Part shown: positions 1 through 64,000 of the stretch, one piece after another | Layout of the letters: each line of letters starts with the position of its first letter | How positions within the stretch are numbered: position 1 is the stretch's first letter | NCBI RefSeq assembly: GCF_001640025.1 | Contig: NC_031671.1 | Span: forward strand, 1,240,001-1,304,000 | Source of the DNA: Sugiyamaella lignohabitans | Lineage: Eukaryota > Ascomycota > Dipodascomycetes > Dipodascales > Trichomonascaceae | Length of the DNA stretch: 64,000 nt | Direction: 5' to 3' | Translations under genes and position numbers: made by a program | Notes under the pieces: model-generated | Seen by the model: only the letters and a program-made list of their open reading frames with translations | What the model was told of the DNA's origin: nothing | Databases searched by the model: none

Positions 1-472
1 TTTCATCCAGTAGTTCGTAGATAATGACAAAATTGTCTCTAATAGACTCTTCCTCGACTTCCTTGAAATACTCTTTAAGAACTGATACAATATTATGCAA
101 AAACAACAAGATCACACCGGCATCGGAGTTTTTCTTGCTCAGAGCCAACAAGTAGATATTATTGACCGAAATATACATATAATTGATACCTTCGTAAGTG
201 ATACAAGGACCTTGGATTCGTAGTGACGAGCTAGGTCCTGCACTACCACCCAAACCGGTATTAGCACCGGATAATGATGAACTGGCACCCCCGGCAAGAC
301 CACCCGACATGAGCGAGGAAGATTGGCCATTACCCCAATATGCTGGATCCTCTGCCTGGATCAGTAGACCAGGAAAGTTGTCTACAGTTGACATGGGAAT
401 ATCTCCACGATAGTTTCTCCATAACAGAGGTTGACCCTTGCTATCCAGAAAGAAAATAGCTGATGCCACCAT
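1..472 (-). CDS. APM1: AP-1 clathrin adaptor medium (mu) chain, N-terminal part, runs off the window
   Basis: This is the medium chain of the AP-1 adaptor, which links clathrin to cargo at the trans-Golgi network and endosomes. The first 157 codons are present, from the ATG at 472; the signal-recognition C-terminal domain lies beyond the left edge. The start reads MVASAIFFLD, followed by RNYRGDIPMS, and the visible part ends in SIRDNFVIIYELLDE, the block typical of the longin-like N-terminal domain. The SIRDNF spelling fits AP-1 rather than AP-2 mu. Odd point: about 45 extra residues rich in Gly, Ser and Ala (roughly residues 42-86) sit where budding yeast has a much shorter loop. No intron is needed to keep the frame open. 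Family is secure; the AP-1 assignment is strong. Confidence 0.9.
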   Translation of the reverse strand, partial: MVASAIFFLDSKGQPLLWRNYRGDIPMSTVDNFPGLLIQAEDPAYWGNGQSSSLMSGGLAGGASSSLSGANTGLGGSAGPSSSLRIQGPCITYEGINYMYISVNNIYLLALSKKNSDAGVILLFLHNIVSVLKEYFKEVEEESIRDNFVIIYELLDE

Positions 473-892
473 TCTGATTCTGAGTAGTTATGTGAGATGG
501 GTTCTCTAATGCTTCTAGGTCTTTTTGCCCGTCGGTTGTCTCTACTTTCTTTTCTTCTTATCAACTCTCAACGATAAAATCAAACACACTTTATCGCCCT
601 TTCAGATCAAAGCTCTCGCAATTTGCTTGATCTTTATCACCCCGGCTGCCAGGTGTCACTGTAAGAACAATTCAGGAGATAATAAACAGATGATCATCCA
701 GACAGCCGATACGCGCGCTGCTGTTCTCTTCAGTATTTCCAAAAGATATGGGCAAGGGCGTTCAGACCCACCGGTCTGATGAAACCAGATAACGCCAATG
801 AATTTAACTTTATAAAAAAATTGGCACCAATTCTATGAGCAAGAGTTCGAGAATTACAGTTTTAGTGGCATTGGAAAGTATAAACATATAAA
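473..892. other. Intergenic region between APM1 start and the pterin dehydratase end
   Basis: Contains the APM1 promoter, including a pyrimidine-rich stretch (about 535-560) just upstream of the gene. The small open frames here resemble no known protein. No RNA gene or copy of the GC element seen. Confidence 0.5.
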
Positions 893-1441
893 TTACGTAG
901 ATTTGGTGTTGGACTTTGTACCAGCAAACGAATCAAAGCGTGAAGCCATGGCAACGTCCGTTTCTGTGAGAGCATTCACGTCATCCGTGTGTAACGTGAG
1001 AACCACTTTATTATAAAGATTTTCTATACGTGGGTGGTGGCCTTTAAGGTGTGAGTGCATAGCCACCTCCGTCAAGAATGCCTTGAAAATAGTTAGTATT
1101 CAGTCTGATATGGTTTGTAACGTTGCTGGGAGACTTGCAGTGAGTCCGGTCTCAATTGATGTTGCCGGTCTGTAGTACTACATTCTAGAATATAAAAATA
1201 TCACATGTCACCAACTTCACTTTACTAATGGTAGCCCAGTGAATGATCCAATTTGACATACCCATGCCCCTCTGAACCCTGCAAACTTATAAGTCTTAGA
1301 AATACGCTTACGGTCGTCGGAGAGAGCCCAACCCGCGTTTTGTAAAGGTAAGAAGCTTTTCTCTAGTTCCGAGCCTTCGAGTACGGCGTACGTTCTTTTT
1401 GCACACAGTACCCTGGCCGTGCTGAACCCACGTCGAAACAT
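893..1441 (-). CDS. Pterin-4a-carbinolamine dehydratase, two exons
   Basis: Dehydrates 4a-hydroxytetrahydrobiopterin, recycling the cofactor of aromatic amino acid hydroxylases. Exon 1 is 1441-1262 (60 codons), exon 2 is 1081-893. The 180-nt intron has a GTATGT donor, a TACTAAC branch motif and a CAAG acceptor; splicing is in phase 0 and joins FAGFRGAW to AFLTEVAMHS. The joined product is 122 aa, close to the usual ~100 aa. Family marks: GWAL near residue 37, the FxxAW/FLTEVA join, HHP at about residues 75-77, and L-T-x-x-D near the end. The N-terminus (MFRRGFSTARVL) is basic with no acidic residue, suggesting a mitochondrial presequence. An in-frame ATG at 1684 would add 81 unrelated residues; I prefer 1441. 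Confidence 0.85.
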
Positions 1442-3376
1442 TGTGTTTGAGTAAAGAACTGTTATCTGTCTGATCTCGATTTGTATTGCCAGTTCTAAAT
1501 ATCGCGATAAGGGCAAGGTTTTCAGGAGAGAGGAGGATAAAAGCTGAACCGAATGGGTATAACTCTTTCCGATCATGATTAATCCTTTAGCCAAACACGC
1601 CAGACTATAATAGAGAACTACTATAGCAAGTGTGTTTACCGTTTGCGAATATCTGGTACTGAATCTTGCTGGAGCTGTGAACATATTAGTATCAAATAGA
1701 GCAATGATCGACCGAGGAGACAGTTTTAATGCAGGGTCTGACGATTAATTTATTAATAGGTGAGATATAAATATCGTACGTCTGATGGATGTTTTTTACA
1801 TAACTTCGTATTAAAAGTTGCAGTGGAAATTGGCTAGCAGCCCCCTAGCGGGCCCAAACAAAGACTAACCTGCTCTGTACTAAGCCCCCACCGGCCTAAG
1901 TTGATTTTCAGACCGGAAAATCTCCCGGAGCCACCAGAGCGTTTAAAGTTGGAGCTCTACCTCCGGCGGCTGGGGCTCCGCCCCAGACCCCGTGGCTCCT
2001 CTCGCTGCGCTCGAGTCGTTGTATGGGGAGAAGACCAGTTTAAGTTTGTTTTCTGTGCTAAGAAGTTCTGAACTTCCAAAAGACAAATCTCGTGAAGCTC
2101 AGAGCAGGTCTATTACCGCAGTTGAGTTCTCTCGCTTTCACATAAGCACCCGATTCTCGTCTCTCTGTCTTCCCCAAAATGTAATATCGCTTCCTTGCTT
2201 GTTACTGTCTTTAATCCACCTGCCTACTTTACCTGAGTTTGTCTGTTCCTAATAATATCGCCTAAGTATCCTACTTGCTCCATAAATTACTCCACTAGCT
2301 ATCAAATCTATCAGGGCCTTGGCGCCTATGCTACAGTCTCAATGTTTCTATTATCCTGTAACCTATGAGTCTTAACACTGAAAAAGGTTCATAGACAATA
2401 GGGTGCGTACCACCTCGAAGGTCTTACTTTCTCTCTCAAAATCATATATAAAGAAATCCTCAAGCTGATCAATGCCTTCCAGAATAATACGTATAATAAA
2501 AATAAAAATATTAATATTAGGTACAAGAGACAATACAGGAGACAATAATAGTAAAGTAGTAGGTTGTCAAGCTCAATCAATCAAGTGTGCGGTTACCACT
2601 AGCCAGTCTAGCTTCTGTTCGTAATTAAATGTCTGCCAGCTCCGTGAGAGGCGAGGAAACTTTCCGTCAATACCAGGAATCCCGTTAGAACAGAATCAAC
2701 TAGCCATTGATTTGATTTGTCGAGCTCTGAATAGTAGAACTGGATCCCAGAGTCCATGTCATAGTAAGGAGGAGGTACTATTAAAAAAAAAATGGCCAGG
2801 TGGGTAACTAGAGAAGAACCACCTAAGGCGCCAAGTCTTTGAATGCTCATCGTCCGTCCATGGAAATTGTGAGCCTTAAAATCCAAGTCCAAAATGTCGC
2901 TAAGGAAGCGCCTCTTTGGAAGGATTCAAGAATGTCCAGGAGTAGACTGGCAAGGAGCCAGCTCTACCGTAGTCGAACGGTCTAAATCGTCGTCTGCTCG
3001 CGGTGTGCGAGGCGACTGATGAAGTGAACAACAAGGGACGATGAGCAAATTGTCAGACTTAGGACCTGTGAGCCAATGAATGATAGCAGATATCAGTCGG
3101 GACTCGGGATGCCGCCGACAGTAGATCGCTAATCCGAAAGGAAATCATGATGATAACCAATCCAATAGTACCAGATGTGAAACCATGACAAGAAAGCCTC
3201 TGAAGATCACTCTGGAATTCATACTGTCGACTATCAAACATAAAGATAGTCACCATGAACTAATAGTCATAGCTAATACTGGTCCCTCGAGGAGGAGGAG
3301 AGAGCAACAGACAAGGCAATAAAAGCCTCGAGTCATGCTAGACCGACCAGATAACCGCACATCATGAAAGAAGAAC
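1442..3376. other. 1.9-kb stretch without a recognisable gene
   Basis: Lies between the dehydratase start and the PIP-kinase stop. It holds one copy of the GC element (1960-2018). Short open frames at 2389-2892 and 3059-3256 have no recognisable domain. No tRNA or other RNA gene recognised. Confidence 0.45.
1960..2018 (+). repeat. GC-rich two-hairpin element, copy 1
   Basis: Starts CCTCCGGCGG, hairpin A with loop TCC, tail of the CTCGCTGCGCTCGAGTCG type. Isolated copy in intergenic DNA. Confidence 0.9.
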
Positions 3377-5305
3377 TTAACAGCGAGTAGACACTGATCT
3401 TCCAGGCCCGGGGACCACAGCAGATTGTACGAAATTGAGGAATCTCGCTCCATACTTCGAAGGGTGAACAACGTCGATAGCAGATCTGCCAAATATCAGT
3501 CCTTTGACAGTGGTTTCCGCTCTCTTGCGCCAACTAAAGGGGCAGAGGGTATCAATCATACCAATAACAGGTTGTTGTTCACAAGTACGAGTGTCACTCT
3601 GAAGTCCTACCAATAATGAATAATCCATGATGTTGTGTCGTTTCAAAAAATTGACATCCTCTGAAACTTGAACCAATAACATTTCTCGGTCCTCTCGACT
3701 CATGGAGATAGTCTCGCGTTTGTCAGTCCAGTCAAGATCCTTGAACACTACACGACCACGATTGTCTTTTCTAGGTCCAGCACGTCGGTCATGGCTCGAT
3801 CCCTTGAGGTCGTAGATCAATTGAGTCTCCTTCTGAAGCAAATTCTTCATAATGATAAAGTGAGTCTTCTTTCCATCAGCAACAAGGGTGTAGTTTCCAA
3901 GATAGAAAGGAAGCTGAGTATTGGGGTGGGCCTTAATATGATTGTAGTAGTCGGCCAAAAATTCCGCATTAGCAATGACGTTATGCTCTTTGCGTTTGAT
4001 GGTCTTTATAATGTACTTTCCATCAGGAGTAAACAAGAAATCGGATCCAGATTTACCAGGAGATTTAGTCTTGGTCAAGTCAGACTGCAAAACAAACGAG
4101 TTCAAAAACTGATGGTAATCAATTCCACAAAGGGTGCGGATGTTCTGATAGACCATAGGCGAATGGGCCTTAATAATGGCACCTCCATCAAGTCTGTATT
4201 TCTTGTTCTCCATAGTGAGGGTCTCCTGGCTACTAAGCGAAGTATCATAGGTAGCTGCTTGAACTCCATTAAACATAAGAGTGGATTTTGTAATAGGGGC
4301 AGCGTGACCTGTAAGAGAAGTCAGCTTTGCCTTGGCTCTTGTCAACAACAATGGTGTCTTGGACTTGTCGACTTTTTCAACCTGAATGACCAAATCGTCA
4401 GAGGAAGTGTGAGAAATGGACTTAGATAGTGCCAATGGAGCTGTCTTGGGAAGCTCCGACTCTGGGTCAGCTTGAAGGCCACCAGAAACAATTAATTGTG
4501 GCAAATCCTTGAACAAATTTGCAACGGCAATAATCTCAGTAACAAGGCTGTCAATAGAACAACTACCCTCGATGATAGGGGCAGGAGCATCAGAAGTAGT
4601 GCCAAGGGTTTGTTCATCCACCTTGGCAGGAGTGATTTCCTCAGATTCAGCCAAATCGCTGACAGTGGTCTCCAAAGGCGACTCAACCAATGTTACATCG
4701 CCATGAGACTCAATAGAAGCGTCACTCTCATCAACTTCAATAGGGCAATCAGATAATGCCCAGGAGGCAGCAGGGGCAGTCCAGGTAGCCTCAGTGTCTT
4801 CCTCGGACCAGGTAGATTCAATTTGGCGGGTGGTAAAGGCAGTCTCGTCCCCAGCCTCAAAAGACCACTCAGAACAATTGTCATCATCATTGTCAACGGG
4901 AGCAGAGTAGGTGTCGCTCGACTGTTCACAATAAGGTTTTTCAGAAACAATATCGATGGGTTTCCAGATAGTGGGTTCATTGAGGGTCTCATCAGATCCA
5001 ACCGAGACACCAGAGTCGTCGGAGGAACAAGCAAGGATCAAAACCTTGTGATAAGCAAAAGCAGAACGTCTGGCAGGACGACGGTTCTCTTGTTGTGCAC
5101 AGGCACCGTACTTGGGCACAGAGATTCCACGGTTGATGTCACTCAAAACAGGACGACGAATGACCTTGCGGTCAGGGCCCTGAGCAAATGGAGTATCACC
5201 TAACTTTGTTAGCAGGCGTTGAACCAATTGAGCAGCAACCACTTCATACTACTTACCTCCATTAGATAGATGATAATCACCGTTGGTAAAGATTGAGGTA
5301 CCCAT
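3377..5305 (-). CDS. Phosphatidylinositol phosphate kinase (PIPK domain), two exons
   Basis: Lipid kinase of the PIPK family, which phosphorylates phosphatidylinositol phosphates to control actin, traffic and membrane identity. Exon 1 is 5305-5257 (MGTSIFTNGDYHLSNG), exon 2 is 5199-3377. The 57-nt intron has a GTAAGT donor, TGCTAAC branch motif and TTAG acceptor, giving 623 aa. The first half is long, acidic and low in complexity. The kinase domain covers about residues 340-600: SPGKSGSDF (nucleotide loop), YIIKTIKRKEH, YDLKGSSHDRR, KDLDW, IMDYSLLVG (catalytic block) and a C-terminal VIGMIDTL...HPSKYGARFLNF. The short kinase domain and acidic N-terminus do not closely match MSS4 or FAB1, so substrate specificity (4-, 5- or 3-OH) is open. 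The longer open frame into 5242 begins inside the intron. Confidence 0.85.
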
Positions 5306-5903
5306 TTTATCAATTAAAAATGGGCAACAGTAAGACAGTAGTAGAAAAATAGTGTTGAAAGCGCTGGTTAAAAATTCACAGAACAAAACTTGAGTGTAAA
5401 AACAGCTGTAGGTTTATTCTGAGGAGAAAAAAGAAGAAGAGAAGAGAAAAAGAGCATTGCAGCAAAGGATTTCCTTTCATATATATACACGGGGCTCTAA
5501 AGATTATGTTGATGTCTGCACCGACCACATAATCTTGGTTCACGGACTCGGTCAGGCTGCATTATGCGGCCTGCAGCGCGAGTGCACCTACGCCAGTTGG
5601 GACACTGGCTGGGGCACTCTCTCGGAAGCCACTCTCTCGTAACCTGGCTGTATCTACTACGAACATCTGAACACTGGAACAGTTGAAATACCCACTGTAA
5701 GATTATTATTTAGAGTTGAATACCCTTATTTGTATCTTGATACAACAGCCGATAGTTGATCTCGATCGTGCAACTTTACTCCGTACGGAAATGTCAGGGG
5801 TAATCTCATCGCCGCCCAGCAAAACAGACCCATATGCAAGATAACGGGCGGGCTGCACCGGGGCATGCAGGCTGGACTGGGGGCCGAAGGGGGTGGTCGG
5901 GCC

Positions 5904-5955
5904 TGCCTCCGGCGGCTGGGGCTCTGCCCCAGACCCCGTAGCTCGCTTCGCTCGT
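5904..5955 (+). repeat. GC-rich two-hairpin element, copy 2
   Basis: Hairpin A loop TCT; tail GCTCGCTTCGCTCGTTACG. Confidence 0.88.
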
Positions 5956-6283
5956 TACGTCGGGTGGCCAGCTACGAATTTTGGCAGAGCTGTTGGTAGG
6001 ACTGCAGCTCGTAGCACCCAGATTGTCTTGTCAGGGGAAAGGTACTTCGCTGAACTCAAAGGTTTTGCGTCAAAACTTATATTATTTAAGAGTTTAAAAC
6101 CCCTAGGAAGTGATTATACTTCATAGCAGTTTGGATCAACTTATCATCTTATTTGGGCATGAGAAATTGAGTGAATAGCAAGAAAAGCGACTACATTGCC
6201 AAAAACATGACACACTCCAGCTACCAACAAACCATACCCACGTCAAGCCCTTGAATTCAGACTACGAGGTTCACAACCGAACA

Positions 6284-6341
6284 ACTCGAGCGAAGCGAGA
6301 GGAGCCATGGGGTCTGGGGCAAAGCCCCAGCCGCCGGAGGC
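6284..6341 (-). repeat. GC-rich two-hairpin element, copy 3
   Basis: Full-length reverse copy; hairpin A loop is TTT on its own strand (AAA as printed), flanked by an intact 7-bp stem. Confidence 0.9.
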
Positions 6342-6973
6342 TTTCTGACCCCGAGAATTCTACCCCTCCTAGCCCCTGTCACAGCATCTGTCGGTCGACT
6401 GACCCGCCATAATACAGAGAAGTGTAATATAGACGAGTGGAAGGTAGTTTGGGGATGTTGGATGGGGGTTGAGGCACGCAGTTTGCACCCATTGGATCTG
6501 TAAGCAAGTATCAAGAGCTGCTTAAAATTAACCAGTATTTTGGTATTCAGTGAATAAAATGTAGGTTAACGTATCAGTTGAGTCAATGACTCTAGAAAGC
6601 GTGGTTTGGGAATAGACTCAATATATCTCGGGCAATTCAAGGATGGTCTGAGAGGCCGGTGCATATATCCAACGATCTTCTCCCAGTCGCTCTTCTCGAG
6701 CCATTGTGGTGAATATTTGGGGAACACTTTGGAGAATATTTGGGTAATTTTTGCGAAAGAACAAGCTTTTTGGTTTCTGTTATTTCAGCAGCACTTTCGT
6801 ATTAACAGAGTATAGCAAGGAGGTTTTTTATTCATATATCTATTGTATGCTCATTTCGCCTGAGGAAAAAAGCTCCTACATTGTGCTATATTGTCCTACA
6901 GTGTCATACATTTTCTATGCTAGTATCGCTAAGAGACAATAAACCCACAAAAAGAGGCTCACGGATCCCCCAT

Positions 6974-7026
6974 AGCTCGCGAAGCGAGCACAACCAGGTC
7001 CGGGCGGAGCCCGGCCGCCGGAGGCA
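6974..7026 (-). repeat. GC-rich two-hairpin element, copy 4, with compensatory stem change
   Basis: Tail hairpin GCTCGC-GAA-GCGAGC. In hairpin A both sides are changed: TCCGGGC-GGA-GCCCGG replaces TCTGGGGC-GGA-GCCCCAG, so pairing is kept. Confidence 0.85.
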
Positions 7027-7284
7027 GTTGTCACTAACTCCCTCCAATAACGTCCCGCCGACACCCGCCAGACGCCGGTCTGCACGATGGCGCCGACTTC
7101 GCAGAGGTGATATAGCGGGCCGCGATCAAGCAGAATGGAGTCATTCTTCTTGACAAATGTTATTTGAAAGTTTGAATGGAGATTATATACTCTATCAGGC
7201 TGACACATTCATCTTTGCACCCAATACCCCATTATTAGTTCCGGCAGCGGCAATAATGGGATCCCATATCACACCATGATAGAG

Positions 7285-7298
7285 CGCCGATATCGGCG
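7285..7298. promoter_or_regulatory. Perfect palindrome with a CCG-N4-CGG core, candidate Leu3-type site
   Basis: CGCCGATATCGGCG is a 14-bp perfect palindrome about 290 bp upstream of the LEU1 ATG. Its centre, CCG-ATAT-CGG, has the everted-triplet spacing recognised by the zinc-cluster regulator Leu3. The central four bases differ from the best-known site (CCGGTACCGG), so the assignment is inference. Confidence 0.45.
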
Positions 7299-7468
7299 TG
7301 TACCCCACAACCAGTGAGTAATGGGCGATTTCGGTGACTATAGACGCCGTGCCATTGGATGGAGGTGCATGCGATACCGGCGAGTCATAGTGTCGATCCC
7401 GTATCGGCATGAGCTTGTTTAAGTCATAGGCCCAGTTACTTTTGTTCTAAACCTAGATCTGGTGAGGA

Positions 7469-7480
7469 TATATATATAAT
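7469..7480 (+). promoter_or_regulatory. TATA-box candidate for LEU1
   Basis: The run TATATATATAAT ends about 105 bp before the LEU1 start codon, a usual distance for a yeast TATA element. Confidence 0.55.
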
Positions 7481-7585
7481 AGGAAGTCCGGTCGATAAGT
7501 GACTATTTGCAAACTGAAAAATTGGTACTTTGTAAACTGAAAAGTTACAGGTTTTGATCAATTAACCCATTCCACACATACAAAT

Positions 7586-9883
7586 ATGCCATCACTTAGT
7601 CAGAACCCACAGACTCTGTATGATAAGGTCTTTCAAGACCATGTTGTGAGCAAAGAAGGTGAAGATACCTATCTTATTTATATTGATAGACACCTTGTTC
7701 ACGAAGTAACGTCTCCACAAGCTTTCGAGGGCCTGAAAAATGCTGGTAGAAAGGTGCGTCGAACCGACTGCACCTTAGCTACTGTGGATCACAACATTCC
7801 TACCTCATCTCGTAAAACTTACAAATCCATTGATACTTTTATCAAGGAAGACGATTCCAGATTACAATGTTCTACTCTTGAGCAGAATGTCAAGGACTTT
7901 GGTGTTCGCTACTTTGGTTTAGAAGATTCTCGTCAAGGTATTGTGCATGTTGTTGGTCCTGAACAGGGCTTCACTCTTCCTGGTACCACTGTCGTTTGTG
8001 GTGACAGTCACACATCTACTCATGGTGCCTTTGGTGCTCTTGCCTTTGGTATTGGTACTTCCGAAGTCGAGCATGTCTTGGCCACTCAAACTCTTTTACA
8101 AACAAAATCCAAGAACATGCTTATTAATGTTGTTGGCAAGTTAAACCCTGGCATCACTTCAAAGGATCTTGTTCTGCATATTATTGGTAAAATCGGTACT
8201 GCCGGTGGTACTGGAGCTGTTATCGAATTTGCTGGTGAAGCTATTCGTGACCTCTCTATGGAGGCTCGTATGTCCATGTGTAATATGGCCATTGAAGCTG
8301 GTGCTCGTGCTGGTATGATTGCTCCAGATGAGACTACTTATAAGTACATCAAGGGTCGTCCTCTTGCTCCTTCTGGTGCTGAATGGGAAAAGGCTCTTGC
8401 TTACTGGAAGACCCTTCACACTGATGAGGGTGCTAAATTCGATATCGAGGTTGAGATCAAGGGTTCTGAAATCATCCCAACTGTCACTTGGGGTACCTCT
8501 CCTCAAGATGCTCTTCCTATTTCTGGTTCTGTTCCAGATCCTACTAAGGAAACTGATCCTATTAGACGTTCTGGTATGGAGAGAGCTCTTGAATACATGG
8601 GATTAACTGCCAACACTCCTCTTCAAGACATCAAAATTGACAAGGTATTTATTGGTTCTTGTACCAACTCTCGTATCGAGGATTTAAGACTGGCTGCTTC
8701 TGTTGTCAAGGGACGCAAGAAGGCTGAGAATGTTATTCGTGCTATGGTTGTTCCTGGTTCTGGTCTTGTTAAGAAGCAAGCTGAAAGAGAGGGTCTTGAT
8801 AAGATTTTCGAGGCTGCTGGTTTTGAATGGAGAGAAGCTGGTTGTTCCATGTGTCTTGGTATGAACCCTGATATTCTTTCTCCCAAGGAGAGATGTGCCT
8901 CTACTTCCAACAGAAACTTCGAGGGTCGTCAAGGTGCTCAAGGAAGAACTCACTTGATGTCTCCTTCTATGGCTGCTGCTGCCGGAATTGACGGTCACCT
9001 TACGGATGTCCGCAAATACCTTTCTACTGGTGCTGAGTCTCCTACTATTGGTGTCGAGTCTCCTACCAAGAAGGCTCGTGTCGAAGAGCAACAGGCTCCT
9101 GATGAGCTCGAGGTCACTGAAGATGCTCCTGCTCAATCTGCTGCTCACGGTGATCTCGAGGACACTCCTATTGCTACTCCCAAGGCTGCTACTGGTATCC
9201 CAGTATTCCAAGTTGAAGAGGGTGTGGCTGCTCCTATAGCCAAGGCTAATGTTGATACCGATGCTATTATCCCCAAGCAATTCTTAAAGACCATCAAACG
9301 TACTGGTCTTTCTGTCGGTCTTTTCTACGAACTTCGATTCAAACCCCAGGCAGACGGAACTCTTGAGAAGACTGATTTTGCTCTTAACGTCGCTCCTTGG
9401 GACAAGGCCAAGATTCTTGTTGTATCTGGTCCTAACTTTGGCTGTGGTTCGTCTCGTGAGCATGCTCCTTGGGCTCTTGGTGATTTCGGTATCAGAGCTG
9501 TTATCGCCCCCTCTTTCGGAGATATTTTCTACAACAACTCTCTCAAGAACGGTCTCCTGCCGATCCGTATCCCTGCTGAGGTAATCATTGAGAAGCTTCT
9601 TCCCATCAGTGAAAAGGGTGGTTCTCTCAAGATTGATCTTCCAAACCAAACCATCTCTAACGGTGAGGGTGAGATCCTTGTCGAGCATTTTGACATTGAC
9701 CCCTTCCGCAAGGACTGTCTCGTCAAGGGTCTTGATGATATCGGAATTACTCTCCAAAAAGAGGAGAAGATCCAAAAGTATGAGTTAATCCGCAAGGACA
9801 AGTTCAGCTTCCTTGAGGCTGGTGGTGCTCAAGTCGTCAAGCCAGTGCGTGCTGGCGGCTCAAAGCTTAGTAATGACTGGTAA
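7586..9883 (+). CDS. LEU1: 3-isopropylmalate dehydratase (isopropylmalate isomerase)
   Basis: Second step of leucine synthesis: isomerises 2- to 3-isopropylmalate in the cytosol with a 4Fe-4S cluster. The 765-aa single-exon protein fuses what bacteria encode as LeuC and LeuD. Large part: residues 1 to about 475, with [14 protein letters not shown] and cluster cysteines C359 (GSCTNSR), C420 and C423 ([11 protein letters not shown]). A linker rich in E, A and P (about 485-540) leads to the swivel domain with [14 protein letters not shown]. Length matches the yeast enzyme (779 aa). Start: first ATG after the leader, with the family N-terminus ([12 protein letters not shown]) close behind. The upstream CCG-N4-CGG palindrome and TATA stretch fit leucine-responsive control. 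Confidence 0.98.
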
Positions 9884-10085
9884 ATGATAGTTAAAAAGTA
9901 ATATAATATTTTTTTTTGTTTCTAAGTGCGTCTTTGGCGGGGTCTTCTGTCTTTCATTAAAAATACAGATACTCCTGTATTGCTTAAATCGGTAGGGGCG
10001 GAGTTATAGTAATAATTTAATACATTCACACGTTTCATATTAGTGCAATACAAAGAATAAATAGTCAGGGTACAAAATGCAAAGT

Positions 10086-13000
10086 TTATTGATATGGGTT
10101 TCGAAGAAGGCGTACATTATCATCTTCTCCCCCATATCTGTCGTCATGGTCATCTTGGAGAACACCACCTGAGGTGTTCACTTGCTCCCCACTGGTGTAT
10201 GAAGGGTACGTGGTCAAATTCACGTGGGAGTTGTTGGCGTTGTGAGAGGTGTACGGGTTCAGATACTCCTGAGACTGATTGTAGGGATTGTATGGTTGGG
10301 GATACAAGGGCTCTTCAGATTCTCCATATGGAGCATATGGCATGAGTCCCGCATCAACGTTCGTGGCAGCATGTGAGGTGCTACCATATGGTTGCAGTTC
10401 TACAGCGACAGGTTCAGGGTGGAGTTTCTGTTCATTGCTAGAGTAAGGCTGCCCGGTAGTGGCTGTAGGGATATCCTCATCATCCAAAGCATCCAAGGGT
10501 TCTTCAGTACGTTGGATGTACTGCTCATAGTCCAACTCATTTTCGCCAATGTACTCAAATTCTTGAGATACAGCAGAGACAGAATCCCTACCCAGAACTG
10601 GAACTCCATCGTCGCCATTGAAGATATCATCATTGACATCACAGACACTTTTGAGTCTTGGTCTGATTTCTGCGCGAACCATAGGTTGAGGAAGTCGCCT
10701 ATAGACAATGGGATTTCTGTACCGAGTGTTCAGCTCCGATCCAATAATAGTACCAGAATCACTAGCTCCGTTGTAATGATTCATAGCCTCTCGTTCGTTT
10801 TCGGTAGGAATGAAGTAGAAAAAGAGCGGATTCAGCTTTTTATGCAAGTAAATTTTGAAGGCAATCACAATGAATGGTAATGGGACAACGGCCATACCCA
10901 ATGCCAACCCACCTTGAATCCATACCACTGCCAACAAAATTATGTTACCTACACCCAGAGCAAATAGCAACCGATTAACAATAAACGGCCAGAACATACC
11001 ATCGCTCTCGGCTTTGGTGACGAACATGTACATCAACGAGTACTTTTTCAAAATAATGTCAAACCACAGATAGAATGTGAGCATTGGGAAGATAATAGGC
11101 TGGATGGACGTGAAAGCAAGGGCAATCGTCGAGTAAAACAGAACCCAGATATAGTAAACAGAAAAGTTGAAGCTTTGAGGAGCTGTCAACAGCATTAGTT
11201 CACGAGGAGTTGGTGACAAAAATCTCTTTTGAAAACTGTTCCAAAACAGAGTAAATACCTGGAGCAAGTCTAGCACAGCACCTAAATTTGCCTTTAAAAT
11301 ATACATGACCCAGAAGGATGATGCATTGATAATGGCAGTTGCAATTTGTTCACCGATTTGGAGCTTGTTGAATACTTGGATGAAACTCATGTTATGATTA
11401 TCAGAGCCGACATACTGAATCACTTGACTGACAACGTTCCAAATGACACTCATCATAGTGAAGACAAAGAAATTGTTGAAAAAGAAAAATGCATATAATT
11501 TATTGGCCACATCACGTTCTCGCTCATTCTTTGTCAGCTTGCCTTGCCATTGGGACATTCTTCTCATGATCATGGGCAAGATAAGGAAAATAATCGATGT
11601 GACAATTGGTGAGAGTACACCCTGAAGGATAGCGAACAAAGTAGGATGGCCATCTAAGAATATTTGGTAGTTGTCCCATAAAACGCCGATTCTGGAGAGA
11701 TCCGACAAAAAGCAACCGATAAATGCATTTGGTACGATCCAGGCAACCATAAGCACGGTGAACAGAAGATTACCCCACCACTGTTTGTTCGCCCGTTCAT
11801 ATTTGCCAAGCAAGATATTCTTCCAAATAATATCTTCTGGTCTAGGGGCTAGTTTGACGAGCGCTCCACCAACTCTTCCGCTTTTCTTGTTGGCCTTTTT
11901 GGCAGTGATATGTGCTTCTGGCTGGTTCCGGTATGAAACAAATCCGTATGGCAGCTTCTCGGTGTGAGATCTATTAGCAGTATCATACTCAGCTGAAGTT
12001 CGGGAAATTTGGTCCCTATATATTCTGAGTTTAATGAGGTAATAGTTGATGGCATCGACTTTATCTTTTAACTTTTCTCTGTCCTCTTTCATTGGTCGCG
12101 TCATTGGCCGTTTGGATGGTAGCTTGTCAGGATGCTTGAAATACTTTGCCAAATGTTTTTCTAAAGCATGCAAACACTTGTTATACTTTTCATGTAATTC
12201 ACCAAGATGTCGCACATTGTGACCAATCTCGACCTGTTCGACTTTGGGTGCATTGTCGGCAGTACCTGCAAACGTTGTCATCAAATTGTACAATCCCGAA
12301 TCAGATAGGTACTTATTCGGCAGCTCTGTCAATAGCAGAGTTCGTGCGAAAAGTGCCCTTTGATAATCTTGCGACATATATAGACGTCGTCGCAGGCTGA
12401 TAATCTTCTTATAATTTGACCACAAAAAGAATAACACTGTGAAGACAACTACATAGCCAATGACAACATGTGCTATTAGCGGTCTTCCTCGTACCAAAGA
12501 GGGAGTCATTAAGATGAAAGCATCACGGCTTGTCAAATTAGACCCATAAGGACTTTGCAAATTAAAATAAATGTTAATGGGGATTCCAATCGCGCACAGC
12601 AGGATTGAAAGCACAAAAAACATGTTTCTCAGCATAGTGAGGAACCTAATAAACACGGCAGCATCAAGTCCGAGATAGATAACCAGCTCATCTTCGGTGA
12701 TTTCAAATACCTTCTTGATCCATTGAAGTGGATTCTTCTTGGAAAGGGAGGGCAACTGCTTTTGTGAAGAGGCCAATCCATTGCGGCTCTTCTCCTCTGT
12801 ATACTTCAACTTAGGTGCATAGATAAGATTATGCCTAGGTCTGATGAAACAAAATGCAACAAATAATACTATTGAGCCACCTAAGAACAGAATCAAACTG
12901 GCTAGTACCGAATTTGAACCGTATCGTGAACTATTTGTGTTAGTTTGTGTCTTGGATCATGGGGCTATCGAATGTCGAATCGGCGATCCTCCATGCTTCA

Positions 13001-13272
13001 ACATCTACGGCACCATTTGCTGACGAATCGGACAGAGTCAACCTGATAGCTGGAGAAGTATATTTTTAAGAGCACTTACGATTGGAATGAATTCTGAAGC
13101 AGTTGCTAGATGTATAGTTAGTATGGATACTTGATGAGGCCATGAAACTACAACACCATGAGGGTGATCTAGCGGACTCTGCCTTGGTACTTACTAGAAG
13201 AAGTTGTCCTGGATCAGACTTTTTGGGGGTTGGAGTCGCATCGCGCACCTGTACAACTGGAGTACCAGTCAT
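10086..13272 (-). CDS. CSC1/OSCA-type membrane channel (RSN1/PHM7 family), three exons
   Basis: Member of the OSCA/TMEM63/DUF221 family of osmosensitive cation channels, multi-pass in the plasma membrane or ER. I assemble exon 1 13272-13195 (26 codons), a 26-nt exon 2 13105-13080, and exon 3 12930-10086; 982 aa. Intron 1 (89 nt) and intron 2 (149 nt) both have GTAAGT donors; branch motifs are TACTAAC and AACTAAC. The join reads GQLLL-QLLQNSFQS-SRYGSNSVLASLIL, leading into the first membrane helix and FIRPRH, as expected. The body has the cytosolic loop, EDIIWKNIL, and many helices, then a hydrophilic tail with repeated PY/NPY motifs, typical of the PHM7-like extension. In-frame upstream ATGs exist (to 13449); I chose 13272 because upstream residues look untranslated. 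Which of the several yeast paralogues it matches is unclear. Confidence 0.88.
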
Positions 13273-14757
13273 TGTGTCGTAGATTTGATTAGATGAAAGT
13301 CCAAAGACCCCGTTGAGACCCCGTTTGTAAATGAAGAAAGACCCACCACTGATTTCTGATGAGGCTTCTGACAATGCACTTATGATGATAAAGATAATAT
13401 TATTGTGATGATAATAACCAGTACTCTTCTTGTGGTCTTCGTTTCTCACAGGACTTGATTAATTTCTTTTAGTTGTAATCGATAAACGAGATGAAGTCAT
13501 GAGAATCAAATGGAATTTTATCTTTGAAATTAACCCCTCGCTCTCAGGATTCCCGTTAATATCTATTCTTGCATGGAGATGTGAGCTGGCTCTAAAAAGA
13601 AATTAACATACCTCTGTATAGAAATATGATCCTCGAACTCTCGGTTGTTGGATTTAGAGTTTGTGTGGCGCAAGCTCAAGAATCAAACGTGATTAGCACA
13701 GTAAAGATGGAGTATCAAAGTGCTAAATTTATCCTTTTTCTTGGCAGTATCTAGTTATCTTCATTTCAAAGCCATTTAGATTCAACTCTCCGTATTATAC
13801 AATCTGCTACCAGCTCTAACGTTTCCCCCGTTCATGTACTATGCATAGTTCAGGTGAATTTGAAACACCAAACGCGACTACTTCCTAGCTTTTCGGGTGA
13901 TTAGCAGCAAAAGTATGCAACACTCAGATAGCGAGGAGACCTGTGAGGTGTAATTATTGATCGCCAGTACTACTCTAGTGATTGTTATAGATGTCTAGCA
14001 ATATTTACTATATCCAGAAATCACCTCTTAACGATCGTCTAGACCGGTATGATAAGAAGATTGGCATTGACCATCAGCAACCAGAGTAGAGAGTCTTGAG
14101 TCTGCTGCGTCCTGCCCTTTTTCGAGTTATATTTTTGCTAGCCCAAAGTAAAACAAAATACATTATGGGCAGATATGACTTCTACTCTGGAATACTGTAA
14201 CTTATTTAATTGCACGGCATACACAATCTATCTGGTAAAGCTTCATATATTGGCAGGGTTATGATTCGTTTGACAGTCATCCAAATATAGAAAACCGTTG
14301 GCAGATCTAAAGAAGATTTTCACCTACAAAAAGCAATCTTACCCTCCTTACCCTTGTTTCCGTGGCAAATAGCGCAAATTCTGCACAGATGTTCCATTTT
14401 TTGCTGCAGATCGGTTATTTAACAGGTGATAGGTGCATATCTGTTTGTTCTATATTAAGAAGTAGCCAAGACTGATTTGTGTGTCTGTCTCGAATATACT
14501 GTCCGTACTACCTCATCTGCTAGAAAAGATGTAGTGAATGTATTGGATTGAACTCGGAGCTCGATATTCAGTTTCACATGCAGCTACATTTTAGTATACT
14601 TAATCCCTATTCAAAGAATACCAAACTGATATACACATAATAGTCAGGCATCATACAGTTGCAATTTCTGTCTCTATTAAATAATTCATTTTATTATTTT
14701 TTTTTATCTATTTTTAATATTTTTTATTCGACAGCGATTATTTAAATTTTTGATTGA
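13273..14757. other. 1.5-kb AT-rich intergenic region
   Basis: Divides the channel gene start from the CPR6 stop. AT-rich, with a T-rich block at about 14690-14750 just downstream of CPR6, probably its 3' end signals. No gene, RNA or GC element seen. Confidence 0.5.
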
Positions 14758-16067
14758 TCATGAAAAGAACTTGCTTAGAGCAGCCTTTTCCTTGTTGCGT
14801 CTGTCTTGAGCAGCTTTCTTAGCCTTCGCAATAAGTGCAGTAATAGCAGCATCATCAGGAGCATACTTCAAGGCCTCGTTCAAATCCTTGACAGCACCCT
14901 CTTCATTTTTAAGCAACAATTCACCATTACCACGACGATACAAAGCCTTAGCCTTCTCCTTATCTCCAACTTTGTCCTCTAAAGAGAGAACTTCAGAAGA
15001 AGCCTCAATAGCCTCGCGAGGAAGGTTCTCCTTAAGAGCAGTAAGAGCCACATTCAAGTAAACAGAAATCTTGATATCCGACAAAGTCTTCAAATCCTCC
15101 TCAGACAAGTCATCAGGGAAGTAATCTTTCAAATAGTTGGCGGCCTTAGAATATTTGTTATAAGCTCCCTTGATATCGCCTGATTTGAACAGCTTCGTAC
15201 CGATTTCCTTGATATTCTTGACAGCAGTAAACACTGTTTCAGGTACATTCTCGTCGACTCTACCCTCATCTTTAAGAGAATCCTCATAATCATCACCTGT
15301 ACCATCGTTAAAAGTAGGCAGTTCATCTTCAGGACTCAATTCACCACAGTCAGTAATAACAACATCCTGTACTGGTCTGTCTCCAGAGTCCTTCTTTGTG
15401 TTCTCAACTTTTCTAATAACAGACTTACCAGCAAGCAGTTTTCCGAATACAACATGCTTACCGTCTAAATGAGGGGTGGGAACTGTAGTAACGAAGAATT
15501 GCGATCCGTTGGTGTTAGGACCAGCATTGGCCATACTCAACAAAAATGGCTCGGTGTGCTTAACAGGAAATGCCTCGTCCTCGAACTTCTCGCCATAAAT
15601 TGAAACACCACCAGTACCATTACCGTTCGTGAAATCACCACCCTGAATCATGAAATCCTTAATAACTCTGTGGAAAATCGATCCCTTATAAGAAAGAGCA
15701 ACGCCATTCTCAGTCTTGCCTTTATCTCCAGTACAAAGAGCTCTGAAGTTCTCAGCTGTCTTAGGAACCAGGTCGCTATACTATTTTCCTGTTAGTATAT
15801 GCTCCACAGTCTACGGGCTCTTGCTGCCTCCGGCGGCTGGGGCTTCGCCCCAGACCCCACTGCTCCTCTCGCTTCGCTCGAGTCGGGCGTCGGGGTGCCA
15901 CGACATGGATTGAGATTCGGGAGTGAGATATTGGATCAGGGAGTGACCAGAGCTTTCGATGTGGATTCGGAACTTACCAGTTCAAACACAGATCGGCCAA
16001 TTGGCTTTCCGCCAATGGAGATATCCATGAAGACTCTTGGTCTTACAGTGGCAGCTTCGCTAGTCAT
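14758..16067 (-). CDS. CPR6: Cyclophilin-40 type peptidyl-prolyl isomerase with TPR domain, two exons
   Basis: Hsp90 co-chaperone with prolyl isomerase activity. Exon 1 16067-15978 (30 codons), exon 2 15780-14758; 370 aa, against 371 in budding yeast Cpr6. The 197-nt intron has GTAAGT, TACTAAC and an AATAG acceptor; it joins GRSVFEL to [18 protein letters not shown]. The cyclophilin fold (about residues 8-180) has [24 protein letters not shown] and HVVFG; the C-terminal third has three TPR repeats (from about 215) with the charged helix ending [12 protein letters not shown]. Odd: the intron contains a whole GC-rich element (15825-15885), which makes it one of the longest introns here. Confidence 0.95.
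15825..15885 (+). repeat. GC-rich two-hairpin element, copy 5, inside the CPR6 intron
   Basis: Complete copy (hairpin A loop TTC, CTCGAGTCG tail) lying between the donor at 15977 and acceptor at 15781 of CPR6, in the orientation opposite to the gene. Confidence 0.92.
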
Positions 16068-16395
16068 AGTAGTCGCTCAATTGTATAAATTTCAGATCGT
16101 TGCCGTTATAATTTGCAATTTGTTGTTGTCGAGGCGTTGGTGACTATGCCCAGGTTTATATGCTATGAAGCTCAGGGTAAGCGCATAGAAGCGAACTTTC
16201 TCGAACAAACGTACTGAATATGCACGTTCCTGGTGATCCTTCTCGATTACTACCTGGACACAACTGTATCTATTACTATCAATAAAGTTCCAACTGAATT
16301 GAAAATCGGCCATTTACCATTCCTATCTAAACAACAGCTTTCCTAAGAATATTGTGCTTGCTCCTATTACTACGGATAAATGACAGGAGTATAAT

Positions 16396-16413
16396 GGGGG
16401 GGGGGGGGAGGGG
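16396..16413 (+). repeat. G-tract
   Basis: Thirteen consecutive G, one A, then four more G: a homopolymer unusual for this AT-rich intergenic background. Confidence 0.9.
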
Positions 16414-16466
16414 CTGGTCGTTGGTTAGGTGGCCGTCACAACGAGAAACTGGGTCAGATCACCAAA

Positions 16467-16521
16467 AGCTCGCGAAGCGAGCACAACGGGGTCTGGGGCA
16501 GCGCCCCAGCCGCCGGAGGCA
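16467..16521 (-). repeat. GC-rich two-hairpin element, copy 6
   Basis: Tail hairpin GCTCGC-GAA-GCGAGC, hairpin A loop GCG... variant with intact stem (CTGGGGC-AGC-GCCCCAG). Confidence 0.9.
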
Positions 16522-16696
16522 CACCCCTCACCTCATCGATAATTGTTCAACCGAGAACCAGTAGAGCTATTGCGTGGAAAAGAAGCGAACTGTACCCCTG
16601 TATGTATTATGTCCCAAATAGGAAATACTAGGGGCTGGTGTGTTGGAAGGTGAAAAATTACGAGATTGTTAATAATAAATAGTAAATAAATAGAGT

Positions 16697-17446
16697 CTAT
16701 GAACATTTGAAACAGAACGGTCTATTGCATTTTAGAGAGCCACCCGGTTTACAGGACGGTTTAAGAGTTAGTGATGTCGTGGGTTCTGAAGAAGGGAGGG
16801 GACTGGTATCTGAATCCGAGTCGCTCTCATCTAGGTACTGGAGAACGGCTGAAGATGAGTTATTATGTTTGATGGGTGATGAAGGAATGTCAATTTTCTG
16901 CCTGATGGGAGAGATAACGGATGTTGAATTGTTTTGAGGAAGAATAGTGTCTTCTTTGTCATGTCCATCATCACTGTTTAGCAGCCAGTTGGTGAGGTCA
17001 GCTACAGGCTTGACGGGGCTATTATTTTTGCTCTTTTTGCTTGGGCTGCTATCCAGTCCTGTTTGAGATCCAGATTTCCGTTTCCTTCTTGCAGACTCAC
17101 CATCGTTCTCATCATCTACATCCAACCACAGACTTCCAGTCTTATCGTCCAGACTCCTCAAATGACCATGATCCTCCACGATTTCCCCAGTGTACAGATC
17201 TATAACATCAGCATCCTTCTCAATGTCTTCATTTCCGTACTTTGAAATAATGGCCATCCAAGCTTGACCAAGTTTATACTCGGATTTTTCTCTCTCCGAG
17301 CTGATTTTACTATTCAGATACTCTTGCTCGACCGAATCAACACCTTCATCGTCACTAGTCTCAACCGCTTCTTCGTCAGACGAAACCTCATTTCGACTGC
17401 CATAATCGTAACTTTCTACCTCGTCATCATTAAAAACATCCATCAT
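16697..17446 (-). CDS. SCM3: SCM3/HJURP-like centromeric histone chaperone
   Basis: Likely the chaperone that deposits the centromeric H3 variant (Cse4/CENP-A). The 249-aa protein is acidic at both ends. Residues about 60-105 match the Scm3 core: AWMAIISKYG, then DADVIDLYTGEIVEDHGHL, close to the family pattern of W-x-x-I-x-x-KYG followed by D-x-IDL-x-TG-x-I-V-x-D-x-GHL. The middle has Ser/Pro-rich stretches with SPxK/SPIR motifs that could be Cdk sites. The last residues carry three Cys in CNRPFCFKC plus an earlier CKPG, suggesting a small metal-binding or redox motif. Single exon; start at 17446 (MMDVF), with 17443 an alternative. Recognition rests on one short conserved block. Confidence 0.72.
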   Translation of the reverse strand: MMDVFNDDEVESYDYGSRNEVSSDEEAVETSDDEGVDSVEQEYLNSKISSEREKSEYKLGQAWMAIISKYGNEDIEKDADVIDLYTGEIVEDHGHLRSLDDKTGSLWLDVDDENDGESARRKRKSGSQTGLDSSPSKKSKNNSPVKPVADLTNWLLNSDDGHDKEDTILPQNNSTSVISPIRQKIDIPSSPIKHNNSSSAVLQYLDESDSDSDTSPLPSSEPTTSLTLKPSCKPGGSLKCNRPFCFKCS

Positions 17447-18028
17447 CGGTCATTTCCATTCACCTCAAATAAATCAACCATTCCAGATGAGTATTAAAGG
17501 GAACAATACCAATACGCGTTCGAGATCGCCATCAATTAAATCATGCGCACCATTACCCGGACCTCGCTCTCCATTCACCGCTGACCTCTTTTAATTTCTT
17601 AATTTTATCCCCAGTTCACTAAACCTGTCCAGCGGGTTCTTGGGTGAACGGGACATGCCTCCGGCGGCTGGGGCGCTGCCCCAGACCCCGTTGTGCCAGC
17701 TTCGCGGGCGCCAGAGACCGTCGACGCCAGACTCGAGCGCCGCGAGAGGAGCCACGGGGTCTGGGGCGGAGCCCCAGCCGCCGGAGGCATGTCCCCTTCA
17801 CCCCAGAAACCGTTTAGTTTCACCAGAGAAAATGTAGGTAGTCGCGTGACTGGAGATGGAGACTCAGGGGCTACCCCTGAGCTTGCTGTTCTGGTGTAAG
17901 ATCGGCGGGGGGAACCGCAGCAATACGGCTTGGAGATCTGAAAAATTCAGGAATCCCGCTTGTTTAGCTGCTTATAACTCCGAGGAAACCGGCTGGATCC
18001 CGCCTGTTGTGTGTTTTCCGTTTGTAAT
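17447..18028. other. Divergent promoter region, SCM3-like gene and CRD1
   Basis: Contains an inverted pair of GC elements at 17656-17789 between the two start codons; otherwise no feature seen. Confidence 0.5.
17656..17789. repeat. Inverted pair of GC-rich elements, copies 7 (+) and 8 (-)
   Basis: Copy 7 is 17656-17709 (hairpin A loop GCT, short tail around CCAGCTTCGCGGG), copy 8 is 17730-17789 (full CTCGAG tail). The tails face each other across 20 bp. Confidence 0.9.
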
Positions 18029-19045
18029 ATGAGTTTGATTCGTGATGCCGGTCTTCTGTGGAAGCTCCAGAGACTGTCGCCTTCGTACAATGTCCTCGGT
18101 AAATCGAGTACGACGATAAAATCACTCGGTCTCCACGCCAGAGGTCTCGCTAGTGTGAGGGCTCCAGCGTCGTCGACTTCGGTTTTAGCGAGACGGGAGT
18201 TATCAGTCAAAGATTTCAGAAACCATTTAACATACAACCAATTGGTACGGCGGCTTTCGAACAGTCGATTGGTATCAGAAGAACAGAGAGAGAAAACTAA
18301 ACCCATTGCCACACCAGCACCTGCTTCTGCTGCTAACACCACCACATCCAAAAATGCATCATCAACGACATCTACATCCACGGAAACAGCAGAGATCCCT
18401 GTTACAAAACCAAAGAAGCCACTGAAAGAAGACATATGGACAATTCCTAATATACTGACATTGTCAAGACTGGCGGCGGCACCGGTCATTGGATATTTGA
18501 TTGTCGACGGCCAGCCATTCTGGGCCCTGTCGCTCGTTGTATACTCAGGCATTACAGACCTTTTGGATGGATATATTGCAAGAAGATTCAAAATGCAGAG
18601 TGTAGTAGGTTCTGTTATTGATCCTCTCGCCGACAAAGCTTTGATGATGACGCTTGCGACATGTTTAGGAGTGTCTGGTGATATCCCCATGGCCATGGCA
18701 GTCATCATCTTGGGTCGCGATATCCTACTGGGTCTGTCGGCATTCTACTACAGATACATCTCACTACCACCGCCAATCACATTCAAACGGTACTGGGACT
18801 TCTCCATCCCGTCAGCAGAAGTCCATCCCACCACGATATCCAAATACAACACGTTCTTCCAAATGGTCTACCTCGGCTCTAGCCTCATCTACCCGGTCAT
18901 TGCACCGTCTCTCCAAACAGCGGCCGCTGACAACCTCGGTCTCGGGCTCACTGCCATGGGCTACCTCGTGGCCACCACCACCATCTGGAGCGGCCTCTCA
19001 TACGTGTTCTCGAAATCCGCTGTCAAAATCATCAAACAGCGGTGA
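18029..19045 (+). CDS. CRD1: Cardiolipin synthase
   Basis: Joins CDP-diacylglycerol to phosphatidylglycerol to make cardiolipin in the mitochondrial inner membrane. 338 aa from the ATG at 18029; an open GTG codon further upstream is not a credible start. Residues 1-115 form a basic, Ser/Thr-rich presequence and linker. The CDP-alcohol phosphatidyltransferase signature D-G-x2-A-R-x8-G-x3-D-x3-D is complete at about residues 180-202 (DGYIARR ... GSVIDPLADK). Several membrane helices follow, and the C-terminus ends in a basic KSAVKIIKQR. Preceding EDIWTIPNILTLSRL is the typical domain start. Faces CCT4 tail to tail, with a pair of GC elements in between. Confidence 0.95.
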   Translation: MSLIRDAGLLWKLQRLSPSYNVLGKSSTTIKSLGLHARGLASVRAPASSTSVLARRELSVKDFRNHLTYNQLVRRLSNSRLVSEEQREKTKPIATPAPASAANTTTSKNASSTTSTSTETAEIPVTKPKKPLKEDIWTIPNILTLSRLAAAPVIGYLIVDGQPFWALSLVVYSGITDLLDGYIARRFKMQSVVGSVIDPLADKALMMTLATCLGVSGDIPMAMAVIILGRDILLGLSAFYYRYISLPPPITFKRYWDFSIPSAEVHPTTISKYNTFFQMVYLGSSLIYPVIAPSLQTAAADNLGLGLTAMGYLVATTTIWSGLSYVFSKSAVKIIKQR

Positions 19046-19092
19046 GCCTATGGGCTATGTAAATTAACTATTAATTCTCGGTAGTGGGACGG

Positions 19093-19224
19093 TGCCTCCG
19101 GCGGCTGGGGCGCTGCCCCAGACCCCGTTGTGCTCGCTTCGCGAGCAGCCGACGGGTCATCACGGTCCTAGCAACGAGCGAAGCGAGCCGGGGGGTCTGG
19201 GGCGCAGCCCCAGCCACCGGAGGT
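19093..19224. repeat. Inverted pair of GC-rich elements, copies 9 (+) and 10 (-)
   Basis: Copy 9 is 19093-19147 (tail GCTCGC-TTC-GCGAGC), copy 10 is 19173-19224 (slightly diverged head, CCAGCCACCGGAGGTA). They fill most of the 224-bp gap between the convergent CRD1 and CCT4 stops, so one or both may be transcribed in 3' UTRs. Confidence 0.9.
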
Positions 19225-19269
19225 ATCCTGTCTACCCGAAAGTCACAGTTCAATAAAAATGTATTAATT

Positions 19270-20904
19270 TTAGCGACTGAAGGCGATGTCGTCGATACGG
19301 AGAATCGATTTCACACACTCGGCAGCGAGGGTAATGGCGCTTTTGTTGACGAGAACCGGTTGCAGAACGTGCTCGTCGTAGATGTTGGCGGTGCCGCGAC
19401 GGATGCTGACGCCGGCATTGAGCTGTCCTTGCTCGTGTCTGTTGCGGAGGTCGGTGACGACCTCGATGCTGTTGATTCCGGCGTTTTCAGCCAGGGTTGT
19501 AGGAATCACGTCGAGTGCCTCGGCAAACTCCTTCCAGCAGAACGACTCGGTTCCGGAAAGTGTTCGTGCCTCTTTAGTGAGAACACGGGCGATTTCCACC
19601 TCGGGGGCACCTCCTCCGGCAATAAGAGCCTTTTCCTTCACCAAACAACGGATAACACAAAGAGCATCGTGCAAAGAACGCTCGGATTCATCGAGAATCA
19701 ACTGGTTAGCACCTCTGCAGATGATGGAAACAGTGGATGTCGAACCAGAGGCAGAACCGCTGCCGCTACCGGAACTACTATCAGATCCACTGCTAGCAGC
19801 AGTACCACTGACCTTAATAACACGAGATCCAGAAGACTCGACTTCTTCAACAAGATCAGCGTATCCTAATCTGTCTTCAGTGAACGAGTCGATGTCGGCA
19901 ATAGGACTACAGCCAGTACTCTTACAAATGAATTCGACCTCATCTCTCTCAATATCCTTGACAACCATGATATTCAGTTTGGAAAGGAAATGCAGGGAAA
20001 GATCATTAACCGCATCACGGAGAATCGACTTCTGAATGAACAATACATTACACTTTGCCTTTTTGATCTGTTTACACATGTTCAACAAATAGGTTCTCTC
20101 TTCTTTCAGGATCTTGTCCATTTGTCTATAATCATTAACAACAACATGGTTTTCCATGTCAGGTTTAGGAGGAGACAATTGGAACTGAATCATACCAATA
20201 CGAGCCTTCTCCATACGACTTGGGCCACCGGAGTTCTTGACAGCATTTTGAGTCAACACGAGACCGGGCACAAGTTCAGTATCATCGATAGTACCACCGA
20301 CTTTCTTGATAAGACGGATATCTTTGAGATCCACATTAGTAGCAGTAGCAGGATCAATGACCTTGAGAACTGCATCGACTGCCATTGGCGCCAATAATGA
20401 CGAGTATTGAGATACGATTTTGGAGTTGAGCGAAGTGGACGCAGCAGTAATCAGTTTTTCCCTGTCGCTTAAAGAGATCTTATGTGACATTTCTAACAGA
20501 ACTTCGACGGCTCTAGCAGCTGCTCTTTGGAAAGATTCGGCAATAATTGAAGGATGGATACCCTTGTTTAGTAATCGTTCAGCAGCACCAAGTAACGCAC
20601 CAGCAATCACCACAACCGAAGTGGTACCATCACCAGCTTCAACATCCTGAGCAGCTGATAAATCAACCAGCATCTTAGCAGCAGGATGCATCACTGCCAT
20701 ATGCTGTAAAATTGTATGACCATCATTGGTGATAATGACCTCTCCCTTGCCAGTCTGGAGCATCTTGTCCATACCTTTAGGACCGAGCGAGGTTCGAATG
20801 GCATCTGCCACGGCACGAGCCGCCAGAATATTACTGCGACGAACCTCCTGAGGCTTCTCCTTGTCCTTAAAAACGTTTCCCGAGGGTTTAGCTACCGAAT
20901 TCAT
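19270..20904 (-). CDS. CCT4: Chaperonin TRiC/CCT subunit delta
   Basis: One of the eight subunits of the cytosolic chaperonin that folds actin and tubulin. 544 aa in one exon; budding yeast Cct4 is 528. ATP-binding signatures are in place: [11 protein letters not shown] (39-49), ITNDGHTIL and GDGTTSVVV (91-99), and [10 protein letters not shown] near residue 410. The delta-specific IVSQYSSLL block and the apical-domain stretch follow. Odd: a Ser/Gly-rich insert of about 20 residues (around 360-380) in the apical/intermediate region. Start ATG at 20904 gives the usual N-terminus. Shares a divergent promoter with CDC123 that contains the long inverted repeat at 21127-21318. Confidence 0.97.
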
Positions 20905-21572
20905 TTTTCAATTGTCGGTGTATACTCAGCAACTGGTCTCTTTGATCCCGACTTTCCAAACACACAGAAGAATTGATTCGAACCTTTCACGCTCTGCATC
21001 TACCGCGTCTCGCTCCGGGTAAGCCCCTTCCCACCTCAGGTGCGGCGTGAAATATTCTCATGCAGGGGGGACCCTGACGACCCCGTCACAAACGGGCTCC
21101 TCTCCCCTCCAAACACGCCAAATCCCCTCGCTCCTGGCACCATCCCCACGCCCGACTCGAGCGAAGCGAGAGGAGCAGCGGGGTCTGGGGCGGAGCCCCA
21201 GCCGCCGGAGGCATACCCCCACCGGCCCCGCTGCCTCCGGCGGCTGGGGCTCCGCCCCAGACCCCGCTGCTCCTCTCGCTTCGCTCGAGTCGGGCGTGGG
21301 GATGGTGCCAGGAGCGAGAGGAATGGGTCTGGAAGATTCGAGTTGAGACTCGAAAAGGCGGGAGGGGACAAGTGGAGGGGGCAGCCGCGCGGTGAACCCT
21401 GCAGGACGCTAATTTATATCTGCATCGACGATGTGAGATGGATCTGATCTCATCAATAATCAATAATCAGATCAGGATATCGGGTGAACAGTCAGATTAC
21501 TGTTATACCTGGAAAGAGAGAACTGTTATTTTAAAAGGTTAGAGTCTTGAATAGAGTAGACTCGGAATAGCG
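20905..21572. other. Divergent promoter region of CCT4 and CDC123
   Basis: Dominated by the 192-bp inverted repeat at 21127-21318. A GATTCGAAC string at about 20976 looks like a tRNA T-loop but lacks paired stems. Confidence 0.5.
21127..21318. repeat. Long inverted repeat: two GC elements with 87-nt arms, copies 11 (-) and 12 (+)
   Basis: Left arm 21127-21213 and right arm 21232-21318 are reverse complements over 87 nt, by eye without mismatch, around an 18-bp spacer. The arms include the element plus about 27 further bases (from CTCGCTCCTGGCACC) that are not part of the core repeat. Heads (TGCCTCC) face inward. This could extrude a large cruciform. Confidence 0.95.
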
Positions 21573-22772
21573 ATGCCCAGTTCGACAAGAACATCAGTGG
21601 TCGATTTGACAGAGCTCGATATGGGCCCTCGTCCTAGTATAAAGAATGTCGATAATTGCGCATTTTCCTCGTGGTACCCTCAGTACAAAAAGTTGTGTCC
21701 TAAGGCGCGACTGGTGAAACCGCTGCCGAAAGAGTTTGTTGAGTACCTATTAGCAGACGGCATTGTTCTCGCTAAAGGCGATGCTGGTTTGGTCTGGGAA
21801 GACACGGACGGCGAGGTTCATGGAGCCAGAATAGAAGAGGTGGATGCTTCCGTACCACTTCCAGAAAACACTAGTGCTACTACTGGAAACGAAGCAAAAG
21901 AAAAAGAAGAAGTAGAAGAAGAAGAAGCAGAAAAAGAAGAAGAGCAAGAAAATGATGGTAATGAAGCCAGCGAGGACGAGGCAGAGGACCCAACGATCCA
22001 TTTTCAGGAACTTCATAATGATATCGCCAGTCTGATTAAAGAGCTTGGTGGGTCTATATGTCCTAAACTCAACTGGTCTGCACCAAAAGATGCCTTGTGG
22101 ATATCTACAACCAACAATATGAAATGTATCAATCCATCTGATATCTACATGCTACTAAAGGCATCGTCATACATAACCCATGATCTTACAGAAGCATATG
22201 AAGGATGTGTAGACTTTGACGAGTCCGCACCACCAAAACCTGAGTTCGAGCTGGTTCTCCGTAAATGGTTTGAAATCAATCCAGCACTCGAGTTCCGGTG
22301 TTTTGTGAAAGACCGCAATATCGTCGGTATCACTCAACGAGACATGAACTACTACGAGTTTCTAGGGCCATTAAAAGACAAATTAGAAGATGAGATCCAC
22401 GCTTTCTTTGAAGAAAACTTAGAGTTTACATTCCCGGACGACTCGTTCGTATTTGATGTGTACGTTCCAGAGCCATATGACCGGGTATGGCTAATAGATA
22501 TCAACCCATGGGCCAGTAAAACTGATACACTCTTATACTCATGGGAGCAATTAATGGGTTACGACCCTCTTCAAACAGGATTCGAACCTGAACTCAGGCT
22601 CGTCGACAAACTTGACAGTTCACGAGGATTCGGAACTGTCGAACACACAGAAAGCTACGTGCCCAAAGACTTTGTCGATGGCGGACTCAACGCCTCGTCC
22701 ATGTCCGACATGGTCGACCGTTTGCGACAGATGATGGCCAGCCAGCACGACGACAGCTCCGACGACGAGTAG
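21573..22772 (+). CDS. CDC123: Cdc123 (D123 family), eIF2 assembly chaperone
   Basis: ATP-grasp-like protein that binds eIF2 gamma and promotes assembly of the eIF2 complex, so controls translation initiation and G1 progression. 399 aa, one exon. The N-terminal NVDNCAFSSWYPQYKKL and PLPKEFVEYLLADGIVL are family hallmarks; WSAPKDALWI, ALEFRCFVKD and the DVYVP ... VWLIDINPWASKTDTLLYSW block (metal/ATP residues) follow. A run of Glu/Lys (about residues 108-130, GAAGAA-like DNA repeat) forms an acidic insert between the two halves. C-terminus ends in SSDDE, as commonly seen. Start is the first in-frame ATG. Confidence 0.95.
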   Translation: MPSSTRTSVVDLTELDMGPRPSIKNVDNCAFSSWYPQYKKLCPKARLVKPLPKEFVEYLLADGIVLAKGDAGLVWEDTDGEVHGARIEEVDASVPLPENTSATTGNEAKEKEEVEEEEAEKEEEQENDGNEASEDEAEDPTIHFQELHNDIASLIKELGGSICPKLNWSAPKDALWISTTNNMKCINPSDIYMLLKASSYITHDLTEAYEGCVDFDESAPPKPEFELVLRKWFEINPALEFRCFVKDRNIVGITQRDMNYYEFLGPLKDKLEDEIHAFFEENLEFTFPDDSFVFDVYVPEPYDRVWLIDINPWASKTDTLLYSWEQLMGYDPLQTGFEPELRLVDKLDSSRGFGTVEHTESYVPKDFVDGGLNASSMSDMVDRLRQMMASQHDDSSDDE

Positions 22773-22824
22773 TCACCCCTTTTTATTACATATTTATATT
22801 TGACATTCTACTGTTGACGGCACA

Positions 22825-22886
22825 TGCCTCCGGCGGCTGGGGCTCCGCCCCAGACCCTGGTTGCTCCTCTCGCTGCGCTCGAGTCG
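22825..22886 (+). repeat. GC-rich two-hairpin element, copy 13
   Basis: Begins 53 bp after the CDC123 stop, so probably transcribed in its 3' UTR. Tail CTCGCTGCGCTCGAGTCG. Confidence 0.9.
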
Positions 22887-23073
22887 GCCGTCGGCGTCCC
22901 TGAACTACTGTTCTGTGAGAGTTTAATACTGTGAAATCGAGAGAAACAGAGAAGAGCTTCAACAAAAATCTGAGAGCCCTTTAGTGCACCAGGGGCTCTA
23001 CAGCCCTCAGGTTTCACTCTCGAAACACAACCACCTGATCCACACCAAAACACAGCTGCCCGATCCCCCACGA

Positions 23074-23126
23074 AACGAGCGAAGCGAGCCACGGGGTCTG
23101 GGGCAGAGCCCCAGCCGCCGGAGGCA
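23074..23126 (-). repeat. GC-rich two-hairpin element, copy 14
   Basis: Reverse copy with AACGAGCGAAGCGAGCC tail, about 190 bp from copy 13 and oriented toward it. Confidence 0.9.
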
Positions 23127-23485
23127 GACCCCCTCAGGGGTAATGCAGGGACCAACGGGGATGCGCGGCTCATGGGCACGGAAATAGTCGGCCGATGCAG
23201 ACCCGGTGTGAGCCACGCCGACGGTTACCCGGCCGCTGTGGAAGATCTGTGAAAAAAATGCCGACTGACTGATGGCGGAAATTTGGTTCTCAACAGTTCA
23301 ACTGTGGCTGAAAGATAGATTGATTTGTTGTTAGCAACAGAAGTGGGTTTTGTGGTTCCACTGCACTAGAAAAAGTTTCTGATATTTATTCATTCTACGG
23401 AATATTCATATTGTGGGTTCGTTTAGTATTGACTCAACTTACAAAACAAAATCAATAAAATAATCAAAACACATACACCGACATA

Positions 23486-23962
23486 ATGGCTGAAGCTGGA
23501 GATCACTCAAGAGACCCTTGTCCCATTGTCATTTTGAATGACTTTGGCGCCACCTTTGCTATGGGTGTTATCGGTGGTACTATCTGGCATGGTATCAAGG
23601 GATTTAGAAACTCGCCTATTGGCGAACGTCGGGCCGGTGCTTTATCGGCTATCAAGGTTCGTGCTCCTACTATTGGAGGTAATTTCGGTGTTTGGGGTGG
23701 TTTGTTCTCTACTTTCGACTGTGCTGTTAAAGGTGTTCGTAGAACTGAAGACCCTTTTAACGCTATCATTGCTGGTTTCTTCACTGGTGGATCGCTTGCT
23801 CTTCGTGGAGGCTGGAAACAGACCAGAAACGGTGCCATTACTTGTGCCTGTGTCTTGGCTGTTTTCGAGGGTGTCGGTATTGCCATGCAAAGATGGATGG
23901 CCTATGGACAAAAGCCCATGGCTCCTCAACTTCCCGAGGCTCCTCAACCTTTGGCTGCCTAA
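23486..23962 (+). CDS. TIM17: Mitochondrial inner membrane translocase subunit Tim17
   Basis: Core subunit of the TIM23 presequence translocase in the inner membrane. 158 aa, same as budding yeast. Starts [20 protein letters not shown], then the four glycine-rich helices: [59 protein letters not shown] and the last helix before [10 protein letters not shown]. Acidic residues in the short N-terminus and the conserved Cys pair in PCP and FDC are present. The C-terminus is Pro/Ala-rich. Single exon, preceded by an A-rich leader. Confidence 0.98.
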
Positions 23963-24626
23963 ACATGTTGTGGCAATCCCGAGATAATCACATCACATCA
24001 CCTATCTGATATGATTTGATATTTTAGCTCCTGCTCACTGACTCTACTCTGGTTCTGAAGTTGTTCTTTTATTAGAAATTTGCATGTTCTTTTCGTTCTT
24101 TTTTTTATTGCTGGTGATTAATACTTTCCACTCGTCAACCGAACTCGTCTCCGCGTCTCTTGTGACGCCATCCTCATTCACCTCAAAACACCACCTCACC
24201 TCAACCCTTGCGCACTACTTTGGCCCCATTTAGTGCTTGTGTATATGGCCCTCTGTTTCTGTTGTTTATATTCTAATGACCAAAATATTTATCTGTGACT
24301 GAAATTTGCGGTAGTGGCCGTGCCTCCGGCGGCTGGGGCGCTGCCCCAGACCCCGTTGTGCCCGCTTCGCGGGGTTGCTGGGAACGTAGACGCCCGACTC
24401 GAGCGGAGCGAGAGGAGCCACGGGGTCTGGGGCAGAGCCCCAGCCGCCGGAGGCATTCTCCCGGTCCCGATAGATCAAACCCCCGTTAGTACGATATTTC
24501 ATGCCGAAGTGAGAGTGTTTGGCGTGTAAGAGGAGAGTATATAGTGATGGAGTGGTGAAGTTAGTGGAATACATAAACCTATAGTTCAGATCAGGGAGCT
24601 TTGAGAGAATTGAGGGTCGTGGAAAG
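23963..24626. other. Intergenic region between TIM17 and the GPATCH1-like gene
   Basis: Pyrimidine-rich TIM17 3' region, then an inverted pair of GC elements at 24321-24455 roughly 170-300 bp upstream of the next start codon. Confidence 0.5.
24321..24455. repeat. Inverted pair of GC-rich elements, copies 15 (+) and 16 (-)
   Basis: Copy 15 is 24321-24374 with tail hairpin CCCGC-TTC-GCGGG; copy 16 is 24396-24455 with CTCGAGCGGAGCGAGAGGAG tail. Tails face inward. Confidence 0.9.
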
Positions 24627-26798
24627 ATGTCTGTTCAATATGGAACAGCATTGTTCGACGATTCGTCTGGATCGCATGTTGCGGTTGAGTCCATGCCGAG
24701 GTGGAAACGGAAGGATGAAAGCGAGCGGGTCAAGGAGCGGTTCCATGGAGCGTTTACAGGCGGATTCTCTGCCGGCTATTTCAATACTGTTGGATCCAAG
24801 GAGGGATGGGCACCTTCGTCGTTTCGCTCGTCTAGAAAGGATAAGGCTTCGGGTGCCAGTTCGACGATATCTCCTAAATATTCGAGACCAGAGGATTTCA
24901 TGGACGAAGAAGATCTACGGGATCAGGAAGATTCGATAACTCTGGTACCAGTGAGTGATACCATTGATTCTCGGTCAGGAAAGTCATTGCTGGAATTAGG
25001 ATTGACATCGATAGCATCAATGCAAGCAGCAGGGTCTGCAGAACTTTCTTTAGATAGCAGAATTAGGTCCCTTGTTACGGGTGGTGCTGCTGGTGATGAT
25101 GATGCCAGGAGCCTGTCAGCTAAGTCGGCATGGTCCTCAGTCCCAGCTGTGGACGCTGTTGGATATGGGATTCTTTCTAAAATGGGATGGAGGCCTGGTC
25201 AAGGGATTGGTCCGAAATCGAAGAAAAAATTTGATTTAGGAGACAGATCTGGTTCTGTAGAACATGAGATAGCTCCAAAAAACACTGTGCTATCAGTTAG
25301 ACCAAGTAATAATAGCCATGGTCTGGGTTACGATATTGATATGCCAGAACTACCAGTTTTATTAGCAAGTCGAACTGGCGATGATTCACGAGATTCTAGC
25401 GAGCGAAGCGGACTAAATCCTAGGACCAAGAAACGGAAATTGGCAATGAATCTCAGCATTGCTGCTAGCTATGAAGATGACGATGAGGATGGACTCGAAG
25501 AGGTGAGATCTAATTGGAATCCGAAATATGACACGAAAGAAGTATTAAAGAGTGACAAACCAAGATTTGTTAGACCAATGAAAAAGCTATCTCGTAACGG
25601 TCAGAATATTAGTAGCGAGAAAGAACCAAGGGCACAGTTTGTGAAACGCAGATGTGCTGATGGATTACCTGTACCAACAGGGTTTGTGCTCTCATCACGG
25701 CCATTATACAAGGGTAATGATTACCCTCTTCCAGATGTGTTAGTAGCGGTTTTAAATGACCAATTGGCTGAAATATCGAACAGAGTGGAAAACATGAAGA
25801 ATATTGAAAGAAACGGAGCTACTATCTTAACAAGCAAAAATGATGGAGGAGAGAACACCACCACCTTGGATTCGAAATCAAGAGCACAGTTGCTCAAGGA
25901 GCCACAGCTCCCTGGACAATCTGTTTTTGATCTGTTGAGCAAAGATGCTTTGAAGAGAATCGCCGATATTAAAGATGGTAGAAACGTAATTCCTTTGGAT
26001 AGAAAACCTGATGAAACTCTCAAAGTGAATTCTGAGGTGAAGCTAGAGATTAAAACTGAAATTTCCCCTGACTTGAAACCCGAAGTGAAGCCATCTGTAG
26101 TGCCAGGCATGGAATCAGATGAAAAGCTTGGTAGTGGGATTTCTGCTTCAAAAGCAGAGGATGATGAGGTTGATAACCTACCCTATTTATCACAGGATAT
26201 TGCACACGAGGCATTATCTAACACAAAATATCCTTATGCAGAAGACCTCGAAAAGCGACAGAGATATCTAAATGTTTTGAAAGTTTATTCAGACCAAACT
26301 GGTACTTCAGGCACCTTTGCAGCTTCCTTGAAGAAAATCCGGCCAACGAGTTTTAGTCATGAAACATGGATCAATGAACTTAACGAATTTACGAGAGTAG
26401 CAATTGTGTTCCGGCCGCTAAAAGGAGCCATTGCTAGTAGGTTTACTTCTAGCACCGGGAGGCCCACAAACGATACCGGGATACAGACTCCTGCTGAATA
26501 TGACGCTTCTACTTTCAGAGTGACGGACTTCTTTCCCGAAAGGCTATTAAGCAAGCGTTTTGGGGTGCCATTTATTGGAATCACAACAGATTCATCTGAA
26601 AAGCGATCCATGAAACCGAGCAGAGATACTACTCAAGAGAGCAAACCAAAATCTGAGGCGAGCGCGAGTTCTTCTGAGGTTGAAGCGACTATTGATCCCA
26701 ATAAAAACTCCGCCCTCGAGTCAGATCGAGCACCATCCAGTCTGTTTGCCATGATATTTGGTGACAAAGCTGAAGACAGTGAGGACGATGATATTTAA
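24627..26798 (+). CDS. G-patch protein of the GPATCH1 family
   Basis: Spliceosome-associated protein; in other eukaryotes GPATCH1 partners with the DEAH helicase DHX35. 723 aa, single exon. The N-terminus (YGTALFDD, then ERVKERFHGAFTGGFSAGYF and KEGWAPSSFRSSR) is the conserved DUF1604 region. The G-patch (about residues 175-200) reads GYGILSKMGWRPGQGIGPK. The rest is charged and low in complexity, with a conserved TRVAIVFRPLKGAIASRF and a second motif DFFPERLLSKRFGVP near residues 640-655, ending in an acidic EDSEDDD tail. Budding yeast has lost this gene; its presence fits an intron-retaining early-branching yeast. Confidence 0.85.
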   Translation: MSVQYGTALFDDSSGSHVAVESMPRWKRKDESERVKERFHGAFTGGFSAGYFNTVGSKEGWAPSSFRSSRKDKASGASSTISPKYSRPEDFMDEEDLRDQEDSITLVPVSDTIDSRSGKSLLELGLTSIASMQAAGSAELSLDSRIRSLVTGGAAGDDDARSLSAKSAWSSVPAVDAVGYGILSKMGWRPGQGIGPKSKKKFDLGDRSGSVEHEIAPKNTVLSVRPSNNSHGLGYDIDMPELPVLLASRTGDDSRDSSERSGLNPRTKKRKLAMNLSIAASYEDDDEDGLEEVRSNWNPKYDTKEVLKSDKPRFVRPMKKLSRNGQNISSEKEPRAQFVKRRCADGLPVPTGFVLSSRPLYKGNDYPLPDVLVAVLNDQLAEISNRVENMKNIERNGATILTSKNDGGENTTTLDSKSRAQLLKEPQLPGQSVFDLLSKDALKRIADIKDGRNVIPLDRKPDETLKVNSEVKLEIKTEISPDLKPEVKPSVVPGMESDEKLGSGISASKAEDDEVDNLPYLSQDIAHEALSNTKYPYAEDLEKRQRYLNVLKVYSDQTGTSGTFAASLKKIRPTSFSHETWINELNEFTRVAIVFRPLKGAIASRFTSSTGRPTNDTGIQTPAEYDASTFRVTDFFPERLLSKRFGVPFIGITTDSSEKRSMKPSRDTTQESKPKSEASASSSEVEATIDPNKNSALESDRAPSSLFAMIFGDKAEDSEDDDI

Positions 26799-26893
26799 CG
26801 AAGTAATGAGTAATGATAATGATTTGTATTTCATATACCACAGCGTAGATTTCGGGTGACAAAGTGACTGGCAAAACCAGACGGTCCTCGCAA

Positions 26894-26949
26894 TCTCCTG
26901 CGAAGCAGGAGCCACGGGGTCTGGGGCGGAGCCCCAGCCGCCGGAGGCA
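26894..26949 (-). repeat. GC-rich two-hairpin element, copy 17
   Basis: Tail hairpin CTCCTGC-GAA-GCAGGAG. Sits in the 188-bp gap between the convergent stops of the GPATCH1-like gene and SWF1. Confidence 0.92.
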
Positions 26950-26986
26950 GTTGATGCATTCGTGGAAGCTTTTATAATTACAGATG

Positions 26987-28554
26987 CTATAATGGAGACG
27001 GGAACAGCAGCTCGCGGGCATTGTTGTAGAACCCGTTATCGTATATGTTGTTGATATCTTGGAACCCTTCGACTTTACGGAGAACAAGACCGCGCTCTGA
27101 AACCAGCTGGTTCTCGGACGGTTTGAGGTTTCGGTGATAGGTTCCGTCATTGAGCTTTTGGAGCACGATAGTGGGTTCGTTTCTGGCGTGGCTGAGCGCG
27201 TCCAGAGACTTGTCGGGGTATCCAAAGTAATAAAGACACTCGTCTTCAATGCATTCGTTGATGGCATCCCATTTCATCGACTCATTAGTGGTGGTACCCA
27301 AATAAATAAATTTAATATGCACTGCGAGGAATCCGCCGGCAACAAGAAAAAGCATCCCGCAAAGAAGCATCAGCGAGCCCGCAGTGCGGTTGATGTCATT
27401 ATATGTCATTATGCTCTAGGTCTCGTTAGAAACACACAACTCTCATCTCAAGGAACACAAAGCCATGTCAAACTTACCACCCATGCTGTCCAACCGAGAA
27501 AACCACTTGGCACAATATCTCCACTCGCTATCAGACGGGCCAAATCTCGTGCTAGCACTCCACGTGTAAGATAAAACCCGTATGTGAGCAGCACGACATT
27601 GCTGACCACATAGAAAAAGAACCACCGATAGTTATAGTAACCAACACAGTTATTAATCCACACACAATGATGGTCCATCATGGCAATACAGCCACCACAG
27701 CTTGAGCAGTGTTTACTTCGAGCAGGCTTTTCGAATTTACACGTGGAACATATGTTATCCGACATGAATATAAGATTATCAAATCTGAACTTCTTGAGCA
27801 CTCGGGCATGATTCTCTTTCCTAATAAATCCCGGGTTTGAAAACACCGCCAGCCAGCTGCTCACATACGGCAGACATGACACTGCCGGTATGGCAACGTA
27901 ATGAAACCCGTTCATCGGAATCCGGTAACAAACATCCTTTAAGAAAAAATAAAGGCATACCGTTACTACCACTATGTACCCGGCCTGTACTGTTAGAATT
28001 ATCTGGGTGGCAGGGGACAGCCTCCGGCGGCTGGGGCTCCGCCCCAGACCCCGCTGCTCCTCTCGCTTCGCTCGAGTCGTGCGTCGGGCGGTGGCACAGA
28101 ACTGTAAATTGCTGTCTCTGATGTGAATTTCAGGTACATTGATTGACAGAACTATGAATTGAAGTTTGAGATATGGTTTTGTATCACAGAACCAACGACT
28201 TACTGGTACAATATATCCAATGTGGTGGTAGTGTTTGGTCCAGAGACCAGTGGCCAGTCGTTCGGTCTTTCCCGTGGGATCCAGTGCATGAAGCACCCGT
28301 CTAGGGTTGTCAATAAGCCATTGCCGAGTTCTCGAAAGCCATGTGTCTCTGAATCATGAGTTAGTACCATATTTGTCCCTCTGGTTATTCACGGAAGTAC
28401 GATCACCAACTGCGGTGATGCCACTTAGCATTCCTTCTCAACACCAACTCTTGGCCAATACTTACTGAAGCTGAGGTAGACTGCCAAACAGGCAAATCAC
28501 GAGAAACACGCAAAAGATCGCAATTAGCACAAGGGCTACTTTGAACTTTCCCAT
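26987..28554 (-). CDS. SWF1: DHHC palmitoyltransferase Swf1, four exons
   Basis: Palmitoylates transmembrane proteins such as SNAREs near the membrane, from the ER. Exons: 28554-28466, 28348-28204, 27984-27478, 27415-26987; 389 aa. Introns of 117, 219 and 62 nt all have GTAAGT donors, with TACTAAC or TTCTAAC branch motifs, and phases agree at each join (SLPQL-QDTWLSRT, GYIVP-AGYIVVV, TAWV-SIMTYND). Exon 1 encodes one membrane helix; the zinc-binding DHHC domain is at about residues 155-205 (CSTCKFEKPARSKHCSSC, DHHC 182-185, WINNCVGYYNYR). The TTxNESMKWD motif in exon 4 is specific to this family. Intron 2 carries a complete GC element (28020-28079). Confidence 0.93.
28020..28079 (+). repeat. 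GC-rich two-hairpin element, copy 18, inside SWF1 intron 2
   Basis: Full copy with CTCGAGTCG tail, between the donor at 28203 and the acceptor at 27985. Antisense to the gene. The branch motif lies outside the element, beside the acceptor. Confidence 0.92.
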
Positions 28555-30390
28555 GGACGACTTTGACTTGTGGACCTAGATTCAGATCACATCAGATCAG
28601 CGCCATCTTATCATCGTACGGCAACTCACTGGTGTTGGGCTGGGGTTCCAGAACCAGGAACAACTAATTAGTACCGTCTTATGTTCAACTATCCCTTCTA
28701 ACAACGTTATAAGAAATTCACAACATAAGAAAACAAGAGATGCAAATACGGTCAAGAGGCACTAAAAATAATATTTCATCACAAAATATATATTAACATA
28801 AATTGCCATGTGATATTGCCACTTCTACACCACCGCCAGGGTATTAAATGACCCACTTACAGCCCTGCAAGTAGTGTACTAACTGCATTTGGCGAAAATT
28901 ACCCCTGAGTTCGATATGCAGGTAGCATTTAATTCAATCAAATCGAATATAAAGTGAGCAGCCAAAATAACACAGTACAGAACAAAAGTTGTCTAATATT
29001 TCAACACAGGCGAACAGTTTTTTTTTTATTTACAGACTAAAACAATCTCAGACTGGTATTCATATTACGGGCTTTGCAATTTCTCATGCCATAAAATCCA
29101 GAAATTAACCCAGTCAAAACCTAAGACAAAAACCTCATTTACATTTAGTGTCCTTTGATAACCACTAAGTAGCACCCCTTAGAGACCGTTAACCATTAAA
29201 ATTGGAAAAAGAACAAGTAAGAAGAATCAAGGTGAACCCGACGTAACGACTCGAGCGGAGCGAGAGGAGCCACGGGGTCTGGGGCGGAGCCCCAGCCGGC
29301 GGAGGCAGAACCTCTCTTCCCCGTCACAGGATGCACGTAGCAGAGTGTGCACGAGAAGAGTTTAAGTTAAGGGTGGTACTTAATGTTCCTCAAAACGTGA
29401 TATTGGACAGGCTGCACATAGCTAATACAGAAGTAATATACAGCAGCAGATATGATACATTTTGAGGCAAGGGAAATTTGCTGTTCAGGAGAGAGTACTG
29501 CGACGATCGCGGCAGAGGTTAGTAGAAAGAAGTGAGGAGAAGTGAGGGAAAGTGAGATGTGGTGCAGATGGTGGAGTATTAATTGATGCGGATATGCGGG
29601 CCCCTGGCTGAAAATTGTCATTTCCTCATCCGCACCAATGCATAATAACAGTAGAGGCGCGTTTTTTAACCACCGAATTACCCCTTATTTGACAAGATTG
29701 ACTGCACAGGGTAGTCCGATCAGGTAAAACAGTCTACAAAAACTTCCGATCTAATGTCTAGTGATTAGAACCCTTCAGAAGACGACATTTGTGAGTAGTT
29801 ATCTCCGATATCATAAAAAAGTTACTAGAACCAGTTCCAATTCGCAAATAATCTCTTGGCAAAAGTAATAGACCATCGTGATAAAAATACATCTCAGACA
29901 GACAGTCAGTCGGCCGGCCAAGAACGTTGAACTGCTGAAACGCTGAAACCCAAACCGAGTAACCTTCAGAAGCAGCTCGACACAAACTAGTTGATACGTC
30001 TGGAATACGAAACCCAACATTCTCAACCTTACAAAGACACCAGAATCAGCTTTTCACTCTCGTCTATCCAAGACACGACAGTTCTTCAATTGAAATTAAT
30101 TGACTCAGACATTCTTCAGTTACATCAATTAATTGACAAAAAATAGAAGAAGACATCGCCAATTTCAATTGTCAAAAACAATTACATTTTATTCACTCGT
30201 TAATCCAGTTCCCATTGATTGATTTCCGCGACATCACTGCGAATAAGGTCTGTGCTCGCAACAGTGTCTCACGCTCGATACTACTATAGATCACGCCCAC
30301 TGACATAAACTCATCCAAACCAACGCAAGTAGCACTCAAGGCACGAGCTACGCGACAAAAACGCACACAACTGATACAAAGTAACATACC
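28555..30390. other. 1.8-kb divergent intergenic region
   Basis: Between SWF1 and the unrecognised three-exon gene. AT-rich left part with one GC element at 29247-29307. No gene, tRNA or snRNA recognised. Confidence 0.45.
29247..29307 (-). repeat. GC-rich two-hairpin element, copy 19
   Basis: Full-length; one transversion in the head (CCAGCCGGCGGAGG instead of CCAGCCGCCGGAGG). Confidence 0.9.
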
Positions 30391-31377
30391 ATGGCTCCCG
30401 TGTACCCACCCGTCACGATAGAGAAGCGGATAGCCTCTCTCGAGTACCTGTGCTCACTGTAAGTGTTCAGCTGGGGGTGTAGGTGTGTGCCTCCGGCGGC
30501 TGGGGCTCTGCCCCAGACCCCGTGGCTCCTCTCGCTTCGCTCGAGTCGAGCGTCGGAGTGCCAGTAATCTCCTGCGAAGCAGGAGCAACCAGGGTCTGGG
30601 GCGGAGCCCCAGCCGCCGGAGGCATGTCCCCGGCCAGGAAGTGTCATATGCTAACGAGGGACAAGGAACGCGAAACAACTGTTTCGCGCCAACACGTCGA
30701 GCACGTTTATTGCTAGTAAGGACTTTGAACACAATTTCAAGATGGAGACGCTGACGACGCTGCATTTTTTTTACTTAGGAGGGTCGATTCCGTCTATTAT
30801 CCAGCGCCATGCCGGTTCGCTGACCGATTATTTGAAAGCCCTGCTGGCGCTGTTCAAGGAGTACGAGTCGATAAAAGCCCAGTCGGACCCCACTACGTCG
30901 CGAACAAAGAGTGTGGTGGGTGTTGGAAGGAGGTTGTTTAGAGCTCGGGTCAAGTCTGAGACGTCACTGTCGACTGTTTCATCGTCCACTTCACTGAATG
31001 AGCACCATTTACGGGCAGGACGTAACTCGAGCGGATCTATTCCCTCATCTTTGGCGTTTATTCCTTCACCAACAACCAGTTCAATTCCTGAGTATTCGTA
31101 CCTCAGCGTATGTCACCTACCATTTGTGCCAGACCTGGCTCAAACGTTTCTCTGCCTCTGTGAGACTCTCATCGAAGCCTATAAACACATTGACACGTTA
31201 GTGCCCAATTGGCAGGCAGTGCCTCAGGATGTCCAGGAGCTCGTATCTAAATTAGACGATAAAGTCTATAAGAACGTTGTAGCACCATCGCTCAAGGATA
31301 TCGAGACGCCATTCAGAAACGTCTCATATACTGAATCACCATCATCTAAACTCAGCAGTCTTCTCTCACGAGCCTAG
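30391..31377 (+). CDS. Unrecognised three-exon gene, 238-aa product
   Basis: I do not recognise the family. Exons 30391-30458, 30666-30715 (50 nt) and 30779-31377 fit in phase and give MAPVYPPVTIEKRIASLEYL, then NAKQLFRANTSSTFIA, then RGSIPSIIQRHAGSLTDYL. Intron 1 (207 nt) has GTAAGT and TGCTAAC; intron 2 (63 nt) has GTAAGG and a weak branch site, so its acceptor is less certain. The protein looks cytosolic and helical: an N-terminal segment with coiled-coil-like heptads (about 50-75), a Ser-rich linker, then a conserved-looking VCHLPFVPDLAQTFLCLCET and PQDVQELVSKLDDKVYKNVV. No signal peptide or membrane segment. Intron 1 contains an inverted pair of GC elements. Confidence 0.7.
30488..30624. 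repeat. Inverted pair of GC-rich elements, copies 20 (+) and 21 (-), inside an intron
   Basis: Copy 20 is 30488-30548 (CTCGAGTCG tail), copy 21 is 30568-30624 (CTCCTGC-GAA-GCAGGAG tail). They fill about two thirds of intron 1 of the 30391-31377 gene. Tails face inward but are of two different types, so the pair did not arise by simple recent inverted duplication. Confidence 0.9.
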
Positions 31378-31984
31378 TTCTCTGGGGTGAACCGTTAAAC
31401 ATTTATTATTTGAGTTTGGTTTCGGTCTAGCTTGGGGATTATTGGAGTCATCCTCATTGCATCTATTGCAAAAAACTGATTCTTTCAGGCCTAGCTGCAA
31501 TTGAATGGTGAGTTTTAAGATCAGATCTTGCATTTTCAGATTGCAGATTGCACAGCTCACACAAGAAGGAGAAATTCCTGCTGGTATTGAATGTATGTTC
31601 ACCAGCACTAGTATCTTAACTCACTGTCATTACTACCTAAGAATGGAGTAAATGCTTAGAGACAGCGCAGTGGAAACTAATACACCGAGTGTTCTGAGTG
31701 CCTCATTACCGAATACCTCTATAGGTCTAGTAGAGCGGTGAACAGGACGATAATATACTTATCACTTCAAATCTTCCTACATTTGGAGACCCTGGGAGAA
31801 TCTTCAGCTGGTTCTCCAGCATCTGACCCTGTTCTATGACCCTCTGTGGTACACAATATAGACCGGTCGGATACGTGAAATATGTTTATGTTTGTATATC
31901 GGAGAATATATATTTCGTTCGTCAATGCAATAAATACTTGTGATGATATGATTTTAGTGCAGCCGGGGCACACTGCCAATGCCA
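31378..31984. other. Intergenic region between convergent stops
   Basis: Between the unrecognised gene and MIM2. The short frames at 31366-31608 and 31767-32033 look accidental. No GC element here. Confidence 0.45.
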
Positions 31985-32536
31985 CTACGATGGCTTGGAA
32001 GGAGCGTAGCGGTAATCCAGGTACTGTCTCCATACTACAATGTTAGTTTGATCAGTTCCAAGCATTGAGACCCTGTGCCAGTGACCACGATGCCACAGAA
32101 ACACCCCGTCTCCACGGTCCAAGCAACGAGCGAAGCGAGCCACGGGGTCTGGGGCGGAGCCCCAGCCGCCGGAGGCAAGACCCGTTTCGTAAAAAATGTT
32201 GTCACACTTACAGTAATAAGAGAACCGCCTGCCGAGAAACTTGCCAATAATTGGGAAGAATATGAGTGTAAACAGGGACCCTAGCTGACGCATGGACTCG
32301 TCCCATTCTTTTTGAGCATCCAGGACCCGTTGGTTGTGTCCGCTGTCATCGTCGTCATCCTCGTCGTCGCTGTCTTCGCTGTCGGCATCATGTCCATTGT
32401 CCTCAAACAATGGTGGCCATGGCGGAGACGGAGTTGTTCCGTCAGTTGGAATTTGTTGTGGACCAGTAGAGAAATCGGCTAACAGGCCGGCTCTTTGAAC
32501 CCGCGCCAGAATATCAGCCCCTTCGTCAATGCTCAT
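31985..32536 (-). CDS. MIM2: Mitochondrial outer membrane import protein Mim2, two exons
   Basis: Partner of Mim1 in the MIM complex, which inserts alpha-helical proteins into the mitochondrial outer membrane. Exon 1 32536-32212, exon 2 32034-31985; 124 aa. The 177-nt intron has GTAAGT, an AACTAAC branch motif and TTGTAG acceptor. Architecture fits: acidic Asp/Ser stretch (about residues 48-70), then EWDESMRQLGSLFTLIFFPI and the membrane segment followed by GKFLGRRFSYY-LWRQYLDYRY across the splice join. Odd: the intron holds a GC element, its length is a multiple of three, and it contains no stop in frame, so an unspliced transcript would still be read to the same stop. Confidence 0.85.
   Translation of the reverse strand: MSIDEGADILARVQRAGLLADFSTGPQQIPTDGTTPSPPWPPLFEDNGHDADSEDSDDEDDDDDSGHNQRVLDAQKEWDESMRQLGSLFTLIFFPIIGKFLGRRFSYYCKCDNIFYETGLASGGWGSAPDPVARFARCLDRGDGVFLWHRGHWHRVSMLGTDQTNIVVWRQYLDYRYAPSKPS
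32123..32177 (-). repeat. GC-rich two-hairpin element, copy 22, inside the MIM2 intron
   Basis: Complete copy with GCAACGAGCGAAGCGAGCC tail, between the donor at 32211 and the acceptor at 32035. Same strand as printed reverse; relative to MIM2 it reads TGCCTCC first. Confidence 0.92.
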
Positions 32537-32977
32537 TTCTGTTTGGTCGGATGATGTTTTGTTTGATCTGTTGACGTTTCTACGACCTTTGAATGCACGC
32601 GAAACAGTTCTAGATCAATCAGGCCAAAAACTGTAAATAAAATTTAACAATTGAATCGTGCAATTGAATCAGACTCTGGCAATCTAAAGACGATCTGGAG
32701 ATGAGCACCCTGTGAAGCTCGCTCATGGGGCAAGCCAGTAGTAACTGGGCTCGAATGTCTGCACAGCCGTGCAACTGCAATTGAGAATGCGAGATAGGAG
32801 ATGAGATCGGCAGGAATTTTTCATGTCAAAATTATTTTATATATTTTGTAAATTTTGATCTCATCGAGGAATCAAACAGGTTAATTTTCGCCCAACCTGG
32901 CTTCGAAAGTTTGGAAATTGCCAGTTTTTGCAACGACTGGATCACGAATTCTGCTCAGAAAAAGACAAATTTTCAGA
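32537..32977. promoter_or_regulatory. Divergent promoter region of MIM2 and TRM1
   Basis: 440 bp between the two start codons. The last ~95 bp before the TRM1 ATG are open in frame with TRM1 and encode a basic peptide (see findings). No GC element. Confidence 0.5.
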
Positions 32978-34702
32978 ATGAGTAGCTCCAGCACTCCTAA
33001 CAGCACAGCTGCTGCACCAGCGGTATCTGATTCAGTCAATACAACTGAAAATAAGCCTTTTGATACTGAAAAATATGACGAAGTTACAGAGGGAAAGGCC
33101 TCGATTTTATATCCGAAAGGAAATACTGTGTTTTACAACCCTGTACAACAGTTCAACAGAGATATCAGTATTGTAGGAATCCGGGCCTGGTCGGAAATCT
33201 ATAACGAACAGGTTCTAATTCCTCGATTGGAAAGAAGCAAGAACGCAAAAAACAAGGCCAACAAGAAAAGAAAGAGAGAAAATGACGAGGGAACCGTAGT
33301 TTCTGAGCCAAGCACCGAAACAAAAGTCGAACCAGAATCTACTTCTGAGACCCAAGCTGAAACGGATGCTGCCACTACTCAAGACACACCTATGAGCGAA
33401 GCTAATAGTGCCACTGCCGCCGAGTCATCGAAACCATATATCGAAATTATCGAGGCTCTTTCAGCCAGTGGATTAAGAGCTATCCGTTACGGTAAAGAGA
33501 TCCCCTATATCAAAAAAGTTATCGCCAATGACTTCTCGAAAGAAGCAGTTAAATCTATTCACGCCAATGTCGAACACAACCAAATTGGCAGCAGAGTATA
33601 CCCCAACGAAGGTGATGCCAATATTGTCATGTACCAACACAAGACCAAAAATGTCCACGTAGTCGATTTAGATCCATATGGAAGTGCTACCCCTTTTATG
33701 GATGCTGCTGTGCAATCGGTGTGCGACGGTGGTCTACTTCTTGTGACATGCACTGATCTGGCTGTTTTGGCTGGTAACTCATATCCTGAGAAATGTTTCT
33801 CTCAATATGGAGGTAATACTTTGAACAATGACTCGTGCCATGAAGCTGCTCTCAGATTAGTGTTGAATATGGTTGCATCTACAGCTGCAAAATATGGCAG
33901 AGCCATTGAACCACTTCTCTCGCTGTCAATTGATTTCTACGTTCGATGCTTCATTCGAGTCCGAAGCCAGCCTGCTCTTGTCAAATTCAATGCTTCAAAA
34001 ACCATGATTGTATACAACTGTAGCGGATGCGGTACTACCACCTGCCAACCACTCGGAAGAGCCACTGCCCGTGAAAAGAACAACCACGTCACATACAAAC
34101 ATTCGTATGCCCAAGGACCCACTGTCTCATCCAACTGTGAACATTGTGGATTTGTCCACCATGTGGCCGGTCCAATGTGGGGAGGACCACTTCACGATGA
34201 GAAATTCGTTTCCAAAATGCTTGAGATCCACGATACTCTCGACACCAATGTGTATAAAACGACCCAAAGAATCAAAGGTATGCTAACTGTAGCCAAATCA
34301 GAACTCGATGACACGCCGTTCTTCGTGTCTCTACCACATCTATCTTCTGTCGTGAAAGCGCCCTGTCCTCCTCTCACAACTTTTGCCAGTGCTCTTCTCA
34401 ACGGCGGATACAGAATCTCTGGCACCCACTGCCAGCCTGCTAGCATCAAAACCGACGCCACAGCCTCTTTCATCTGGGATGTGATGCGCGAATGGATCAA
34501 ACTCGAAAAGAAAGGCGACACCAAAAACCTCAGTCCCACCTCTCCTGGCGGCAACATTCTCAAGACCCTAGAAACCAAACACAGCATATCCTTCGAGGTC
34601 CACCCCAAAGCATCCGAGCTCGAGAAACAGCGCAAGTCCAAACTAGTGCGCTACCAGGTCAACCCCACCGAAAACTGGGGCCCCAAAGCCAAAGCTAAAT
34701 AG
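32978..34702 (+). CDS. TRM1: tRNA (guanine26-N2)-dimethyltransferase
   Basis: Makes N2,N2-dimethylguanosine at position 26 of cytosolic and mitochondrial tRNAs. 574 aa from the ATG at 32978. Conserved blocks: VTEGKASILYPKGNTVFYNPVQQF is the family N-terminus (first 20: VTEGKASILYPKGNTVFYNP), then IEALSASGLRAIRYGKEI (AdoMet loop), DLDPYGSATPFMDAA and CTDLAVLAGNSYPEKCF. The C-terminal zinc-binding region has CSGCGTTTCQP and CEHCGFVHHVAGPMWGGPL. A Lys/Arg- and then Glu/Thr-rich insert (about 85-150) splits the methyltransferase N-terminus. An upstream in-frame basic stretch lacking ATG could be a presequence. CTG encodes the conserved Leu in CTDLAVLAG. Confidence 0.95.
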   Translation: MSSSSTPNSTAAAPAVSDSVNTTENKPFDTEKYDEVTEGKASILYPKGNTVFYNPVQQFNRDISIVGIRAWSEIYNEQVLIPRLERSKNAKNKANKKRKRENDEGTVVSEPSTETKVEPESTSETQAETDAATTQDTPMSEANSATAAESSKPYIEIIEALSASGLRAIRYGKEIPYIKKVIANDFSKEAVKSIHANVEHNQIGSRVYPNEGDANIVMYQHKTKNVHVVDLDPYGSATPFMDAAVQSVCDGGLLLVTCTDLAVLAGNSYPEKCFSQYGGNTLNNDSCHEAALRLVLNMVASTAAKYGRAIEPLLSLSIDFYVRCFIRVRSQPALVKFNASKTMIVYNCSGCGTTTCQPLGRATAREKNNHVTYKHSYAQGPTVSSNCEHCGFVHHVAGPMWGGPLHDEKFVSKMLEIHDTLDTNVYKTTQRIKGMLTVAKSELDDTPFFVSLPHLSSVVKAPCPPLTTFASALLNGGYRISGTHCQPASIKTDATASFIWDVMREWIKLEKKGDTKNLSPTSPGGNILKTLETKHSISFEVHPKASELEKQRKSKLVRYQVNPTENWGPKAKAK

Positions 34703-34743
34703 TTCCTGTACATAATCAACCTGTCACGACTCCACTGGCTCTG

Positions 34744-34880
34744 ATGCCTCCGGCGGCTGGGGCTCCGCCCCAGACCCCGTAGCTCCTGCTTCGCAGGAGT
34801 TAACTTGACCGTCGCGGAACGACTCGAGCGGAGCGAGAGGAGCAGCGGGGTCTGGGGCGGAGCCCCAGCCGCCGGAGGCA
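34744..34880. repeat. Inverted pair of GC-rich elements, copies 23 (+) and 24 (-)
   Basis: Copy 23 is 34744-34799 (CTCCTGC-TTC-GCAGGAG tail), 42 bp after the TRM1 stop; copy 24 is 34820-34880 (CTCGAGCGGAGCGAGAGGAG tail). Two different tail types face each other. Confidence 0.92.
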
Positions 34881-34922
34881 ACAGGCGAGAAGTAGAATAA
34901 ATATAGTATATAATAGTATAGA

Positions 34923-34972
34923 GTAATAATAAAATAATAATAATAGTAGTAGTAGTAGTAGTAATAATAATA
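34923..34972 (+). repeat. TAA/TAG trinucleotide microsatellite
   Basis: About 16 units of TAA and TAG, including six consecutive TAG. Confidence 0.9.
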
Positions 34973-35144
34973 CAGACTGGAATAATATCGACTAACGAAG
35001 GTAAAGAAAGAATCGTCTAATCAAAGCCTATGATCACTGGTTATAAACAATGTTCCGATATGTACTTGTTGGCGCTTCAGAAGAAGGCGTTGAGAATAGA
35101 GTGCGAGCTGTGGCTGTTTCCGTGGTTGGTTACCATGCTCTACA

Positions 35145-38100
35145 TTAGCTTCTATAAGGCCATTCAAAATCGCCCACGGGCGAGGTGAATTCCTGACTTG
35201 TCTGCGCAGCAGACGGTGTCACTGATCCGGAACTGGCGGCTTGGCCACTGGAAAGTTTCGATTGGATGCGTCGACCATACGGTGTCGAGCGGATAGAGGG
35301 TATAATGGGGCGAATGTTGTCGACTAGTCGCTGACGGACTGCCGGTTGAGCGTAGTCTAGAGCCGTCTGAATCACGTAGTTGGCGTACGAGTCGCGCAAC
35401 AACTCATCGAGTTTGGGCGAACGAACCAATTCTTCAATCAACAAACTGGCGGTTTCTGGCTCTGCGATTCTCAGGCACTTTTCAATAACATTCGACGAAA
35501 ACTTCTGTACAGATAATATACAAATTTTGCCCGCAAATTGGTGGATCATGGGTTCTGAAAACTCCTTGTTTCCTAGGTCCAGCACGTATTGTGCCACGTA
35601 ATTACCAAATTGGTCTTGTACAAGGGTGAATGCGTTCTTGATGATTTCCTTGACTAGCTGCTTCTTTTGTTCGGGCGATGCGTGGTCAATACATCGTTGC
35701 AATACACAGCATCCGTGTTTGTGAGTGCCAACAGTCACACAGTTTTCACAAACCGCATCATATATAAACTGTGATCCCTCGTGTGACAATCGGTACAAAC
35801 ACTTCTGAACCACATGGTTTCCATTCAGGTCTTGTGTTAACTTCACCACATTGGATTTCAATGCAGCAACTATCATATCAACCTGCTCACTGGAGTTGAT
35901 GTACTGAATCATCTTCTGTAAAGCCCGTGTTCCGTGCTGGTTCAAGGCGATAGCCACCAAATCAGGTGCTGCGGTTCTCATAAGCACAGTTCTTTGCTCG
36001 TCTGTGGCATATTCAAGCAGCTTTTGACACAAGTAGTTTCCAAATGGATCAGTCATGAGCTCAACAACATGAGGATATGTCTCCTTGAAAATCATATTCA
36101 AGTATCCTGGATTCTTCTCTTCCAGTTTACGTTGCAAGAACCGGCATCCATGCTGGTCTTTACAAAGAGAATAGATTTCATCCTTCATACTTTCTAGTGA
36201 AGCATGTGCATATCTGTTCAGTTCGTGGTCAGCAGCAGCAGATGACTTGACTTGACGTCCTGAACGAGATCCACTGTTCGAACCAACATTTGAAGCACCA
36301 TTACCGCCAACACTAGTACCAGCACTAGCGTGGCCAGTTCCGCTACTAGCAGAGTTATTGACAGCAGATGGATTCTGGATAATACGGAGAGCTTCGTGAC
36401 CATTCGGTTTGGTGGTGGTGGCAATTGATACTGCGGGGTTGTTTCGCATGGGCAAAGACGTCTCGACTGTCACTGGCAGGATTCCTGAAGCTGGTTGAGC
36501 ATTCTCGCTAAGCAATGGTGGCAAGGTCATAGACGATACGGGAATTGTTTCATTCAACACTGCCTGATTCATCATGCGATAGTTCGAGTTCTCAGTAATA
36601 AGACCTCTGTCAAAGTAAGAGCCCTGAGAAGCAGCAGGTGATCTCATTGGTGGTGTATAATAGACCATACGAGGAGCAGCTTGGGGTTGAGCTTGCGAGT
36701 GTTGAATAAAGGGACCAGAAGCACTAGCACCACCAACAGATAATGAAGAATTAGACTTGGAGCCTGAACCAGAACTGGTCACTGCACTACCAAGTCCACT
36801 ACCATTCAAACCATTGGCCATGCTGTTGTGAACTCCACTTATCCAATTTGGAGCAACCCCACCCGCACTTGTAGCAGATGAGGTACCAGGAGTTCCAGCA
36901 CCAACTCCGCTGGTCGAAACCCCATTACCATCAAAAAGAATAGGACTAGGATCCAAGAAGTCGACCAAAGCTCCTGAAACAGACTGTCTTGAGCCGTGTC
37001 CTGCCGAGGGTGATGTCTTGAACCCGTTGCTCTCCCTGCGAACAAGAATCGGGAACTTGTCATCAGTGGTCTCTGCTTGCAAAAACGACGGTTTTCTTTG
37101 ATGAGAAGCTGCCGAAGCAGTTGTCAAACAAATAGCACTTGCATCGTTAGAACTCGCTGGAGTAGCACCTGCCAGAACAGACTGATTTTGACTTTGATTT
37201 TGAGAAGTCTGGCTAGTATGAACAGATGGAGGAGTCGAAGGGGGAGGCGAATACGAATGAAGTTCTCCTTCAAACAAATAACGAGCAGGAGACGACGGGA
37301 AAGACGAACCACCAATACTAGAACGAGCATTATTGCCATTCGATGTCAATGACAGTCTGTTCAAGTCCGAAATAAACCCCTCAGTAACAGTGTTCGACGA
37401 TGATGAGGTATGGATAGTCGACATCGAGTCAGATGGTGGAGTTATAACATGTGGATGAAGAGGATTGCGCATTGATTTCGATGGTGGAACTGACATGGGC
37501 ATCGAACCAGTTCCTCTAACAGAACCAGATGCAACAGGAGAACCATTATTTACAACACCAACAGTACCCCCATTGACATCTCCAGAAGTACCATTATTCA
37601 TACGGTCACGATCAATTGGAGGTGAGGCCAAATTGCCCACAGGCATCAAGTTAACATTGGCAAGGTTCAATCCATGCTGTGCTTGAGCATGAGACGTACG
37701 ACTTCCATTCTCCTGAGGACTCAGAAGTGGTCCGCCAACACCAAAACAATGGTTATCTCCACCAGCCAGCGGAAATATGTTATACATGGCATTTGGAATG
37801 CCACTTCCAGAAGTACTATTGGACATGATCCCGCCAAGACCTGCAATTGCCAGTTTGCCAGAACCTCCATTACCACCACCAATACTCCCAGGGGTGAAAC
37901 TGGAAATGGCAAATCTACTGTCAGGAGGAGTAACTGGTTCTGAGGTCGATGAGAAATCAGCAGTACTTCCATACGAAGGAAATTGATGGTGTGTAGATGA
38001 GATAGAAGAGGCGCTGCTCGACGAATTGGAGTTGGAACCCGAGTTGGTGTTGGACTTTGTACAAGACCCAGTCGAAGTACAAGACTGGTTATTCATATTT

Positions 38101-38618
38101 GAGCGGTTATTTTGAGAAATAGATGATGCGGAAGAAGAAGGTGACGAGTACGAGGAGCTGCTCAAAAGCGATGGATGAAGAAGTGATGGAGGTGGAGCAA
38201 CACCAGCAGCAGTGGCAGCAGCAGCGAAACCAGATCCAGATCCAGGTTGTCCTGAGCTTACAAGAGGAGGGTTGGAATGATGCTGGAATTGATCAGATGG
38301 AATTTGATGAGGTTGGAATTGAGGCTGGACCTGATGGAATGCCATCTCTTGAGGCTGCCAGGGTTGCTGACGCTGTTGCGGCTGTTGTTGATAATGGGCA
38401 TAATCTTGATGCTGGAGTTGCTGATGTTGCTGATAGTACTGTTGGTGATGATATTGTTGTTGCTGTTCCTGATACAATTGTTGCTGTTGTTGATGTTGGA
38501 GCTGCTGGAGCTGTTGTTGTGGATACTGATATTGATACTGGTAAGGGGTTCCATAAAAACTATCATCAAATGAGTGATCTGGACTATGAGCGTCCATGAT
38601 AGGAGTAGTAACTTTCAT
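35145..38618 (-). CDS. Pumilio-family (PUF) RNA-binding protein, PUF4/MPT5-like
   Basis: Binds 3' UTR motifs and represses or destabilises target mRNAs. 1157 aa, one exon. The first ~790 residues are low complexity: poly-Gln/Tyr near residues 20-75, then long Ser/Asn/Gly-rich stretches, typical of condensate-prone RNA regulators. The Pumilio homology domain spans about residues 805-1130 with eight repeats; examples are KDQHGCRFLQRKLEE, DPFGNYLCQKLLEYA, NQHGTRALQKMIQYI, DLNGNHVVQKCLYRL, HKHGCCVLQRCIDHA, DQFGNYVAQYVLDLG, KFSSNVIEKCLRIAE and DSYANYVIQTALDYA. Repeat spelling is nearest to the Puf4/Mpt5 type. Start at 38618 precedes MDAHSPDHSF; an ATG seven codons later is an alternative. The very long gene-free region upstream may include its 5' leader. 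Confidence 0.93.
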   Translation of the reverse strand: MKVTTPIMDAHSPDHSFDDSFYGTPYQYQYQYPQQQLQQLQHQQQQQLYQEQQQQYHHQQYYQQHQQLQHQDYAHYQQQPQQRQQPWQPQEMAFHQVQPQFQPHQIPSDQFQHHSNPPLVSSGQPGSGSGFAAAATAAGVAPPPSLLHPSLLSSSSYSSPSSSASSISQNNRSNMNNQSCTSTGSCTKSNTNSGSNSNSSSSASSISSTHHQFPSYGSTADFSSTSEPVTPPDSRFAISSFTPGSIGGGNGGSGKLAIAGLGGIMSNSTSGSGIPNAMYNIFPLAGGDNHCFGVGGPLLSPQENGSRTSHAQAQHGLNLANVNLMPVGNLASPPIDRDRMNNGTSGDVNGGTVGVVNNGSPVASGSVRGTGSMPMSVPPSKSMRNPLHPHVITPPSDSMSTIHTSSSSNTVTEGFISDLNRLSLTSNGNNARSSIGGSSFPSSPARYLFEGELHSYSPPPSTPPSVHTSQTSQNQSQNQSVLAGATPASSNDASAICLTTASAASHQRKPSFLQAETTDDKFPILVRRESNGFKTSPSAGHGSRQSVSGALVDFLDPSPILFDGNGVSTSGVGAGTPGTSSATSAGGVAPNWISGVHNSMANGLNGSGLGSAVTSSGSGSKSNSSLSVGGASASGPFIQHSQAQPQAAPRMVYYTPPMRSPAASQGSYFDRGLITENSNYRMMNQAVLNETIPVSSMTLPPLLSENAQPASGILPVTVETSLPMRNNPAVSIATTTKPNGHEALRIIQNPSAVNNSASSGTGHASAGTSVGGNGASNVGSNSGSRSGRQVKSSAAADHELNRYAHASLESMKDEIYSLCKDQHGCRFLQRKLEEKNPGYLNMIFKETYPHVVELMTDPFGNYLCQKLLEYATDEQRTVLMRTAAPDLVAIALNQHGTRALQKMIQYINSSEQVDMIVAALKSNVVKLTQDLNGNHVVQKCLYRLSHEGSQFIYDAVCENCVTVGTHKHGCCVLQRCIDHASPEQKKQLVKEIIKNAFTLVQDQFGNYVAQYVLDLGNKEFSEPMIHQFAGKICILSVQKFSSNVIEKCLRIAEPETASLLIEELVRSPKLDELLRDSYANYVIQTALDYAQPAVRQRLVDNIRPIIPSIRSTPYGRRIQSKLSSGQAASSGSVTPSAAQTSQEFTSPVGDFEWPYRS

Positions 38619-41300
38619 GGATCGGCCAGAAAGTTCATGCCTTTCAAACTGGAGCAGAGTTAGTAATTGTTGGAGACGGTTAACCGGTTAGCCTTTGAAG
38701 GTCAAGGAACTCGGATACTATTCAATTCACATTGATACAGTATCGTGCCAACAAAAAGAACAAAAAACCAAACAAGTGAAGCATGAATCATTATCCAGAG
38801 GAAGCATCCAGGAGACATACTATAAGCGGTATAAGCGATTAGCCGGTATCAATAGTATAATCACAATATTAGAATTCAATAGCAAAATGAGGTATAAAAT
38901 AAACCAATTCCATCCAATCATGCACCAAATGTGACTACCTGTCACCTCAACATTCGAATCACCCACTCCTGGCTACCCAGTCATACATTGCCACAGACAA
39001 ACAGTATCAACACCGTTCAAACTCAAGTTCCATACAAAAAAAAAAAGATATAATAACCAGACACAAAAAAACCTTATCCTCTCCAATTATCACCCATAGC
39101 TATTCACCAAACAACCTCATTATCAACAATCAACCACCAAAAACCACCTTCAGTACATACCTGCAATATACTCAGGGGGGGGAGACTACTCAACCAACTC
39201 TTGTCACAGCTTCACAAATATCACCACTCAGGGTTGTACACTTTTTCCCTGACCGGTGATGGTCTTGTCCAATAACAAACTTTATGAGCCAGCGTAAATT
39301 TCGTTTGGAAACCCACCAAGACAAAATAATTTCGTAATCAACTCCATAAAGTAGACAAAAAAAGTACAGTACCCACCCAGATCACATCACTAACCCTGAT
39401 GCTACCACTATAACGAAGGCAACCGAAGATGCAGTCGCAGATATGCGTCGTGCATGCATCACCGTCGCACACACTATCGAGCCCTGCATATCTATCGCGC
39501 CTCACCCCAAAACGTTGCAGCCAGCTTCGTTTCAAGGTACGCTGCGGTCTGAATGGGGGTATGATGTGTGCAGCTCGAGTAGTAGCAGTAGCCGAGTTGT
39601 AAATAGCAGCCGAACTAGAGAGGACTAGTGACAAAGTAAAAATGATTTGAGTTGGGGCGACCAGGTGGTAATCGGGTACTTAAAAATTAATGGGGTAATT
39701 AGAGATTGGGGGTATTAGGTAAGGGGGTATTCAAAAGTGGTATCAAAGTAAAAAACAGGGTAATCAGCAGCAAACAGCAGCAAAGCACGCCACAAGGTAA
39801 GGCATGTATCAAGTAGGCAGCAAAAACAAGCAGCAAAGCTGGCAACAAACAGGCCACAAGCAGGTCAAAACAGGTAACAAACAGGTAACAAAACAGTAGT
39901 AAAGGAGATAGCAGCAAAGGAGATAGCAGCTATTAAGCAGGCAGCAGATAACAGGCAGCTGATAGCAGTGTGAACGTAAAAAATCAGTCGCTGATAGGAA
40001 TGGTAAAAATAGTACATAGCAGTTCGAATACGGTAGACAAGGTAATCACTGTGGTTACTGAATCACCATAGACAAGCAGACAAGTGCCAGTATTTACAAT
40101 TGTCACTGGGTGCGGGTCCGAAGATACCGGCAAAATCAGCAGCAGCAGCACCGACAGCACCAGTAGCACCAGCACTGAAACGGTCATGGTCGTAATTGCC
40201 CGTAAAACCCACTCCAGAGCCGTGCCAATTTGCATACTAACGGAAACCCCCAATACCACCAGCCAATTCAAAACAATTGCCTACCGCTATCTCAGGTCCG
40301 TCAGTATCCGTCAAAAGCATGATGAGCATGGTACTAGCGACACTAGGTCGTATGCAGATGCGTGGGGTGGGTTGGTGGTTGTTTTGAAGCGGTTTAGGCG
40401 TGGGTCTGGGTAGGGGCAAAAGGTGTGGGTAAACTTTTAACAGTACTACTAATCCTGGTGTATTATCAAAAAAAACCTCTGGTAACTAGGGTAATACGGG
40501 TACGGAGATACGGTGCGAGCGACATCACCAAAAAAAAACAAAAAAAAAAACCTGCTGACTTATCATGCCGCAGTAACTGTATCCCATATCCATTATGACT
40601 CGACAGCAACGACAGGCTGCTAACAAATCAGGTAAAGAACGAGCTCACACGTAACATGCAGGCTATAAAAAGTACCCCAAAAAAACGCCAAATAAAGTCA
40701 GCAGCAATCAATAGTTCGTACCTAATCTCGACCTCCTGTACTTTTGGCGTGCCATGGCAGAAATAAAAGGAAACAAGGCACTCTGAGGGGGTATGTCAGT
40801 CATGACAGGCGTGGCATGATATGGACAAAGCCGACCTGACCGAAAGCGGCTTTGATCCATGTGCTCGATTGCTTTGGGGGTGAGGAAAAGAAAAACGACC
40901 ACAGAATAGGCATATAAGCAGCAGGTAATCAAGCAGACAAAGAATAACGAAGCAGCCGATAGATTAAGCCATCAGTCTAAAAATTAGTCAACGCTGCTAA
41001 AAAAGCTGCAATCTGGTCGGTCTTTCGCCGGTAAGTTTGATTTACCAGATCTGGTGATTCGGAGTAGTAATGTCGGATCGAATGGGCGACTTAACACCAA
41101 CCTGATACCGACATAACTTTGACCTGTGCCAACGGGTATGACCACAGAGTATAATGGCCGTAGATAATGTAGATAACATCGGGGTAATTGACGGTTTTGG
41201 TCGTTGACGCCGATACCGCTATCATACAAAGTAGTACATTGTACCCCTGTAATTAGTCTGTAAATACCTCGCAAAATACTTCTAGTCGCTAATCGCATCA
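38619..41300. other. Gene-free region, left part: strand-biased, low-complexity DNA
   Basis: First 2.7 kb of the 8.9-kb desert upstream of the PUF gene. The + strand is rich in A and C at 38.9-39.2 kb, then in A and G at 39.64-40.0 kb, where GGGGTATT-like words and CAG/ACA words recur. Oligo-A tracts lie at about 39035, 40480 and 40530. No credible coding region or RNA gene. Confidence 0.5.
39901..39930 (+). repeat. Short tandem repeat, 15 bp x 2
   Basis: AAAGGAGATAGCAGC occurs twice head to tail, within a wider CAGGTAACAAA- and GCAGCAAA-rich stretch (about 39750-39970). Confidence 0.8.
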
Positions 41301-42030
41301 TCCACTAATCCTCGCATCGTGCCCGACTAGCCCTCATTCGGGCCTGAGACTTCCTCGATCTCGTTCTCTGCCCACGTCCCTATCAATACCCATATCCTTA
41401 TCCGTTGCTCGTGTCCTTATCCACTATCTTACTGCCATGCTACACCTATGGCTACCGCCGCTATCACCCCGTGCAGCCACCAGAATCACCAATTCACCAC
41501 AAAAGAAACCGCTCTCTTCCCTCAAACCAGACCATTCCGCACTGCTTTCCCGTTATCCACCATTGCTTCTCCGTGCTCAAACCTAGATATCCCTCTATTC
41601 ATCTCCATCCCACTCCCACCGCTATCACGTCAACTCTGGCTTAAGTCCGGCCCGTGTCAACTCCCAACTGTACTGTACCTTATCGATCAATCGTCCATGT
41701 ACTCCAACGCCGATCACTGCACACCATACCGTGCTACCTTGCATATCTCGGCCGATCCTAATTTAAAAGCAATTTATCACATCACCCCAAAGGTACACAC
41801 GCACATGCACATGCATGAAAGAGCTATCACATAGCCAGCGGTCCTAGTCATGGCTTGATTACACCTCCTTCGTCTATCAGAACCACCGGTATCAAATTAT
41901 TATCAGCCAAATAATACCGATTTCACAATCTCTGTCTAACCCCCCCTGATATACCGTGTATAGCTCCGATCGCGGTATTGTGTGTTTCATGTTTATTATT
42001 ATTTCGGTGCAGCTTTTCGATTGATAATAC

Positions 42031-42086
42031 TGCCTCCGGCGGCTGGGGCGTTGCCCCAGACCCCATTGCTCCTGCTTCGCAGGAGT
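42031..42086 (+). repeat. GC-rich two-hairpin element, copy 25
   Basis: Hairpin A loop GTT, tail hairpin CTCCTGC-TTC-GCAGGAG. The only copy within the first 6.5 kb of the gene-free region. Confidence 0.92.
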
Positions 42087-44059
42087 TCTCGTTCCGTTGC
42101 AACATCTGTCGTCCAAAAATTCAAACAAAAAACAACCTTAATAAACAGTCTCTACGTTACTTCTTTGGTATAATCTGGCCAATGTGCCTTCGTAAGCTCA
42201 CGCTGCCAACCTTCTACTCCTTTTATCTGCTGCTTCCGCCTATCAGCTCGGCCAACCAGCTCCATTCGTTACCTATCACCAAACTCTAAAGGGTATTGTT
42301 GAGCCCAAATGATAAATCACTCCTAATCCCCTTTTTCATTTCCCCTCCCTGTTCAACAACTCACCGCTCACCTCCTGCTGGTCTTTCTCCCAACTGCATC
42401 ATCCTGTCCAGGCAGCCATTTTTCCCTGCTTGCTTGCCTGCTAACAGGTGGATCAAGCCAGCTTGCAGTGAAAAAGCAGCCCGTTTTCTAAACTCCCAAC
42501 TGCACAGACCGGCATCTCACCCGACCAACACCACCGCGAAACTCGCACGAAAATGCATCACAGTTGATAGACATAATCCGATGTTTTACCGGCGATCTAT
42601 CAATTAAATGCCGCCTCGAGAAAATGACATCAGAATAAAGGGGTAAAAACAAATTTATAGCGGGGGTCATCGTATCACAACCAAAACATGATCCAGCCGA
42701 GCCCGCCGGCCGAGATCAGACCAATAAGCCGAACAAACATTATTGATCAAATTCATAGATTGGATCCTCAGCTTAAAACAACATGCCACTGTGATTTATA
42801 GTCATGTCATCGCTGCCAGCGGGTATCACTTTCCACCGGGTATTGGATGTAAAGTGTGGAGTATACTTAACAAGAACCGGTTCCGTTAAAAATGGGACCG
42901 ACTAGATAGCACAAGTTCTAATTGTATACTCTAAAGTATAATATTTAGAAATATAATGTGAATAATCCAATAGATCAATACCAATCTGATCTGTCTCTGT
43001 CAAATCAACCAAGGGTAAAATGTATTTCCATCATCACTCTCACAGGGTATAGCTATATATTTCATGATGATCTCTCCAGAGTATTCTCTAAACACTTGAA
43101 CGCTTGTATAACGACTTAGCTCTTTAATAGTCTTCCTCCTAGAAAGTACAATTCTCTGTTCCTTGTGTCATTCCATGTACCATTAATCCTCTGGTTCGGT
43201 TTATGAGTCCCTTATGAGTCCCTCCGATGTATCATGTACCAATGTAATATTCAATCCTTCATATCCCTACAACCTCACAGTCATCATTTCAGTTACTTAC
43301 CATCACAGATGATTTACCAAATGCCATGATATCGTAGATTCGCAATTTTTTTTTTTTCAAGTTGTAATTTTTTTTTTGGGATTTTCTGGTTTGCTGGTCC
43401 TTGGCGGACTTCGGTTTGTTCACTATTAGTCAAATGCTCTGTTTAAAGCGGTGTATACTATTGCAAGTGTGCCAGGGGCTGGTCGCTATCTATCCGGAGT
43501 GTGCCTCACAATTGAGACTCTTCATGAATCAACAAAAACCCATAGAAGAACCACCTTTTTTTACAATGAAATGTCGACTTTGTGATACAAGAAAAAAGTA
43601 CAAGTTTACGAGGCAATTTTAAAATGCAACTCACCTAACACTTACTGACCGCAGCTCACTGTACTCACAGTCTATCTGCACTGCACGTCAACAAACGGTA
43701 GTCCTAATTAAACCTGAAATGACGGCTGCAGCTCTTTCTTGCAACCCAACGCACTCTGCCAGGAGGTACACTAACTAAACTTACTAGGAAAACACGCCGA
43801 TTGACTTGAGATTACTGAATCCGAATCCGCAAGTGCTGCAAAATCGCCTGATGAATCGACTGATATATCCCAACCAGCAATGAAAACTACAGCGTGGCTG
43901 TTGAATTAAGATTACAATTAGCCCTACAATTGCTCCTGCAATTAAACCTGCCGAGCTTGAAAATCACTGCCGTCGAATATTTACTTAGCGGGTCTCACAG
44001 GGGGTGAGTGTTGAACAGGTAGGAGTATCTATTAGTTCGAGATGGAAATAATCGACAAA

Positions 44060-44150
44060 TTGACTGATTGATGGACTGGTTGGCTGATTGATTGGTTGAT
44101 TTGTTAGTGAGCAATTTGTGTTTCACCAATTGATTGATTGACTATTTACC
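44060..44150 (+). repeat. GATT/GGTT-rich low-complexity repeat
   Basis: Recurring TGATTGAT and TGGTTGG words, interrupted, on the + strand. Confidence 0.7.
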
Positions 44151-44757
44151 AAGTCAAGCTGAGTCCAAATTATAAGTGAGTTCTGTTGAGAAAATGGAAC
44201 CGAATCGAGACGACTAGAATCCCGAGCCGGTGCAGTGCAGTGGCTGATTTAAATGCCGTAGCCTAGTATATATAATACGTCGATGGAGAAACGAAATAAA
44301 TGGAGACACGGAACAGAAGCAATGGGTGAAATAATAAAAATAGAACAACTAGAATAGAAGCACTAATCGAAGCAGTAGTCGAAGCAGAAATAGGAGCAGA
44401 AATAGATATATAAAAAAAACAGTGATAATAGCTGCGACAAGCTAGTAAAAGACAAAAAAGACAGCAAGACAGCAAGATAAATTGACAAAAGGTCGAGAAA
44501 AAAAATTTAAAGTAATAAAGTAACAGGCAGGGCGATAAAATACAGAAAGAAATAAGAACTGAGGGAAACCGGAAAAATATTAATAAAATGGCAAGTCAAG
44601 CCAAATATAAAATCAACTTTAGCGTCTAGTGACAATAGTAGTAATACCCTGTTTTGATTTATTTATTTCCCTACAAGTATAACAATAAGCTGGCTGGTTT
44701 TATTAGCTAAGAGACCATACCACGGTAGTTACAGTTACCACAGAGCCCAGTTACCTG

Positions 44758-44805
44758 ACACACACACACGCACTCTCTCGCTCACTCACACACCAGCTCC
44801 TTCAC
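44758..44805 (+). repeat. AC/CT-rich microsatellite
   Basis: Seven AC units followed by CTCTCGCTCACTCACACAC. Confidence 0.75.
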
Positions 44806-45118
44806 CGTCGACCAGCACGACAGTGCGTATCTGCACGGTCAGAGCTATAAATTGTATATTTTTAATTGTATAATTGTTTTTTCGGCATGCTGGATATTCT
44901 GTTTTGTGGTTTTATTTTTTTCCTTTTTCTGCACCACCAACCCAGTAGGTTAATTATAAAAATAATAATGACATGGGTAGCGTCCAATTTAATTGCTGTA
45001 AATTTGGCACTGCTTGACTTACTCTGGTAGGATTGGATCCACTCCCAATTTCCCTCTGTTGCTGCAACAACCATCGCCCCTCTGCACATCCATGCAGGCT
45101 CCACCAAAACCCCCCTTC

Positions 45119-45265
45119 ACCGACTCTCGCTTCGCGAGAGGAGCCACGGGGTCTGGGGCAGAGCCCCAGCCGCCGGAGGCAGCGTGGGCACCCGGGATTT
45201 GTGCCTCCGGCGGCTGGGGCTCCGCCCCAGACCCCGTGGCTCCTCTCGCTTCGCGAGAGTCGGTG
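45119..45265. repeat. Inverted pair of GC-rich elements, copies 26 (-) and 27 (+)
   Basis: Copy 26 is 45119-45181, copy 27 is 45202-45265. Both have the perfect tail hairpin CTCTCGC-TTC-GCGAGAG and share the flank CACCGA/TCGGTG, so the whole 147 bp is a near-perfect inverted repeat with a 20-bp centre. Heads face inward, as at 21127-21318. Confidence 0.93.
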
Positions 45266-47123
45266 CTGCGGGGGTCAGGGGCAGGGCATTGGCTCGCTGT
45301 TTAATGTTTAACTTTGGGCTGGAGTTTAATATCGGGACCTGCTCCGGGTGAGCACCGGTCGTGTTCAGCTGCAAGGGGCGTCCCGGCCGGGTTAAACTAA
45401 GAGCCTAGGACCTAGGATTGACTGAGCTCGGCGTGTGAAGGCCCTGGTTGGAACGGGAGTGGGGATGGGAAGACGGTCTGGGTCTGTTGTTTAGTTAAAT
45501 AGTTATCATGGGGTTGTATTTTAGATCTTGGAGTCTGATATTTGTGTGTATTGTGAATAGTTTCAGGCGGATAGCGTGCGAAATGAACCATAGATGATGC
45601 TTTTGTGTGATGAGACGGTACAAGGGATCAAATGACAGAGCCACTGTGCAGTTGCAACTCCATCTCGGTCACCAATCTCTTATTAATACGCCTTGATTTA
45701 TATTGCCCAAGGCGTCACCTCATTTCTTATATTATTTGTATCACTGAATTGAATGATGTACATATATTTTTGTGTTCTACGTAAGTATGTATATCGTGTC
45801 TCGGCCCATGCCATTTAATCATTTACCTCGAAGTCTATTATCTGCTGTGTGATTCTATTTACAATTTTAGATATTTACCATTGCGTATATTTTAATTAGT
45901 GTATAGATTTTCCTTAAATTAGATTGTGTGGGCGCCAGGACAATTACTGGTCTCGGAGGTTACAGCCAAGTCGAAGCCTGTTCGTGGATGTTTCAGGTGT
46001 GTTCAGCCGTTAAACTTTAATTCATATTTAATTGATAGTATATCTCGCTTTTTTGTTCATCTTCGCGCAGTGTACTTACTGTTACCACTAATGTTACCGC
46101 CTGTTACTACTGCTACTCTACATTGACTTGTTTCGTCACGTCCACTTTGCTTGTTTCTCCCTTGCTTCTAGCAGTTATTCACAATCTAATCTAACGTTCT
46201 CGTTGGCTCTGTTGTCGTGGGTAACATTTCTTATATTTTAGTTTTTTGCCAGATATTACAATTAAATAGTTGAAAGTCTCAAACGAATAAACTCACCACC
46301 AACAATTGAACTTTTTTCTACGATAATTAATCAGCATTCTACAAATAGAAGCGGTCTGTGTACCTGCTAGTATCTGTATCTGATCGCTCTAGTTATAGCA
46401 CGTCGAACACCACAGTTCCACCACACTAATCCAGTCACTATGACGTTTATTTATTCCTTTCCCCTTCTCCTTTGTAACAGCGTCCTTTTTTCTCGAACAG
46501 ACTTAGCTTCGCTAGTATTGTCGCTACATAGCTGCTAATGGTTTTGCGCTGCAGTTGATGACCTCAATCGAACCAGCCGCCATCTGCTAAACCTACCGTA
46601 ATCTTATAATCTATAACTATACCCTATTCCAAAACCCACAGTAGTGGGCTCTGGCCAACCTCAATGTTCTAGCCAGTTGTGGTTCGGCTGCTGCAGAAAT
46701 GCATAAGTTTCTGTGAATTAATTGGCTTCCATCCGCCTCCATGAGCGCTATTTATTTCCAGCAGAAGCACCTGTATCGCATGTGCAGCGCTAAGACTGCT
46801 TTCTTCTCCGATATTATTTCTCGCTTGCAGCAGTTTTAAGTTCTGCCAATTTCTGCCAATGTCCCTTTCTGCCCATCTGCCTTCTACTCCTGGCTTCGTC
46901 GGCCTGGCGACTGTCGATCTGGCCCTGGGCCTCCGACACCTCCTTATCCAGCACACGCTCCACTTACCAGATCCTGGGTCCAATCAGTCAAATTTTCCCC
47001 TGCCACCACCCCACACCTGCCAGCTATCTCAGGGGTAGCTCTTATCTTCCTAAATTGACGTCTCCCTGCCCTGAATGCTTATCTCGCATGAACTATGCAG
47101 ACTGATAAGCCACGGGTCCTGAC

Positions 47124-47184
47124 TGCCTCCGGCGGCTGGGGCTCCGCCCCAGATCCCGTGGCTCCTCTCGCTGCGCTCGAGTCG
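47124..47184 (+). repeat. GC-rich two-hairpin element, copy 28
   Basis: Full copy, CTCGCTGCGCTCGAGTCG tail, followed by AAGTGTCGGGGT matching the extended flank of other copies. Confidence 0.9.
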
Positions 47185-47330
47185 AAGTGTCGGGGTCCCT
47201 CTCGGGTTTTGGCAAGTGATAATGGTAATTTATTACATTTGGGATCAGGAGTGTTGAGGACAGTATCAGATTTCGGGGTTGCAAGGTTCTTCAGCATTCC
47301 CTCTTTCAATCTCTGGAGAGAAATTGGTAA

Positions 47331-47385
47331 TCACCTGCGAAGCAGGAGCCACGGGGTCTGGGGCAGAGCCACAGCTACCGGAAGC
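47331..47385 (-). repeat. GC-rich two-hairpin element, copy 29, decayed
   Basis: Several substitutions, including two in hairpin A (CTGGGGC-AGA-GCCACAG) and in the head (CTACCGGAAGCA). The only copy where the hairpin A stem is clearly broken. Confidence 0.8.
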
Positions 47386-47430
47386 ACGTCTCACCCGTAC
47401 ATTGAGAGAGTGCTCGGTTTCCTACCGAAA

Positions 47431-47487
47431 TCTCCTGCGAAGCAGGAGCCACGGGGGTCTGGGGCGGAGCCCCAGCCGCCGGAGGCA
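47431..47487 (-). repeat. GC-rich two-hairpin element, copy 30
   Basis: Intact copy 46 bp from decayed copy 29, same orientation and same CTCCTGC tail type; together a direct pair. Lies 47 bp from the DCAF4-like stop. Confidence 0.9.
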
Positions 47488-47533
47488 CATCTGACGATGG
47501 GTTTGTTGCAATGTTTCTATGTTAATAAATAGT

Positions 47534-49027
47534 TTAGGCCAGCTGGTCGGTTAAAGGCGCCCAGGACCAGTACTGTAGACAGGTTCCGTATCCAGCAAAA
47601 AGTCCACCGGAGGGTGCCCATTCTAAGCATGTTACTGCAGAGGGGAAGAATGGGTACTTTCGGAGGGGCCTGCTGGTGATATTGTCTCCTGTCCAGATAT
47701 TGTAAATGAAGACTTTGCCGTCGTCCGAGGCAACAGCGAAGTTTTTGCAAGCGCTGTCAACTGCGAACCCGTGGCGTGAAGTGTGTAGATTTGTGTAGCC
47801 ATTATACGTGAGTACTGGCTTGCTTGGGGCCCCAAGGTTCTTGAGATAGGGTGATCGGGTCCTGTTAGAGGGTCCAGCCCCTGGTTTGACATATCGAAGA
47901 TCATACAGGGCCAAGGTGTCTTCGAGGCCGCTCACAAGCAAGTATCGTGAGTCATTCAGAGACTTTACATGAGTCACAGCACTGGGATGAAACGCTTGTG
48001 TGACCGGTTTGGTGGGAGTCAGGTGCCGAGACGGGAGTCGTGGGTCTAATAGGTTGAGACTACCACTTCTGCACCCGGCAAGTAGTAAGTAGCTGTTTGC
48101 AGAACTGGGTGATTCATCGACATATTCTACAGCCAGCACATCGGATCCTGTATCAAACCGCTCTTTAAATGCCCCACTGACATATGGATGAATACAAAAA
48201 GCACAGGTATCAGCACCCACTGCAAGACGGGTGTAGGGACCAGAAGGGTCTTCACGAACAGCAGAGCAAAATGCACTTTTTCGTTCCGGTAATTTGAACT
48301 GTATATAGCTACTAGCATCGTTTGGTTTCATTATTGTACAACCTAGATGTCCACTCATTCCTGGTCCTCCTAAACTTGTAGTCACCATACTGTCTCCTGA
48401 TAGTGACAACGAAGTGACTTCCGAGTTGAAACTTCCCAATAAATACGTCGAATTACTATTAGACGGCCTCACGATCAGCGATGTCGTGTCTGTCACCATT
48501 TCTTCTCCTGAGACTGCTGAACACTGTCCTTCTTTGGTGCCAAGAACGAGAACCTGCTCTTTCTGGCTCCATGAGATACATGCAAGATTATCGCTAGTCG
48601 AAGCCATTTCAAGACTCCAATGTGCTTGTTGGGACATGGCTGATATCAACATTGTACTATGGGCTGTGCGGTTGATTCGTGGGTTGACAGAGCTTGCTAG
48701 CATGTATCGCTTTATGCTGCTCCCACTACCATGTGGATATGGATACAGACTGGACATCAGACTGCCTTGTCTGTTCGAGGTATTTGAACAGCATGTGTGT
48801 ACACCAAGTCCATTTCCAGGTCCATATTGTGAAGAATGACCAGACCGACTGGTTGTTCCATTTTGGTCGACATTTCTCTTCTTTCGTCTTCTTCTCACTT
48901 CGGCCACCGCCGATATGCTATAATCGCTGGAACCCTGGCTTGTAGCTTGACCGGTGTTTATAATACGAAAATATCTCTTTCTGTCATTGTCATAGTAAAA
49001 CCCAGGTAATTCTGGAACCACTGACAT
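47534..49027 (-). CDS. WD40 protein of the DCAF4 (WDR21) family
   Basis: Probable substrate receptor of a DDB1-Cul4 type ubiquitin ligase, by family membership. 497 aa, one exon. The N-terminal PELPGFYYDNDRKRYFRI is the diagnostic DCAF4 block. A basic RRRRKKR follows at about residue 45, then WD40-type repeats through the C-terminal 350 residues, for example LLLAGCRSGSLNLLDPRLPS and FAVASDDGKVFIYNIWTGDN; a D-x-R after WD repeat (LYDLRY) resembles a DDB1-binding WDXR motif. Budding yeast has no clear equivalent. Start ATG at 49027 gives the canonical N-terminus. Confidence 0.82.
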   Translation of the reverse strand: MSVVPELPGFYYDNDRKRYFRIINTGQATSQGSSDYSISAVAEVRRRRKKRNVDQNGTTSRSGHSSQYGPGNGLGVHTCCSNTSNRQGSLMSSLYPYPHGSGSSIKRYMLASSVNPRINRTAHSTMLISAMSQQAHWSLEMASTSDNLACISWSQKEQVLVLGTKEGQCSAVSGEEMVTDTTSLIVRPSNSNSTYLLGSFNSEVTSLSLSGDSMVTTSLGGPGMSGHLGCTIMKPNDASSYIQFKLPERKSAFCSAVREDPSGPYTRLAVGADTCAFCIHPYVSGAFKERFDTGSDVLAVEYVDESPSSANSYLLLAGCRSGSLNLLDPRLPSRHLTPTKPVTQAFHPSAVTHVKSLNDSRYLLVSGLEDTLALYDLRYVKPGAGPSNRTRSPYLKNLGAPSKPVLTYNGYTNLHTSRHGFAVDSACKNFAVASDDGKVFIYNIWTGDNITSRPLRKYPFFPSAVTCLEWAPSGGLFAGYGTCLQYWSWAPLTDQLA

Positions 49028-49651
49028 TTTACATTTAACTCCAAAACCGCAATAGTAATATTTAACAAAAATATGGTCTCAAAAATTTAATCTGAAACTG
49101 ACTGACCTGCAAAATACGAACCGATCTTCTGGACCCAGAAATTCGTACTGTTTAGTTATAATTGTTCTGTCGGGTTATCGGGAATCTCAAAATGCAAAAT
49201 ATTTATTGCCGTGAAACATCAATAAATAAATCTGATCTTTACCTTTTACTACTCCAGTTTCTTATCTCTGCATAAAATATTCGACATCCGTCGGGAACGG
49301 TTCCGGATACTCGCCGCTGCTATCTTGTCAATTTGTGATAACATAACCCGAATCCACACGTCGATCCTAAAAATTAAAAGCTGCATAAAAGTCGGTGATC
49401 GGCGCATTTCAGGGACGCTCTCCACCTGATAGTGTATTTGAAACCTGCTAAAACATCATTTAACTGGTACATTTTACATGTTCACATGTTTTTATTTGGT
49501 TTTGCAATATACACAACACTGACGATATTTCTGAAAATATACCCAACTTAGCCTAACCTACTGCCTATTTGCTAATAGAATGGCACGAGCACCCTAACAT
49601 GTGACTATGAAATATATTTATTATTATATTCGAACAAAATATTAGACTATG
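49028..49651. other. Intergenic region between DCAF4-like start and PMA1 stop
   Basis: AT-rich; holds the DCAF4-like promoter and PMA1 3' end. No other feature seen. Confidence 0.5.
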
Positions 49652-52459
49652 TCACGTTGTCTTCTCGTGCTGCGTTGAAACACGTTGCATGGCGACAATA
49701 AAGTCCTCAAATGATCGCTTTTCCTTCTTCTTTGGATTCTTCCCATGCATCAACCGGTCAAATGCAACTGAGTCCTGCATCAGATAGAATAATCCTCCGC
49801 AAACACAGAATATACCAAATGAGAATATCCATACTCTGACTACTGTAACAATAGAAGTTTGTCCGCCTACAAACCACCCGAATATACAAAATAGAGTTGC
49901 CAACACGTCAACCACGAAAACTGCTGCAACCAACTCCCATGATGGCAGCGACGACCAAAATGGCCCGTTGGCCCGTGTCACAAATATGAGCCAGTTTTCG
50001 GAGAGTGATATCTGGAGAAATAGAATTGGATCTACTTCTCCGAAATTCTGTATGATGCCACCTTTCGGTAAGAACATTGTCGTCAATGTGATCCATGTGC
50101 CAATTGCAAGCACAATGCCTAGTAAGATCGACATTCCCCAGAGTTTAGGTAGGTTCCACTTGACTGGTTTCTGAGAGTATGGGGCATTATCGTATGCAAT
50201 TGCCAGTGTAGCAAGGTCTGCGAAAATGGCAATAAACACCACCAGCTCGATTTGAAGTGATTGATCCAAGATGGCAATCCACAATCCAAAGAATATTTCC
50301 AAATGCAAGGATAATGCAATTCTGTATACAATGTAAGAATACATTCGATGGAATATTTGTCGAGATGTCTTCAGTGCATCTATTATAGCTGATAGTCCTG
50401 GTGCTAGAAAGACAATATCTGCTGCTGACCGTGCTGCGTCTGATGCCCCCTCCACAGCAATTCCAGTATCTGCCTTTTTCAAAGATGGAGCATCATTAAC
50501 ACCGTCTCCAGTCATGGCTACCAAGTGACCTCGTTGTTGAAGGATTTCTACAACGTTATACTTGTGTTGAGGGAACACTTCTGCAAACCCATCTGCTCCT
50601 TCGACAAAGTCATAGACTTGTGATCCATTCATGTCGCCTCCACCTCCAAGGCCCAGTCTCTCTGCATTGTAGATGTTGGTGCCTAGTCCGAGTTGTCGAG
50701 ATGTCTCTTTGGCAATTCCTACTGCATCCCCAGTTAGCATCTTTATTGATAGTCCTAATTGTTTTGCTTCTTGAACTGTTTTAAATGTGTCGTGTCGAGG
50801 TGGGTCTGAGCAAGGTACAATGCCTAGGATCTCCCAGTATCCATTACCCCTCTTGCGGGCAACTCCAAGTGACCGGAATCCTCTACTAGCAAACTCTTCC
50901 ACTCTGCTCTTGTATGCTTCATCAATGGACGTTGATATCTCGTGATCCTCGGCTACCGTTCTCAGCACAAACAAGGGAGCTCCTTTTACACAAGTTATCA
51001 ATTCACCGGAAGGAGACTCAACAACAGCTGTAACCTTTTTCGATACAGGATCAAAAGGGTGAAATTTAATTACTTTGTACTTTGTCAAGGCACTTTTAGC
51101 TCTAGGATATTCTCTCAATGACTTGAAAAATGCTTTGTCGATAGCGTCAAGCCCTTTCTTCTTTCTCGATGCTGCTAAACAGGCTGTCAACATAAGCTCT
51201 TCTGGTTCAACCCCATCAACTGTGAATGGAGTACCAAGAGATAGCTTGTTCTTTGTCAAAGTGCCGGTCTTGTCTGAGCATAGAATCTCGACACCAGCCA
51301 ACGACTCAATTGCTGACAGTTTTTGAACTATAGCTCTCTTTTTTGCCAAATATGCTGCTCCTACTGCCATGGTCGTTGTGACGACTGCTGGTAGACCAAC
51401 TGGAACTCCCACAATTGTAATTGCCAATGTGTATCGGAGAATCTTGACTATTGGATCTGACCTGTAGAAACAGGCCACCCATACTACTAAAAGTGTGACA
51501 ATGACAAGAACAAGCAATGCTGAACCGATTCCATTTAAGACATCAGTGAAATGCCCACTTCCAGCCGACGCTTTATTAACTAAGGTGGCAGCTCTTCCAA
51601 CATATGTCTGGTCTCCCGTAGCGGTAACTATCATGAATGTGCTGCCCCTCTTCACTGTAGACGACGCATACACGGTATCTCCGCAGCGTTTCTCCACAGC
51701 CAATGACTCGCCAGTTATTGCTGACTGATCAATTTGCAGGAAACAACCGGTGGTAACTAATCTTCCGTCAGCGGAAATTATAGTCCCTTCTTCAATTTGA
51801 AGAATTTCTCCTGGCACGATCTTAGCAGCATCCACTTCTTGCAGCAGTCCTTCTCGTAGAACCACTGCTTGTAACGCTAATGTTTTCTTCAACTCTTCAA
51901 CTATTGATCCTGCCTGATATTCTTGAATAAATCCGACTGCGGCATTTAAGAGTAGTAAAGCACAGATAACCCCAAAGTCAACCCAATCTTTCAATCCAAT
52001 AGCCAACAGCGCTGCTGCCTCCATAACAAATTGAATAGGACCAACAAAGAACAGTAAGAATTTGTAGTAAATGTTCACTTTTTCTTCAGACATCTTATTA
52101 AGCCCATATTTCTTTCGTCGCTTTGTAACCTCTTCTTTTGTGAGGCCCGTTTGGGGGTCTGTCTGTAGCAGTCCCTCAGGAACAGACTTTACTGAATCGG
52201 TACTATGCGCTTCTTCATGAAATGCCCTGCTATTGTCTTCATCATCCGACTGAAGTTCAGTAATAAATGCATCTATGTCTTCTTCAGTATAATCACCGTC
52301 ACTATCAGGTTTACTCTGACTTTCGCTGCTCTGAGTCTTCGATTCTTTTTCGACACTTCCATCATCGTTTTTCCCACTTGGGGATTGTGAATATTCCTCG
52401 TCAACTAAAACTGAAGAACCAATAATTGACCTTCCTAAAGAATCTACAGAGCTTGTCAT
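49652..52459 (-). CDS. PMA1: Plasma membrane proton-pumping P-type ATPase
   Basis: P3A-type H+-ATPase that builds the proton gradient across the plasma membrane. 935 aa from the ATG at 52459; a TTG-initiated extension upstream is not needed. The acidic Ser-rich N-terminus leads to [19 protein letters not shown]. Actuator motif TGES in [11 protein letters not shown]; phosphorylated Asp in [11 protein letters not shown] (about residue 395); KGAP nucleotide-binding motif; [18 protein letters not shown] and [20 protein letters not shown] hinge. Ten membrane helices. The C-terminus [12 protein letters not shown] keeps the Ser-Thr pair that is phosphorylated on glucose addition in budding yeast ([10 protein letters not shown] there), so the autoinhibitory tail is conserved. 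Confidence 0.97.
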
Positions 52460-53139
52460 TAGGCTATGTTTGCTCAAGTAATTGCCAACCAGATTTCTGT
52501 TTCCTACGGTGTATTACCGGGTTCGATTTCTTGATCAACCTCGTGTGGTATCATATAGGTTCTCCAAGAGTAGTCTAGTGAATTGATGATTGAGTTTAAA
52601 CTGATGAAGCAAGTGGGTGTGCGCTCAAGAATTGGCGGAATTGAACAAGCGGCAGGTTCCTAGTGTAAATACTAACACCGTTATCTTAGATGGTGTGGTC
52701 GCTTTCAGGATTTGCCCCATGTATCTAGATCTGAGACACCGGCCTGGCGGGAGAATCGGTATCAAAGTGGTAAGTAAACTTTGGTAAACCGATAAGACTT
52801 ATGGACTTGCCTTAATTAATCGATAAATAGGAGCATGAATCATAATGCCGTTAATGGTGTTCGCCACAGACCATAGCCATATATACTTGCCTGAAAAGCA
52901 CACACTAACTGGGAATAAGATCTCATCGTATGTCTACTGAAAACAAATTGCCAGACGTCAGCATTCATAGAGACTTGACAAATCCTAGCTGGAATGACAA
53001 TACAATATTATATACGTGAATAGTAATATAAATACAATTTATGCGTCTACTACTAAAAAGCACTATACGTGGAGTTTCCTTTCTCTAGGTTGAAGATTAT
53101 GCAAAGATCGTATGATAGGGAGTAGAATATGAGCTCGCT
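52460..53139. promoter_or_regulatory. PMA1 upstream region
   Basis: 680 bp between PMA1 and the stop of the RING-ligase gene on the same strand. I see no clear Rap1 or Gcr1 site; nothing else recognised. Confidence 0.4.
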
Positions 53140-55671
53140 TTACTCGTGGTTGCTGATGTCCTGGTATCTGCGACATCTCAAGCACCACACTTCTCTTGTA
53201 GCACCATCATTGCTATCCACACCACCAGTTAAGTTGGGGATCTCTCGGTCACCATGGGCTGCCATAGCTACACGTAAACAAGGAACATGATAGCCATGTC
53301 CACAATCAAGTCTGACAAGTCTATCGGAATTTTCAGAGTCATCGTCTTCTTCCATCCGACTGTCATCAGGTCTTGGGATGTTTCCAGAAACTGAACACAT
53401 GGAGAGATTCGCAGATGCACACTGCAGGTGATTATGATTGCTAACCTGAGCATTTCGCGACGCTGATCTGGATGCTGTACTTGGCCGACCGCTGGACTCA
53501 CGAGATTGTCTGCTAGATTCAGCATTACTGCTGGGTTCAGTAGGAGGCGATCTATATGGATGATGGCGTCGGACAAATCTAGGGCCCCAAGACGACAGTA
53601 TTCCACCAGGACCCATCCAAACACCGCCTCCAGTACCACCACCACGAGTGTTTCCTGGTTCCTGGCGTGTGGCTGATGCAGTTGTACGTTCATTTCCAAT
53701 AGGAGCGATGCCATCGTCTCTGCTTTGTTGACTGGACTGACTCGGCGACGATGATGTTGAGTTATTGTTGTTCCGACTGGAGCTGCCTCCTCGACCATGC
53801 AGATTCTGTAAAAGAATTGATAATGGACGCAAGAACTGGGATGATGTTCCCGATCGTGGTCTGGAAATAAGATTGGGACCAGGGTCTGAGGTAGTAGTTG
53901 CCGCAGTTCTTGATGAGCTACTTGAACTTGAACTTTCACTCATTTCAGAAGCAGATGAGACCACGGAGCTGGCAGCACTTTGTGTAGTTTCTTGTTGAGA
54001 GGTTCCAGAACTGCTCGAACTACTACCAGACATGTCGATTGGATTTGCTGCAACACTGCTTAACCCTAGGGTGCTGTTTGCTCGGCCAGCGGTATCAGTC
54101 GAGTTTTGTGATAAAGGAGTATCAGCACCTGAATTGGTATGCGAACTTACAGGTGAGTTAACACGTGGAGCTCTCTGTGGGTTGATGCTGAAGATAGAAG
54201 TCGAGTCAGACCGAGTTTGGCTGGGAATCGTATTATCGCCACTGGTAGAGCTACTTTGTGTGTTATTATTGTTGTTAATGCCGTTGTCGTTATCGTTGTC
54301 ATTACCATTGCTGTTGGCGTTGCTGTTGTTATTGGTATTGGAATTGGAATTGGAATTGTTGGTGCTATTGCTCATCAAATTTGGAATCACGTTAAAGATC
54401 AACTCAAACAGGGTAGCTGCGTTATTATCAGATTCTGGCTGTTGTCCAATACTGCGAAGATAGTCATCTTGACTCTCTATCGTGGTACGACATAGAGGAC
54501 ATGTATTAGACCCAGCCAGCCATTCCTTGATACAATGGCTACCAAAGAGGTGATTACAGGGCATTTCAAGCGCGTTATGGCGTGTATCAGTGGTGCTGTC
54601 ACTATCAGATGTTGATTCAGGTTGAGCCGAACTTTCGGGAACAGACTCGGGAGGATCACCAACTGAATCGGCGCTCATCCCCGATGTATTATCATCTATG
54701 ACATCTTCTGTTTTTAAATCACTCTTTTCAACCGAGTCTTCTTCTTCATCCACATATTTTTCAAAGCAGATTGGACATGATCTATCGGATTCCGGTAATG
54801 AAGATGCTTTAACAGATTTTAGCTTGGCAATAGCCCGTTTTGAAGCTCTAGGATTTCTGGACCCGCCATCACCACCTCCAAATAGCGCAGTGCCTAATCT
54901 AATATCGATAGGAAAACTTCGGGTAGTATAAAATACACCGTCACTGGTAAAACTTGTACCAGGGGTTGGAGCCTGGCCAGGACCAAAAACTGCTGTTCCG
55001 CGTTGACGCCAAAATCTATCGGCATCAGCCAACGAAAACTGACGTGGTCCTGATTCAGGACGTGTAGGACGTGATGCTCCAGGATTGCCATCGTTGGCTC
55101 CAGAACTATCATTGGTTGAATTACCACCTCTATCACCAGTGCCTTGGCTTGTGCTGTTGTTGTTTGAGTCGGCATTTGTATCTCTCCAACTGTAAATATT
55201 GGCACCGTCCAGTATATCTTGGAAATTGTTTGTAAACGCTACTTCGAAGTTTGTGGTTCGAGCTCCTGTATTTCTTCCTCTATCGAATCCACTACCCGTA
55301 TAATCAACATTAGTACCGCTTCTCGTACTAGAAGTACGTCCAGTGGCTTCACTACGGGTAGGAGGATTACCTGTCTCCGCACCAGGGCCAGCGTCAGCAC
55401 CTCCAGAAGCGGCAAACTGCTGACTAACACTTCTCCAATAAGCATTCGCATTGGCATTATTATTATTATTGTTGTTGTTGTTGTTGCTGTTATTATCACC
55501 ATTAACTCCAAATAGTAGTGCTAAATCCGACGTAGACAATGGGCCATCCATATCCGGCAGAGTTAATGAATAGTTGATATACAGGATATTTGCCTGGTAA
55601 CTATCATCACCATTATTAGCGGAATGCTCGCTGCCAGCAGAAGGGCTGCTAGACCGATTGTTGCTATCCAT
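53140..55671 (-). CDS. SAN1: RING-finger ubiquitin ligase, SAN1-like
   Basis: Likely nuclear quality-control E3 that ubiquitinates misfolded proteins. 843 aa, one exon. Most of the chain is disordered: poly-Asn near residues 55-70 and 450-490, and Ser/Gly-rich stretches, as in budding yeast San1, which uses disorder to bind substrates. The RING-H2 is split by an acidic insert, as in San1: CPICFEKYVDEEED at about residue 295, then MPCNHLFGSHCIKEW and NTCPLCRTTI at about 370-400. Unusual: the last 75 residues contain LDCGHGYHVPCLRVA and VWCLRCRRYQ, a second Cys/His cluster like half a RING. SAN1 orthology rests on architecture, so treat the symbol as probable. Confidence 0.75.
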   Translation of the reverse strand: MDSNNRSSSPSAGSEHSANNGDDSYQANILYINYSLTLPDMDGPLSTSDLALLFGVNGDNNSNNNNNNNNNNANANAYWRSVSQQFAASGGADAGPGAETGNPPTRSEATGRTSSTRSGTNVDYTGSGFDRGRNTGARTTNFEVAFTNNFQDILDGANIYSWRDTNADSNNNSTSQGTGDRGGNSTNDSSGANDGNPGASRPTRPESGPRQFSLADADRFWRQRGTAVFGPGQAPTPGTSFTSDGVFYTTRSFPIDIRLGTALFGGGDGGSRNPRASKRAIAKLKSVKASSLPESDRSCPICFEKYVDEEEDSVEKSDLKTEDVIDDNTSGMSADSVGDPPESVPESSAQPESTSDSDSTTDTRHNALEMPCNHLFGSHCIKEWLAGSNTCPLCRTTIESQDDYLRSIGQQPESDNNAATLFELIFNVIPNLMSNSTNNSNSNSNTNNNSNANSNGNDNDNDNGINNNNNTQSSSTSGDNTIPSQTRSDSTSIFSINPQRAPRVNSPVSSHTNSGADTPLSQNSTDTAGRANSTLGLSSVAANPIDMSGSSSSSSGTSQQETTQSAASSVVSSASEMSESSSSSSSSRTAATTTSDPGPNLISRPRSGTSSQFLRPLSILLQNLHGRGGSSSRNNNNSTSSSPSQSSQQSRDDGIAPIGNERTTASATRQEPGNTRGGGTGGGVWMGPGGILSSWGPRFVRRHHPYRSPPTEPSSNAESSRQSRESSGRPSTASRSASRNAQVSNHNHLQCASANLSMCSVSGNIPRPDDSRMEEDDDSENSDRLVRLDCGHGYHVPCLRVAMAAHGDREIPNLTGGVDSNDGATREVWCLRCRRYQDISNHE

Positions 55672-57313
55672 GGTATTTGTAAATGTTGGTTACAATGGTG
55701 AGGATGCAGATGCAGCTTTAGTAATGGTTCAATAGCTCTTGTGAGTTGATTGGTATGATAAACTATTGATCCCGAAATATTTTGCCAATAAAAATTCAAT
55801 TAATGTTCTGGGATGTGAAATATTCGCCACAGATTTTAATTTTGGCTATTCACAGAGGGTTTGTTGTCAATAATTGCGCAAATCTAGCGCTGGAAATAGG
55901 ATATTCTGAGGCAATACCGCCTCTGTAACCGGTTTTACCTTAATAAAAAATAGGATGTGTTATGAACCAGAACTACCGATAAGATGTTCATTACAAACAC
56001 GTTGAAATAAAAAACAACCAGAAGAAAAAAAAGTAGAAGATTTTTAAAAAAAAATACAGATACTTTTAATATATTCCAGAAGAATTTAAAGGGGTGATGT
56101 AAGTTTATGTGGGTTAGTAATGTAGTGAAATTATATATGATATAATATATATGTATTGTTGTATATGTAGTATTACAGTGTGACCGATCAAGTAATAGAG
56201 AATATATCGCAATAGCGGCAGATTGTATTAATGGGAGCAATCTATCTACTAATGGAACCGTCTGGAAAATATGACTTTTTTATATATTCGGATTAAATAG
56301 GAAAAAATAAAATAAAAACAAGAATACAATAAATATTAAAAGAGAAATGATAAGGGAATAGATTGAGAATTAAATATATCAGAATGGCGGCTATCGCAAA
56401 ACTCACCCGCTGGGGTCCCTTAATGCAGTCATGCAGTCTTAGACCAGTCATTTCTGAGCTGCCCAATCGTGAACATTTTAACTCCCGGGGTTCAAGCGGA
56501 GCCTCAGATCCAGTGGCGTCCATTTCACTATTTTACAATCGAGAAAGAGTCAGGATTCCTTGGATTCCTGGCCATGTGACCATGGCCACCGGAATCCGTT
56601 CCCGACCTGGCAATAGCGCGGCTCCCAGCAGGGGAACGAAGTGAGATGCAACCCTTTAGCTAGAGCACTTGACGTCATCTCCAAGCAAATGGTGATGTGT
56701 CGGCAAGTGAATAATACGATTAGAACCACACAATTTAAAAATAAGAATTGCAGAACCGTCGACTTTATGACCAGATATAAAATTATGACTTTAATAAGCG
56801 AATTTTGCAGGTGAGTCTTGTGGTTATATTTCTATATTCACATCCTGTTTGACTGATATGTAATATATTCATGTTACAGATTGTGTACGAGCTATTAATG
56901 ACGTATAAGTAGATAATGTACTTTTAATTATTTCCATAATCTATGAATAATGCTCGATCTGAAACTCAACTCGGTAATTTGTCATATATCACAGCTCAAT
57001 AGCTCCTCCTGGACAACTCATTAATAACCTATCCGTCTCATCAACCTTAGCGGTCAGGTGTCAAAAATCTCCTGCGAAGCAGGAGCCACGGGGTCTGGGG
57101 CAGCGCCCCAGCCGCCGGAGGCACACCATCTCTCAGCCACCCGACAGCCTCGGTTGCCTATTACTTTAATTATCGTTTATTAAGTACAAGATAACGGACC
57201 GTTTGCCCGTATCGGTTTTCCATTGCATGAGATTAGGCTGTCATCTGCAGGGTCCCTACAGATTTGCGTCGATCAATATTTAAGGTTAGCTCGCAGTGAA
57301 GTGAGGAGGATGG
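55672..57313. other. 1.6-kb AT-rich intergenic region
   Basis: Between the RING-ligase start and FCY1 stop. Very AT-rich at 55.9-56.35 kb. One GC element at 57068-57123. The 56363-56644 frame has no domain. Confidence 0.45.
57068..57123 (-). repeat. GC-rich two-hairpin element, copy 31
   Basis: CTCCTGC-GAA-GCAGGAG tail, hairpin A with intact stem. About 190 bp beyond the FCY1 stop. Confidence 0.92.
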
Positions 57314-57904
57314 TTAGTTTTCAGCCTCTGATCCTTCAGAATCCAGATCCTCGGGAATATCTGCTTCCTTTTCACCCTCGTTGTCGTCTTCGACCTCTCC
57401 AATATCCTCGAACCACTCTTTAGGTGCCTTTTTGATGAACTTATCCATCATTCTCTTGCACTGGCCAGATTTGATGTTGATGACTTCTACTCCCTTGGAT
57501 CTCAAGAGATCTTCTCCTCCAATAAATGTCTCATTCTCGCCCATAACGACTCTCTTGATACCATACATTAAACAGGCACCGGTACACATATGACAAGGAC
57601 TTAACGTAGTGTACATAGTAGCACCCTTGTACACTTCTCCTTTCAGACGACCAGCATTCTCCAATGCATCCATCTCGCCATGGAGAATAGGAGATCCTTT
57701 TTGCATTCTTTGATTGTGACCCTGGCCGAGTACTTTGCCATCTTTCGATACAAGTACAGCTCCAATTGGGATACCTCCTTCGTTATAACCTGACGAGTTA
57801 ATAATTTTCCAACGTTGCGCATTAATTCAGCGACTGCACTTACTGATTTTCGCCTGTTTAATGGCTAATTTCATAAACTTTTTGTCCTGTTCAGTTCCAA
57901 TCAT
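57314..57904 (-). CDS. FCY1: Cytosine deaminase, two exons
   Basis: Zinc enzyme that converts cytosine to uracil in pyrimidine salvage. Exon 1 57904-57844, exon 2 57789-57314; 178 aa. The 54-nt intron has GTAAGT, TATTAAC and CGTCAG, and the join gives KIS-YNEGGIPIGAVLV. Zinc ligands and catalytic Glu are in place: H57 and E59 in LHGEMDALENAGRL, C86 and C89 in TTLSPCHMCTGACLMYG. The terminal PKEWFEDIGE equals the budding yeast C-terminus (158 aa there); beyond it lies an extra acidic tail of about 25 residues (EDDNEGEKEADIPEDLDSEG). No sign of transfer; the family is fungal/bacterial. Confidence 0.95.
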
Positions 57905-58236
57905 TTTTGTGTTTTAATTAATCCAATTTCCTAATCAGATAAGATAGTGAAAATTTAAGCATACAGATAACCGCTTGACATGCGCGGCGGTTGCACTTCG
58001 CATCGCCGATCAACGGTCGTTGAGACTGGATAAATCCGGTTCCTCGAGATTATTACTGAGTTCCTTCAACAGTGACTTGAATGAAATATTTCATTCAGTA
58101 TCTTATTAGGGATAGTGTTGAACGAAAAACAATAAAGCAAATGTTGATATGTATACTGTAAATCGAAAATATATGGCTATTTATAGAGGAGAATGTAGAA
58201 CAGAAAGAAATAAGGGCAGAACAAAAAAAAAAAAAA
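57905..58236. other. Short intergenic region FCY1-AMS1
   Basis: FCY1 promoter and AMS1 3' end, with an oligo-A run at about 58225. No other feature. Confidence 0.5.
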
Positions 58237-61200
58237 TCAAGCAAGCTCAATTCTAAAAGTGGCAATTTCAAAAGCACGAAGTTCAATAGGTACTTTATCG
58301 CCATCAACTCCACTTAGAATATCGAGAGCTTCTTCATCGTCTTCAAGAGCATTGGTTTTGAATACTCGAGCAATCGACTGCTTACTGTTGAGATAAGCTC
58401 TAGCTCTTCCACCCAGTGATTCGTATACACGAATAATAACACTCTTTCGGCCTGATGCACCTCTTACTGGCAACAAACCACGTGAGACATCTTCGTCATC
58501 TTCGAATCGCTTGACCGCGCTCATAATAAGGCTCTTGTCACCGTCTAAAGTGAAACTACGTAGCACCTCATCACCCTTTGGTTCGGGAACAGTATCAATT
58601 ACCATGCTATCATAACCGTCGATATCAGCTGGATTGCTGTTAGGTAAGTATACAATCTCCAAAGGATGGTTAAAGTTGTAAGCAGCTCTGACCACATCAG
58701 GATTAACACCTCCTCGGTGAGGCAACAAGGCGTACCTGAATTGATGGGATCCCATATCAGCATGAGCATCAGGAGACTTTGGTGCTCTCAAAAGCGATAG
58801 TCTCATGACATTGCCGTGAATTGCATATCCATACTTGCAGTCGTTAATCAAACTCACTCCATAAGAGTAATCACTTAGATCGGCCCATTTATGAGCAGGA
58901 ACCTCAAATTTAGCAACTTCCCAAGTAGTGTTAAAGTGTGTGGGTCGCTTGTGAGCACCATAAGATGTTTCATAGGTCGCCACATCGCTGTGCACGTCAA
59001 CAGGGAATTCGACCTTTAAGAATTTATAAGTTTCATGCCATTCAACTTCACAAGAAAATTCCAGATACGAGATGTCTGGGAATGCCCCTTCTGATTCTTT
59101 GGTTGGTTTCTGGTAAGCATCTAAAGAAATGGTGGTCTTGATACGGCTTTGCTCGCTAATGACATTTTCAATTTCAACAGCAGCTCGCAGAGGTCCCTTC
59201 TGACTGATTCTTACAGTACCAGCAGAAAGCTCTTTTCTCGAATCCAATGAGTATAATTCAGTCTCCCAAGCAGGGAAACTGAGACATTGATCCTCAAAAA
59301 TGACAAACTGGTTACCAGTAGCTCCTTTAGGAATAATTTCTCTCTGGGCGTCTTGGTCCCAAACGCTAGTCAGAACTCCATTCTCAATAGTTGCACGGAG
59401 TTTGCCATTCTCTAGAACAAAGACACCCTTTCTGATCTCCTTTGCAGTTGCATGGGGAATTGAAGAAGACACTGTAGTGGGTAGAGCAACTCCACTACCC
59501 TCGGCCTGAACTTGGACAAGAAGCTTGTCTCCATTTGCCTGTGAAATAAAACTAGAAGAAGCCTGGACCTCACGAGGAATCTTCTCAGTAGGAACTTCAA
59601 TGACTTGGCTTCTTCCCCATGGAAGTGTGTTCAGAGCGCCCAAGGAATGTCCTGGAATATAGTGAGTAGAGATATTCAATGCATCAAGAGCTTCCTTTGC
59701 GAGTTTCTCTCCTTGCTCAGCAATATGTTGATAAATAGCCCGAGCATCCTCATAAATCATTTCAATGCCAGAACCTGGAAGGACGTCATGGAACTGGTTC
59801 AAACAGACATTTTCCCAAAGCTCGTCAATATCTTTTGTGGGGTACTTGTAGTCCTTATTCTTAAGCGATGCCAATGTAGCCAAGAACTCAACATCGTGCA
59901 TGATAACCTCAGACACACGATTGCCCTTCTTGATAGCTGCTTGGGTAGTATAAGTACCTCTGTGGAACTCAAAGTAAAGCTCGCCAACCCAGGTGACAAG
60001 TTTGTTTCCATTATCAGTGCTAGCAAGGATATCATCGTAGAACTCATCTACAGTCTTACCAAGTTGGACTCTTGGAAGCAAGTCAACAGTATCAGACAAG
60101 CCACGACATCTACGAAGCTTTTCCAGCATTTCAGAGGTTGGACCACCGCCACCATCACCATGGCCAAAAAGCAACATTCCATGCTGGTCAACATCAAGGT
60201 TCTTATGCTGACGCAAAGACCTTGAAACATCTCCAAAATGCGCTTGTGCGGTGTAAGTATTATCAGGTGGCATATGAGCCACTACTTGTGATCCATCAAG
60301 GGCCACCCAGTTAAAAGTTGAATGGGGGAAGCTGTTGATACTGTTCCAACTGAGCTTCTGAGTCAAGAAACGGTCAATGCCAACCAGTCTACAAAACTGA
60401 GGAATCTGAGGTGAGTATCCAAATGTATCAGGTAACCAGTACGTCTTGGTTCTGAAACCAAAATGGTGCTGGAAAAATCGTTGACCCAGAAGGAATTGCC
60501 GAAGCATTGCTTCTCCACTGGGCATGTTTGTGTCACATTCAACCCACGAGCCACCAATGGGGATGAATCTACCGCCTTTGACGGCTTCCTTGACTCGGGC
60601 AAATACATCGGGGTAATCTTCTGACAACCATTTAAACTGTTGAACCTGCGAAGCTGTGAATGTATACTCAGGATATCTTTCAATAAGATTCAATTGAGTA
60701 GCCCAAGATCGACCAACCTTTCGGTGGGTCTCAGCAAATGGCCAAAGCCAAGCAGTGTCAATATGACAATTTCCAATACCATAAACAGGTGCTTTATTAG
60801 CTGTCTTGTAGACCTGAGAAGAATCCACCTCACTGCCAATATACTCTCTAGCAATTTCACGACCCTTTTTGATAGACTCATCAGGATTGTTACGATCAAA
60901 AACATCAATAATTCTATTAAGAACATCCCTTGCCTTGTGTTTTTGCCACGAGTCTCCAGGAAACTCTCTACTGGCATCGCCAATAATCCAGAAATCAATA
61001 TTCAAGGCTCTTGCCTCCAAGTTAGGGAAAACAATATCCGCAGTATCCAGACGGAAGTATCTGTTAGGGTCCGGTGGGCTATTATTACCGCTCATTTCAT
61101 TACAACTGGTTTCAATATAAAATTGATGCCACTTGCCATCCAATTGCCAATCTTTTGGAATAATCCACTCTCGTCGTTCCTGTCCACTCAATCCAACAAC

Positions 61201-61596
61201 CGCATTGCCCTCATTAGTATAAATGAGACCTTCATTACCACAATTCCACTCAAAGAGGACTTGTTCAGCATATTTCCAGTCACTGGGGATACGAATGTTA
61301 ATTCTGAACCAATGAGTACTCCAAGAAGGACCAAACGAATTACCTTTAGAAGTCTTGCGCCATTTAGCATCGGCAATTGCATCTTTGAAATGAGGACGTT
61401 GCAACTTTGGTACATCGTACACCTCCAGTTTGACATAGTCAGTGCCATCATTTCTAGCCCGATCATAGAAATGAGGAAGATTCAAGTCATGGTAGTCACC
61501 ACCACGGTCGGTAAATTGGCGAATACGGCCATCGTAGAGTTTAGGTATCTTGACCGGCACTGGTTTATTGTTAAACCTAGCGTATTGGTCGGACAT
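58237..61596 (-). CDS. AMS1: Alpha-mannosidase, glycoside hydrolase family 38
   Basis: Trims mannose from free oligosaccharides in cytosol and vacuole; in budding yeast it reaches the vacuole by the Cvt/autophagy route. 1119 aa, one exon, no signal peptide, like Ams1 (1083 aa). The N-terminal jelly-roll region holds THWFRINIRIP and EWNCGNEGLIYT. The catalytic domain starts at GNCHIDTAWLWPF (zinc His and Asp), with the nucleophile Asp390 in YWLPDTFGYSPQIPQF and FGHGDGGGGPT later. NQFHDVLPGSGI marks the end of the core; a long beta-rich domain completes it. Ends in AFEIATFRIELA. Start at 61596 aligns with the expected N-terminus. Confidence 0.97.
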   Translation of the reverse strand: MSDQYARFNNKPVPVKIPKLYDGRIRQFTDRGGDYHDLNLPHFYDRARNDGTDYVKLEVYDVPKLQRPHFKDAIADAKWRKTSKGNSFGPSWSTHWFRINIRIPSDWKYAEQVLFEWNCGNEGLIYTNEGNAVVGLSGQERREWIIPKDWQLDGKWHQFYIETSCNEMSGNNSPPDPNRYFRLDTADIVFPNLEARALNIDFWIIGDASREFPGDSWQKHKARDVLNRIIDVFDRNNPDESIKKGREIAREYIGSEVDSSQVYKTANKAPVYGIGNCHIDTAWLWPFAETHRKVGRSWATQLNLIERYPEYTFTASQVQQFKWLSEDYPDVFARVKEAVKGGRFIPIGGSWVECDTNMPSGEAMLRQFLLGQRFFQHHFGFRTKTYWLPDTFGYSPQIPQFCRLVGIDRFLTQKLSWNSINSFPHSTFNWVALDGSQVVAHMPPDNTYTAQAHFGDVSRSLRQHKNLDVDQHGMLLFGHGDGGGGPTSEMLEKLRRCRGLSDTVDLLPRVQLGKTVDEFYDDILASTDNGNKLVTWVGELYFEFHRGTYTTQAAIKKGNRVSEVIMHDVEFLATLASLKNKDYKYPTKDIDELWENVCLNQFHDVLPGSGIEMIYEDARAIYQHIAEQGEKLAKEALDALNISTHYIPGHSLGALNTLPWGRSQVIEVPTEKIPREVQASSSFISQANGDKLLVQVQAEGSGVALPTTVSSSIPHATAKEIRKGVFVLENGKLRATIENGVLTSVWDQDAQREIIPKGATGNQFVIFEDQCLSFPAWETELYSLDSRKELSAGTVRISQKGPLRAAVEIENVISEQSRIKTTISLDAYQKPTKESEGAFPDISYLEFSCEVEWHETYKFLKVEFPVDVHSDVATYETSYGAHKRPTHFNTTWEVAKFEVPAHKWADLSDYSYGVSLINDCKYGYAIHGNVMRLSLLRAPKSPDAHADMGSHQFRYALLPHRGGVNPDVVRAAYNFNHPLEIVYLPNSNPADIDGYDSMVIDTVPEPKGDEVLRSFTLDGDKSLIMSAVKRFEDDEDVSRGLLPVRGASGRKSVIIRVYESLGGRARAYLNSKQSIARVFKTNALEDDEEALDILSGVDGDKVPIELRAFEIATFRIELA

Positions 61597-62376
61597 ATTG
61601 CTCTATAATTTTGTGTTAGCTAAGTTTCTTTCCGCAAATAGAAACTCGCTTGACATTTTATATTATACCACACTTACACCTCACAAACCGTACACTCTTG
61701 TCAATTCACACTAATACAGTTATAACAGAAATCCAAACCGTTTTAAATTGATCGAAACGATTCTTGTATAACCACTATCAGTACTTTGTGGCTTTAGGTA
61801 ACTCTATAGCTCAGCTGCCTCTTTGTATTTGGTCACTTCTATTGTGGGGGCTTGTAGATCTCCGCAGTAGCCGTATAGCGTGAGGTGAGAGGCAAGGTCC
61901 AAGTCGGCCTAAAACGCCTAATCGTGGTGTCGATTATGCACCTCGATGCATGGCCCCACTATGATCTTCATACGGCGCCAACCATAGGGGTAATGTAATC
62001 AGTTGAATTTGGTGATATTATTATCTCGTCTTCCTGTTGTGATGGATGAACTTGTCCATTTGGCCTTTCACACTTTCAATTTGAATACTTGAACTCTAAA
62101 CGGTCAATGTCTTTGTATGACGTAAGTACTGCATATCTATGCAGTATTGACTTTGACCATGTTTCGGATGGTATCTCCGATAAATTCATTTCGGTGACCG
62201 GGACTGCCTCTGGCGGCTGGGGCTCTGCCCCAGACCCCGTGGCTCCTCTCGCTTTGCTCGAGTCGTGCTTCGGGCTCCGAATCAAGCGTCTTGGTTTGCT
62301 CGATTCTGTCAATGAAATATGATATAAATAAACAAAATACTTTTGCTCTATGGGAACACTAAATACAAGATACAGA
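61597..62376. other. Intergenic region AMS1 upstream / JLP1-like downstream
   Basis: AMS1 promoter on the left; GC element at 62205-62265 near the end of the JLP1-like gene. Confidence 0.5.
62205..62265 (+). repeat. GC-rich two-hairpin element, copy 32
   Basis: Two transitions (CCTCTGGCGG head, CTCGCTTTGCTCGAG tail), otherwise full length. About 110 bp beyond the JLP1-like stop. Confidence 0.9.
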
Positions 62377-63492
62377 CTACTCTTGTGGGACTTCTGCTTG
62401 AGGAGTGTACCTGAAAGCATGACGCTGGTGGTGCTCAAAGTCCAGAAGAGCTGAATGGGCAGTTCGACGATTGTCCCATAGAATAATATCTCCATCTTCC
62501 CACTTTACTCTCACATGAGTATCAACACTCTTGCCAATGATATCATATAGAAAGTTCAATAAATACTCAGATTCTTCTGATTTGAAGCCCTCAATGTACC
62601 TTGTAAATTGATGATTAACAAATAAACTCTTTCGCTTAGTAACTGGGTGAGTTCGAGTTATTGGATGAGAGGTGGTTATGGGTTCTCTTCTTACCACTCC
62701 ACCTCTTGCAGCAGACTGCTGAGCTTGTTCGTGAGCAGAATGAACAGCCCTTAAACCGTTTAACCTGGACTTAAAAGCAGGAGATAATCTATTATAAATC
62801 TCTTCAGTGTCAGCAAACAAGGTGTCACCACCGGTAGGAGGTAATTCCAGAATACCCAAGATGGTTGTACCAGGAGGCTGAAGTTCATAAGTAACGTCAG
62901 AATGCCATGCAATCGACGAAATATTCTGAGCATAGAAATCTTGGTATGAAGTATTTCCAGGTGCACGATGGACGAGATGGACTTCTGGATATCCTTCGGG
63001 TGATCCAGACGTTGGATGGATATGTTGTCTGCCAAAGTACTCTGCCCATTTCAAAGCTTGGGGAATAGGCAATTCTCGGAAGTCCTGGTTTCTGAATGCA
63101 ACGACTCCTCTCTCAGCGACATATCTAGCTAGATCATTCTTTGCTTCATCACTTAATTGAGACAGTTGAATACCACGAACTTCAGAGCCAAATTTCGGAG
63201 TCAAGTCAGATACTGAGTAGCCATATTTTACAATCTTCTCCGAGGTGGACGCTCTCTGCTCAGCATGGGAGTTTGGTAGTCCGTTTGGGAACAGATTCTT
63301 GAGTTCAGGGTCTGCCTTAAGACCCTTGTCTTCGAATTCAATAACCTCGTAAGGTGGAAATTTTTCTTTTGGATCCCAGCCAGGAGCATATTGAGGGAAT
63401 CTCAGAGTTTTTTTAATCTCTTCTTGTTTGGCATTTGTACCAGCATAGGTGGATGCAGCAATAGATTGAATTCTCGAAGCCAGCGACGTCAT
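62377..63492 (-). CDS. JLP1: Fe(II)/2-oxoglutarate-dependent dioxygenase, TauD/JLP1 family
   Basis: Likely sulfonate or alpha-ketoglutarate dioxygenase that releases sulfite from sulfonates for use as a sulfur source. 371 aa in one exon (budding yeast Jlp1 is 412). Iron ligands: H197 and D199 in IAWHSDVTYE, distal H346 in RRTAHSALLDF; Arg357 or 361 in HQRHAFRYTP binds 2-oxoglutarate. GGDTLFADTEEIYNRLSP and FVNHQFTRYIEGF are typical of the fungal branch. The N-terminal 100 residues precede the catalytic fold as in yeast homologues. Substrate is inferred; related fungal enzymes act on other acids, so the symbol is provisional. Confidence 0.82.
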   Translation of the reverse strand: MTSLASRIQSIAASTYAGTNAKQEEIKKTLRFPQYAPGWDPKEKFPPYEVIEFEDKGLKADPELKNLFPNGLPNSHAEQRASTSEKIVKYGYSVSDLTPKFGSEVRGIQLSQLSDEAKNDLARYVAERGVVAFRNQDFRELPIPQALKWAEYFGRQHIHPTSGSPEGYPEVHLVHRAPGNTSYQDFYAQNISSIAWHSDVTYELQPPGTTILGILELPPTGGDTLFADTEEIYNRLSPAFKSRLNGLRAVHSAHEQAQQSAARGGVVRREPITTSHPITRTHPVTKRKSLFVNHQFTRYIEGFKSEESEYLLNFLYDIIGKSVDTHVRVKWEDGDIILWDNRRTAHSALLDFEHHQRHAFRYTPQAEVPQE

Positions 63493-63921
63493 TCTAATTT
63501 GATATATTTACAGCAAGAAAAGAATGACAGTCAATTCCAAGCTGGCAGATGAGCATATTTATACCGCTCAAGCCACAGTTACACCGCCATCTCAGGTGGC
63601 TACGAGTGGTCCGATAACTATTATCACGTTCACTATCTTCAATATTTGTCCATGTCACGTGCGACGATCCCCCACCCCCTGATACTTCCTTACTGGGAGT
63701 CTGCAATTCTGACTTACAGGAAGCTAATAAAAAACACATTTGCAAGTGAAATACAAATAAAATTTTAATTCACATCAAAAAGACACGTCCCGCCCGAAGC
63801 CCGACTCGAGCGAAGCGAGAGGAGCCGTGGAGTCTGGGGCGAAGCCCCAGCCGCCGGAGGCATGAAAACAGACCCGTAGTGATAGATAAATAAGATAAAT
63901 TCTAAATACAAATTATACAGT
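63493..63921. other. Intergenic region at the right end
   Basis: JLP1-like promoter and GC element copy 33; the 63494-63745 frame has no recognisable domain. Confidence 0.5.
63802..63862 (-). repeat. GC-rich two-hairpin element, copy 33
   Basis: Full reverse copy with the extended flank (CCCGACTCGAGCGAAGCG). About 60 bp beyond the stop of the truncated right-end gene. Confidence 0.92.
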
Positions 63922-64000
63922 TTAGCGCATCCGTCTGAGGATTTCGGCGTATTCTTTTTGTGGGATGACAGTGCGCAGTTTTTCGATGTCGTCGCGACTG
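63922..64000 (-). CDS. C-terminal fragment of an unidentified protein, cut by the window end
   Basis: The last 25 codons read RDDIEKLRTVIPQKEYAEIL then RRMR and a TAA at 63924-63922. The frame is open to the edge and rich in charged residues, like a helical C-terminus. Codon frame and helix periodicity suggest a real gene end, but too little is visible to name it. Confidence 0.5.
   Translation of the reverse strand, partial: SRDDIEKLRTVIPQKEYAEILRRMR

Follow-up and report, generated by a model that had tools for sequence, protein, structure and literature searches.

A GC-rich paired-hairpin element with about 6,000 arms in the genome of Sugiyamaella lignohabitans and a shared arm core in bacteria: a candidate nuclear counterpart of REP doublets

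The nuclear genome of the yeast Sugiyamaella lignohabitans contains about 6,000 cores of a short, GC-rich, hairpin-forming arm, and the commonest unit built from these arms is an inverted pair of ∼138 bp (S arm - centre - L arm). At roughly even odds (probability about 0.5), we interpret this unit as a non-autonomous hairpin element that behaves as bacterial REP doublets do (BIME/REPIN; REPIN is the name for such doublets). We infer that the element is mobile, that it was transferred across domains and that a dedicated mover acts on it. Searches of the literature revealed no published description of it.

The window, a stretch of 64,000 nucleotides (contig NC_031671.1, positions 1,240,001 to 1,304,000), was searched for TGCCTCCGGCGG with up to two mismatches allowed and with 100 shuffles as the control. 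This search yielded 33 matches compared to 2.2 expected, and none of the 100 shuffles reached 33. The match at 28080 (+) was a chance occurrence within the tail of the copy at 28019, and a degenerate arm at 47386 (-) escaped the pattern; the corrected list holds 33 arms (15 + and 18 -), the same number and strands as counted in the preliminary description. The arm spans ∼59 bp and has the form 5'-TGCCTCCGGCGG-[hairpin A CTGGGGC-nnn-GCCCCAG]-ACCCC-[hairpin B]. The order reported earlier (12-mer, hairpin A, ACCCC-like linker, hairpin B) was borne out in the window arms. The arms are GC-rich islands as described, with 73.0% GC versus 43.9% for the remaining window. The earlier unit length of 55 to 80 bp fits a single arm, whereas the commonest full unit measures ∼138 bp. 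Position frequencies in the yeast sample showed an abrupt arm edge at TGCC and an outer flank rich in G, and 124 of 179 sampled yeast arms had no mismatch over 30 fixed positions. Hairpin loops were inverted (TTC/GAA) between otherwise alike hairpins, and the S-arm hairpins varied in sequence while their pairing remained perfect. Comparison of the window with Rfam gave, as best results, miRNA-family matches over the two back-to-back palindromes, all under the cut-offs, and a protein search with 17 candidate read-through peptides of the arm produced none that scored.

Ten of the 33 window arms form five convergent pairs of 133 to 137 bp, four form two back-to-back palindromes, and 19 do neither. 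The full units comprise an S2 arm - centre - L arm pair of 134 bp (17656..17789, +), an S2 - S3 unit of 133 bp (19093..19225, +), an S2 - L unit of 135 bp (24321..24455, +) and two S1 - L units of 137 bp (30488..30624, -) and 136 bp (34745..34880, +). The unit at 19093..19225 occupies a convergent intergenic gap, 48 bp past one stop (ending at 19045) and 45 bp away from another (beginning at 19270), and that at 34745..34880 lies 43 bp past a stop that ends at 34702. At 21155..21290, two L arms (21213 - and 21232 +) stand back to back and create a large palindrome in which arms and tails are nearly identical, and a second such pair (45181 - and 45202 +) at 45123..45260 differs in its hairpin B loop, GAA versus TTC. 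Single L arms are located at 1958..2016 (+), 6284..6342 (-), 15825..15883 (+), 22825..22883 (+), 28019..28077 (+), 29249..29307 (-), 47124..47182 (+), 62205..62263 (+) and 63804..63862 (-), with single S1 arms at 26891..26949 (-), 42031..42089 (+) and 57065..57123 (-), a single S2 arm at 16463..16521 (-) and single S3 arms at 5904..5962 (+), 23068..23126 (-) and 32119..32177 (-). The degenerate S1 arm (47328..47386, -) is in tandem with an S1 arm at 47429..47487 (-), which is 47 bp away from a stop that begins at 47534. A single arm at 6968..7026 (-) carries the hairpin A variant CCGGGC-TCC-GCCCGG; the TGCCTCCGGCGG search caught it but it escapes the arm profile, so the window contributed 32 arms to the later statistics. 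As regards the earlier statement that no copy falls in a coding exon, 147 of 167 sampled arms were outside predicted ORFs of at least 150 aa; the other 20 were inside, and window arm 32177 (-) lies within a 183-aa predicted ORF.

Across the genome (four contigs of 2.3 to 5.9 Mb) we counted 5,858 exact 12-mers (TGCCTCCGGCGG) and 6,024 matches to CTGGGGCNNNGCCCCAGACC; the corresponding backward-read control patterns occurred 2 and 0 times. If each arm occupies ∼59 bp, ∼6,000 arms amount to roughly 2% of the yeast genome, and confinement of the copies to the window, which had been named as an argument against mobility, is ruled out by these counts. Convergent pairs shorter than 260 bp numbered 48 among 179 sampled arms, 83 of which were outside any such pair. 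Neighboring arms 120 to 200 bp apart in the yeast sample formed 44 convergent pairs versus no back-to-back pairs, and tandem arms, including a tandem array of copies, were also present. The 138-bp consensus unit derived from 31 pairs exhibited 95% conservation in each arm and 71% in the centre, and arms were likewise much more conserved than the flanks. When folded as DNA, the units at 30488..30624 (-66.4 kcal/mol, z -12.1) and 34745..34880 (-71.6 kcal/mol, z -12.1) paired nearly end to end. Neighboring arms were more alike than distant ones, mainly as an effect of one dense domain (C1:190-262 kb), and we rejected spatial homogenisation because the variants shared by neighbors were mostly owing to that domain. 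The preliminary description of a structured, non-coding, dispersed and probably mobile element is supported by the thousands of near-identical copies, the inverted-pair units and the patchy occurrence in unrelated genomes, although its mobility itself is deduced from these features.

At least 13 bacterial assemblies, mostly alphaproteobacteria, contain the core TGCCTCCGGCGG-hairpin-ACCCC arranged in similar convergent pairs, and relatives were also found in virus-associated contigs, one of which (L165) contains a pair that folds like the yeast units. Among the matches listed, 112 of 142 exact bacterial 19-mers had CCCCAGACC within the next 22 bases, whereas 30 lacked the hairpin, including five Streptomyces loci; chance 19-mers do occur in GC-rich bacteria. 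Two MAGs supplied 80 of the 120 bacterial loci among the matches listed. Of 83 convergent neighbors among the bacterial arms, 74 were less than 200 bp apart (56 of those at 113 to 128 bp). The middles of the bacterial pairs appeared less conserved, as judged by eye only, all 223 bacterial sites had distinct contexts, and most bacterial stems exceeded the yeast stems by one pair, 170 of the 185 arms parsed having 8 bp. A survey of 398 genomes provided 56 copies in Polymorphobacter multimanifer and one in one other genome, and 2 of 119 genomes of the family of that species carried the arm core. What yeast and bacteria have in common is an arm core of ∼31 bases only, while tails and hairpin B differ: CTCCTGC-nnn-GCAGGAG gave 98 strand matches (49 sites, the pattern being self-complementary) in yeast loci versus none in bacterial loci, and CTCGAGTCG was found 93 times in yeast loci versus three times in bacterial loci. 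The hairpin-B pattern occurred 0 times in viral contigs. The outer flank was purine-rich in bacteria versus G-rich in yeast, and an inverted likeness between the two outer flanks was seen in yeast and absent in bacteria (0.347 versus 0.347). Rfam analysis of seven bacterial or virus-associated loci matched only a riboswitch elsewhere in L063 and nothing over the arm. Among plasmid records, the yeast query gave three weak partial Streptomyces matches, and among phage records it gave none; with the bacterial-type query, neither plasmid nor phage records gave a match, which leaves the element without a candidate vehicle. On the preferred reading, the yeast and bacterial arms would share descent, in which case the element crossed between domains, with either direction being possible.

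The insertion sites and the coding capacity of the yeast were examined for traces of a mover. No target-site duplication of at least 3 bp was present across 48 yeast pairs, offsets of up to 80 bp revealed nothing over permuted pairs (47 yeast pairs), exact 2-bp duplications were at 6.2% compared to 6.7% in permuted yeast pairs, and 71 bacterial pairs had no 3-bp duplication. Self-comparison of the yeast sample identified 16 repeated stretches with no empty site among them. Two chromosome ends have 1.1 kb in common, with no element there. Flank words such as GGGGTC were over-represented in yeast (17 versus 2.4 in letter shuffles). In IS200/IS605 elements, guide pairing chooses the target flank; an analogous choice of flank by complementarity to ACCCC was rejected as an explanation and remains a lead only, as no covariation was found between the yeast flanks and the foot of the arm they adjoin. 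The REP-type Y1 transposase (PF01797) gave no match in yeast, with the control matching in 5 of 14, and it was found in one of eight arm-bearing bacterial genomes, several of these eight being MAGs that are possibly incomplete; the mover is probably not of this type. Only two yeast matches to DDE_1 were obtained (L029 and L030), each a single long ORF. A complete unit precedes L029, and a second one, of a different type, follows 55 bp past its stop codon; in the locus around this gene (L039), complete units of different types lie on both sides (3138/3327 and 6035/6172). The 3.5-kb locus of L030 contains no unit. A Pogo/DDE_1 parent was rejected, since neither L029 nor L030 has one inverted repeat bracketing the gene. 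No MULE was found in yeast, with the control matching, and the yeast searches for hAT and for Helitron RepHel (PF14214) gave no match, nor did any control match. Helitron-like insertion between A and T was not observed, the base at -1 of the arm being mostly C (0.43) or G (0.30), with A at 0.14 and T at 0.13. Of 13 reverse transcriptase matches in yeast, the eight loci examined (L031-L038) had no arm and hence no filled/empty pair.

These data bear on two other accounts of how the copies arose. One is that the element is a MITE, its arms being the terminal inverted repeats left by a DDE (cut-and-paste) transposon with an autonomous parent that has been lost or goes unrecognised; the inverted terminal arms, high copy number, position near genes and absence of conserved coding capacity would fit this. 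We consider this distinctly unlikely and rejected MITE membership because no target-site duplication was found (48 and 47 pairs) despite nearly identical arms; the many arms outside close pairs, the lack of matching ends at both DDE_1 genes and the absence of MULE matches also oppose it. Host replication or repair errors (template switching, ectopic conversion) might instead multiply the hairpins and keep the palindromes perfect with no dedicated mover. This possibility, which we regard as unlikely, would account for the TTC/GAA loop inversions, the back-to-back palindromes and tandem copies, the S hairpins that change in sequence and stay perfect, and the greater likeness of nearby arms, though the last is mainly from one dense domain. 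The outer 12-mer, the foot and the paired layout common to bacteria and yeast speak against it, since they suggest that a specific sequence is recognised rather than that hairpins arise through generic errors.

The position of the arms relative to genes raises a further alternative, that selection maintains the hairpins for a role at mRNA 3' ends, whether in termination, stability or processing, and that their spread is ancient. In the yeast sample, 16 of 58 stop-codon distances were 25 to 75 bp (3.8 expected), none of 68 start-codon distances was below 100 bp (7.4 expected), and the density was 1.79 arms/kb between convergent ORFs versus 0.94 in divergent gaps. Bacterial units are also near stop codons (27 of 65 distances at 0 to 25 bp), and the much greater conservation of arms than of centre and flanks would fit selection. 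Yet 17 of 58 yeast stop-codon distances exceeded 1 kb, strand relative to tandem genes showed no preference (29 versus 28), copies exist in a tandem array and in an intron (L013:6602-6741, in a kinase gene whose reading frame is continuous once this 211-bp intron is spliced out), and occurrence is patchy among related bacteria; we judge this alternative to be improbable. Independent origin, with yeast and bacterial arms agreeing through the same DNA-structure or binding constraint, would explain why the likeness is limited to the arm core, and it is made very unlikely by the ∼31 common positions (seven of these implied by pairing), the similar pair layout and the finding that sampled non-carrier genomes had the sequence about as rarely as its reversed control. 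Least probable of all is a transfer of mitochondrial GC clusters to the nucleus. The two have in common that they are short, GC-rich and palindromic and lie in AT-richer DNA, and fungal mitochondrial GC clusters are described as TE-like (PMC4478555), with GC42 reported to have putative AG target nucleotides; the 2-bp duplication was not enriched here, and the sequence relatives found came from bacteria or virus-associated contigs. The link proposed in the preliminary description is not supported and stands as an analogy only.

For the preferred REP-doublet-like element, we envision spread as a single-stranded hairpin that would be recognised in trans by an activity that nicks or joins DNA. The hairpin may then be pasted near transcription ends, by insertion that involves no staggered cut and so leaves no duplication, and single arms would be partial copies. 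Extending this reading to both domains, we propose tentatively, at a little under even odds, that one transposase-less, REPIN-like mobile hairpin with a TGCCTCCGGCGG-hairpin-ACCCC arm exists in bacteria and in a eukaryotic nucleus, that it moved between domains and multiplied to ∼6,000 arms, and that it is driven either by machinery that bacterial and yeast cells have in common or by a mover yet to be discovered. If this is true, very small structured DNA needs no gene of its own to amplify and can pass from one domain to another. The yeast would allow testing of what moves such hairpins, and the element occupies the 3' side of many of its genes. To our knowledge, REP-type hairpin repeats have been considered a bacterial phenomenon and mitochondrial GC clusters an organellar one.

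Among known systems, MITEs are short, non-autonomous and gene-proximal, with terminal inverted repeats. The yeast unit shares these features and differs by having no target-site duplication, no cognate transposase found and many unpaired arms. Fungal mitochondrial GC clusters and double-hairpin elements are similarly tiny GC-rich hairpins thought to be mobile, with no mover identified (PMC4478555), whereas the yeast element is nuclear, has a paired unit of ∼138 bp, shows no target duplication and yielded no sequence link. The CGTC-tagged palindromic repeats of prokaryotes are said to be without a dedicated transposase (PMC3733652), and they resemble our element in this respect and in being palindromic; unlike in those repeats, CGTC is not at the arm end here and is in the centre of the yeast consensus. 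REP/BIME sequences are portrayed in PMC2817692 and PMC3733652 as short extragenic palindromes of high copy number, often in inverted pairs, and as proposed non-autonomous mobile elements. The yeast arm departs from REP/BIME/REPIN in its larger size with two hairpins, in a consensus without the GTAG tag at the 5' end, in its location in a eukaryotic nucleus and in the absence of a Y1 (RAYT-type, HUH) transposase from the yeast and from seven of the eight arm-bearing bacterial genomes. It agrees with them in consisting of high-copy short palindromes, mostly outside genes, that form inverted pairs with a less conserved middle.

Sugiyamaella lignohabitans carries an abundant, well-defined paired hairpin element that favors gene ends and has no detectable duplications. 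The preliminary description had counted 33 copies in the window, and our corrected list of arms confirms this number (15 +, 18 −). The 12-mer that opens each ∼59-bp arm (12-mer, hairpin A, ACCCC-like linker, hairpin B) matched 33 times in the window vs 2.2 expected; the scan match at 28080 + was excluded as a chance match, and a degenerate arm at 47386 −, lying outside the scan matches, was included. The nine window proteins that were scanned had a eukaryotic look (e.g., Scm3, TCP-1/cpn60 chaperonin, TRM tRNA methyltransferase, and Pumilio repeats). Across the 15.93-Mb genome (four contigs of 5.93, 4.95, 2.77, and 2.28 Mb, with the window in C3), the exact 12-mer occurred 5,858 times and its backward-read control twice, and CTGGGGCNNNGCCCCAGACC gave 6,024 matches with none for the backward-read control.

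Yeast statistics were derived from 279,060 bases, consisting of the window and 25 loci (L002, L003, and L008 were left out because of overlaps). This sample is non-random: L001 and L004–L007 were chosen for holding copies, and L010–L013 form one dense 40-kb block. The arm-core profile, which is blind to variants such as 7026 −, yielded 183 arms, 179 of which were retained at >18 bits. The domain of L010–L013 (C1:190–262 kb) had the top copy counts and top GC among the 10-kb loci, with 12, 21, and 18 pattern matches in L011–L013, respectively, compared to 0–16 in the others; the ACCCTGG linker variant was dominant there, as though a single young subfamily had spread throughout this domain.

In the 179 sampled arms the 5′ boundary was abrupt (no base exceeded 43% at position −1), positions 0–32 were 94–100% conserved except for the three-base loop, and 124 arms were mismatch-free at 30 fixed positions. 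Hairpin B, located 3′ of ACCCC, was of type L (CTCTCGC...GCTCGAGTCG), S1 (CTCCTGC-nnn-GCAGGAG), S2 (GCTCGC-nnn-GCGAGC), or S3. It was perfect (three-base loop, stem of at least 5 bp) in 76/179 arms, representing eleven type-and-stem combinations with loops that were TTC 65 times and GAA four times; L arms mostly had no perfect hairpin-B stem. Inverted loops in like stems (GAA for TTC, GGA for TCC) were observed at 45181/45202 of the window, L021:2134, L022:1210, and L015:7576, as if the hairpin had been flipped. At L012:5170–5390, arms with the stem CCGGGC-nnn-GCCCGG form a tandem array with a period of ∼87 bp.

Arms are frequently paired. Convergent neighbors at 120–200 bp numbered 44 in the sampled arms and back-to-back neighbors at the same spacing zero, with four back-to-back pairs found at 17–21 bp. 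Convergent pairs <260 bp apart numbered 48, of which 38 joined an L arm to an S1 or S2 arm, and 83/179 arms had no partner within 260 bp. The unit consensus spans 138 bp and was drawn from 31 pairs, each joining an L arm to an arm of another type; per-position conservation is 95% in the S arm, 71% in the center, and 95% in the L arm. Folded as DNA, two units reached −66 and −72 kcal/mol with z near −12; the one single L arm tested gave z −1.2.

Using ORFs as gene proxies, we measured distances from 63 element loci in intergenic gaps ≥200 bp long that separate ORFs of ≥250 aa. Stop codons (n = 58) were 25–75 bp away in 16 cases, where placing the loci at random within these gaps would give 3.8; none of the start-codon distances (n = 68) was under 100 bp vs 7.4 expected. 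With ORFs ≥150 aa, arm density was highest in convergent gaps (1.79 per kb), followed by tandem (1.24) and divergent ones (0.94); of the arms in tandem gaps, 28 ran along the genes and 29 against them. One unit lies inside a 211-bp intron (GT...TACTAAC...AG) of a protein-kinase gene, presumably casein-kinase-like by resemblance, that is in frame once spliced. The starts of C1 and C4 (L009:29–1117 and L028:27–1037) have ∼1.1 kb in common at 84% identity, which is probably subtelomeric.

Marks of insertion were sought beside the pairs. Exact boundary duplications of ≥3 bp were present at 0/48 yeast pairs, flank identity was not above that of permuted pairs, and direct repeats at offsets up to 80 bp (47 pairs) did not exceed permutation. 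The outer 14 bp beside yeast arms were G-rich, and the two outer flanks of a unit were alike when read inward (0.438 vs 0.362 permuted over 8 bp, with 1/5,000 permutations reaching 0.438); regional base composition could be part of the cause. Flank words looked complementary to the hairpin foot (GGGGTC occurred 17 times vs 2.4 in letter shuffles), and flanks matched the foot of their own arm no better than those of other arms (151/179 arms).

Neither the Y1 transposase family nor MULE was found in the yeast genome by searches that detected their positive controls; in the Helitron and hAT searches the positive control also went undetected. DDE_1 was present in two large ORFs, neither with hairpin repeats as ends, and these pogo-like single-ORF proteins (L029:235–2634 and L030:1–2574) look like domesticated host genes. 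Four reverse-transcriptase loci (L035–L038), 96.5–99.7% identical across ∼3.5 kb and without the hairpin element, are probably a recently active retroelement family.

The exact 19-mer TGCCTCCGGCGGCTGGGGC, scanned in prokaryote species genomes, occurred at at least 120 loci. Among the matches listed, 142 had a further 40 bases of sequence available, and in 112 of these CCCCAGACC followed within 22 bases; the other 30, including five Streptomyces loci, Azospirillum, and Nitrospirillum, are as expected by chance in GC-rich genomes. Full arms, assessed by reading, were present in at least 13 assemblies: three isolates (Polymorphobacter multimanifer, Polymorphobacter glacialis, and Solidesulfovibrio aerotolerans) and ten MAGs (Sphingomonadales, Sandarakinorhabdus, Acetobacteraceae, Roseococcus, Alphaproteobacteria or Deltaproteobacteria), with two of these MAGs supplying 80/120 loci among the matches listed. 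In the 120 loci listed, GCCTCCGGCGGC[TC]GGG had 223 sites, every context being distinct; 74/83 convergent neighbors were <200 bp apart (56 of them at 113–128) and 0/20 in other orientations; 0/71 pairs had a 3-bp duplication; the outer flank was purine-rich without the inverted likeness found in yeast; and the stem was 8 bp in 170/185 parsed arms, the yeast stem being one pair shorter. Yeast hairpin-B and tail sequences were absent or almost so in the bacterial loci examined. Bacterial units were likewise close to stop codons: across L040–L167 (prokaryote and virus-associated loci), 27/65 unit stop-codon distances were 0–25 bp, and 51/133 clusters fell inside ORFs ≥150 aa, by crude ORF calls that are unreliable in GC-rich DNA. 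No transposase was recognized inside the wider-spaced convergent pairs of L167 and L071 (2/10 such pairs in L040–L167).

In L160–L256 (virus-associated contigs and Solidesulfovibrio site L256), 31/109 matches were full arms, including CCGGGG...CCCCGG stems and also long stems with different interiors; the arms of L167 adjoin what we take, from translations, to be phage structural genes. Among 297 genomes of the Solidesulfovibrio phylum, the exact yeast-type arm occurred once, in Solidesulfovibrio itself, the only one of eight arm-bearing bacterial genomes with Y1. A Solidesulfovibrio locus with a yeast-type arm also has a c-di-GMP-I riboswitch (L063:5536–5620). For the exact 17-mer GCCTCCGGCGGCTGGGG alone, in sampled species only, 398 Pseudomonadota genomes gave 56 copies in P. 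multimanifer and one in one other genome (reversed pattern, two chance matches), and 2/119 genomes of the P. multimanifer family contained it, the second with one copy (reversed pattern, one match). By these counts, a small number of genomes carry many copies of the bacterial element, and most of their sampled relatives have few or none.

Judged by sequence, scattered bacteria thus have a relative of the yeast element with a similar layout. We infer that the two share descent, that the element was transferred across domains, and that it is mobile; its spread could proceed by a single-strand hairpin mechanism, with a mover that is probably not a Y1 transposase. The link to mitochondrial GC clusters suggested in the preliminary description found no support besides analogy. 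Searches of the literature for arm sequence strings returned none (an 11-mer string appeared only under titles on other subjects), and no published description of the element was found, a prior mention in the original S. lignohabitans genome paper being possible. The yeast element works like the REP/BIME/REPIN group, bacterial short palindromes that are often paired, but neither their defining GTAG tag (in the arm consensus) nor their defining Y1 transposase, RAYT (in the yeast genome), was found; for these two reasons we do not class it as a BIME or REPIN, despite the likeness in how they work.
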